This document shows, piece by piece, positions 1 through 64,000 of a stretch of DNA of 64,000 bases. The position numbers and the translations under genes are program-made. The stretch spans positions 3,100,001 to 3,164,000 of the forward strand of contig CP126198.1 of NCBI GenBank assembly GCA_030272155.1, read 5' to 3'. The stretch is from Tetradesmus obliquus (Eukaryota; Chlorophyta; Chlorophyceae; Sphaeropleales; Scenedesmaceae). The notes beneath the pieces were generated by a model that saw nothing but the letters and a program-made list of their open reading frames with translations, was not told the origin of the DNA and did no database searches. Within the stretch, counting starts at the first letter, position 1, and every line of letters begins with the position of its first letter.

Positions 1-842
1 AGTATGTGATCGGTGCCTGGCGTATTCATGGCTGTTGGGTTTGTTGTTCTGGTATGCACTTGTGCATGTCTGTTTCATGGCAAGCGTACGTCGGTGCCTG
101 CAGGCTAGTTCATGTTGTGGTGCAATCCGTGGACCAGTGTTGCTGTGCAGCACGCTGAGCAGTGGTTTTGAGCTCACCAGGCACCGCACCTGTAGTGGTG
201 ATTAGGTACATACTAGGTGACCAGCTCTCCGTGCAGGCTTGCATTCGCTGCAAGCAAGCTCTTGAGTTGAGGGCGGCATAAAGCCTGCTGGTCAAGCACC
301 AGTCGATGCATCTGCATTGCATTTTTTACTGCGTGAGAAAGGGTGGAATCTTTGCCGTGCACTGAGATTATGGCAGGCTTCATAGGTGTGGCCAAGGCCT
401 TGCCTTGAAGCCAAGCAGGATGTCCCAGTTATGTTCAGCTCTGTATGCCCCTACTCCCGCCTGGTATGTTTGCAGCCCTGCATCTGAACAGCATCCCTTG
501 CTATATGGTTGGAGATGGCATGCAGAACATGTAGGCCAGCTACAGCACACGTGTGTCGCCGAGGGTTCGCAGGTGTCGTCCGTAACCAGGTCTGATCCTG
601 CAGGGTTCAGCAAAGAATGACTAGTCATTAGTATACGGCATGGCATCGACCCTCTTTGAACATCTTGCGGTGCAGCGTCCTTTATAATCTTGTCTTTCTG
701 TGTAGAACACCCCAGCATCAGGCTTAACAGGACGCCCAGGTCACCTTATCTTCCTCTCGCACCCGTACTCGCCGTAGAGCTCAGCAGTTTACTTGGCTGC
801 CAAAAAGACCTTCTTACCAACAAGGATGCTATCTGAAACGTA
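1..842. other. No gene seen; 5' flank of tandem array
   Basis: I see no convincing coding region here. Open frames on both strands lack splice-consistent structure or any recognisable domain. From about 690 onward the sequence resembles the DNA upstream of the second and third array genes (near 3930 and 6490), so the duplicated unit of the array probably begins about here and may include the promoter of the first gene. Confidence 0.5.
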
Positions 843-1651
843 ATGTGGTTCCGTTGCGCCGCGAAAGCTTCGCTGAGCGCTCTCAAGGGTTCGTCCAAGT
901 GGCAGACCCGCTGCAAGCACCTGGTTGATGAATGGCAAACTGGCCGCCCTACCCAAACCAGCTTGTCTGTTGTATGCGGTGGCAATGTGGCCAAGCAAGG
1001 GGTGAGTGCTGGCCGCAGCACTGAGAGGGCACAGCACTTGCAGAGTGGAGTTGTCCAAGAAACCTTGCTGCTGGCAGTTGTTGAGCAGCTGATGATGTCC
1101 ACAGCTTTGGCTAACCTGGCAGGCCATGGGCAGAGCTGTTTTGCTCTGCTCGAAGCTCCATCCTCGTGTGCAGCATATGGCATATGCAGTACCGCGCATC
1201 AACAGGCAGCGCAGAGGCATTGCCCAAGCCAACGCGCTCCAGCTGTGTTAATCTAGACTAACACCTGCACATCAAGCATCAATTACATGGTCCTTACGGT
1301 AGAGATAATCAGCATTGCACAGACAAGGTAGCACCAGACCAGCAATGCTGTTGCGCCGAAGCAGCCGCGCACCCAGCGCACAGCTGTGCATATGTTATTG
1401 AATACCAACGACCTGCAACCTTCTGCTCCAAATGCAGGCTTTTGGCCTTCAGCTGCACTCACTCACAACTGCACCCGCAGTGCCACTGGTGGAGCAAGTG
1501 CTCAGCACATCAGTGTGGGCAGCAGCTATTGACCCTAGTCCAAGGTTTGCCTGCAAGCCTGCCACACTATTCGCAAGCAGCTGGGCCTCCACCCTGCAGG
1601 TCGTCAGGCAGGGCCGCCAGCTCAGCAGCATAGCAGGACCATCCCAAGATG

Positions 1652-1695
<44 letters not shown>

Positions 1696-2679
1696 CGCCC
1701 ACGTGGGCGCCCACCAGTGCGGCGGCCGGCTGCCAGCCACTCGCCACAGCAGCCGCCACAGGAGCAGATACAGCAGCAGCCATGGCAACAGCCACAGCAG
1801 CAGCAACAGCAACAGCTACAGCCGCAGCCATGGCAGCAGCCGCCACAGCAGCCATGGCAGCAACCACAGCACCAGCCACAGCAGCAGCAGCAGCAGCAGC
1901 GGCGGCAGCCACAGCACCATCCTGAGCCTTACTCAGTGCCTGCAGCAGCTGCGAGCAGCAACCACCAAGCTGCAGCACCACAGCGAGTGCAGTATGAAGC
2001 CTATTCAGAGGAAGAGGCGCTGCAGTTGGCCACACAGGAAATGGGCATTGCAAACGCCCGAGTCACACACCCGCAGCAGTGGCATGCAGCGCTAGAGCTC
2101 ATGAATGATGTTGCTGCTGACAGCGCGTTCTCAGCCGGCAACCGCGACCTTCACAGCATGCGCTGGGTGTTTGCAAGGGTCCGATTGTCAGTCAAGGCAC
2201 CAGAGGGCGGCTTCAGGGTGCCCCCACTGGCGCTGCTGTTGGTGTCTGCGGAGTCGCCTATCAGGGAGGGGCGCTGCCGGCAGCTGGCACAGGTTGATGT
2301 TACTGCGCTGCAGCTGAACGCACAGGGCTTCCCTGTCCAGTGTGCACCCAGCCCATCAACACTGCTATGGGCCATCATGCCAGTGGGACGCCCGACATCT
2401 ACCAGCTACACACAGTTGCTGCATGTCAAGGACGACAGGCAGCCGTGGTATCCGTCAAGATGGACCACCTGCGAGCCAGGTTGGATGCAGCTGCTAACAT
2501 GGCTGAAGCGTATGTACACCATGCCTGCCACACGCATGCGTAAGGCGGTGCGCTTAGCTGAGCGGCGGCGTGCTGCTGCTGGCAGCACAGCTCAGCTGCC
2601 TGCTGCTGGCCACGTCGCTGGGGCAGCTGCAAGCGCCCGTGCTTCTGCAGTGCAGTCCAGCGCAGCAGCTAGTGATGGC

Positions 2680-2714
<35 letters not shown>

Positions 2715-3048
2715 CAGCTACAGCAGCGGCAGTGGTGCCAGCAGTGCCAGCGACACAATGGGCAGTGCACAGGAGCAGCAGGAGCAGCAGCAGCAGCAGC
2801 AGCTGCTGCTGCTGCTGGACGAAGCTGAGCTGTTCCTGCTGTGCAAGATACGAGAGCTTGCAGAGCCACCGCAGCAGGCGCTTCGGCTGAAAGCAGCTGT
2901 GCACAAGCTGAGGCATGAAGCAGCAAGCTCGCCAGTTATGCATGCTTTTAAACTGCACTACGAGTACGCCCGCATTTGGGCAGGTGCAGATGAGCACAGG
3001 ACGCACCTGCAGGATGAGATCAAACAGCTGCTGGATCGTCTAGCCTAG
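843..3048 (+). CDS. Array paralogue 1, unknown Gln/Ser/Ala-rich protein
   Basis: Function not recognised. The model has two exons, 843-1001 and 1438-3048 (589 residues); both junctions are phase 0 (donor GGTGAGTG, acceptor AATGCAG). The small first exon encodes a Cys/Lys/Ser-rich leader that could be an organelle-targeting sequence (inference). The large exon has a poly-Ala/poly-Gln stretch near its start, then a conserved core beginning [16 protein letters not shown], followed by THPQQW, DLHSMRW and QGFPVQC motifs. A Ser-rich spacer follows, then a helical C-terminal domain ([22 protein letters not shown], ending in [10 protein letters not shown]). The core and tail are shared with the three downstream genes, which shows they are selected protein rather than chance open frames. 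If exon 1 is wrong, translation could instead start at the ATG at 1432. The 3' flank is itself locally duplicated. Confidence 0.7.
1654..1693 (+). repeat. CAG/GCA tract in coding exon
   Basis: About 13 uninterrupted CAG units, read in this gene as poly-Ala (GCA frame). It is followed by looser CAG-rich sequence to about 1905 read as Gln/Pro-rich protein. The other three paralogues lack this N-terminal block, so it is an expansion private to the first copy. Confidence 0.85.
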
Positions 3049-3051
3049 ACG

Positions 3052-3600
3052 GTACTTGTGCATTGCGGGGGAACACCTGGTCTGGTAGCTACCATTGAGT
3101 CGCGGTTTGCGGTGATTACAATCCAGCTCTGCTTGTTGTTGACGCATGTGGTTGTTGAGCCCCCAGCTGTACTGCAGCCTGGGGCTGTCGCCCTGTGACA
3201 ACCTGCAGGCCTTCTGGGACGTTTGCCACAGCACAGGTGGCTTTGCGGGCTGGGTATCCCTGCATGTAGGTTGATGCTGGAGGCAAGGACTGCAGGGTCG
3301 GGCATTGCATGGCGTGTTAAACAGCTGCTTGACACATTGCTTGTGCATCAGGGGTGGCAAGTGGTCTGGTAGCTACCTGTAGGGTTGTGCGGTGTTATAA
3401 GCCGGCGCTGCATGTGCGTGACACATTTAGTTGTTGAGCCTCCAGCTGCACTGCAGCTTGGGGCTGTTGCCCGGCAGGCGTTGTGCGCTGTTTCAGCATA
3501 GGTGGTTCTGCGCGCTGGGCAGTTCTGCAGGCATGTAGGTGGGTGCTGAAGAGAATGGCTGCAGGGTGAGGCATTGCATGTTCAACACGCAAGTTGTATC
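3052..3600 (+). repeat. Diverged direct duplication in 3' flank
   Basis: The segment 3052-3330 is repeated in diverged form at about 3340-3600. Both copies carry TGGTCTGGTAGCTACC, TTGTTGAGCC and CTGGGGCTGT-like blocks in the same order. A single copy lies behind the second array gene at about 5900-6170, so the extra copy arose after or during array expansion. No coding function is apparent. Confidence 0.65.
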
Positions 3601-4138
3601 GGTTGTTGTGTACAAGGCACTGCAAATACCACATGCATCTCGCCTGCTTGGCAATACTCTTTAGCAATACTTGAGCACATATGCGGCAACATGAGCAGCC
3701 CCCCACCGTGTCTGCCATCAGCCATTGAAGCAATGCTGCTTCAATGCAGCAGCAGCATGCACCAGCGCACCTGTTGTAAAGGGTGCACTCACCAGGAGGG
3801 CTGTGACATGTCAGACTTTTCATATGTATCAGTTGTCGTGCAATGTAAGTTTGTTGTCGCAGTTGAACCTGGCAGGCTGGTTCCTGTTGGGGAGCTCGAC
3901 TCATAAGGTGATCATCCAATGTTCGCATCTGTCACATCTTGTCGCCCGCACCCGTAACCGCCGCGAAGTCAAACACCTTGATGTGCTTGGCTCTTTAGTA
4001 GCCGCCTAACCTTCACTGCCTTGCTATTTGAAGGGAGATTATTCAGTCGCATCGAGCCCTAGGCCTCAATCAGCCTTATCGAGCCTTGACTCTCAACTGA
4101 TCGCTCTCACAGTAGCGTCCAAGTGGCAGCCATCCAGC

Positions 4139-5898
4139 ATGGGCCTAGCTGGCGCACGGCAAACTGGCCTCCTTCGTCAGACCACGGCTTCTGTAATATG
4201 CGGCTGCAAATTGTTCAAGCAGCGGGTGAGTGCTGACAGCAGCACTGTAGAGCACTTGGAGAACCGGGCTCTGCAGATACGTCCAATGCTTGCTCAGCAG
4301 CTTCTGATGCCAGTGAAGAGTCGCTGATTGACGGTTGTGGCACAAACACACGTGCTTCTCGCAACATCAACCTCAAGCTAATGTGCAGTGAAGCATTGGT
4401 GTGAGCAGCAATGCTGACACAAAAGGCAGTGCAGCAGAAGTGCGTAAGGGAACAGGTGCAAGCACCATTGGGCTGTACAAGAGAGAACGCATGTATACAT
4501 GGCAACTCAGCGCACACGCGCATTACGCTGACAAGGGACACTGCCTTTGTTGCTGCACAGCACAGCCTGTTGATGATTAGCACAGCCTGTCCATGTACAT
4601 GTCTGTACAGGCAGCGCGGGCAGCAGGACTGTTACCCACAGCCCCTCTGCATTCACTGCATGTCTGTGACCACGCCATGTCAAATGCTGCAATTGCAGGC
4701 TTCCAAGTTGCAGCTGCGCCAACTCGCCAATGCACCTGCAGCACCGGTCGTGCAGCTGGCACATCGCACTTTGGTGTGTGCAGCAGCCATGCGCAGGCGC
4801 ACCGAAGAGTATAAAGCATACTCAGAGGAAGAGGCCCTGCAGTTGGCCGCACAGGAGATGCGCATACCAGACGTCCAAGCCACACACCCGCAGCAGTGGG
4901 CTGCAGCGCTAGAGCTCATGCGTGATGTTGCTGCTGGCAGCGCTGCTGAGAGCGCTGCAGCAGGACGCAGCCCCGACCTCCACAGCATGCGCTGGCTTGT
5001 TGCGAGGATTGAACCAACAGTCAAGGCACCAGAAGGCGATTTCAAACTGCCACGTATGATGCTGCTGCTGTTTTCTGGGGAGCTGTCTGCAGTTGAGGGG
5101 CAGTTGGCACAGCTGGATGAGATCATAGCAGTGCAGCTGGATGTACAGGGCTTCCCTGTCCAGTGTGCACGCAGCCCGACCGCGCTGCTGCGGGCCATCT
5201 TGGGGCGCAAGGCCAGTTACAGTGGCATGCTGATGGTCAAGGACCGCAGGCAGCAGGCATGCAAGCCGACAGGACCAAGCTACACGCCAGGGTGGCTCGG
5301 GCTGAGGACATGGCAGCAGCGTAAGTACACCATTCCAGCCACAGGCAGGCGTAGAGTGGTGCTGTCGGCTGAGCGGCAGCTTGCTGCTGCTGGCAGCACA
5401 GCTCAGCTGCCTGCTTCTGCCCACGTTGCTGATGCAGCTGCCAGCACCAGTCCCGCTGCTGTGCAGCCCAGCGCAGCTGCTAGTGATGGCAGTGGCAGCA
5501 ACAACAGCAGCAGCGGCAGTGTGGCCAGCACAACGGGCAATGCACAGGAGGAGGAGGAGGAGCAGCAGCAGCAGCAGGAGCAGCAGCAGCACCACCACCA
5601 CCACCACCACCACCTTCAGCAGCCCCAGCAGCAGCGGGAGAAGCAGCAGCCACAGCAGCAGCTGCTGGATGAAGCTGAGCTGTTCTTGCTGCGCGCAATA
5701 CGTGAGCTCTCAGAGCCACCGCAGCAGGCGCTTCGGCTGAAAGCAGCTGTGCACAAGCTGAGGCATGAAGCAGCAAGCTCGCCAGCAATGCATGCTTTTC
5801 AGGTGCACTACGAGTACGCCCGCATTTGGGCAGGTGCAGAGGAGTACAGGCAGCACTTGCAGGATGAGATCAAACAGCTGCTGAATCGTCTAGCGTAA
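4139..5898 (+). CDS. Array paralogue 2, unknown Gln/Ser/Ala-rich protein
   Basis: Second member of the tandem family; function not recognised. Two-exon model 4139-4225 and 4699-5898 (428 residues), phase 0, donor GGTGAGTG after the CAG CGG codons and acceptor AATTGCAG. Exon 1 reads as a short Gly/Ala/Gln/Thr/Arg leader ending LFKQR, almost identical to that of paralogue 3. Exon 2 has the shared core ([39 protein letters not shown]) and the helical tail ending [10 protein letters not shown]. The spacer carries Glu, Gln and a run of about eight His residues rather than pure Ser. An upstream in-frame ATG at 4411 would give a longer single-exon protein, but that segment is not conserved in copies 1 and 4. 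Confidence 0.7.
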
Positions 5899-6672
5899 AC
5901 GGTACTTGTGCATTGCAGGGAAACACGTGGTCTGGTGGGTTCCTTTGCATTGCGGTGTGTATAAGCCGGCGCTGCTTGTTGTTTACACAAGTGGTTGTTG
6001 AGGCGCCAGCTGTACTGCATCCTGAGGCTGTCGCCCTGTGACCACCTGTAGGCCTTTTTAATTGTTTGCCACAGCACAGGTGGCTTTTGCAGGCCGGGTA
6101 TCCCTGCATGTAGGTTGATGCTGGAGGCAAAAATTGCAGGGTCGAGCATTGCATGGTGTGTTCAACATACAAGATGTAGCGGTTGTTGTGTACAACACTG
6201 CCAAACACAAAAGTGTGGCACCTGCTTGGCAACACTGTTTGCAGCACTTGAGCACCTCTGCAGCAACATGAGAAGCCCCGCACTGTGTCTGCCGTTGAAC
6301 TTGAGAAGCAGCAGCATGCACCAGCGCACCTGTTTTAAAGGGTGCACTCACCAGGAGAGCTGTGACGTGTCAGACATTCAGATTCAACAGAAGTCGTGCA
6401 ATGTAAGCTGTTTGTTGTCGCAGTTGAGTCTGACAGGCTGGTTCCTGTTTGGGAGCTCGCCTCATGAGGTGATCATCCAATGTTGGCATCTTGTCGCCCG
6501 CACCCGTAACCGCCGCGAAGTCCAACACCTTGATGTGCTTGGCTCTCCAGTAGCACCTCAACCTTGACTGCCTTGCTATGTAAAGGCAGATGGTTCAATC
6601 CCGTCCAGCCCTAGGCCTTACTCAGCCTTATCGAGCCTTGATTCTCGACTGATTGCTCTCACAACAGCGTCC

Positions 6673-8049
6673 ATGTGGCAGCCATCCAGCACGTGCCTAG
6701 CCGGCGCACGGCAAACTGGCCTCCTCCGTCAGACCACGGCTTCTGTAGTATGCGGCTGCAAATTGTTCAAGCAGCGGGTGAGTGCTGGCAGCAGCACTGC
6801 AGAGCAGAGCACTTGGAGAATTGGGCTCTCCAGATACGTTCAATACTGAAGTATTGAGCTGGCTGAGCAAACTCTTATGCCAGAAAGGGGCGCCTATGGC
6901 TGGATTTAGCACATACACGTGCTGCAGTGCTCGCAACAGCACCCTCAGGGTAATGTGCAGTGAAACATTGGTGTGAGCAGCACTGCTGACACAAAAGGCA
7001 GTGCAGCAGAAGTGCGAAAGGAAACAGATGGAAGCACCATTGGGCTGTACAAGAGAAAAAACATGTATATATGGCAAATCAGTGCACACGCACACTTTGC
7101 TGACAAGGGACACTGCCTTTGTTGCTGCACAGCACAGCCTATCCATGTACATGTATGTACAGGCAGCACCGGCAGCAGGACTGCCACCCACAGCCCCTCT
7201 GCATTCAGTGCATGCCTGTGACCATGCCATGTCAAATGCTGCAACTGCAGGCTTCCAGTTTGCAGCTGCGCCAACCCACCAACCCATGTGCAGTACCGCT
7301 GGTGCAGCTGGCGCCCCGCTCGTTGGTGCGCGCAGCAGCCGGGCGTAGGCGCACCCAGGTGGCAGCAGCACTGCCTGAGCAGCATGAAGCCTACTCTGAG
7401 GAAGAGGCGTTGCAGTACACTACACAGGAGATGGGCATACCAGATGCCCAAGCTACACACCCGCAGCAATGGTCTGCAGCAATAGAGTTTATGATATGTA
7501 TTGCTGCTGACACCGCTACAGCAGCACACAACCGCGACCTTCTCAGCATGCGGTGGCTAGCTGCAAGGGTTGGACCGTCAACGAAGCCACCAGAGGGTGA
7601 CCTTATGTTGCCATCAACGCTGCTGCTGCTGGTGTCTGGGCAGTTGCTTACAAGGGAGGGGGAGCTAGCACAGCTAGATGATATCATTGCAGTGCAGCTG
7701 AATGAGCAGGGCTTCCCTGTCCAGTCTGTACCCAAGCCCACTGTACTGCTGGAGGCCATCTTAGGACGCCCGGTTCTAAACTTCAAAGGCTTGCTGCGTG
7801 TGAAGGACCCCCGGCAGCAGCTGCACAGCCGAGTCAAGAACTACATGCCAGATTGGATTGGGCTGTTAACGTGGCAGGCCCGTCTGTACACCACGCGCTC
7901 CCCACGCAGGAGTAAGGTGGTGCTGCCAGCTGAGGGGCCTGAAGCTGCTGGCAGCATGGCGCAGCTGCCTGCTGCTTGCCACGCTGCTGGCGCAGCTGCC
8001 AGCAGCAGTGCCGCTGCTGCGCAGCCCAGCGCAGCAGCTAGTGATGGCG

Positions 8050-8085
<36 letters not shown>

Positions 8086-8408
8086 GCAGCTTCAGCTACA
8101 GCAGCGGCGGTGCGACCAGCAGCCCAGTGATCATTGCGGAAGAGCAGCAGCAGCAGCAGCAGCAGCAGCTGCTGCATGAAGAGCTGTTCTTGCTGCGCAC
8201 AATGCGCGAGCTTGCAGCACCAAAAGAGCAGCTGCGCAGGCTGAAAGCAGCAATGCACCGGTTGAGGCAGGAGCCGCCAGGCTCGCCAGCAATGGATGCC
8301 TTCAGATTGCACTACTGGTATGCCCGTGGATTTGCAGGTGCAGAGGAGTACAGGAAGGACTTGCAGGATGAGATAGAGCAGCTGTTGGATGACGCAGCTG
8401 CATGCTAA
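6673..8408 (+). CDS. Array paralogue 3, unknown Gln/Ser/Ala-rich protein
   Basis: Third family member; function not recognised. Two exons, 6673-6777 and 7251-8408 (420 residues), phase 0, with the same leader ending LFKQR and the same acceptor sequence context (AACTGCAG) as paralogue 2. The core ([34 protein letters not shown]) and C-terminal helices ([31 protein letters not shown]) are retained. The tail ends LLDDAAAC rather than LLxRLA. The spacer is Ser-rich from AGC repeats. DNA from about 6580 to 7250 is closely related to 4030-4700 in copy 2, including non-coding parts, so copies 2 and 3 are the youngest duplicate pair. Confidence 0.7.
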
Positions 8409-9167
8409 GGGGTGATGATGTGGTTGAGAGCTACCCTGCGTACCACTTGTTGAGGGGCATTGTGTGGTGCGTGTACGTGCTGCAGATTGATGAGCCAACA
8501 GCCGCACTGCAAATGAGTCTGCATCCTAGGCAAATTCAATCTGAAAGTTTCAGCCTTCGGTGCCACGGCACAGCTGGCATTGCAATTCAAGTTTGTGTTG
8601 CATGCTGCTGGATAGTTACTGCAGGGTCAAGCTTGGCATGGTCTGTTGTAGCGTTTGGCACGAATGTCCATGTGATACAGCACTGGCAAACAGAATCTGT
8701 ATGCATCACTGCCGTGCAGAAGGATCTCCTGGGAGGACACAGCACTGGCATGGCAGTACTGCGAGTGGCATCTTTACTAGTGGCATAAGGCATGCAGTAC
8801 ATGTGCAAGCCAGTACCTCTGCTGAGGCATTGGCTCTGCTGTGATGTACCTTGATGATTAATTTTGCGCTTGAGAGTCCTAACAGTGCTATTACACTCGT
8901 GCTCATCATGATCGATGTTCACGAGTGTTGATCTTTCACGTGTAACAACGTTGGATCTCGGTAAGGGTTTCTTGACCTTCCTATAGCCAAGCGCCCTCTT
9001 GGACGGCCGTAGAAAGCAATGGTTTTGATCTGATTTGCAGCTGGACTGAATGGCGTGCACGTTGAGTGGGTGCCGGGGCGGCTCTAAGGACACTAGCGTA
9101 TAGTAGTGCAAATCAGTTGGACTCAGCATCATCCGCACTCGTGCACAATAGCAATAGCTGCTATAGA
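8409..9167. other. Spacer between array genes 3 and 4; nothing seen
   Basis: No coding exon or structured element was recognised. It lacks the long, well-conserved upstream block shared by copies 2 and 3, consistent with copy 4 being the oldest or most diverged member. Confidence 0.45.
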
Positions 9168-11000
9168 ATGAACTTGAATTGCTTCAGCCAACGCTGTGCT
9201 CACCCATTGGCACAGCGGCACAGAGGAGTCTCTACATTGTCTCAGGGGGTAAGTGCTGCCAGCAGCACACAGCAGCAGCAGCAGCAGTGGTAACCACGTG
9301 CCAATCTCAAGTTTCCATGAACCTTACATTGCTAGCACCAAGACCTAAAGCTTCAAGTTATAAGTTGCACTCCTCTGGCCTGTCCATCAGCAACTGCTTC
9401 AGCAACAGCAGCATGCTGCGCAGCTGAGACCACAGTAGTGATTGGAAAATCTCTCCAGCAGTGGCAGTAATGCATGCTGCTTGGAAACCATGACCATAAT
9501 ACAATTGCCAGATCATGAAGTGACCGTTGCAGTGTTCTTCACATGCATATCAAGCATGCTGCATCCCTGCATCCCAGTCCAAGGTTCACCTGCAAGCCTG
9601 CCAAACCAAGCATGCCACACTCAGAGCAATTGCCACCGACATTGCAGGTACCCAAGCAGCAATGCCATGTCAGCAATGCAGCAACGCCCTCTCTAAGAAC
9701 AGCACTAGCACCAGCACCAGCAGTGGCACCATCAGTAGCAGTAGCGGCATGGCACAGGCGCAGCGATGGCCCCCACATGTCCCAAGAGCCCCTTGAGCCT
9801 TACTCACCAGCAGAAGCATTGCTCTGGTCAACTCAGCTGAAGGGCTGCAGCAATGCGCAGGCCACACAGCAGCAGCGCTGGAGAGCTGCAGTAGGCTGGA
9901 TGCTGGCCATTCAGCTGGCAGTAACAGCAGACGCTGCAGCAGTTCGAGGACGGCCAGTGAGCAATGCTTACTGGCTGTTGGCTGGCATGCGCGATGTAGC
10001 ACGAGGCACAGTGCCAGTGGCTCTGCTGCTGGTGACGGGCCCGGGTGGGAGGAAGCACGGCTCAAAGCCTTCAGAGCGAAATGACATCGTGGCGCTGTCA
10101 CTAGATGGGGAGGGCTACCCGCTTGAGCGCTCCTCTTCTCCGTCAGCTTTGCTCCAGCAGATCACACGCAATGGTACAAGCTACAAGCAGCAATGGTTTG
10201 TGCAGGATCCCCGCCAGCTGCAGCAGGATGCTGCAGGAGCCGACGCTGGCTGCAGTGAAAGCTGGGTCGTGCTCCAGACTTGGCTGCAGCAGGCGTTTGG
10301 CAGCAGCCAGGCGGGCAGCAATGCAGCGCAGACAAAACACAAGACCTCACAGCAGACAGCAAGCACCAGTAGCACACACGGTGCAGCTTCCAGCAGCAGC
10401 CACGGCAGCAGCAGCGTCTGCGCTGCTGATAGCAGCAGCAGCAGCAGCAGCAGTGCTGCTGCTGGCACCCGCCGCCGCCGCCATGGCCGCGGCGCTGCCG
10501 CTGGCCGTGGCAGCAGTAGCGGTAATTACAGCAATCACAGCAGTAGCAGCGATAGCAGCAGCGGCAGCAGTGGCAGCAGTGACAGCAGTGACAGCAACTG
10601 CAGCAGCACTGCTGGTGATAGCCACAGCACAAGCAGCAGCAGTAGCAGCGGTAGTAACAATAGCAGCAGCATTTGTGCGGGTACAACATTTGCCGCATGC
10701 CCTGGCAAGGATCCCAGCAGCAGTGCAGCAGACAGCATTCAACAGCAGCAGCATGTGCTGCTGGTGAATGCCGCCGACACATACCTGCTGGATGTGCTGC
10801 AGCAGCTGGAAGCGCCTCCAGAGCAGCTGCGCAGGCTGAGGGCGGCCCTGCAGCGTCTGCGGCAGCTGCCGCCTGGCTCACCAGTCGTGGCGGCATTTGA
10901 GCGCCGCCTGCTGTGGGTGCAGGCCTGGTCGGAGAGGGGCTGCAGGGAGGAGCTAGCAGCAGAGGTGCAGCAGCTGCTGGATGAGGTGCTGGCTGAGTAA
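9168..11000 (+). CDS. Array paralogue 4, diverged, Ser-rich
   Basis: Most diverged member of the family; function unknown. Two exons, 9168-9248 and 9648-11000 (477 residues), phase 0, donor GGGTAAGTG and acceptor CATTGCAG. Exon 1 encodes a 27-residue leader (MNLNCFSQRCAHPLAQRHRG...) with Arg, Ser and no acidic residues, which resembles a mitochondrial or plastid targeting peptide. The core keeps EPYSPAEALLWS, a QQRW motif, GEGYPLE for QGFPVQ, and VQDPRQ. A very long Ser/Asn/Gly spacer from AGC repeats follows, then the conserved helical tail (QLEAPPEQLRRLRAALQRL, ending VQQLLDEVLAE). An alternative single-exon start at the ATG at 9543 cannot be excluded. Confidence 0.65.
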
Positions 11001-12680
11001 GCGGTTTTTGGGTTTGTGGTTTTGCAACTTGGTGCCAGCAGCTCAGCTCCTGCAGCAGCAGATTGGCAGATGAAGGGGGCGCACTGTGTTGCTGTGTGCC
11101 ACAGAGTGTTGCTGAGAACAGCATCCGGCAAGATGAGCAGTAGGTGATGACTTCCAAGATGTGAAAATGTGAAAATGTGATGCCAGCAAATTCTTTGCTA
11201 GGCTTGTAAAAATGCCATGCTTCGGCAAGCCTACTTCAGCCCACTCCATGTCATTGTATTCCAGTTGCGCTATTCTTGTATGTTTGGCAGCCGCATGATC
11301 ATGAGTTGCTGGTACTGCTGCAAAACCAGCAACAAAAACGTTCATCCTACCTTACTCTTGCCCTCCTAGTCGGCGCCATAGCCCGAGTCTTGAATGCAAT
11401 CGTGATGCAACATGTGTTTGTTCCGTGCCTAGCCATCAGCAACATGAAGCACTGCAGGGTGCCATGATGTACCCTTCCTATCAATGTAGCACGTTACACG
11501 ACGAAGGTTGTTGTGCCACGTCAGCGCATGTATGCACAAGCTGTGCCACCGGCTGGCACAGCTGCAGCGGAAAACAATGAGGGGAAGAGTACATGTGGGT
11601 CTGGGGCCATCCAGCAACAGTATGAATCACCACAGGATGAAGGCAATATCAGAGAGTTGCAGATATGACAGTAGCCAGTAATTCAAACTCTTGCACGCCA
11701 TACTCTGACGACTAAAACTGACACTCTTAGTGAATTTCCAGCTTTCATACTGATGCCTACACATTGCACTCCGGAGCACATACACAGTGGCGCGAAATTT
11801 CCCGCGATACCCAGCCTGGCCGAGCCAGCTCGCACCACAAATGGCGCAGGCTGTAAGCCGATGAAGCGCATAGAAAATTTATATCATTGTAATTAGTAAC
11901 ACAAAAGCGCACAAGCATGTCGCAACCGACATCAGGGATTCGGCTGGGTCACCTGGTCGTGACTGCAGCAGCAGCATGCAGGTGGCAGTACAGCCCTGCG
12001 CTGCCTCTTTGCAGCCTGACTTGCTGCGTGTCACCACACCCTGGGTGAGAGGCCGTGCGCGGCAGCCGTGCAACAGGTGGCAGGTAGGGCAGCACCCAAA
12101 GGGCAACAGCATAAAGCATAAAGGTCCGCAGTGGTCCTGCGAATTCTGGTGTGCGCCGCATGCGACGCTACAACACTGTACACTTAGCGGGTAGGTGGTT
12201 TTGTATGCTTGGTTACAGTATTGCAAAGTACCACGTCACCGTTGATTGCCTGCCTTGAGCCTCAGTGGCTGGCGGTCTCTGGCAGCTGCCTTGCTTCAAG
12301 TTGCAGCTGTCAACGCACAAGGACGGCAAATGCAAAGTAGATGCGTGATGAGGGCGTGCCTGTGAGTGCCATACGTCAAAATAGGCTGCTCAGATAATGC
12401 TTTTGAGTGCAACGCAGCAACCATAGGTGATGTACATGTGCAGGTGCATTGACCAGAGTGCCCTCAGCCTGCCACTGCACTGGCTGCTGCCAGCAGCCGT
12501 AGTACGGCCCACTGCACACCGACACCAGCTGTGTTCAAACGAGGCATCACCTGCTGCTGCTGGGGCACCTCACAACGCATGCTGCTGGTGCAAACACCTT
12601 CCAACAGTCCAATGATCAAACGGACCACCTCGCGGCATCACCACCTGCTGCTTCTGCTTCTGCTGCTGCTACTGCTGCTG
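11001..12680. other. Convergent intergenic region; nothing recognised
   Basis: Lies between the 3' ends of array gene 4 (plus) and the TMEM50 gene (minus). No exon-like sequence was found. A CTG-rich stretch at 12644-12682 touches the TMEM50 stop codon and reads as CAG-rich 3' UTR on the minus strand. Confidence 0.45.
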
Positions 12681-14600
12681 CTAGAAGACCTCGTAGCCGC
12701 CGCCGCTGCCGTCTGCTGGCGTCCTCGACACGAAGAACAGCAGCCCGCTGGCCAGGATGCAGGACACCTGGAACACGCCAGCCACGCCCGGCCACGCCTC
12801 GCCAGCCCTGTCGGGGTTCATGGCTGCGGCGGCAGTAAAATATAAGGACACCGGAACAAACACAGCAGCTGTTGATCATCTGACCTGCCACACATCTACC
12901 TGTCACCACAAGAGGCGGCTGGCGATGCACAGCTCAGAAGCTGCATGCCGCAATTCTGCTGCACAGTTGAGAAACACAGTCACAAGACAGCCCTGTGGCA
13001 CACGCAACCTGCACATGCATGCCCTGGCTTACGCGCCTATCACTTTAGAAGCGATAGTACTGACTTGCAGGAAGCTGCTTTGCCTGCTGCTGAGTGGCAA
13101 TGTTGCAGCCCACCATACGCCACAGCCTGACACGCTCACCGTAGTGCTGCATCAGCACCCACACAGCCCCCACCACGGACCCAAACGACACCACGTAAGA
13201 GAGGAAGAGCCAGAACCGCGACCTGCACAGTTGACACAGCAGCAATGCAGCAAATACAGCAGCGGCATCAGTCCTCAAGTTGCACTGAATGCTGCTGCTC
13301 CAACTAGCACCACACAGCACAGGTGGTCTGCCGGACCCGCCTTCCCTGCTGTTACCAGTGAGAGGTGCAGCCAACATGGAACCCTGCTGGTCTCCAATGT
13401 TACATGACGGCACAAGGTTGCACATCCTGTCACGTGGCCGCAAGGCTCTGTTCTGCGCTACTGCTTCTCAGCCGCTGCTTATCTTGCTGCTGGTGTTCTC
13501 CTGGTGATCGGTGCGGTTGCCACTGCTGCTACTGCTGCTGCTGCCTGCCTGTCCTCACCTGCAGAAGCCACCATCATCAAACGGATCATAGTCCTGCAAA
13601 TCGTCCCTGCAGCAGCAGCAGCAGCAGTAGCAGCAGCGTGGCGGGAGGAGCAGTACATCAAATGTCATCAGCATGTTCAAGCTCACGCTGCCACCCAGAA
13701 CGAATCCATTGTTGCCGCTGCACAAAGCTTGCTGAGCTCATTACGCCTGTCGATCCATCTGATTCTGCAGCCAGCTCAATGGAAGAGCTCAGGAAAGCTG
13801 CGCTGCCATCCCTGCCTTCTGCTGCTGACTCAGCTTCACCTAAGAAACCTGTAGTCCCTTTATCCATTGTTGCCGCTGCACAAAGCTCGCTTAGCACAAC
13901 CTACCACTGCTGCTGCTGCGGATGCTGCAACCAGCTGCAAACGCTATGACAGCCAGGCCCGCTCACCGCCTGATGCAGTTGATCATAACCAGCGCCAATG
14001 TAGCCACGATGCCTGGTATGTACTGCAGCAGCAAGCAGTTGCACGACACCACATGCGCTCAAGTCAGCTGTAGCTGCAGCAACTCTGGGAAACAGACTGG
14101 TCAGTTGACAAGGGCTGCTGCTTTGCAGGAATGGTACAGCTGACACAGCACACATGCCACATGCTAATGGAACGTTGCAATGCTGAGCTGACTCATGCTG
14201 TTGTGCAGCCTGGACAGACTGCTGTCAGCTCATCCTTGCTGCTGACGAAAGCCAGCCTGCAGCTCTTCACACCTGATCAAAAGGGATCTTGTGTGATGTG
14301 CACACCACTGCATCAACCCAGAACCACCATCCTGCTCCAAACAGTGCTCCTGATGCTATGGGCCCATAGGACTTTGCCTGCAATCAGTAGTCAAGCAATT
14401 CTGAGCAGTGAAGTTGCACACAGCAGCAAAAGACCACCAACACTTGCCATGACATCAGCATCAGTCCACAGCCCTGCAAGGCATGCAAACCTAAACATAA
14501 CATGATAAACCTAGCGTACCTTTTCCTCCCAGAACTGTACTACGTAGGGCGGGATGAGCAGCGCTATGAGCTGGCATATGGGGAAATCGCAGAGCCCCAT
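12681..14600 (-). CDS. TMEM50/UPF0220 family membrane protein
   Basis: Small four-helix membrane protein of the TMEM50A/B (UPF0220, yeast Vps68-like) family, expected in ER or endosomal membranes. Exons on the minus strand: 14600-14520, 14377-14273, 14022-13967, 13606-13559, 13222-13140, 12823-12681; all introns are GT-AG and phases close to 171 residues. Family hallmarks are the GAGWWFWVDAVVC segment (about residues 41-53), a YIPGIVATLALVMINCIRR helix, WLFLSYVVSFGSVVGAVWVL and WPGVAGVFQVSCILASGLLF. Plant homologues match almost residue for residue in these segments. An added hydrophobic N-terminal stretch (LIALLIPPYVVQFW) precedes the EEK motif. Several introns end in CTG repeats. It is divergent from the nardilysin gene, with 372 bp between start codons. 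Confidence 0.88.
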
Positions 14601-14972
14601 GGCTCACGCCAGCAGAGCTGCCACCAGCAGGCTAAGTATGCTTGTATGTGTCAAGAGTAAGTAGGTTAACGAGGCGTGTGGTTGCTACTGCCAAGGCAAG
14701 TTGGATGGAGGGTTTCCTGAAGTCAGCCAAAGCTCGAACACACTAGCGAGGTAGCAGCACGTGTATAAACCAATCCTGCTAGGAAAATGCGATCAAAGAC
14801 CGACCTGAAGGCCGCATGTGCTTAAAACGATGTTGTCATTCACATGTCAAAGTGACAGTCTGTTGTCACACACTTCAGGCGTGCTGTCGCTGCATCTGAT
14901 GCGAGTCAAGCACACTCCAGGTGATTGTGTTCTTAAACATCGCTCTGCTTAGCGTGGCTGGACTGTGTCAAG
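14601..14972. promoter_or_regulatory. Divergent promoter region, TMEM50 / nardilysin
   Basis: The 372 bp between two opposed start codons must hold the 5' UTRs and promoters of both genes. No TATA-like or other specific motif was assigned, so the regulatory role rests only on gene layout. Confidence 0.5.
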
Positions 14973-17900
14973 ATGCTAGCATGCTGCAGCAGCATCATCA
15001 GCAACAGCAGCAACAGCAGCAGTAGCAGCCCACCAGAAACCAAAATGAAGGAACTCGACCTCATAAAGTCTTCAAATGACAAGAAGGATTACAAATATGT
15101 AAAGCTCAGCAACGGCATAGCTGTGCTATTGATCCATGACCCGGCGGTTGCTGAGGCCCTTGCTGCTGAGGTGGGTATGGCCAAGTTCAAGAGACAGCTG
15201 GCAGCAGCACTGCAGCAATCACACATACTCCCTTTAGAAGCCAAAAGTAGTTGATGGGAGATTACCGCCTTCTTTTCAAAAACTTGTGTGGCTGCTTGGG
15301 CTCTAGGCTGTGTTTTCAATTTGTTGATTGCTTGTGATGCACTACCAGCTGCCAGAAACATCACCTGCAGCAGCTGTGTGTGCGGTGATCTCAACACATA
15401 CACACACTCCACACAACAGCGCGACTCGCAAAGCACAACACAACAAACTTTTAAAAGCATCATGTGCTGCTGCTAATTGCTTGCAGGATGGCAAGCAGGC
15501 AATGGATGTGTCGGAGGATGGCGAGCAGCAGTCAGGCAGCGGCAGTGGCAGCGGCAGCGATGATGATGAGGATATGAGCGGCAGCGGCAGCGAGGAAGGC
15601 AGCAGCGGCAGCGAGGAGGATGAGGGGGAGGAGTCAGATGAGGAAGAGGCTGGCGGCAAGAAGGGCAAGAAGCAGAAGGGGCAGATGGCTGGCTCAAAGA
15701 AGGTTGGTTGGCTGATTGGTTGGGTGGTTGGGTGGTTGGGTGCTGATGTAACATGTGTGGTTGCTGAGGCAGCTGCGCCAGGCAGGCATGGAACAGTGCA
15801 CGGGCATGCTGCTTGATGTGCTTGGCAGCAGCAGCGGCAGCAGCAGAAGCCAGCAGCTTGCAGGCAAGCACAGCGCAGCACGGTGGATGCAGTCATCCTG
15901 CTAGCACCTGCCGCAAACCAGACTGCTACTGCTGCGATCAGCGCTGCCGCAACCTACGGCTGCACTCATAACATCCCCTTCTTCTCCTGCTGCTGCAGGC
16001 GGCAGCAGCCATGGCTGTGGGTGTGGGCAGCTTCTCAGACCCAGCTGAGATGCAGGGCCTGTCCCACTACCTGGAGCACATGCTGTTCATGGGCAGCGAC
16101 AAGTTCCCGGATGAGAACGAGTACGATGCTTACCTGAGCAAGCACGGCGGCTCGTCAAATGCGTTCACAGAGCTGGTGAGGTGCTAGCTGCTTGTAGAAC
16201 GATTGTTAGAGGCTGGTAGTTTTGTTGGAGGTGGTTGGTCTTTTGTGGCAGCTGCGTGGTGCAAGCGCGGAGCAGCACCAGGACACCTGCGCTGGCCGAG
16301 TGCAGTGTCCGGCATAGTGTCTTGTACTAATGGCACAGTAGCTGTCTAGTGCAATGTGCAGTGCAGCGTCCAGCCCTGCTTTGTTTTCCCTGAATGTGCA
16401 ACCAACTCTCAATCGCATGCCGCACCTTTTGGCCTGCCCCTCGCTGTTACGGGCGCTATGCTGCTTTGCCAACATCTGCTGGCTGTGCCCGCGCAGGAGT
16501 TCACCAACTACCACTTTGAGGTGGCTCCCGCACACCTGGAGGGAGCGCTGGACAGGTTTGCGCAGTTCTTCGTGGCGCCGCTGTTCAAGGTGCGCAGGCG
16601 GCTGAAGCAACAGCAGCGCTGCAGCAACATAGCACCCTTCCTGCTTGTGTGTGCTGCTGTTCACAGTGGGGCAGGCGGGGCAGCTGAGGCAGGTGCTGTG
16701 GCCTTGTGCGCTGCAGCTGCGACCACGTTGTTCCCGTGCACTGCAACAAGCTCTGCCACCTGAGTTGCTCTGTGTCATTTTGTCATGCTGCCGCAGGCTG
16801 GCGCGCTGGAGCGTGAGGTGCAGGCAGTGGACAGCGAGTTCAGCGGGGTGCTGCAGTCTGACCACTCACGCCTGGCGCAACTCATGTGCCACACGGTGAG
16901 CAGCGTCATGAGGTGGTGCATTGCTGCAGTGCAGCAGCGCAGCAGTGCGGGAAGGCGGGAGGTTGTCGGCATGCCAGCTGATGTGCCACACAGTGAGCAG
17001 CGTCATGAGGTGGAGCAGCATCACATCAAGGCAGCAGTGCGACAGCGCATTGCGGCGGTGCAGTGCTGCGATAGCAGTTTCTGTGCCACACAGTAAGCAG
17101 CACAGCGCGGCAGAGCAGTATGGCAAGCATGTGGGGTTACTTTGCGCGGCAGTGCAGTGCGGCAGTGCAGTGCGGCAGCAGCTCATGTGCCACTCGGTGA
17201 GCAGCGCAGAGCAGAGGTGCTGCCGCAAGAGGCAGTGCAGTGCGGCAGTGCAGTGCGGCACTGCATTGCGAAGGGGGGCGCAGCAGCGCATTGCAGCGTG
17301 CTGTGCTGCAGAGCAATGCGACAGCATAGTACGGCAGCAAAGTGCGGCACCAGAGAGCAGTTGCAGTACCTGCTGCTTCGGTCTGAACACCAACGGCTGC
17401 TAGCTTGTGTATGGCGCTTTGATCAGCAGCTGCCATTCCAACATTCACCTCTGTACTGTTGTCGCTGCTGCTGCTGCTGCTGCTGCTGCCGAACACCAAA
17501 CACAACCGCCTGCAGTCCAAGGCTGGCCACATCTACAACAAGTTCAGCTGGGGCAACCTGGCCAGCCTGTGGAGCCAGCCCCGCGCTGCCGGCATTGATG
17601 TGAGGCAGCGCATCATCGACTACTACAGGTGGGGCTTTGACCATGTTTGACCGCACTTTGACCATGCTTTGACCGTACATTGACCGCCCTGCTCTGGCTA
17701 GGCCAGGGCTTGTCTGCAGTGTTCTTGTTGTGGTACTCAAAACCCTTTCCGAAACGAGCTACTAGGTAGCGCCCCCAGCAGCAGTACCAATCAACACGTT
17801 GTACGATGTGCTCTCCCCTGCTGCTGTGCATACCCGTCACCCTTGTTTCACAACTCTCACTGTCGCAGGGCGCAGTATGGCCCTGCGCGCATGAGCCTGG

Positions 17901-20900
17901 TGCTACTGGGTGGGCAGCCGCTGGATCAGCTGGAGTCCTGGGTGCGGCAGCTGTTTGATGCCGTGCCCCAGGGCGTTGCTGGGCGGCCGCCAGCATTCAG
18001 CGACGCTGGCATGCCTTTTGAGGTGCGCTGCTGCTCTGCGCTGCACCCCTTTGCAGCTGGATGGTGGTTGTGTCTGGCTTTGAGGGTTGGCGGTGCCTGC
18101 CGCATGCTGTATGCATCACCACGAACCCTGTCGCACTCATGGAATCACCTGTGCTAGCGTTACTCCTGCACATCGTGCCTCATGTAATGCAGTATGCGGA
18201 CAAAACATACGCCTGCGCTCACCTCAATCTTGTACTATGTGCTTCCTCCCCGTCTCTCATTACGCTGCAGGGCCGCGTGCTGTATGTCGCGCCTGCGGTG
18301 AAGGAGCACCACGAAGTGACCGTGACCTTCCAGCTGCCCTGCCTGCGGCCGCTGTATGCGAGCAAGCCCGACCACTACATCAGCCACCTGGTGGGACATG
18401 AGGGGCCCGGGTCGCTGCTGGCAGCACTCAAGGTGCGTGTAAAAGTATTTCACGCGCTGTCCAGGGAAGAGGAGAGGTTATGCTGCAGGTCATGCTGCAC
18501 GATGCAAGGTGCTGCGCCATCACAGGCCAAGCACGCCGGCCTTTACAATGCATGAAAGAGGATTGTGATTGATAGCATGTGCATGGGTGTGCTGCCAAGC
18601 CCGACCACTGCATCAGCCACCTTGCGGGGCATGAGGGGCCGGGCTCGCTGCTGGCAGCACTCAAGGTGCGCGTGTGCATGCGCGGCGGTTGGTATGGCGC
18701 GGGAAGAGAACATGCAGCAACAGATAGTACTACCGAGCTGTGGCGTGCATGATGAGACGCCTCTGCGTACAGAATATCAAGCACGACTGTAAGATTTTCA
18801 CATGTTCGAACCGCAGGCGCGCGGCTGGGCCATTGAGCTGTGGTGCTGCTGTTGCTGTGTCATCACACAAGCAGCACAATGCTTTGACAAGCTTCATGTG
18901 TTTACATGTCAACAGGCGCGCGGCTGGGCCATCGAGCTGTGTGCGGGTGTTGATGATGACGGCTACAGCGCCAACACAGCAGCCTACCTCTTCACCGTGT
19001 CCATCGTGCTGACCGAGGCGGGGCTGGCTGCTGGGCCCGGCTGCGGGCTTGCCCCAGTGGCGCTGCTGTTCCAATACCTGAGGCTGCTCACGGAGACAGG
19101 TGCGGTTCATCTCATTTCTTCTCTGCTGTGTATACAAGGCTTGTGAGGTATATGTCTCTCCTGCATGTGTTATATCCTGGGGGTTTGTTGGTGCTGGCGC
19201 CTGTTGCGCTGCTGTTCCAGTACCTGAGGCTGCTGACAGAGACAGGTGCGCTCCTCCGCCGTATGCTTGAAGCATCTAGGGTGTGTGCGTCGCATGCCCA
19301 CTTGTGATTGTGTGCACTGGCAACAGTGGCAGCAGCAGACAAGGAAGGACAGGCCTACTCTGTATTTGTCGCTCCCGGGCTGATGCAAAGCTCAACTTCA
19401 AACTGTTTTGTTGTGCTGCAGGCCCTACTCTGTCATATCTACACTGGCTGGTCATTTTAACGTTCCAAAATTGATCTGGTGTGCTGCAGGCCCACAGGCC
19501 TGGGTGTGGCAGGAGATTGCTGCCATCGTGGGCATGAAGTTCAGGTTTGCAGAAGAAGAGGACAGCTGCGACCTCGTCACCCGCCTAGCCAGCAACATGG
19601 GCTGGGTGGCGCCGCAGCACCTGCTGGCTGCGGAGTACCTGCACGAGGAGTGGCAGCCGGAGAAGGTGAGGGGCTTGCTGATGCCCTGTTGTCGTCGTTG
19701 GATCTGTTTGCTGGCAGCGTTATCATGTGCATGAGCAGCCCAAGGAGGTGATGAGGGAACGTGATGTGCCCTGTAGGCGTGTACATGTCCTCTACCTGCA
19801 GCAATGCTGCCTGCAGGTGGCCAGCTCTGTCAGTTCGGCCCAAGGTTGAGTGCTGAGATTTTGAATCTGCTGCCACAGTGTATCCATACTGCCTGTTGCA
19901 TGCTGCATGCAATGTTCTTGGTCTTATGTGCCCGTTGTCATGCCTGCAGGTCGCCGAGCTGCTGCAGTGCATGCAGCCAGCCAGCAGCAGCTTCCGTATC
20001 GACCTGCTCACAAAGTCATACGCAGCAGTCCAGCAGCAGCTGCAGGAAGCAGCAGCAGACCCAACCAGCTGGCTAAGCTCAGGCGACAGCAGCAGCAGCA
20101 GCAGGGTTCAGGGCTTCACTGAGCCCTGGTTCAAGATGGATGCGCTGTTGGTCAAACTTCCTGACAGTTTGACCGGCGGCTGGGCTGAGTCAGCAGTAGC
20201 TGATGACCTGGCGCTGCCACCGCCAAACCCTTACATACCGTCTGACTTTGAACTCAAAACAGATGGCAGCACAGCAGCAGCAGCAGCAGCAGCGGCGGCG
20301 GACAGTAAGCAGCTGCTGGCAGCAGTTGCGCCGTGGATGCTTGTGGGCGGAGCAGCAGCAGCAGAAGCGCAGCCGGAGATGCTGCTGGCGGCCCCGCCTG
20401 CCATGCTGCTTGATGAGCCAGGTGCGTGACACCACTTCTGCAGCAGGCCGGCAAATTGCAACCTTTTGTTGCTGTCCCCGGCAGGATGACATGTTGGCAG
20501 GCAGGGAGTAATGGGATTACTGCTTCACTCCTTGCAACCATGCCCAGCTAGCGCTTGACGTCTGTGTGTGCTATCTCTGCATGCATCACCGCTCCTGCAG
20601 GCCTGCGGTTGTGGCACAAGCTGGCCAGCTCCTACCAGCAGCTGTGACAGCAAAGGTAACAGCAGCACCTGCCTGCATAGAAAAAATCGTGCTGGACTGG
20701 ATCACTGCACCTTCAGCCCGTGCGCTGTTGCCGCATGCATTCCTGCAGGCCTGCGTCTGTGGCACAAGCTGGCCAGCAGCTACCAGCAGCCGCGCGCCTG
20801 TGCCTACTTCCGTCTGGCCGGGCCTGCTGCTGCTGCCAGCGCTGTTGCTGCCGTGCTGGGCGCGCTGTGGATGCGGCTGGTGGAGGAGGCGCTGGCGGAG

Positions 20901-23900
20901 GATGCGTACCTGGCAGGTAAGCCGACCCGCACTATCTATTATGTAGAACAAGCTTTTTTTGTCTGATTCCGGCTGCAGCTCTTGCAGTGGGCGGCGGGTG
21001 GAGGAGGCACTGGCTGAGGACGCCTACCTGGCAGGTAACAAATCGTAATATGGACCAACTGTACAATGTTGATATCGAATGCAGCTTAGATCCAGATCCA
21101 ACAGCAGTTCGTGTGAATGCGGCTGGTGGAGGAGGCGCTGGCCGAGGACGCGTACCTGGCAGGTGCGAAAACCCTATTACAGCAACTTTGTCTGTTGCTC
21201 TGCGTTTTGGTTTCTTCAAAAACCAGCTCCAGCTCAACATGCCGCTAGTAGGAGCTTCGGTGAGAGCTTTACGCAGCAGCTGCATCTCAGTTCTCAGATG
21301 CACTAGCTGACACGTGTGCGCGACCCCTGTTCCCCATCTGTGTGCCGCAGACGTGGCTGGGCTGCACTGCTCCTGCAGCAGTGAGGGCGCAGCCGGCTTT
21401 GAGCTGCGCGTGGACGGCTTCAGCCACAAGCTGGGGCTGCTGGCGGGGCGCGTGTTTGAGGCACTGGCGGGCTGCAAGGTGCGCATGTGGCAGTGCTTGC
21501 TCGCTTGTACTGCAAGTAGGCTTTCCTGGTCTGCCGCATTTGTATGTATCACCGGTAGATGCTTGAACTCTAGCTACAGCTGGCTCCAGAGGGCAAGTGT
21601 GTTGTAGCGATGCGATTGAGGCCCCCTCTCCTGTGTGTTGTGTCTGTGCTGCACATTGCAGGTGCGCCCCCACACCTTCCCCGCGGTGCACGAGCAGCTG
21701 CTGCGCCGCTACCGCAACGCCATGCTGCAGCCGGGCAAGGCTGCTGCTGCGCTGCGGCTGCAGTGCCTGGCTGGCGGGCCGCACTGGAGCGCTGATGAGC
21801 TGGCGGCGGCAGTGGAACAAGTAAAGGACGTGGCGGAAGTGCAGGTGCGGCGCAAGTGCATGGCTGTGAAAGCAGCGACCAGCTGGCAGCCAGCTGACGG
21901 CAGGTCTGCTTTGCTTGGCTGGCGTGACCTGCAGCAGTGCTGTGCCACCCAGTAAGTCGGTGGCGTTGCTTTGGACTGCGCTGATGCGCCGCAATTGCTT
22001 GTCCTCCACTCCTTGCCCCTGGCTTTCTGAGCTGCTCCCATGCCTCTGCTGCTGCTGCCGTCGCCAGGCGTTTGCCTCCCAGTTCCTGTCCTGCTGCCAC
22101 ATGGAGGGACTTACCATCGGCAACATCACCGCCAAAGAAGCAGAAGCCCTGGCACGCTCCCTGCGCACGACCCTCTCGCAGCAAGGCGGCGCAGCAGGCG
22201 CCACCAATGGCAGCAGCAGCAGCAGCAGCAGCAGGGATGTAAAGCTGCTGGCGGCTGGTGACCGGCTGGTTGAGCAGTGTGTGGTGCTGCCGAGTGGGGT
22301 GGCGCTGCTGCACAAGGCTGCTGCACGCAACCCGGAGGAGGAGAACTGCTGCGTGGAGGCGTACTACCAGGTGAACAATGATGATGTTTACAGCGCTGCA
22401 TTGTGTGTTTAGGGGTGCGCAGCTGGCCAGAAGTGCTGCTGCAAAGGTTTCCACATTGCTGCACTGTGATTCACACTTGCCAGCTTATGTATGGCCTGTG
22501 TGCTGCGCAGTTCGCTGTCGTGTTTAAAACGAATGTAGCAGCTCCGCAGCGTTGTTGCTGCCTGGAATCATCTTCCGCACTGCTGCTGTATGCTCTGCAG
22601 ATTGGCATGTCGACAGACCTGCGGCTGCGAGTGCTGACAGACCTCATGGACCAGGTGGGTGGCTGCTGCTGCTGCTACTGCTGCTTGCAGCGCTTCCGCA
22701 GCTCGTGCAGCTGGTCACTTGCTCAGTCTTCAAGCGATAAGACCCATGCAAGCTGCCTATGCCAGCTGCCATTCAAAACACACAGATTGATGACCCTGTT
22801 GCGCATACTCTGGCTGGCGCCTAGCTGCCCTCCATCTGCGCTGCTGTCAATCCACCTCCCGCCTTTGCACAACCATGCACTCACTGAACACATCCTACTA
22901 CTGCCATTTCCACTATCTCCGATCTTCCTTTCCATGTTTTCAGGTGCTGTACGAGCCTGTGTACGACACCCTGCGCACCAAGCAGCAGCTGGGCTACAGC
23001 GTCAGCAGCGGCGCGCGGCTCACGCACGGCGTGTGCGGCTTCTGCGTGGTTGTCGTGTCGCCCGCATTCAGCGCTGCCGAGGTGGAGGGCCGCATAGAGG
23101 CTTTCTTGCAGGACTTTGCAGGCACGCTGCAGGTGAGGGGCCAGGGTGCAAAATGTTCTTTGAGTGTGTATGGTGTGGAACATCTGCAGAGGTGGAGGGC
23201 CGCATCGAGGCCTTCCTGCAGGACTTCGCCGGTTCGCTGCAGGTGAGGGGCCGGGATGTAGCCATCATGTAGCTGTTACATAACCGCTGGCACCTGTCGC
23301 ATGACATGTGAGGGGATGAAGGGCCTGCTTTGGTTGTTTCAACAGTTGCGGAGACAACACATGAGCATGATATCAAACGAATCCCTTGGCACATCTGCGT
23401 AGTTGTCTTTTGGTGCTGCAACTCCTGTCCCTGCTGCTGCTGCTGCTGCTGCTGCTGCCTGGTCAAACATGCAGGCCATGCCCCAGGAGGAGTTTGACCG
23501 CCACAAGGCGGCGCTGGCCAGCAACAAGCTGCAGAAGGACACGGCACTGGCACAGGAGGCTGACAGGGCCTGGGAGCAGGTGCGGCAGAAGCACAGTGGC
23601 ATGCAATGCGCAGCCCTGCGGCACATGACACAGTGTTCAGTGGCGTGACGGCAGTACAGCTGTGCAGGCAAAGATTAGCTGCGGAGGCTGACAGGGCATG
23701 GGAGCAGGGGCGGCAGGGAACAGCAGCAGTATGCACCTCTCAGCAGCAGTATGGCGCATCTCAGCAGCACTCAGACCGTGTTTGTGCGCCAGATGCACAG
23801 CTGTGCTATGTTTGAGCGTGCAGCAGTGCTTTCCATCTGACATCCTGCTGTGCTTGCGGCTCGCAGGTGTTCAACGCCCGCTATGAGTTCATCTGCAAGG

Positions 23901-24469
23901 AGCAGGAGGCTGCACTGCTGCAGTCCATCACACTGGCAGAGCTGCAGCAGTTCTATGCAACCCATGTTGCCCCCAGCTCTGCGCAGCGGCGCAAGCTGAC
24001 TGTGCGGGTGATCCCCAACCGCCAAGGCAAGGCCACAGCAGCAGCAGCAGCAGCACAGGGCGCTGAGAAGGGTGACAAGCAGCAGCAGCAGCAGCACGTG
24101 CAGCATGAGCATGGCATGGTGGAGCCAAACTCGCCTCGCCAAGGCGGAAAGCACATTGTAGGTGCTGAGGTGGTGACTGCTGGCTGCGGCGCTGCAGCAG
24201 AGCAGCAGAATGGCGATGCAGCAGCAGCAGCAGCAGCAGGCTCGCCAGGTAGCAGGCAGCTTCAGGCCAAGCGGCAGCGGAGGCAGCAGGCTGAGGAGCA
24301 GCCTGCTGAGGCTGCAGCAGCAGCAGGTGGGGGTGAGGTTGATGCTGCCGCACTGCTGGCGCCTGGTGTGCAGTTGCAGGTGGTGTCTGACCCTGTGCAG
24401 TTCAAGCAGGGCAGGGAGCGGTACCCTGGCTACTGCACTGTGGTGCCGCAGCTGGCACAGCAGCAGTGA
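14973..24469 (+). CDS. Nardilysin-type M16 metallopeptidase
   Basis: Insulinase-family zinc protease, 1258 residues by this model, longer than insulysin (about 1020) and like nardilysin (about 1150). Exons: 14973-15170, 15487-15702, 15999-16175, 16497-16589, 16797-16895, 17516-17628, 17869-18022, 18271-18432, 18916-19099, 19490-19665, 19950-20421, 20749-20916, 21351-21478, 21662-21844, 22068-22370, 22601-22654, 22944-23132, 23475-23579, 23867-24469. The inverted zinc motif HYLEH is at residues 161-165, with the distal ligand Glu242 in REVQAVDSE. An Asp/Glu/Ser block (about residues 67-135) sits directly before [12 protein letters not shown], exactly where animal nardilysin carries its acidic domain. 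The C-terminal half has the TKQQLGYSV motif. The last exon adds Ala/Gln-rich sequence. The start could also be the ATG at 15045. Many introns contain duplicated exon ends. Confidence 0.92.
16883..17350 (+). repeat. Repeats of exon 5 donor junction in nardilysin intron 5
   Basis: The end of exon 5 with its donor (ATGTGCCACACGGTGAGCAG) recurs in diverged form at about 16980-17014, 17079-17100 and 17182-17210. These copies are embedded in GCAGTGCGGCAGTGCAG-like short repeats that fill the rest of the intron. At least two copies keep a GTGAGC donor. Confidence 0.75.
18596..18672 (+). repeat. Copy of nardilysin exon 8 tail plus donor
   Basis: About 75 bp matching the last part of exon 8 and its donor (18359-18434), with roughly ten differences, lies in intron 8. 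It retains CACTCAAGGTGCG at the donor. The spacing between copies is about 237 bp. Confidence 0.85.
20997..21164 (+). repeat. Two copies of nardilysin exon 12 tail plus donor
   Basis: The exon 12 end (GTGGAGGAGGCGCTGG...CTGGCAGGT, 20878-20918) recurs at about 20997-21036 and 21120-21163, both within intron 12 and both with an intact GGCAGGT donor. A copy of the exon 12 acceptor side also lies upstream at about 20593-20645. Confidence 0.85.
23190..23250 (+). repeat. Copy of nardilysin exon 17 tail plus donor
   Basis: Matches 23078-23138 (GAGGTGGAGGGCCGCAT...CTGCAGGTGAGGGGCC) with few changes and keeps the GTGAGG donor. A shorter copy of the exon 18 end lies at about 23676-23715. Confidence 0.85.
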
Positions 24470-25486
24470 ATGTAGCCGTACACAGGCGGTACACAGGCGG
24501 TATGAACGATGCTTGCAGTATGTTTGCTGCCGGGAGGTAGGTACACAGTGTTGCTTGACTGATCCCAGGACACTGTCAACCACCACCTAGGGCTACCGAA
24601 GACTGAGAACACTTCCCTTAATTGAGAAGCACCAGCCTTGGGCTTGTTGTCAGCCAGTTAAAAAAGATCGGTGACAGACGACTTTGCTTGGCTTTCCATG
24701 AACTGCAAGCACAATCAGTATGCTTCGCCTTTCATGCAGCTTCCCGAAGATGCACGTTTTGCAGCACGGGCGGTGTCACCGCGAGTGCCGCGAGTATCAC
24801 TTGAGCGCTAGGGTCCTGAACTGACAGGGTATTCTGCTCAACAGCCACGAGCCTCTGATCACAACGCCGTCTTCATGCAGTTCTACCCCCCCGTGACGTA
24901 TCTCGTCTTGTCCGCGTTTGAGCAAGCAAAAGTGTCTGCTTGTGGTTCCCTCCAAGTAAACACACGAACTCCCTGATTGGAGGTACGCAGACGTTCAAAA
25001 CATGCACAAGTAGCCTTGCATCGATACAGTGCCAGTGAACAGCAATGTACGGCTGTCGCGACCGATCGGGGCTGCAGCACTGTGCTACTACGACACACTG
25101 ATCGCTGCAGCAGGGCCGGCTGCATTCCTGCCTGTAAATTACACAACTTACTCCTAGTGTCTGATCAGCACTTGCTCGCCTGCAAGGTTCAGGCAGATCA
25201 ACAGTGGCACTGGCAGTAGCAGCAACACGCAACTGTGCAGTGTCGACCTTGTGCGCTCCACCTAGCTTGTCATATTTGGTACACTGCTCAAACTTACTGC
25301 CTCAAAAACCTTGCTGCTGCTGGCTGTGCTGCAGAGCACAGCTGACCAGTGTCCAGCCAGCCTGCAGCTAGCCCAGCACCAGCACTGACAGCGCTTCTGA
25401 GCGAGTCGCTACACGATCACCTTGGTTGGTGGCAGCGGCACAAGAAGTCACCGCCTGGTGGGCTTGCTGCTGGTTAAGCAGCCAGC
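24470..25486. other. Intergenic; nothing recognised
   Basis: Same-strand spacer between nardilysin and the TIR gene. The open frames here have no domain similarity that I can see and no splice-consistent model. It should include the nardilysin 3' UTR and the TIR gene promoter; a TGTAA-like motif occurs only near 25133, rather far from the stop. Confidence 0.45.
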
Positions 25487-26760
25487 ATGCAGCTGGATCC
25501 ACAGCAGCTGAAGCAGCAGTGGCAGCACCAGTGGCATGCGGCACCAGCTGGCCAGGCACCTGCTGAGTCAGCCATGGCTGCAACGCCTTGCGCAGAGGAC
25601 GCACCTGGACAGCCGTCACCTGCTGCGCAGCAGATCAAAACACCAGAGCAGCTAAACAGGCAGGTGTTCATCAGCTACACCAGCCAGGACAAGGAAGCAC
25701 AGGAGTTTGCTTGCAGTATCCTGGCACCTGCGCTGTACTCAGCCGGCATGAACGTGTATGGTGATTTTGAAAGCCTCGAGGCAGGTGACAGGTGGGATGA
25801 GAAGCTGATGGACGCAGCAGCCAACAGCAGGGTGGTGGTGGCAGTGATCAGCCCAACCTACCTGCAGCACTTCCGGTGCATGCTGGAGCTGGACTTAGCC
25901 CTGCATGCACGCAGCGGCTGCAGTCAGCGGCCGCTGGTGATACCCGTCTTTGTCGACACGCCAGGCGAGGGAATAGACGCAGCTGCGGTGAAGTTGTTCT
26001 GGCAGCAGGCAGCGCAGCAGCAGCTGTTAGCTGAGCAGGCAGCGCAGAAGCAGGAGCAGCAGCAGTGGCAGCGGCTGCTGTCACCAATAGAAAAGCAGTG
26101 GATTCAGCCAGAGCGCTGGGCGAGAAACATCACAGTGGAGGCTGAAAAGAAGCAGAACCTGCACCTGCAGGGGTACGCAGACTTCAAGGATGCTAAGCGT
26201 CAGCTGGCTTGTGCTGTTGTGCAGCGTGTTGTGCATATGATGCCTGTACAGGCGGCTCTGCCAACCGCGCTTTTTGGCATGGAGGAGCAACAGGATGAGC
26301 TGCAGCACAAGCTGCAGGACAGGATGGGCGTGTGGCTGTACGGTGCAGGTGAGTGCAGCTGAGAGGCTATGAAACAGGCAGGCAGGCAATTGTCTGGCTA
26401 TTGTCGTCAATCCTGTTTCATTGATGCACTGCAGGCGAGATCAAGTCCAATCCTGGCAACCAGCAAGAGCAGCACCTGGGCTTCAAGATATACCCCAGCG
26501 AGGACTGCCTAGAGCAGGGGCTGCTGCGTGATGGCGCGCTGAAGGTGCAGCTTGCTGTGCTGGCAGTCGGCGGGGTGTTCAGAGATCACGAGAGCAGCAT
26601 GGAGAAAAAGGGCAACATGCGGCAGTTGGCGGTGCACGTGCCTGAAGGCATTGTTGCAGGCATAGAGATTGGCATAGGGTCACTAATGATGAGCAAGAAG
26701 CGGCCAGCACGGTGGGACTGCAGCCTACCCGGCTGCAAGGTGCACGCACCCAAGAAGTGA
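25487..26760 (+). CDS. TIR-domain protein with unknown C-terminal region
   Basis: Two exons, 25487-26348 and 26435-26760 (395 residues; donor CAGGTGAGTG, acceptor CACTGCAG, phase 1). A TIR domain spans about residues 59-160: RQVFISYTSQDKEAQ (box 1), AGMNVYGDFESLEAGDRWDEKL (second conserved segment, given here at residues 86-107), then VVVAVISPTYLQHFRCMLEL. Glu134 in the CMLEL motif sits where the catalytic Glu of NAD-cleaving TIR domains lies, so NADase activity is plausible (inference). A Gln-rich stretch follows. At residues 262-290 LFGMEEQQDELQ...GVWLYGAG resembles the entry to an NB-ARC P-loop, but no GKT/GKS motif of normal spacing follows. The final 100 residues (HLGFKIYPSEDC..., AVLAVGGVF) match nothing I recognise. 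It might be a truncated TIR-NBS type receptor or a separate TIR architecture. Confidence 0.8.
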
Positions 26761-27528
26761 TGTATAGCAGCGAGCGGTTGAGACAAACCACAGCAGTAGA
26801 CCAGGGCAGCATTTGTTGGTTTTGTGTAGTTGTGATTGGCGTTTCTTGTCAGCAGTCATCACTGTCATGTCTTCCAGTTGAGTGCGTGTGCAAGCGCTTG
26901 GTGTCTAGGCTAGTTTATGCTGGGACCAGTGGTGGATTGACACAAGCACACCGTGAGGCCGAAGCACAGCCACTAGCGTTGGAGAGTCAGTTGCTTGAGC
27001 AACAGTTCAGAAGGTGGCCGGTCTGCATTCTGATGTTTTTAAAGCTTGATATTTTATGCCTGTAAGAGCACAGTGAGCAAGACTAGTGTTCACTGTTGGC
27101 AATTTGTGAAGTGGACACAGCAGGGACTGCAGAAGTTTGACCGTGGCCTCACGCAAGTGTTGTCTATTACATTCCTTACTGCAGCTGGCAGCACAATTTC
27201 CAGCAATGTGAGGTATTATAGGTCCAAGCTTACCGCAAGTTTCACATGAACGGTTTCCACAAATGATTGCGTGCCTGAATGGCACTACTGCCAGGACCCT
27301 GGGTTGCAACCTGCATGCCAAGTGACTGATGTCGCAGGCAGACAGATACCTCATTTCGCAAGCCTCATGATGCAATAAGAGCAGCATTGCGTTCACTTTG
27401 AGTCAAAGATCTTGGTAACGGTGTGCAACCAGGTGCTGGGTGCTATCGCTTGCGAGTCGGGAAGGCCAGCCGTTGCTGCAACATCTTCTTCGACTGTTAA
27501 TAGAACGTTTGTTGGTGTTATTGTCGGA
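26761..27528. other. Intergenic; nothing firm
   Basis: Spacer between the TIR and P450 genes. A hydrophobic minus-strand frame (27393-27680) overlaps the P450 leader exon and is probably a shadow of it. No other gene is supported. Confidence 0.4.
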
Positions 27529-30500
27529 ATGAGCGCCACCCATGGCAGCAGAGCAGTGGCTACCACCAGCTGTAGCAGCACCAGCAGCACCAGCAGCAGC
27601 AGGCTGGGCAGGTGCTGGCTCCTAACACGCTCATTGCCGCTGCAAGAGAGACGGCGAAAGGCATATGGCGTAACATGCAAGGCTCAGGCCCCTGCAGATC
27701 CAGCGACCATGGTGAGCATCTGCTTCAGCAGCAGGGCTGAGCCTAGGTACGTAGTAGCAGTTGCACCTGCAGGGCACAGCTGTCGCAGCGCAACAGCTGC
27801 ATCCTCCTGTATCAGGAGGCACAGCTGGCCGCATGCACCTTACGTATATAGTTGCCGTGGCTTCATCTTAGGCACATCACTCACAAAAGGTTGCTTCACG
27901 CCGTGTTGCTGCAGCCTGCTCCCTCGCTGCAGTCGCTGGCTGATGTGGCTGGTGGGGCAGTCACACGCCTGCAGCGGCTGGTGCAGCCGCCACCGCCAGG
28001 TAAACCGCACTTTTGTTACTGGCAGCAGCAGCAGCAGTAGCAGCAGCAGCAACGACGGCTGCAGCGACAGCAGATGCTCAGGCAGCTAAGCAGCAGGTGT
28101 CCTGGCTTCTGCACTGCCCTTCGGCAAGCGGCGTCACCTTACACTGTCAAGTAGACCCCCCATGCACTCATGCTTCAGGTTGAAGCTGCCTGCACCAGCA
28201 GCTCACCATGATTACGCTCCTCAGCCTTGTGTGCTGCACAACCCCCACACGTGCGCATCGGCTGCCCCGTCCGCCTTGCCAGCTGTACATCGCTCCCACA
28301 GCGACTCAACAGCAGTGTTGGCTTGGTACCTTGCTCTTGTGCCTGCTCGTGCTCCCGCAGGCTTCTCACCTGGCCCAGCTGGCGACCAGTCGGTAGGCAT
28401 GCTAGCCGGGCCCCTGGAGTTCATCAGCAGGCTGCATATCAACCCCAACCAAATCAATAGGATGCTGCTGCTGTCCATGCTCTTTGCAACCGCAGGCTTC
28501 CCTCCTGGCCCAGCTGGTGACCAGTCAGTAGGCATGCTAGGGGGTCCCCTGGAGTTCATCAGCAGGCTGCGGAGGCAGCACGGCCAGGTGGTGGGGCTGC
28601 TGCTGGGAGGAGAGCGCGTGGTGCTGCTGAGTGAACCGGCAGCTGCAAAACAGGTGCTGGTGGAGCAGGCAGATGTGTTTGTCAAGGTGAGAGCAAGCTG
28701 GTTTGTGTTGTGGGGTCCTTCCAGCTGGTATGTTCAGCTTGATGAAAGCAGTGCAGGCACCCCTCCTGTGTCATCAAGCTGCTTGAACGCTGTTCGATTG
28801 ACCTGGCTGTTCAGGGTTTGTATGTGTTGTTGGGTTAGCACGGCCGGGTGGTGGGGCTGCTGCTGGGAGGGGAGCGCGTGGTGCTGCTGAGTGAACCGGC
28901 AGCTGCAAAGCAGGTGCTGGTGGAGCAGGCAGATGTGTTTGTCAAGGTGAGAGCAAGCTAGTTTGTGTTGTGGGGTTCTTCGGCTGGAAAGTTCAGCTCG
29001 AAGAAAGCAGTGCAGGCACCCCGCATGTCAACCAGCTGCTGAAGTGCTGCTTGTTTGTCACAGCTAGTTGAGGTTTGTGTGTGCCTAGCACAGTGTAAAG
29101 ACAGCCGGGTGGTGGGGCTGCTGCTGGGTGGCGAGCGCGTGGTGCTGCTGAGTGAGCCGGCAGCAGCAAAACAGGTGTTGGTGGAGCAGGCGTATGTATT
29201 CGTAAAGGTGGGTTGGTCTGGGTTTTGTTATGATGTGAAGCGGCTGGCAAGTGCAGGAGGGCTAGGCTGCGTTGCAATGTGCTTGGAGAGGCTTACCAGA
29301 GTTGCAAGCAATTGCTTGGATGTGTCTCTTTGCAGCTGTTGAAAGTTGCTCGGGTACCTAGCACTGCCAGCATGCTGCCCTGCTGCTGCTTGCCCTGCCC
29401 TGCCCCTGCGTCTCCTTTCCCTCCCGCTACTTCCCAGCTCTCGCCCGTGTGCTATTGCCGCTGCTTTGCCCCTGCAGGCCGGCACTGCCTTCTTTCCGGG
29501 CAGCAGCCTCACAGGCAACGGCCTGCTGGTGTCGGATGGCGAGGTGTGGCGCGCGCAGCGGCGCATGGCCAACCCAGCCTTCAGGAAGGCAGCAGTGGAC
29601 AAGTGAGTGCAGCCGCCATTGGTGTGTTGGGCTCTGTACATGTGCTGCGTGTGTGACTTTGATTGCGTGCGATGACCGGCCTTCAGGAAGGCGGCAGTGG
29701 ACGAGTGAGTGCAATGGCAGCAGCCTGTCGGGCACTTGTGTGTATGCGCTGCTTTGTGTGGCACTGCATGCTTGCCTGACAGCACTCCATTACCTGACGG
29801 CACTAATTTCATGCTATGGTTTTGTCAATGCAGGTATGCAGACGAAATGGTTGCGGCCACACAGGACCTGCTTGACGGTCCCTGGGCAGCAGCAGCAGCA
29901 GCAGCGTCAAGCAGCCAGGGCGGCAGCAGCCGCGGCCAGCAGCAGCAGCAGCAGCAACGGCCAGCTGGCAGCAGCAGCAGCAGCACTTTGCCGGCAGGTG
30001 TGCGTGACGTGTATGCTGACTTCAACCAGCTGACCCTGAACATAACACTTGCAGCACTTTTTGGCCTCAAACACAGCAGCAGCTACAGCAGCAGCGACGC
30101 CGGCAGCAGCAGCAGCAGCAGCGGTAGTAAGCTGACTGACAGTGAGACAGCTGCGCGTGTGGTGTCTGCAGTGGAGCGTGCATTCACATACTTCGCTGCT
30201 CGTGGCGCTACAGCCATGGTTGTTCCGGAGTGGGTGCCTACTCCTGACAATGTGGCATTCAAAGAGGCAGTACAGCAGCTGGATGATCTGGTGTATGGCA
30301 TAATCGACGCCAGGCAAGCAGAGAACAGGCAGCAACAGCAGCAGCAGCAGGGTGTGGATACCGGCAGCAGCAGCAGCAGCAGGACAGATCTGCTGCAGGC
30401 GCTGCTTGATTCAAACGATGAAGCAGGCCGGCCAATGGCCAAGACAGCGCTGCGGGATGAGCTGATGACGCTGCTGGTGGCAGGGCAGGAGGTAGGCTGT

Positions 30501-31896
30501 GCTGCTGTGCTGCAGTGCTGCTGTGTTGTTGTGCTGTTGTGCTGCAATGCCAGCATCAGCACTTGGTTTCTGCATGCTGGTTCGTGTCTGGCATGTCTTG
30601 CAGCGTGCATGTGTGCGTGTTGCCGGCATCGCATGTCCTGCTGCAGCCCTCTCTCATTCACGCTCTGTTGTATGTTGCATACGCGCCAGCTGACTACCCC
30701 TTCAAATTCTTGTGCCTCAGACACACAGCTTTCCCTGCTGCACCTGCATGTGTTGTTCGTTTCTTATGTTTCACCTACCTGCCTTTGTCCTCCTTCCATC
30801 CCTTGACTGCGGTGCAGACGTCAGCCATTCTGCTGGGCTGGGCCGCAGCCCTACTGGCGCACCACCCCAAGGTGCAGGCAGCAGCAGCAGCAGAAGTCGC
30901 AGCCCTGCTCGGCAGCAGCAGCAGCAGCAGCGCCAGCGCAGCAGATATAGGCAGGCTGCCGCTGCTGACTGCTGTGGTGCTCGAGGCTCTGAGGCTGTAT
31001 TCGCCGGCTTATATGGTGGGGCGCTGCGCCAACAGGGATGTGCAGCTTGCTGGCGGTTACACGCTGCCTGCCGGCACCACTGTACTTGTGAGGTGAGGCT
31101 GGGCAGTTGCAGCAGCTGCTGCAGTGCAGAGGGTAGTGTTGTAATCAGTGCGCTGGTGATGACAGTGGTGAGCATTGCAGTGTGGCACCACTGTACTTGT
31201 GAGGTGAGGCGAGGCTTGCGCAAGCCGCTGCACTGCATGAAAAATTACACTTATAGCAGAGTACGGTGTTTATGTGGCGGTGCTTGCAGTTTGCGGGTGG
31301 TTACACGCTGCCTGCAGGCAGCACTGTGTTGGTCAGGTGAGGCTGAGCACCTTCCCTGGTGCGGTACATTTGTTTGGTGGTTGGCACATCTCTGTGACTG
31401 GTGCCTGACCTGCTGGCCCCACCTGCTCTCTGTTACTGCTGCCCGCCAGCCCCCACCTGTTGCACAGGGAGCCCAGCAGCTGATAACAGCGGTAGCGGGT
31501 TTATGTTGTGCTTGGTGTATGCGTCACTTTTCCCGCCCACTGCCTTTTTGCTGCCTGCCAGCCCCCACCTGCTGCACAGGGAGCAGCTGATAACAGCGGT
31601 AGCGAGTCTGTGGCGTGCTTGCCGTATCCATAACTTGTGCCTTCCGCTGCCTGTTTGCTGCCTGCCAGCCCCTACCTGCTGCACAGGGAGCCCAGCACAT
31701 CTTGCCTGCAGTGCATATGTATGATCGTTGCCGCACCTCTCTATCGTTGCCGCATCTCTCTGACTGCTGCCGCACCTGCCTGCCACGCTGTTGTGTGCTG
31801 CTGCCTGCCAGCCCCTACTTGCTGCACAGGGAGCCCAGCAGGTGGCGCAACCCCGCACTGTTCAAGCCAGAGCGCTGGCTGCCGCTGCTCACCGGC

Positions 31897-31939
<43 letters not shown>

Positions 31940-32028
31940 GCATAGCAGCAGCAGCGGGCAGTAGCAATGGCGGCTGCCCGATGCATGAGCAGCAGCGGGA
32001 GAGCTCAGGTGGTGAGGCCCACGCAAAC

Positions 32029-32061
<33 letters not shown>

Positions 32062-32400
32062 GAAGGCAGCAGCGGCAGCTCCGGCTGCCCGATGCATCAG
32101 CAGAGCAGCAGCAGCAGCAGCTACAACTTCATGTCGCTGCTGCGTGACCTGGGGCCAAACGGGGCCTACCTGCCATTTGGCGGCGGCCCCCGCAACTGCA
32201 TTGGCACCGGGTTTGCAATGACAGAAGCGGTGCTTGTTATGGCAATGATGCTGCAACGCTTCGAGCTGCAGCCTGTGACACCTGCTGCTGGCTTTCCGAG
32301 GCCCAAGCCGATGCTGACGCTGCGGCCTGAGGCGGTGCCGCTGCGGCTGCTGAGGCGGCGCCCCCAGCAGCAGCAGCAGCAGCAGGTTGCGGCACAGTAG
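27529..32400 (+). CDS. Plastid-type cytochrome P450 (CYP97-clan-like)
   Basis: Haem monooxygenase, 701 residues. Exons: 27529-27711, 27915-27999, 28496-28686, 29478-29602, 29834-30491, 30818-31092, 31812-32400; all GT-AG and phases close. Exon 1 encodes a Ser/Thr/Arg-rich leader ending near GVTCKAQA, typical of a chloroplast transit peptide. P450 landmarks: Pro-rich hinge PPPPGFPPGPAG, SDGEVWRAQRR, the I-helix AGQET split by an intron, ExxR at Glu470/Arg473, LFKPERW, and haem loop FGGGPRNCIG with Cys635. The leader and haem loop (YLPFGGGPR) are closest in my judgement to clan 97, whose best-known members hydroxylate carotenoids in plastids; the substrate here is unknown. Poly-Ser/Gln insertions, one with two CPMH motifs, separate the core blocks. 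The exon 2 acceptor could also be at 27933. Several junctions are locally duplicated. Confidence 0.85.
28356..28434 (+). repeat. Copy of P450 exon 3 acceptor and 5' part
   Basis: A roughly 79-bp copy of the acceptor and first third of exon 3 (28491-28569) lies upstream in intron 2. It keeps CCGCAG and the following GGCCCAGCTGG...ATCAGCAGGCTGC but then runs into unrelated sequence with no donor, so it cannot serve as a full exon. Confidence 0.85.
28570..29215 (+). repeat. Three tandem copies of P450 exon 3 tail and donor
   Basis: The second half of exon 3 plus its donor and about 150 bp of intron are present three times with a period near 262 bp (starting about 28575, 28838 and 29100). Copy 2 (28839-28946) has an AG before it, a GTGAGA donor after it, is open for 36 codons and is a multiple of three, so it could act as an in-frame cassette. 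Copy 3 is more diverged. Confidence 0.9.
31070..31345 (+). repeat. Three copies of P450 exon 6 end and donor
   Basis: The end of exon 6 (GGCACCACTGTACTTGTGAG then GTGAGGC) recurs at about 31184-31210 and, more diverged, at 31290-31342 (TTACACGCTGCCTGCAGGCAG...GTCAGGTGAGGC). Each copy keeps a GTGAGGC donor. Confidence 0.85.
31441..31845 (+). repeat. Four copies of P450 exon 7 acceptor and 5' end
   Basis: The acceptor of exon 7 and the bases that follow it (CTGCCAGCCCCTACTTGCTG, then CACAGGGAGCCCAGCA) occur at about 31446, 31557, 31665 and 31802. Only the last is followed by the long open exon. The three others are separated by 105-140 bp and share downstream intron-like sequence such as CTGATAACAGCGGTAGCG. 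Confidence 0.88.
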
Positions 32401-32826
32401 ACATGCATGCATTTGCGTGAATGACGCAACTGCATCGGCGCCGGGTTTGCGATGACAGATGCTTGTTCTGGCCATGATGCTGCAGCGCTTCGAGCTGCAG
32501 CCAGTCTCGCCTGCTGCTGGCTTTCCTCGGCCCAAGCCGATGCTGACGCTGCGGCCAGAGGCGGTGCCGCTGCGGCTGCTGAGGCGGCGCCCCCAGCAGC
32601 AGCAGCAGCAGCAGGTTGCGGCACAGTAGACATGCATGCATTTGCGTGAATGACGCAACTGCATCGGCGCCGGGTTTGCGATGACAGAGGCGGTGCTTGT
32701 TCTGGCCATGATGCTGCAGCGCTTCGAGCTGCAGCCAGTCTCGCCTGCTGCTGGCTTTCCTCGGCCCAAGCCGATGCTGACGCTGCGGCCAGAGGCGGTG
32801 CCGCTGCGGCTGCTGAGGCGGCGCCC

Positions 32827-32888
<62 letters not shown>

Positions 32889-32916
32889 TTGAGGCGGCAC
32901 AGAAGATTGCGTGAAG
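32191..32916 (+). repeat. Triplicated 3' end of the P450 gene
   Basis: The coding sequence from the haem Cys to beyond the stop is present three times in tandem (about 32191-32416, 32427-32645, 32657-32916). Copy 1 belongs to the intact gene. Copy 2 has a small deletion near its start, and copy 3 carries an expanded CAG tract and a changed ending. Copies 2 and 3 lack the upstream P450 sequence, so they are 3' fragments rather than genes. Confidence 0.9.
32828..32887 (+). repeat. Expanded CAG tract (about 20 units)
   Basis: Pure CAG run inside the third copy of the P450 3' end; the corresponding position in copies 1 and 2 has about seven units. It shows length change since duplication. Confidence 0.95.
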
Positions 32917-33035
32917 GCTTGCTTGCGTGCTAGTTTATGCGGGAGCTGTTGGGGCCCTGGAGATGCCCGGGCAACCGGGCCCGGTTTGAGGGACCTCTGG
33001 AGCCCTCTGTGTATCTGAGGGGTTTTCAGTGTCGT

Positions 33036-33057
33036 TGTAACCGCTGTCTGCTTGTAA
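33036..33057 (+). terminator. Candidate TGTAA polyadenylation motifs
   Basis: Two TGTAA pentamers (33036-33040 and 33053-33057) lie downstream of the last P450 3' copy. TGTAA is the usual poly(A) signal of chlorophycean algae; use here is inferred from position only. Confidence 0.35.
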
Positions 33058-33403
33058 GCAACTGTTATCAACTGTGTCTTTGTCACGGTGCGCGGCAAAG
33101 GTGCCACCGGTGTTTACATGCAGTATGCTGCAGCTGTGTCTTAAAAGCACATGGCAGCGCTGCGTAGCATAAGGATATCCACAAGCTGAAGGTTGGAAGA
33201 CGCCGAGTCGACAGCAGTGGAATATACGAGAGAGACTCTCTACTCGGAGTAGCAGGCAGAGAGGGCGGGAAGTGTGTGTTGCAACGCCGCATGCAGGCAT
33301 GTGCAGACACCAGTGTTAGAAAAAGCATGTCAAGCCAGAAGGGAACAGATCCTGGGCTACTGGTGTAGTATAAAATTGGTAACCTCGCCAATGATGCAAG
33401 TCG

Positions 33404-33941
33404 TCACAAGTGGGTGCTGGCAATGCAACCAGCAACAGCAACTAATGCAACCAGAGCAGCAACGCCGGCAGCCCGCAGCATCTCCTGTAGCTACCCGGTG
33501 TGGCCAGCAACAAAAGCTACGTATACACAATGGGACACCGCATGAGTGGCACGGCTTCCTCTCCGTGATCCTCACAGGTGCATTGATGGCAGCCAGTGGC
33601 AGCCAGTGCCTGTCGGCCCAGCTAAGAACGTCCACCAGGAGTGATGCTGTGGCAGGGTAGCAAAGCTTATGGGCACAGTTGGCTCCTGCACAGCACACAA
33701 GAAACAAACAAGTTTAACGACAACCTGGGGTAAGAAACAACTTGAAGGCCAGCAGCACTTTCAACTTGGTTGGACCAGGCTGCCATGATCACAGAGCAGG
33801 CAACATAAGACAAGCTGCATCTGTAACAGCTGAGCAAATCTCCCGTGTCAAGAGAAATTCAAGCTCCCGCCCAAAAGCTGAGAACTCACCTGCCAGGACA
33901 GTGCCGTGGTACGAGAAGCGCTCTTCGCGCACCGGCGTCAT
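33404..33941 (-). CDS. Possible small membrane protein, 82 residues
   Basis: Not recognised. A three-exon minus-strand model (33941-33890, 33685-33576, 33490-33404) has GT-AG introns and closing phases. The protein starts MTPVREERFSYHGTVLAG, contains VDVLSWADRHWLPLAAINAP, and ends with a hydrophobic segment AALVALVAVAGCIAST that could be a C-terminal membrane anchor. Splice consistency in a region that otherwise looks non-coding is the main support. It lies just beyond the MSH1 stop codon on the same strand, so it could alternatively be the 3' part of a longer transcript, or chance. Confidence 0.4.
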
Positions 33942-34066
33942 CCAGCAGATGGCCCGGCTACGGGTGTGTGCATTGGCAGCAAATGGCCCCTGCAGCACTG
34001 CCTGCGCACGCAGCGTGCATACCTGCTGCTCTTTCAAGACAGTGTTAGCCGTCCTGCTGCTCTAAT

Positions 34067-43970
<9,904 letters not shown>

Positions 43971-44980
43971 CGCAGAGCAGCTGCTGCAGGCGCTCACCTC
44001 GCAAACAACGCACCAAGGCGCTGCCCGGCCGGTGGAACAGCCTTGAAGTCATTAATTAGGTGAGTTTAAGCAGATCGCAAGGTTATCATGCTGAACACGC
44101 GAAGCACGGAGCCAGCAGCATGTTGTCCAGAGCACGCCTGCAGTTATGTATTTGCATGCTGCAGAGCCAGCTACGCACAGGCAGGCACTGACCCTATCAA
44201 TTTTCCTGTCTATAATGCCGCGTTTAGCTATAATGCCACGTTTAGCAGCTGCGTCCGGAACTGGTTTAGGGTTTTGGGGCAGTATCTGTCCAAGAATGTG
44301 GCTCCTACTGAAAATCATGGTTGCAGTTGCCTTCTTCGTGCTATGAACTGTGTACATCTGCTTTTGTAACTTCCTGTTGTTGCATCAGATTAGGCTTGCT
44401 GTTGCATCAGATGAGTGCCGGCGGTCATCACACATGTTGTGCAGTTGACCACTCATAAGTATGCAGCAGTGACTAGAAAGGTTCTGCTTGCTGGTCTGGT
44501 GACACGTGGCAGGTGCAAGTGGCTCGCTCCCTGGACATGCGCAAACACGATTAATCAGGACAGCAATGCATGCAAGCGCAAGAGTTTGCCACAGTGGCGC
44601 GTGCCAAGGTTCTGCGTCTTGTGATGCTGTGTGACGCACTACATGTGCGGCCAACGGGCCACATGAAACTATTCCACCTGCCAGTGACACGTGGGAATGG
44701 CTCGGCTAGCTGCATCATCTTGACAGGTCGCTCCACGGTTTCATTACCACCGGCATTGCCACTCAACGCTCTGATGAACCGCTTCCCAGGGATAGCGGGC
44801 CTGCCATAGCTGCGTGCTGCAGCTAAAGTACTGCGGTTGAAGCGTAGCTGGTTGGAAGGTTCAGCTTGAACCCGGCCAGTCGAACAACCAGCTGACAACA
44901 TATGTTGTGATGCATCCATCCTTCCTCATCAATTCGATCAGAATCCACATCACCCACCAAGCCACAGCAACGTCTGGCAC
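43971..44980. other. Intergenic; divergent flank of MSH1
   Basis: Holds the MSH1 promoter and 5' UTR on the minus side. An open plus frame near 44570-44809 contains LVMLCDA and GHMKLFHLPV, which might be a decayed upstream part of the PHD-like fragment that follows, but the zinc ligands are not in order. Nothing else was recognised. Confidence 0.4.
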
Positions 44981-45418
44981 ATGTTCAAGCTGCAGCTTTG
45001 GCCGGATGGTGACTGGCTTTGCCCGAGGTGCGTGTCAGACGGCATTACATCTGCACAGCTTCAGTCTGCTGTCGCACAGCGCAAGGCGCAGCAAGCACTT
45101 GATGCAACACCCAACCTGTTCCCTGACAAAGCAATGAGGCAGCGTGATTCAAAAGTGGGTCAGCTGCATGGCCGCCTCGTCAAGCAGAGCTTCAGGGATC
45201 TCGGCACAAACAAACTGCGTCCTTTCTGGGGTAGGCTGCACTACATGGGCGAACAGCGCCGCCCACGCTACTACGATGTGTACTTCGAGGATGGCGATGT
45301 TTACCAATACACAGTTGCTGAGGCTAAGAAGCACCTGCAACCGCCCCATGCTGTGCTGCCTGCAGGCATCACGCTGCCCAACGACGCAGCGTTTGCAGGG
45401 CAAAGCACCTCAACATGA
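44981..45418 (+). pseudogene. PHD-finger tail plus Tudor-like fragment
   Basis: A 145-residue open frame beginning MFKLQLWPDGDWLCPRC, preceded in frame by NVWH. WH...PDGDWLCPRC is the last third of a PHD finger, but the expected Cys after WHMF is Lys and no upstream ligands are in frame. The second half (FWGRLHYMGEQRRPRYYDVY, FEDGDVYQYTVAEAKKHLQ) resembles a Tudor/agenet-type fold seen in chromatin proteins (weak similarity, from memory). I read it as a truncated remnant of a chromatin-reader gene. Alternatively its first exons were missed. It is not close in sequence to the larger PHD gene at 56 kb. Confidence 0.45.
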
Positions 45419-45666
45419 GCCATCTACAACACTGCCAGGCTACCACCACCAGCAGCAACGGGGTGCCTGCGCCTGGCAGTGCAGCAACAGCTGCAGCAAA
45501 GCAGCGTTACCAGTTTAGCAAGCAGGATTGCATTAGATATGACTCAGCGGCTCAGTGCATCGGCAAATGCTCATAGGAAAGTGGCTGCACAAAGCACAAC
45601 ATACTGCGTGTAGCTCACTGAGACACATTCTGCTGGCTGCCAGTGCCTATCTGCTGTCTGCCCGGT

Positions 45667-46960
45667 ATGCCAGCAGGTATGGCAGACATCGAGGAGCAGG
45701 CCGGCTCAGAGCACATCAGCCTGACCTGTGATGAAGACAGAGAAGCAAGAAGGCAGCAGGCAGAGCAGGACACAGCGCAGAGCCATCAGGATGATGCAGA
45801 AGAGGGTGCTCAGCAGCCCCAGGAACAGCCTGCGGAGCCTGAGCCAGCGCCTGCGCAGCAGCACCATCAGCTCGTGACAGTTGGCAGCGGCTCCTGCACA
45901 GCACAGCTGTACCCCGCAGACACTGGCTTCCCAGCCTGCGCAAAGGCTGATGACTTCATGGGCCAGCGCTTCTTTGAGCACCCGGCAGGGCAGCAGTATG
46001 TGCAGGCAGTGGTGCAGCTGACGTGGGACGCAGCAAAGTACCCTTTCGATCAAGTCCGCGCCACAGGTAAGATCCTGCTGCGGTATGCAGAGGATCACTT
46101 CTGCGTTAAGGGCAGTGAGATCCGCCTGCTGCTGACACAGGCTAGGGAAGACTACAGCTCAGGTGCAGCCTCCCTGCTCAGGAGCAGAGGGCCAGCCACC
46201 TCCAAAGTTCTGTGTGCTGCACGGCACCATCAGCCACATCACCAGCACCGACCAGTGCAATGCCATGCGCAACCTCAGCCTAAGTCTTGCGGCAGATGCT
46301 ACGCCAGAGAACAGCCTGCAGCTGTGCAAGGCGATCTGGAGGCAGTCCATTTGCCTCCAGATTTTTTTTTCCAACCCCTACTGGTTTGCCAAGCAGGCAC
46401 AGGCCCGCCAGGCAGCAAGAGACCGTGAGCGGCAGCAGCAGCAGTCAGCTGCAGGAGATGCTGCGGCAGCAGCAGTACCAGCACCAGCAGTGGTAATTCC
46501 AACCACCCCTGGCAAGCGCAGTGGGGCTCTGCTGTCAGATATGCCCAGCAAGCGGCTGCAGCCTGCAGAGGCTGCAGCACCTTCGGCAGCAGCAGTCACT
46601 CCACTGGGCCGTGCACAACAGCAGTTGCTGCTGCTAGCAAGCGGCTTCTCAGTGACAGCAGGCGCGCCAGTGTCAGTGCCTGCGCCAGCTGCAGAAGACC
46701 ACCGCTCCATACACCTCATGCTGCAGCACAGCAGCCAGGGATGTGGATGACAAGTGGGGCAAGATCTCAGATATGAGCATGCAGGTGGGAGCTATCAGAG
46801 CAGTGAATGATGGGCTGAGAGAGCAGCTGCAGCAGAGTGCTGAAAGGGAGCAACAGCTCAGGAGTTGCGGCAGTGCCACAGGCAGCTGCGGCACTGCAAG
46901 TGCAGTGCGCGCCAGCACGCAGTGGCTGCTGGTGACACAGTTGCGTGAGTGTAGCGTGGT
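45667..46960 (+). CDS. Uncertain gene, unknown protein, frame changes
   Basis: Not recognised. The first frame (45667 to about 46188) starts MPAGMADIEEQAG, has an acidic Gln/Glu/Pro-rich N-terminus, then a protein-like block (FPACAKADDFMGQRFFEHPA, YVQAVVQLTWDAAKYPFDQV). Protein-like sequence continues in another frame from about 46190 (KFCVLHGTISHITSTDQCNA, FFSNPYWFAKQAQARQAA), then in a third frame at about 46743 a coiled-coil-like stretch (AIRAVNDGLREQLQQSAERE). A canonical intron 46067-46187 (GTAAGA to GAGCAG) would join the first two in phase, but it removes sequence that also looks coding. Either the gene has several short introns or it is decaying. A run of ten T at 46364-46373 lies inside the second frame. 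Confidence 0.4.
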
Positions 46961-48188
46961 ATGATGCATTTACACATTTTGGCAGTTCTGGCAATGCTGA
47001 TGTGCAGACATTGAATGGTCTGTCCAGCTTCATGTTAGTGAGTTCACAGCCCATGTGGCTGTAGGATTGTGTCTTCAGTCATTTGGAGTGAGTAGTATGA
47101 TGCTACTGGCAGTGTGTGAACAAACACACATCCGCCGGCTTCTGTGTGTTGTTCAGGGGGGTTGTTTGGTGTAGTGTCAACAGTCAACGGTCAGTCAACG
47201 GCAGTTGTGTAGCTGTAACAGCAGAGTCAGCTACGTCTGGAAGTACTGTTCAGAGTGGGGTACAGTCAGGCTTGGCGCCTATCTGCCAAGCGCTAGTATG
47301 TTACGTCAGCTGACAGGACCGATTGGCTCTTTGTCCGATTGGGGCTAGCCTGGTCATGCTGCCCTAGAGTGGCGGGTGGTAACCAACCACACAACCATGC
47401 CGCTGGTGTGTTGGACTTGCTTAGACAAAAGCGGATGCATATCGACGTGGTAGTTAAGGTGCCTGGGCCGATTCCACGGATGCACTGTGCACAGCAGTCA
47501 TGGGTGTGCTGTGCTGAGCCTGCTGTGTCGAAGGTCGAGTGACACTTTGTATACTTGGGCAAAGTGGTGTCACGGGATGTAAATCACATGATTAGTTGTA
47601 TGTTGCAACATTGCTGATAGTGCTGGTGCAGCAGTGACCTTATATAGAGCGTGCGGAGTGACGTTGGCGAGTGGACTCTGCAGCAGCTCTGCACACTCTG
47701 CGTCCACGTTGACCATAGTGTGGGGGCAGTGGCTACCCGGGGGCACCTTCGCAACGTTGCAGTGGAGCGTATACTAGCATGCGCCTTCGAGCTGCAAGCC
47801 TTCAGCACGAATAACGACTTACTCCAGGAAAAGTTGGCTGCGTTGATTGCATGCGTGTAGCTGCGTCATTTTTGCACATGAAGGGAAGTGTGAAGCCTGA
47901 ACCAGGGCTGCACAGTTGCGACATTACAAGCACAAGAATCAATGTTCCTTTTACGGAACACCTGTTGAGTTACCTCGGCGGCATCTAAGTCATGTCGGTG
48001 GGCTGCTCATGCCTTCCTTTACAGCTCACAAGTACGTCAGACAGGCATCATGCCATGTCAGCTGCCAACGGAAATTTGTATATGTACAAAATTGTTGAAG
48101 GACATTTGTTATACGATAGAGACCGCTGTCTTGCTGAGTGTAACCTCCAGTACTGTACCTATACCACCACCTGAAGTCCAGCCTGAAG
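46961..48188. other. Intergenic; nothing recognised
   Basis: No coding exon model was found. The region should contain the FAS1 gene promoter at its right end; no specific element was assigned. Confidence 0.45.
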
Positions 48189-51100
48189 ATGGCGTTCCGA
48201 TGCCCTGCCGTGTGGCTGGGCATACTGCTCGTGATGGCCGCAGTCTCCAGCGCCAAATCGTTTGATCTGGCCGGCGATCTTGCGGCCCTTGAAGACTTTG
48301 ACCTCGACCTGCGCAGCCTGCTTCAAGTCAGCACAAGTGCGTGAGCGGCAGAGGTTCGATTGAGCGCAAGCAGATATGCATTCATGCTCGACGTGAATGC
48401 ATTGCATGCGGCTGCACGCGGCAGCTGCTGCCATTGCATCAGCAGCTGCATATGCATGCATGCATGCATGCATGCACGCATGCATGCATGCATGCAATGC
48501 ATTAATGCTTGACTGCATTATATGCTTACAACTGCATGATGCATCCATGTGTTGCCGTAAGCTGCTCACCTCTGGGGATCATTCGCTGTTGCCGCTGGTG
48601 CTCAAGCGCATTGGCCGTTTGTCACTTTCCCCTCTTGTGCGCAGCTGGCAGCTATGGTGCATATGGCGCAAGTGGCCTCGGTCAGTATGGAGGTGCTGGC
48701 GCGTACGGTGGCTATGGCGCGTACGGTGGCTATGGAGGCCCTGCTTACCAGGAGGCTGCTGCGGCACCTCAGCCGCAGTGCAAGAATGAGACCCGCTCCA
48801 GCAGCTTCCTGGTGAGGTGTCAGCGCCCTAGGCTGGTCTGAGCTCAGGCTGAGATGGGGCATAGCGTGTGTGCAACCAGTGATCGATCGCACAAGTGCAG
48901 CCTTATGCACATTGCACTGCATGCATATGAACACACACATGGCGATGCATCAAGCTTATTCTGTTCTGGCCGGAGGCGACTACCCAGCATGCCATGCTGC
49001 CTTATCAGCACAGGCACCGCCGTGTGGTAGTGTGCACCGACCCACTCACTGGCCACAGCACTGCATGGCTTACGCTGCGTGCTGCATGCCATCATGGAGT
49101 GCATGTGGCATGCTGGCTGGCAATTCGTTGAAACACTACACGGCTTGCACCGGCAGTTCAGATGCGGCTGTGTCAGGCTTGCACAGCATGGCTGAACAGC
49201 ATATTAACAATGTGAGCTCGCTCCACATCTGTTTGCAGGTGTACGTTGCTGTGCTGGAGCCAGTCGCCCCTTTGGACGACTTTGAGGCTGCACAAGATGC
49301 CGCATCAGGTGCGTAGTCTCTGGGCTGCGAGGAATGTCTGCATGGTGTGTATGGCGTGTATGCCTGGTCACTGAGAGATCAGCAAGTTCATCATGAACTG
49401 CTGCATCATTGATGGCACTGTCAGTACATTTGTACAGAATGAATGGCTGTCATGTACTGTCTGCATTGCACAGCGTGTTGCGCAGTGCATTGGTGTGAGC
49501 CTAGGATATGTGCAGCCAGCGCTGTTCGCTGCTGTTCAACTGCCTCTTCCACTTTGGGCACATTTAAGGGTGCAACCCTCTTCATATGCGGTAGGATGCC
49601 CTTGGCTGAGCTCGTGCTGCTGCAAGTCGGTGGAGCAAACACAGCACCACCACTTTTTGGATTGTTTGCCCTTGGCTGCTGCAGGTATGACAACACTGTT
49701 TGTTGATGAGAGGACTGGGGCTGTCTGGGCCTCTGGAGAAGTGAAGAACATCCAAAACTTGACGGCTGTGACAATCAGCGCGGTGAGCTGACCATGCAGC
49801 TGCATCAAACCACTGCAATGTGGTGAGCTGCAGCCTGGTGCAGGCAGCATGTGCATATGATAGTACCGATGCAGGCCACTGGCCACGAGCTTTAGTTCTA
49901 TCATATGCACATGCTGCCTGCACCAGGCCGCCGCTCACCACATTGCAGTGGTTCAAGTCTGTGTACTGAATCAATGTAGCTGCCTTGCTGCTAGTGCTAC
50001 TGAAGCGTGAACAGGCGGGAACAAGCGTACCCAGCTGCTTGAACCTTAACGATTGGAACAAACCCCATGCTGCGAATGTGGCTTCACCTGTTGACTGAAG
50101 CAGAGCAGGGCGCCCAAGCCCTCCCATGCATCTGGATTGTGCATGTGTCACAGCTGCCTTGATGCTGCTGCTGCTGCTGTCGCAGGGCAACCTGACCGAG
50201 ACAGGGCCCGTTGTGATGCCACTGCTGCCATCCGCCACTACCATTAGCGTGAACGGCACGCCAACCAGCATTGCAGGTGGGCTTCATGTTATACTCTACT
50301 CTGCTCTGCTCTGCTCTGCTCTGCTATGCTATACTATACTATACTATACTATACTGTACTATACTATACTCAATGGCATTGAGTATGGTATACTCATTGC
50401 AGCATGCAAATACACTCTGTGGTTCTGTGGCGGTATGGCGGGCCTGAGGCTGTGCTGATTTTCTTGCATAGCAGACATAGTTGCACAGGCAATTTGTTGC
50501 ATCATGCTGGCAACAACAGCTGCTGCTCAGCACTACAGCCCATAACAAACCTGTCGTTGGGCCCCCAGTCTTCTTCACCAAGTGATGGTTGCCGTCATCC
50601 ATGCCATGAAGTGACGTATCTCCATGCAAAACCAGATGCAGGGCTGAGTGCTGTTTGGCTGTCTGCTGTGTCTGTGTGTGCAATGGTAGGCTTGAGGGGC
50701 AATGCCACCATCCTCCAGGTGATCATCAATGCCACCGGCCTGAACAAGACGGGCAACAATGACACTTCTGCCAGCACAAGCGCCAATGCAGGTGATGACT
50801 GCTGCGTTGTGCAAACAACCAGTGGTGCTTGCTTTGTAGTTACCAATTGAGGTGACTGAGTGTCGCATGCAGAGGCACCAGCACTCAGTTCCCCCAACTC
50901 TGTGTTTGGCTAGTTTTTTCAGAAAGGGAGCAGCCACTGCACTCATGTTTGTTCAATATGCTGGTTGTGTTGGCAGACCCACGCTGCAAGAGCTTGGTGC
51001 AGGAGTCTCAATGTTGAGCGTGGCTGAATGGGTTGCAGTGTCCTATGCTGGCTGAGCTGCATCTTGCACAGGCACACTGCTTATGTGACCGCAGTAATAC

Positions 51101-54100
51101 CTGCGGGCCCTTTTGCAGCCCTTTTTGTGCTGGTTCAAGGGCACTGGCTGATAGACTCTGCTTGTGTTGGATGCCGGTCTGGGCTGCAGGTGACAATAGG
51201 CCTACGGTAGCGCCTAACGTCAGTGTGATGGCTTTCAAGCCTGCACTGCCATGGATATCCACCCTGGCGTTCTCCCAGAAGGTCGGCTTCAACCAGGTCC
51301 TGCCCCTTGCTGCCAATGCGTCAGTGCCTGTTTCAAAGGCTACCGATGACGCAACAGGCAACTCCGGCAGCGGCAGCACCGGGTCTGCAGCCACACGCAG
51401 CGTTGGCAAGCAAAACATCATGGCCAACAACCAGCGCTTCCAGCCGGCGAACATCACCCAGTACATGCAGGCCCTGAACGAGAGCTTCACGATCAACGGC
51501 ACCACGTACCCACAGCGCAACGACTCCGTCAACAGCTCCGGCACCGACAACGCGGGCAACACCAACACGGCCAGCACCGCCAATGTCAACACGGCCAGCG
51601 CCAATGGCAACACTGGCAACAACGCGGCGCTGCCGCAGCAGCAGCAGAAGCTTGTGGCCACCAACATCTCTGGCCTGCTGATGCATGGTCTGGCGTACGT
51701 GAGTGTGTGGACAAGCAAGAATGGTGGCCAGGAGATCCTCAGGGGCCAGCTGGTCAAGTACGGCAACATCACTGGCGCCAGCCCAAGCATTGCAAGGTGA
51801 GTGCTAGATGTAGTGATCGGCTTTTGAGGTGGAGTTATGGCTGCACACCAGCGTGACATGTGACGCCGTGCACGTGCAGCAACGTGTCTAGGAATAATAT
51901 GTAGAGGTGGTGGCACTCAGCGTTAGTGGCATATGGTTATTCAATCGCCATTCATCAGGTCACCCTGTTGCGACATCACCAGTGTGAAGCTCGGGCACAG
52001 CTCAGCTTGCGCAGAGCAGCTTCTGCACAAGCTGCACACTTTAGTACATGCAGTGCTGCTGTTGGGTGACAAAGCTTGCAATCAGAACAGCACACTACTT
52101 ACACTCGTAAGCCAGGCGGCATCCGGTGCTCATCTGAATATCTCGCTATGTTCACTGTGTGCAGTGCATTCCCTGATGCACTGGTGCCAGCACCCACCTA
52201 CAACAAGACTGTCTGCACTCAGCCCCAGACCCAAGAGCGCAGTGTTGCTGGCAACAACAACACGCGCAACGCTGGTGCCGAGTCTGGCGTGCGCAACAAC
52301 ACGGCAAGCACCACTGACTATTGGGGCGCTGACGTGGTTGGCAACAACTTCACCAGCACCGCTGCATACTACATCCCCCTGGCTGCAGCTGCTGTGCGCG
52401 ACATCAGCAAGCAAAACAACACTTCTGCCTCTAACACTTCTGTCTCCGCTAACATCGCCAACACTGGCAACACCAGCCAACGCAATGGTAACTACAGCCT
52501 GTTTGAAGCCGTGCTCCAGGCTGCCAACCAGACCATCTACAACCGCAGCAGCGCTCCCAGCAGCACAGGCAGCACCACTGGTGCTGCTGCCAATGGCCGC
52601 AGGCTGGCGCAAGCTGGCAGCAGTGGCCTGGACGCCAACGGCACACAGACAGCAGGCGGCAACACTGCCAACACTTCTTCCAACGGCGGCATTCGTAAGC
52701 ATCAAGTGAAGCTGCTTGTGCCTTGGGGCTGCCTATAGCGGCTGTTGCAGAACTATGCTTGTTGGGTTGAAAGTGGAATGTTTATCAGCATGCATGACTC
52801 ACGTCTGTAAGTACCCCAAGGGCAGGGAGTGTGCTTGAATCATTGTACTGCAGGTGGTAACGCTTCTGTGAGGTCTTTTGTGTACTCATTTATTTAACTT
52901 TGGCCTGCATGTTCTCACAACGATGTGTCAACCAACCATTCGTCGACCAACCATTCGTCGACCGCCTGCTTTTCTTCTCAAACGCTCCTTCTTTTTTCTC
53001 TGCCCAGGCGCAGCTGACGGTGGTGGTGCCACAGTGTTTGCGCCGACCAACCAGGCCATCATGGCTGCCCTGAAGGCTCTCAACGTGACTGAGGAGGAGT
53101 TCCTGTACAACAAGCAGCTGCTGCTGTCTGTGGTGGCCTTCCACGTTATTCCTGGTCAGCTCCTGACAACCGCCAGCCTGGCGGAGCCCCGGCTGGCCAG
53201 TCGCCAGTTGAAGACGCTTCTGCCCTACAACAACATAGGCTTTGTGCCAGCTCGGTGAGTGCTGGATCTTGTGCTGTACATCGTGTAGTTGTGTCTGCAC
53301 CGACTGTCAAGTGCGAGTGAAACAACACCCCACATGAGGACTTGGTTGCTTCTTCATGGGATATAGGTGCCTCTTCATGGATTGCCGCCGATCTGTGGCT
53401 GGACCATGTGTACTGCAGCATTATGTAAACGTCATGTTATCTACAGTTTCATGAAATGGGTCAGGTTTATCACGACATTAAAACGCTGCATGCAACGTAC
53501 GCAAGCTTAAGAGAGTGGCAAGAGCATGCTGGGTTGAGTAGTAACCCAGCATGTTTGCCTGATGCATGCTTGTCAAGCAGCAGCTGCTTGCAAGCCGTTA
53601 CTATTGCGTGCACTGTACGGCATGCCATGCCACACTAGCTTCTCAAACTGGATTCTCAAGTCATGCTGAGAAGGGAAATACTGATGTTGGCATGATCAAT
53701 GTGTGTTGTACAGGAATGGCGGCAATGCCACGCTGTATGGCGCCAACAGCTCCGCTGCCATCGTGGACGCCAACATGCAGGCTGGCAATGGGGTAGGTTA
53801 CCTGTCCCCTCACTGTAGTACGCTGTGTTAATCCTGCCGTCACAGCACTGGTAGCAGCAGTGGCTTGCTGCTGCAGCATGGAAACGTGGCAGAGGAGTGT
53901 GTGATGGTAGGGCATTGTCAAGTGTACGCTGTCTACCTGTGCATACAGCAGCTGCTGCTGCCAGATCCCCTGGCACTTCAATCTGCTGTCTGGCCAAGTG
54001 CAGGTGCAGCTTTAGTGCCCCTGTCATGTGGTGTGACACTGAGATTAGCTGCTGCTGCTGCTGCTGTATCGCATTTGCTGCAGGTGGTGGTGCATGGTAT

Positions 54101-54383
54101 TGACCACGTCCTCATCCCACCCGTGTACTACAACAAGTCCTCAACTGTGATGGAGCGAGGAGGCCGTCAGGCAAGCATGGGCGCAGCAGATGCTACTGGA
54201 GCTAACAATGGTGGGGCTGCTAGCGAGGGCGTCAACACGCCAGTTGGTAGTGCCTCAACTGGCGCTGATGCTGGTGCAAATGGCGCTGGGGCAGAGGGGG
54301 GTGTGAGCACACCAGTTGGTGGCTCTTCTGCCAGTGGGAATGTGGGCAGGAGGCTGCACGGCTTTGGCATCATGCGCTGGTGA
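48189..54383 (+). CDS. Secreted fasciclin (FAS1) domain glycoprotein
   Basis: Extracellular or wall-associated adhesion-type protein, 812 residues, 11 exons: 48189-48336, 48645-48811, 49239-49308, 49685-49782, 50186-50276, 50690-50791, 51190-51796, 52165-52694, 53008-53254, 53714-53792, 54084-54383; all GT-AG, phases close. Residues 1-22 form a signal peptide (VWLGILLVMAAVSSA). A Gly/Tyr-rich stretch (YGAYGASGLGQYGG) follows. The middle is dense in N-x-S/T sequons, suggesting heavy N-glycosylation. A FAS1 domain lies at about residues 604-727: ATVFAPTNQAIMAALKALNV (H1 region), VVAFHVIPGQL, and VVVHGIDHVLIPP at its end. The C-terminus is Gly/Ala/Ser-rich and ends without a clear GPI-signal hydrophobic tail. 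FAS1 proteins in algae are typically matrix or cell-adhesion components. Confidence 0.88.
48449..48500. repeat. (GCAT)n microsatellite
   Basis: Tetranucleotide GCAT/ATGC repeat of about 11 units in FAS1 intron 1. It is self-complementary and could form a hairpin. Confidence 0.9.
49808..49953. repeat. Near-perfect 56-bp inverted repeat
   Basis: Arms 49808-49863 and 49898-49953 are reverse complements with two mismatches, separated by 34 bp. The element lies in FAS1 intron 4, about 25 bp after the donor. The RNA would fold into a long hairpin. No target-site duplication or transposase was seen. Confidence 0.95.
50291..50370. repeat. Pentanucleotide repeats CTGCT and ATACT
   Basis: Two adjoining 5-bp repeat tracts (about six CTGCT-type units, then about eleven ATACT-type units) directly after the FAS1 exon 5 donor, in intron 5. 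The second probably arose from the first by base change and spread (inference). Confidence 0.92.
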
Positions 54384-56367
54384 AGTGGCAGCCTTACAGA
54401 ATGAGGTGGGCAGGGGTGACTCTGGCAGCTTGTGGAGCTGACACGAGGTGATGCAGTTGAAGTGGGGCGTTGCTAATGCCTGGTTGTGCAGCCCACTATG
54501 AGTGCTGGTGGTATGGGGTGGTACTGTTGGTCACAGCTGTGCTGTGACATGGCTACAGTGCACAACAGAGGTTGGGCTTGCGGTTGCTGTATGATTGTTG
54601 TGTATACTGATGGGTGGTGTACAGTGTAAAGGGTAAGTGGTGTACAGGGTTGGTGGTGACCTTCTTGTACATTTTGTTGTGCGCCCTGAATGGTGGTTTG
54701 CTTGTCACATGCATGCATAAAGTAGCGTTGCGAATAGTGTGTGAGCTGTGCCATATGTACAGCTGTGATGTGGCTGAGGCGCCTCCTTGAGGGTGGGATG
54801 ATTGGCAGCACTCGCCATGTGCCATTGCACAGTTGGGCAGTAGAAAGTTGCATTGTGTATGCATTGCATTTTTGGCCAGGCATGCCGGGCATGGGGCTGT
54901 ATGCCTTTGTTGAATACATTGCTTCTTGATATGTGCCAACACACTAACACGATGGCTGTGTGGTGCAGGAGTTGTGCTTGCATGCGCAGCACAGCATGGA
55001 GCATTACGCACACCTGCGACAGCTGTACATTCAATGTGAGCGTGCAGTGTCTGGTGGCAGGCAGCACTCCTGCTGTGATCAGCACCCTGTGAGCTATTGA
55101 CAGCGGTGCATGCACTGCGGGTGTGTAGTGGTGTTTCTGGCAGGCAGTTGTGTAGAGGGAGAAGGGTGTCTTTGCACTGGCAGGATGGATATGTGGAGGT
55201 CGTAAAGTGTGAGGGGATGGAGGTGGGGCTGCAGGTGCTGTGCCAGTTCATGCATCTGGCAGGTGCTGGCCAGCCGTGTTGTACAGTTGGGCTTTGGGGG
55301 GGGGCGTTTGTGCGCCGTTCAGTCAGCCCCGTCCTGTTGGCTGTATGCGCTGTAAAATCAAAGAACTGAACCCAGCATGTACTGAAAGAAATGTAGAATC
55401 ATCCTGCCCCCTCACGCAGAACCCATACACAAAGGAGATCCAGAAAAGTCTCTCTAAAGAGGCTGTGCACTAGGTTGGCTGCCTCGCCGCAAAGCTCTCT
55501 AAAGAGCATGGGACTACAGTGTTGGGACTACGGTTTTGACTGTGTGTGAACTGCAGCAAGTTGTTTGGGTGTTGCTGAAACGTGCACAGACTATGTCCAA
55601 GGCCAATCCAAAACATCTTGATCCTTGGCTGCGCTCGACTATTTCCTCGCCTGGCCGCCCCTCTCGACTGTTTCCACCATCAGTGCACGTCCACAGTAGA
55701 TGACACACACGGTAAAACAACCAGTCTCCGGTGCTGCAGCGAAACAATCCACCATTCTGGCCATCCGCCTCCTACCATAGTGCTCTGGCAACGAGGCAAG
55801 TTCATTCGGATGCGGACAAACATTCGGAGTTGCAATAGTTGTGGGAGTTGCAATAGTTGTGGGAGTGCGGGCGTCGGCTGGCTGCTTCAGCCATTCGGAC
55901 AGTTTTGTTTGTCGTTTGCCCCAGCAGCCATGCAATGCACTAGCATCTAATGCACTTGGAATGCAATGATCTGCTCATCCCTAATGGTGCAATGCTTGCC
56001 TGCCCTAGCTGATAGCGTGAGACTGTTGCAGCAGCAGCAGCAGCAGCAGCAGACTCCAGGCACTGCCATTCCTGGCACGCACACATGCGCAATGTTCCAC
56101 ACGCTCATGGAATACAAGATTCACTCAACTGTGCAACATGCCAGCTTGTCATCAAGGCATCAGACGTGTCTGCAGTGCCTGAGCTGCTTAGCAACCCTGT
56201 GACAGCTATGCTTTGCAAGCGGCACAGCTTCGCTGCAGCAGCGACCCATCAACCAGTGTTCTCACCACACCACCTGCTGCTGCTGTACTGCTGCAACCCA
56301 GCCTGCACAACAGCTGCTCCACCACCAACCGGTGTAATTTGCTACTGCTGGCTATCATTGCAGTGCT
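54384..56367. other. Intergenic, about 2 kb; no supported gene
   Basis: GT-rich on the plus strand, which keeps long minus frames open by composition alone (for example 54553-55251, His/Cys/Thr-rich). No splice-consistent or domain-bearing exon was found. A short repeat of TTGCAATAGTTGTGGGAG occurs twice at about 55832-55867. Confidence 0.5.
54625..54629 (+). terminator. Candidate TGTAA poly(A) motif for FAS1 gene
   Basis: TGTAA pentamer 242 bp after the FAS1 stop codon, the usual polyadenylation motif of chlorophycean algae. Support is position only. Confidence 0.35.
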
Positions 56368-59300
56368 ATGGAAACCCAAGAGGGAACTGTAGGGGAGCCT
56401 ATTGACCCCAACACAAGCTGCACAGCATGCGGCAGTCAGGACAGCCCTGAAACCATGCTGATATGTGAGGGATGCTTCCAAGGACTTCACATGGCATGCT
56501 TGGGGATTGCCTGCATCCCTGACGATGACTGGGAGTGCAGCAGCTGCACGGCACTCAACCAGCTTGGTGCAGGCAGCAACATTGTCCTTGAATGCCCTCA
56601 AGCGCTGTACCAGGATGGCCCAGACCCTCACTTGACCCAGGGCCTCTTCAACGCCACCATCCGCAGCATTGAGGCCGCCGAGCGCGATAGCTCCGGCCTT
56701 CAGCGGCGCGCACAGCTGGATGTCAGCAATGCCCCCCTGCCTGACTCGCTGAAGTTCTACAGCAAGCTCACGCACACACCACTGCAAAGGGTGCCAGTGG
56801 AGTCGCAGCAGCTGTGTAACCTGCTGTGCGAACAGCCCGGCTTCCAAGCCTGCAGCGTGGTGCTGTGCAGCAGCCGCTATGCCATGTTCGGTAGCTGCGC
56901 TGCTGCTGCAGACCTGGCCAGTGAGGCGTGGCTGGCTGGCGTTGGGGCTGATGACAAGGCCAGGGAGCTGCTAAATACTGGTCTAGCACGCGAGCTCCAG
57001 CTGCAGGTGCGACAGAGCAGCGGCAGAAGTAGAGAGGAATGGCAATTGCCGGTCATGGTTTTTTTGCAACTGAGTTCAGCAAACTCTGGCAGCGCGCAAA
57101 TGCCAGGTCTTTGACAGAAAGCAGTAGTGTCTGCACCATTGTCAAACAGCACACGTACTGGAGCACCTGCATCCGTGCCAGTGACCTGCATCCTGTGTTT
57201 GTGTCTTGGGATGTATATGCAGAGCAGCTTTACTGACTGTGCGTGCACACCACCAGGTCACGTGGTGCTTTCTTACCTGTTGCTGTACTCATGGTGTGCT
57301 GCTGCTCTGTCCAGGGTGATGCCATGCGCGGGGCTACCAACAAGATCAGGCGCAAGGCTGCCCACAAGCGCAAGGTAGATGACGTAGGTGACAAGGCAAC
57401 ATTGGCTGCAGGGGGCAGTAGCGGCAGCTGTAGAACTGGCTCATGTGTGATTGTCATGTCACTTGCAGCGTTTGCTGCTAGCAGTGTGCGAATGCCAGCT
57501 CCTTTACAGACACCTGCAACTGCGCCAGTGACCTGCATCATATGGGATGAATACATTGTCAAACAACATCCGTGCCATGCCCCCTTGTGACCTGCCTGCA
57601 GGGCACCGACGCCGAGCGCACACCCAAGCGGCAACGCAACAGCAGCAGCACTGCAGCAGCAGCACCCCCTGCACAGCTTGGCAGCAGTGCTGCAGTAGTA
57701 GCAATCCCTGCACAGCCTGGCAGCAGCACTGCAGCAATCCCTGCACAGCCTGGCAGCAGCGCTGCAGCAATCCCTGTGCAGCCTGGTAGCAGTGCTGCAG
57801 TAGTAGCAATCCCTGCACAGCCTGGCAGCAGCGCTGCAGCAATCCCTGTGCAGCCTGGCAGCAGTGCTGCAGCAATCCCTGTGCAGCCTGGCAGCAGTGC
57901 TGCAGCAGCAGCATACCCACCGCAGGAGATGCGGATCATGATCGGACAGGTGAGCACGAGAGCGAGAGAGACCTAGGTATGCATGTCAGGTAGACGGTCA
58001 GATGGAAGGCCAGTCATGATCATCATTGCCAGCAGCGGTGTCAGGATGCTTTTTGTGCATGTGCTGTGATGACAGATAGGGTGGCAGCTGCAGAGAATGC
58101 ATTCTTTCTGGCCATGGTCTCACACACACACACACACACATCTATGCTGTCCACTTTTGCATGGTGCTGGGTGTAAGCCACTGGTATGTGCTGCTGCTGC
58201 TGCTGCTGCTGCTGCTACTCAGGATCATCAAGACCTGCGCCGCACCATCACCAACATCATCCACAGGAAGGCGTTGCAGTGGGAGCTTAGTCCGGATACC
58301 TTCCGCAACGTAGCGCAGAAGCTGTACCCGGACGCAGGCAGGCTTCTCGCGAAGCTGAAGGACAAGGACAGGCAGAAGAACCTGCTAAGCGATGCAGAAC
58401 AGCTGCTGCATGCTGCAGGTGTGAGCAGCGATGGTGAGGTTGGCCGATTTGTCAAAGGACGCGGCAACCTCAAACATCTGACAGCCTTTTTCAAGGCTGG
58501 CCTGCATCAGCTGCCCCTCATGACGGTCATGACGATGACGGAGGGTGATCTTTGCCGCAGGTCAGTGTATCAGCAGCTTGCTTACGTGTGGGTGACTTCA
58601 AAGCAGCAGCTCGAATGTTTGAGTGTGGGTGGCACATGTTCTGTGACAGCAACCTGACCAGCAAGTGCACCACGACACCGTCGTCATCACAATTCAAGCA
58701 GCAGCTACATGCTCAACTGCACAACATGCTGTCTGCAATTGCCGATGGCATGACGCCGACCAAGCGCTGTCATGCACTGCATCGCGCCGTCGTGCAGTAT
58801 TGCGACCAGCGAGACCTTCTTTACCAACGAGGGCGCGCGCCAGGCAGGGGACAAGGCCCTGCACCTGACTACAGTCGCGGGGAATGTGTCTTCACTGCGC
58901 ACAGTTTTCCGCTACGTGTTTGGGCGCAGCATGAGCCCAGGCGAGTGTGCTTCACTGCATGCTTTGGCCCCCTCCTGGTTGCATGGAGGTAGCTGCCCTG
59001 CCTGCAGTGCTGCTCCCCCTTCATGATGATGCTGACCTGGATCTACCGATGCTGCTGCTGCTGCTGCTGCTGCTTTTTCAGGCGAGTCAAGCGACACCTG
59101 TGTGCAGGTGGACACCACAGCGGGTCATCAGCGGCTGGCTGCAGAGAACCCAATGGGTGTCGACTTCATCAAGATGCTGCTGAGCACCGCGGAGCAAACT
59201 GGCAAGCTCAAGAAGTCTGAGCCTGCGCGCACGCTGCAGGTGCCGGGCAAGTGGCTCTTGCACTTCTGCCACGACTTCGCCAGCGTGATGCGAGACTTGG

Positions 59301-60833
59301 CCAAGATGTCCAAGACGTGAGCGGCCAGCCGGTAGACGTTGTTAGCGTATTGATTACCACATGTGTGCATTGCAGAGCGGCCCTGCGCACAATCCAAGAC
59401 ACACAACCTATTTTTTGCGACCCGGTGCATGCTGTTGCGGCAGCTGCCAAGCTCAGAGGTGGGGGCTGTGTGCATTGCAGGGCGGCCCTGCACACAACCC
59501 AATATGCACACCATGGTTGCATGCAACAAGCTGCTTTGCGCTTTTTCATGCAAATTTGCAGCTCTGTCAACCGGCTACAATCTTCCAAGCTGGTGGCGGT
59601 GCACAAGAAGACCATGACCCTTCTCTCGCAGCTGATCAACCTGCGCTGCACCACGCGCCCCAGCGACCCTTGCCTGCTGGACATCTCGTGCTGCAAGCTG
59701 CTGATTGGGGAAGCGCACATCCCCACCGCAGCCGTGGCCATGTACGGCCTGCAGCAGAGCAGCAGCTGCCATGTGAAGCAGCTGCTGAACAACAGCAGGG
59801 CAACCCTGATGGATGTAGCACGCGGCAAGGTTCGCATTCCGGAGAAGAAGGTGAAGGAGGAGGTCTACGGGACCCAGATGCGGGAGCTGGCCATGCCACC
59901 GGCTTTGAGCATGTTGTCCCTTGGCCATGTCATCATGTTCTGTCAGATGCTTGACATGATCATCACCGGCACCCTGCACGCGCGCCTGCTGCACAAGGTC
60001 ACCCCTGAGCGGCAGAACAAGGTGTGCTTTCAACAGCCGCTGTCACTTGTACAGCACGGCCCAGCACTTTGTTGACAACCCACCTCGTGCCCTTCTACGC
60101 CCTGCCGTATACAGTGGTCCCCAAGACGGTCTTGGTCCCACTGCGAGGTGGTTTGTTGTGCGAGTGGTGACATAGGTTTGATATGCTTCAGATTCCGGGC
60201 TATGGGGGCGTAGCCCATCGTGGTGCTGGGTGTAGTGAGTTGCATGCTTGTGTACTTCCTCCCGTAGTAGTGGGTCCAACTGTTGTATGTACTGCCTGCG
60301 CGCAGAGCAAGGAGGAGGAAGAGGAAGAAGAGGAAGAAGAGGTGAGTAGTAGTTGGCCAGGCTTCAGACCGCCAGCCAACTGCATCATCCTGTCTGGTCA
60401 AATGCAGAGCTTTGTGCAGCACAGCATGGTTGTGCAGTCTCAGTGCTAGTATACTGGCAAGCGCCTATCATCTTGTACGTGAACAGTGCCATGTATGTAT
60501 GCACGCTGCAGAGCAACGCGCATGTTGGCCTCCCCCGCAAGACGCCAAGCGGCCTCCCCAGCTTGCTCACACAGGTATGAGCTGCCCTATAGTAGTAGGC
60601 TCCTCAATCAAAAAGGGGACTCCTCTGCAGCTGCTCTCTTCATGCTGCACAGAAAGCAGGTGCTGAACATGACCAGCACTCAACGGATACCCCAGCGCCC
60701 GAAGCCGCGCCCCCATAGCTTGGAGTGGCAGTAGGGCTGAGGCCATCTTCTTGGGGATACAACTGGGGGAGGGGGGGATGTGAAACGTGGCTGACGCAAC
60801 TCGCACCTTTCCGCTGTTTTTCGTTGCAGGACC

Positions 60834-60879
<46 letters not shown>

Positions 60880-62562
60880 GCCCGATGCTGCTGCAGCAGG
60901 GAGCGATGGCGGCGGCGGCGGCGGCAGCAGCAGGCCCATGGTGAGTACAGTCGCAGGGTTTGTCGACAATGGGGCTGCGACTTTAGCAGTTGCCATGTAC
61001 AGCACGTGGCTGAGGAGCTGTGATCCTCCTCCTGTGCCAGGCGACCGTTGAAGGTTGAATGCAACTTGACACATCTGCTGCTGCTGCTGCAGGCGTGTGC
61101 AGTGCTGCTGGGCCAGCTGCTGCCAGGTTGCTGATACATCTGCAGTTGACACATCTGCAGTTGACACATCTGCTGCTGCTACTGCTGTGAACCACAGGTA
61201 CCCACATGCAGAGCGCTCAGCAGCGACGATGTGAACCGCAGCAAGTCGATGCTGTTCCTAACGCGGGTCGGGGAGCGCTACACGGCACAGAGTATTGTCC
61301 GTGGCACCACAAAGAAGGGTGGGGGCAAGACAATCAAGGACTCCAAGCAGCAGGCACCGGAAGTGCTGGCGTCGTCCATTATGGGCACCGAGCAGGACGT
61401 GCGCAGCAGCACGCAGAAGGATGCCCTCCAGTCCGGCGTGAGCTCGGACTACATGGGTCGAGCATTCCAACACGGTCCGGAGATGCAGCAGAGCTACTGC
61501 AAGGTCCAACTGGAGAAGCGGACCAATGGTAGCGTCATCCTCCTGGTGGGTCCCTATTCTAGTAGCAGTTGCTGGGTTTAGGTTGCCCTACAGCAGGGCC
61601 CAGCATTTTGTGGACAGCAGTCCCCACCTCATGCCCTTCTACGCCCTGTTTGTATACAGTGGGTCCCCCAAGGTCCCATGACAACCTTGGTCCCACTGCC
61701 AGGTGGTTTGTTGTGGTACACGTTGTCAACGTATTGATTACCACATTTTTTTGCATGGCACAGGGTGTAACTCACAATCCTCCCCACCTGCCGCCCCGTG
61801 TTGTGCCTGCAGCCCAGCGGCGACTTCAGCGATGTCAAGGACATCCCCGTGCACCTCAAGGACAGCGACACCCTGGAGGATGGAGTTGTGCAGGACGCCT
61901 GCGTGTTGTCCCACACTGTGCAAGAGCCCTGCCCACCCGAAGACGTGCTCGTGTCCGGGGTGCTGAAGAGCGAGCTGTTCGGTCACTGCCAGCAGGCCAT
62001 CCAGATGGTGGTGGATGCTACCCCAAGCGACCAGCGCGTGGAGAGGCTGTACAAGGGCCAGAAGGGCAACAGCAAGGAGCTGATGCCGGCCTTTGACATC
62101 GCCAGCGTGGATGCGGACTTCCAGACGTCCACGCTGTGCGTTGCCAGCAGCAAGAGCTTTGACGACCTGCTTGTGAGGCTGCCCACGCTGTGCTGCTCTG
62201 GTGTGCGCATCAATGACCAGCAGCTGGTGCATGAGGGCTTTGGGGCTGTCTTCCGCGAGCAGCAGCAGGAGTTCGCCAAACTCAGCATCGGCCTGCGCAC
62301 TGGAGTTGGTGATGATGACGAGCACACTGCAGCACAACCGGTTGCAGACTCGACCGTCGCGGTGCTCATCCAGTCGTACACCCCCTGGCTTTTTGGCAAG
62401 CTGGGGCAGCACTACAACACCAAGCTGGAACCACCCACCGCGGTCGCCGCCTTTCTCGCGCGAGCGAGCTCTGCCAACAAGCAAGACTTGCTGCGGCTGC
62501 TGCTCGGCACTGGAGGCGGCCATGCTGGCTGCTTAGCTGGGCAGAGCAGGGCTGGCTGTTGA
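56368..62562 (+). CDS. PHD-finger nuclear protein, otherwise unknown
   Basis: Begins with a C4HC3 PHD finger (Cys18, 21, 33, 36, His41, Cys44, 57, 60), so it probably reads histone tails in the nucleus. Basic patches (NKIRRKAAHKRK, TPKRQR) follow, then a repetitive Ala/Pro/Gln segment and about 800 residues I do not recognise. Exons with closing phases: 56368-57006, 57315-57374, 57602-57949, 58223-58420, then 58561 onward to 58988 with one unresolved junction, 59082-59316, 59562-60021, 60306-60341 (poly-Glu), 60512-60574, 60830-60940 (poly-Ser/Gly), 61198-61545, 61813-62562. Protein-like blocks include KALQWELSPDTFRNVAQKLY, NPMGVDFIKMLLSTAEQ, SMLSLGHVIMFCQMLDMII and KSMLFLTRVGERYTAQSIV. The change from frame 1 to frame 2 near 58660-58800 means either a missed intron or a frameshift. 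It could be a lineage-specific chromatin gene. Confidence 0.7.
57650..57910 (+). repeat. 33-bp coding minisatellite
   Basis: About seven imperfect copies of a 33-bp unit (some 39 bp) encoding variants of SSAAAIPVQPG in exon 3 of the PHD gene. Indels are in multiples of three, so the frame is kept. Confidence 0.9.
59362..59512 (+). repeat. Direct duplication in intron 7 of the PHD gene
   Basis: GTGTGCATTGCAG followed by GGCGGCCCTG and CACACAA-type sequence occurs at about 59362-59405 and again at 59469-59512. Both copies carry an acceptor-like TTGCAG, but neither is the acceptor used in the model. Confidence 0.75.
60041..61760 (+). repeat. Intron-confined repeat shared by three introns
   Basis: A block of about 130 bp in intron 8 (about 60046-60165) and intron 12 (about 61588-61720) shares CAGC..GGCCCAGCA, CCCTTCTACGCCCTG, TATACAGTG, TTGGTCCCACTGC and AGGTGGTTT, in order. 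The intron 12 copy continues into GTTGTCAACGTATTGATTACCACAT; that final part is also at about 59334-59363 in intron 7. All occurrences found are in introns of this one gene, in the sense orientation. Confidence 0.8.
60836..60879 (+). repeat. CAG tract in coding exon, read as poly-Ser
   Basis: About 14 CAG units at the start of exon 11 of the PHD gene, read in the AGC frame as poly-Ser just after the acceptor. Confidence 0.9.
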
Positions 62563-62569
62563 GTAGTCT

Positions 62570-63215
62570 GGCCTGCTGGTGTTGGCTGGCTGGCTGGTGT
62601 TGGGCAGGGCTGCAGCAGGGCGTGGTGCACAGCCTGCTCCCTTGCGCGGTGATGCAGCAGCAGCTGTTTGAGGCAGTGGATGAGTAGTAGCTTGCTGGCT
62701 TGGCGTCGACGTGTGGCCCCATGCTGGTGTTTGTGGTGTTGTGCCTGCTTGCTGGTGTTGGGCGTTGCCTGGCGGTGTCTACTTGTAGTAGGGTGGTGCT
62801 TGCGCAGCAGTAGTTAGGGGTGGCTGCAAGCAGCAGTGTGGCTGCTGGTGCTGCTACGGCGATGATCCTGCAGGCCTGGGCTGGCTGTTGAGTAGTCTGG
62901 CCTGCTGGTGCTGCTGGCTGGTGTTGGGCGGTGTCTTGTAGGGTGGCTGCTGGTGTTGGGCGTTGCCTGGGAGGTGTCTACTTGTAGGGTGGCGGTGTCT
63001 ACTTGTAGGGTGGTGCTTGCGCAGCAGTAGGGGGGGCTGCTGGTGCTTCTTGCTTGTGTTGGGCGTTGCCTGGGCGGTGTCTACTTGTAGTAGGGTGGTG
63101 CTTGCGCAGCAGTAGCTAGGGGTGGCGGCTGGTGCTTCTGGCTGGTGTTGAGCATTGCCTGGGCGGTGTCTACTTGTAGGGTGGTGCTTGTGCAGCAGTA
63201 GGGGGGGCTGCTGCT
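62570..63215. repeat. GT-rich minisatellite, about 90-bp units
   Basis: Irregular tandem copies of a unit containing TGGGCGTTGCCTGGGCGGTG, TCTACTTGTAG, GGTGGTGCTTGCGCAGCAG and GCTGGTGTTGGGCG. The clearest copies begin near 62758, 62958, 63060 and 63149. It lies directly behind the stop of the PHD gene. Confidence 0.8.
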
Positions 63216-63322
63216 ACTGCTGAGGATGCACGTGGTGCCTCTGGCAGCAGCAGCAGCAGCAGGGTGCTGGGTGTAAATGTAGCCTGGATGAGGTAAAAAA
63301 ACGTATGTATGTGTGACCTCAG

Positions 63323-63468
63323 CAGCGGCGATCGAAAGCTGTCGAACGCTTAGCATCGAAGCTGGTTGACCTCTACTGGCGCCCTTCTGAGGCTTCTGTG
63401 TATCAGGACGATATCATCTTGGACACCAACTTCGACCCCTGCTTGGCTCACTTGAGAGCGCTTTTTTG
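63323..63468 (+). CDS. Exon of a partial gene running off the window
   Basis: Not recognised. A 146-bp open exon with acceptor ACCTCAG and donor TTTTTTGGTGAGTAC, encoding QRRSKAVERLASKLVDLYWR and then a region ending LDTNFDPCLAHLRALFW. The start may instead be three bases later, after CTCAGCAG. The downstream exons would lie past the window end, and an upstream exon may exist within or before the minisatellite. Codon choice is less CAG-biased than in the neighbouring genes. Confidence 0.5.
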
Positions 63469-63729
63469 GTGAGTACCATCAAACGGCGTCTACTGGCCTT
63501 CCAAACACACCACGAAGTAGTTTTACAGCATCAGAAACCCAATTGTATCGTCAAAACAGGGTTTCAAGCACATTTGCAAGGACGTACCCACTTCGACCCC
63601 TGCTTGGCTCACTTGAGAGTGCTTTTTTGGTGAGTACCATCAAACGGCGTCTACTGGCCTTCCAAACACACCACAAAGTAGTTGTACAGCATCAGAAACC
63701 AAATTGTATCGTCAAAACAGGGTTCCAAG
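63429..63729 (+). repeat. Recent direct duplication of an exon end and intron
   Basis: Two copies of a roughly 140-bp segment (63429-63568 and 63590-63729, offset 161 bp) differ at only about five positions. The unit begins inside the exon (ACTTCGACCCCTGCTTGGC), crosses the TTTTTTGGTGAGTACC donor and continues into the intron. It is the youngest-looking splice-junction duplication in the window. Confidence 0.95.
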
Positions 63730-64000
63730 GTGCCTGCACTGCAACCTTGTGCTGCGGTGCTGCCAAAATTGCTGAGCTTGCAGGGGCTGCATCGCTCCAG
63801 CCTGTCCCCGGCAAGAAAGCTGAGCATCAAGCACTGCGACAGCAGCTGAACAGCCACGCCGCAACACACCATGCTGTGTCATGTTGCGTACACCGCACAC
63901 ACAAACGCGTGCATGCACACACGCATCCGAACGCAATGCCTTCTCTGTCAGAGTACACCCCACACAGGTACACACACAAGTTTGCACAGTCGCCGCACAT

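Follow-up and report, generated by a model that had tools for sequence, protein, structure and literature searches.

Exon-end copies in neighbouring introns of Tetradesmus obliquus genes: probable local tandem duplication and coding-like divergence

Known routes to new intron sequence and the locus studied

That introns can be gained by tandem duplication is accepted (PMC3443670, PMC4974935, PMC2891723), with described cases in Drosophila (PMC2891723) and in an RdRp gene of potato (PMC4974935); the potato study also notes an intron-internal tandem duplication of 83 bp. The copies of exon ends described here, which we call echoes, resemble these cases in that a short unit inside a gene is duplicated, splice signals are copied with it and the protein may stay unchanged. 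They are unlike AGGT-type intron gain, as set out in those papers, in that the unit already holds an intron border and an existing intron is lengthened. Internal gene duplication is also reported to be a common process (Gao and Lynch 2009, as cited in PMC4974935), and the duplications seen here are likewise local and confined within genes; what differs is the presence of dense, decaying copies of parts of exons, e.g. 77 pairs in one 47-kb stretch. Introners, as characterized in PMC9860276, add DNA to introns as echoes do, but echoes appear to be local copies of the host exon and not one element dispersed over genes. A protein-level search for nardilysin finds the echo only at its home locus. 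In tandem exon duplication, as with mutually exclusive exons, coding copies stand in the neighbouring intron. Echoes share this arrangement; however, it is the ends or starts of exons that are copied and not the whole exon, and the offsets are often not multiples of three. No whole exon copied together with both its splice sites was found among the echoes of the three genes modelled here.

The window, i.e. the whole stretch of DNA analysed (64,000 nucleotides), is C8:3100001-3164000 of a T. obliquus assembly of 104.7 Mb in 17 contigs. Three of its genes were modelled, with exon borders set by a custom spliced aligner. The nardilysin (M16) gene (15045-24466, + strand) has 19-20 exons, and all 1108 aligned codons are identical to those of the annotated T. 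obliquus protein OEZ86_014388 (P0001). Spliced alignment of P0001 to the window gives 20 exons, that of OEZ85_014121 (P0002), the nardilysin of another T. obliquus assembly, gives 19, and the borders used below are those of the 19-exon model. The P450 gene (28496-32400, + strand) was modelled with five exons; its first exon may lie further upstream, and its frame closes at 32400. The MSH1-like gene (34287-43922, - strand) is one of three copies on C8 and will be referred to as c3. In the spliced alignments to homologs, 826 of 1039 codons of MSH1 and 372 of 622 codons of P450 are identical; since the exons of these two genes rest on homolog alignment, some of their ends are less certain. Elsewhere in the window, an open reading frame at 25478-26362 may encode a TIR domain, judging by its motif, and a tandem array of related genes occupies 873-10884, with a spacing of 2.5-3.2 kb and matching parts that are 73-86% alike.

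Echoes in three modelled genes

Together, nardilysin, P450 and MSH1 contain 29 exon-echo pairs at 19 exon ends, which bears out the report of an earlier note, made from the letters of the window, that exon ends recur in these genes. Typically an echo combines 12-110 bp of exon with a few to about 25 bp of intron and is present in one to three copies in the adjacent intron; most echoes are 27-130 bp long and 80-100% alike, a few P450 copies being longer.

Nardilysin accounts for 10 pairs at 8 exon ends, all on the + strand. Self-BLASTN of the window, read against the exon model, places two echoes of the end of exon 5 (16797-16895) at 16981-17017 and 17178-17206. The end of exon 8 (18271-18432) recurs at 18596-18670 with four synonymous and two non-synonymous differences. 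Exon 9 (18916-19099) is copied on both sides: its start, on the acceptor side, at 18814-18854 and its end at 19193-19250, the latter with seven synonymous and no non-synonymous differences. The same holds for exon 12 (20749-20916), with an acceptor-side echo of its start at 20593-20642, where an AGC>TCC change leaves Ser on both sides, and two echoes of its end at 20991-21038 and 21112-21164. Finally, the end of exon 17 (22944-23132) is echoed at 23184-23252 (seven synonymous differences, one non-synonymous) and that of exon 18 (23475-23579) at 23683-23716. The introns of this gene that carry echoes are longer than those that do not (mean of 412 versus 258 bp, 7 versus 11 introns, p = 4e-4). 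Among the few pairs judged by eye, splicing of the AGGT type between copies has one candidate, at exon 17.

The 11 pairs of P450 (+ strand) are found at 6 exon ends, one of which is the stop codon. For the exon at 28496-28686, the start is echoed at 28355-28435, and the end in two tandem copies (28837-28949 and 29104-29210, i.e. 28837-29210 overall) with a period of about 260 in which the intron part has been copied too; in the P450 array, 3 of 110 exon sites differ and the intron part is plainly far more diverged. One echo of the end of exon 29478-29602 is at 29679-29713 and two of the end of exon 30818-31092 are within 31184-31349 (31184-31210 and 31285-31349). Three copies between 31437 and 31697 (31437-31478, 31549-31584 and 31656-31697) are related to the start of the exon at 31812. 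The last coding part, with the stop codon and the 3' flank, is present in 2.8 tandem copies of period 229 (32191-32848), and this set lies on a border between coding and non-coding sequence that has no splice site.

MSH1 c3 (- strand) has 8 pairs at 5 exon ends. The end of exon 42715-42891 is followed by three tandem echoes (42365-42658, offsets of 100, 228 and 336) and its start is echoed at 42975-43023. At 41088-41160 stands an echo of the end of exon 41242-41408, with a last exon codon (Lys) that agrees with the protein of another strain. The start of exon 39342-39459 recurs at 39513-39561, and 81-bp tandem units at 39170-39348 reach 7 bases into the end of the same exon. The echo of the end of exon 36214-36394 (36049-36114) is frameshifted by a 1-bp deletion, and two echoes of the start of exon 35094-35222 lie within 35338-35543.

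Near the right edge of the window, a young tandem duplication (63425-63729, + strand, period 161, 96%) covers a donor-like site, TTTTTTG/gtgagt, outside the modelled exons. The repeat is 144 bp long (63425-63568 and 63586-63729, 96% alike). The earlier note counted it among the echoes, and the repeat with its donor-like site is indeed there, but no exon model covers it.

The other two MSH1-like genes of C8 (C8:2610320-2621141 and C8:2843645-2854838) provide a comparison. These genes, c1 and c2, lie at about 280 and 515 kb from c3. The protein P0241 corresponds to c1, and its C-terminus is presumably a GIY-YIG domain; in aligned codons, c2 is about 97% and c3 about 79% identical to it. With the same criteria, c3 has 15 repeat pairs, 10 of which touch an exon, and no exon echo was found in c1 (three intron-only pairs) or in c2 (no pair). 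In the one intron compared in detail, intron 3, the length is 511 bp with three echoes in c3 and 194 bp in both c1 and c2, where the unduplicated state is thus found; subtraction of 336, the offset of the last c3 echo, from 511 leaves 175. The echoes in this c3 intron retain codons of c1 and c2 that are gone from the c3 exon. For the other introns, the length differences between c3 and c1/c2 go both ways. The compared intron positions agree among c1, c2 and c3, so that no new intron position is seen in MSH1 and the intron gain contemplated in the earlier note finds no example there. As a side observation, in the MSH1 model of a third T. obliquus protein set (P0245), residues 285-459 (P0241 numbering) match twice, because of either a multi-exon tandem duplication or an assembly fault.

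Abundance, placement and origin of the copies

Self-BLASTN of the window, after removal of matches in which CAG/CTG-type triplets make up at least 0.6 of positions, gave 59 direct repeat pairs with copies within 4 kb of each other, 7 of which belong to the gene array at 0.9-10.9 kb, and one inverted repeat, a 146-bp imperfect palindrome (49808-49953, 86%). Among the pairs listed, none starts between 42.9 and 57.6 kb. The search was extended to 264 kb (2.90-3.164 Mb of C8), with a triplet threshold of 0.5 and with matches shorter than 25 bp or spaced by less than 40 bp or more than 1.5 kb dropped as well. It returned 290 direct and 2 inverted near repeats, as against 0 direct and 1 inverted in one third-order Markov shuffle of the same sequence. 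The distances range from 87 to 361 bp (5th to 90th percentile). Two broad modes stand out, one at about 100-140 bp and one at about 220-260 bp. Below 80 bp there are only 7 of the 290, although 40 bp was permitted.

Leaving aside 128 direct pairs with fewer than 12 exon bases in either copy and 7 exon-exon pairs, 155 pairs set an exon copy against a non-exon copy. Of these, 133 span an exon end (the modelled P450 end and some predicted exon ends not being splice sites) and 22 are internal to an exon. The earlier note held that, in the clear cases, exon sequence is never duplicated without a junction; this is true of the majority, but the 22 exon-internal pairs and the P450 set that crosses a stop codon depart from it. 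Outside the three modelled genes, exons are the calls of a simple predictor, which matched exactly 21 of 40 known exons and overlapped 34; in the nardilysin and MSH1 regions, 30 of its 31 exons overlap known ones. Pair ends were trimmed to six matching bases, and the high gap costs of the 264-kb search mean that intron overhangs are underestimated. Placement and the codon counts per exon end were evaluated on 104 ungapped junction pairs, and the overall codon counts on 125 of the 155 exon-echo pairs (ungapped, with at least one whole codon).

The 77 pairs of the 47-kb stretch, which is upstream and reads as one gene, are distributed over 48 exon ends, with 63 exons predicted; the parts that were scanned contain FAT and PI3/4-kinase domains, on the assumption of a single gene, which we take to encode a TRRAP/Tra1-type protein. 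Echoes also occur beyond this region, as the earlier note had supposed: exon-end echoes are present in four of nine samples (on C4, C6, C11 and elsewhere on C8), with 18 direct and 0 inverted repeats. These samples of 3-5 kb each, 35 kb in total (C1 twice, C2, C4, C6, C8, C11 twice and C15), were picked by a splice-like pattern or an ABC-transporter match and are therefore non-random. Echoes are thus widespread but absent from some intron-rich genes, such as MSH1 c1 and c2, and the habit that the earlier note called genome-wide does not extend to every intron-rich gene. Per 10 kb, repeat density tracks coding density (Spearman 0.70), partly because copies with an exon part remain visible longer. 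The median gap between neighbouring exons in the 264 kb is 534 bp where there are echoes and 339 bp where there are none (58 versus 109 gaps, p = 1e-6).

We consider it quite probable that echoes are local tandem duplications which survive at borders between coding and non-coding sequence and whose copies may exchange with the functional exon ends. The copies are direct and closely spaced, in 103 of the 104 ungapped pairs the echo flanks its own exon end on the intron side, and in 65% of the 133 junction pairs a contiguous unit can be recognized from intron similarity at a coherent offset (threshold: 95th percentile of controls). Outside the matched block, the flank on the intron side is more similar than the control (p = 2e-17), and the flank on the exon side shows no clear excess over it (p = 0.06; 87 ungapped pairs with an overhang of up to 20 bp). 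The number of exon-internal pairs, 22 against 133 junction pairs, and the similar intron flanks rule out a dispersed copy-and-paste process. The tandem origin is in itself ordinary in kind. A local duplication would copy a unit of roughly 80-370 bp, which would be tolerated if it is wholly non-coding or crosses one border, be it a splice donor, a splice acceptor or a stop codon; such units would survive because the copy adjoining the exon body should still yield the same mRNA. Each event would lengthen the intron, and the intron part of both copies would then diverge fast, so that the recognisable remnant is an exon end with its splice signal. Purely intronic copies should fade sooner. Copies may keep exchanging with functional exon ends through gene conversion or unequal crossing-over, with divergent alleles perhaps as partners, in which case an echo would often have been a working exon end shortly before.

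The restriction to junctions can be attributed to geometry and selection, since a unit that is tolerated must lie entirely in an intron or extend over a single exon end; simulated tolerated units cross a junction by chance in 43-64% of cases. No observation ties the duplication to splicing, and the stop-codon border behaves alike, which runs counter to the splice-site-specific habit proposed in the earlier note. Some results count against our explanation. Echoes close to the exon show no significantly lower age than those farther off (13 of 21, p = 0.19), and 45 of the 104 ungapped pairs have no remaining intron similarity although their exon parts differ by only 9.3%, a contrast between intron and exon that exceeds plain ageing.

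Coding-like divergence and its possible causes

The point that the earlier note missed, and the part most worth following in our opinion, concerns the nature of the differences between exon and echo. When one pair is taken per exon end, 171 synonymous and 95 non-synonymous differences are counted over 75 ends, i.e. a synonymous fraction of 0.64 (bootstrap 0.57-0.72). At least one predicted frame looks wrong (168090), and without it the counts are 171 to 86. An echo decaying freely beside an exon that tolerates synonymous changes only should, under the mutation spectrum seen in non-exon duplicates, show about 43%. The 171 to 95 divide into 57 to 16 at the 18 ends of the three modelled genes and 114 to 79 at the 57 ends of predicted exons. 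All 125 ungapped pairs together give 226 to 136; counted by gene, nardilysin has 25 to 4 and P450 33 to 10. For the 49 pairs whose introns can be aligned, divergence is 7% in the exon and 26% in the intron, with gaps counted and the best local alignment taken. For 24 younger pairs, it is 4.3%, 2.3% and 11.4% at codon positions 1, 2 and 3 and 8.6% in the intron; position 1, at about half of the intron rate, agrees with what is predicted for a neutral echo. A GC-biased mutation spectrum finds no support as the cause of the third-position excess, non-exon duplicates mismatching more at A/T than at G/C. Overall, synonymous changes are too frequent for an echo released from constraint at birth, and a good part of the divergence of echoes seems to have built up while they were coding. 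The constraint is uneven: when c3 differences are polarised by c1 and c2, the echo branch has 8 synonymous and 8 non-synonymous changes (p = 0.05 against the synonymous fraction of 0.27 for random changes) and the exon branch 12 and 10, the c3 echoes thus showing the excess weakly, and one of them is frameshifted.

One reading of this excess is that echoes are now functional, purifying selection keeping them as alternative exon ends or as decoy splice sites, and splice dinucleotides do match in 95-100% of the ungapped pairs; such retention, however, is about what the low divergence at position 2 alone would give. Offsets that are not divisible by three occur, among them 233, 146, 110 and 118 bp; some echoes carry a stop or a frameshift, and each covers part of an exon only; and the aligned annotated proteins follow the exon copy with the exception of one residue of P0243. 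Judged from these sequences, a current function is unlikely for most echoes, and a better fit is given by a source allele that was already divergent or by exon and echo exchanging repeatedly. The first of these takes exon and echo to stem from two diverged alleles or homeologs that unequal crossing-over brought together, so that much of the divergence predates the duplication; it is to be taken seriously, even if we would not bet on it. It does not conflict with tandem duplication and is a rival solely to the exchange part of our explanation. It would account jointly for synonymous differences, strongly diverged introns and direct orientation, the 7% versus 26% divergence of exon and intron is near the synonymous share of changes, and the proteins of different strains do differ (9 mismatches in the 1082-residue main alignment of nardilysin, 20 between c3 and P0243). 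Yet the allele divergence needed would, by our reasoning, exceed that suggested by these strain differences, and a single exon end can be present in as many as four versions. Conversion with neutral echoes alone was discarded on the grounds that it should lower divergence but still leave about 43% synonymous changes. We suspect instead that exchange between exon, echo and alleles is the cause. One strain datum points to exchange: the last residue of c3 exon 5 is Gln here and Lys in the echo, and it is Lys in P0243, from another assembly. It is a single site and could be a chance coincidence; at the other exon/echo differences that it covers, P0243 has the residue of the exon.

The remaining explanations concern the origin of the copies. 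Badly merged haplotypes could yield divergent copies, and the clean state of MSH1 c1 and c2 might be held to suit an assembly artefact of this kind, a false duplication of haplotypes; given that one exon end can exist in three or four distinguishable versions, that copies range from 0 to more than 20% apart and that intron decay is graded, this is nonetheless very unlikely, and the earlier note was right that the copies are of different ages and go beyond a simple assembly duplication. Reinsertion of splicing by-products, which that note had listed as a candidate, or some other RNA-templated copying could explain why similarity often stops 3-15 bp into the intron. No sign of RNA copies was seen, however: the copies are nearly always direct and adjacent, often include intron sequence with faint similarity extending beyond the block, and the same duplication is found at a stop-codon border, so that we give this process hardly any credence. 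Nor do we see much chance, indeed next to none, for ectopic copying from paralogs elsewhere, for which the three MSH1 copies of C8 could be invoked. The c3 exon and its echoes have c3-derived states in common, which designates c3's own exon as the source and excludes a paralog for these echoes, and 20 of the 26 matches of the nardilysin protein are at its own locus, the other 6 being distant relatives on C1, at most 50% identical.

Echoes may form a pool of exon-end alleles that repeated unequal exchange with the live exon end keeps coding-like for most of their life and able to become functional ends again, a proposal that we regard as rather doubtful for the time being. Gene finders may mistake echoes for exons: our simple predictor called several of them, with scores of about 8-20 as compared to 17-59 for predicted exons that match nardilysin exons. 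According to Table 1 of PMC5966456, the mean intron length is 462 bp in T. obliquus and 230-302 bp in three other Sphaeropleales, and tandem duplication of exon ends could explain part of the long T. obliquus introns. Echoes give a record of earlier exon states inside living genes, and their synonymous excess raises the question of whether intronic copies exchange with exons often enough to stay under selection.
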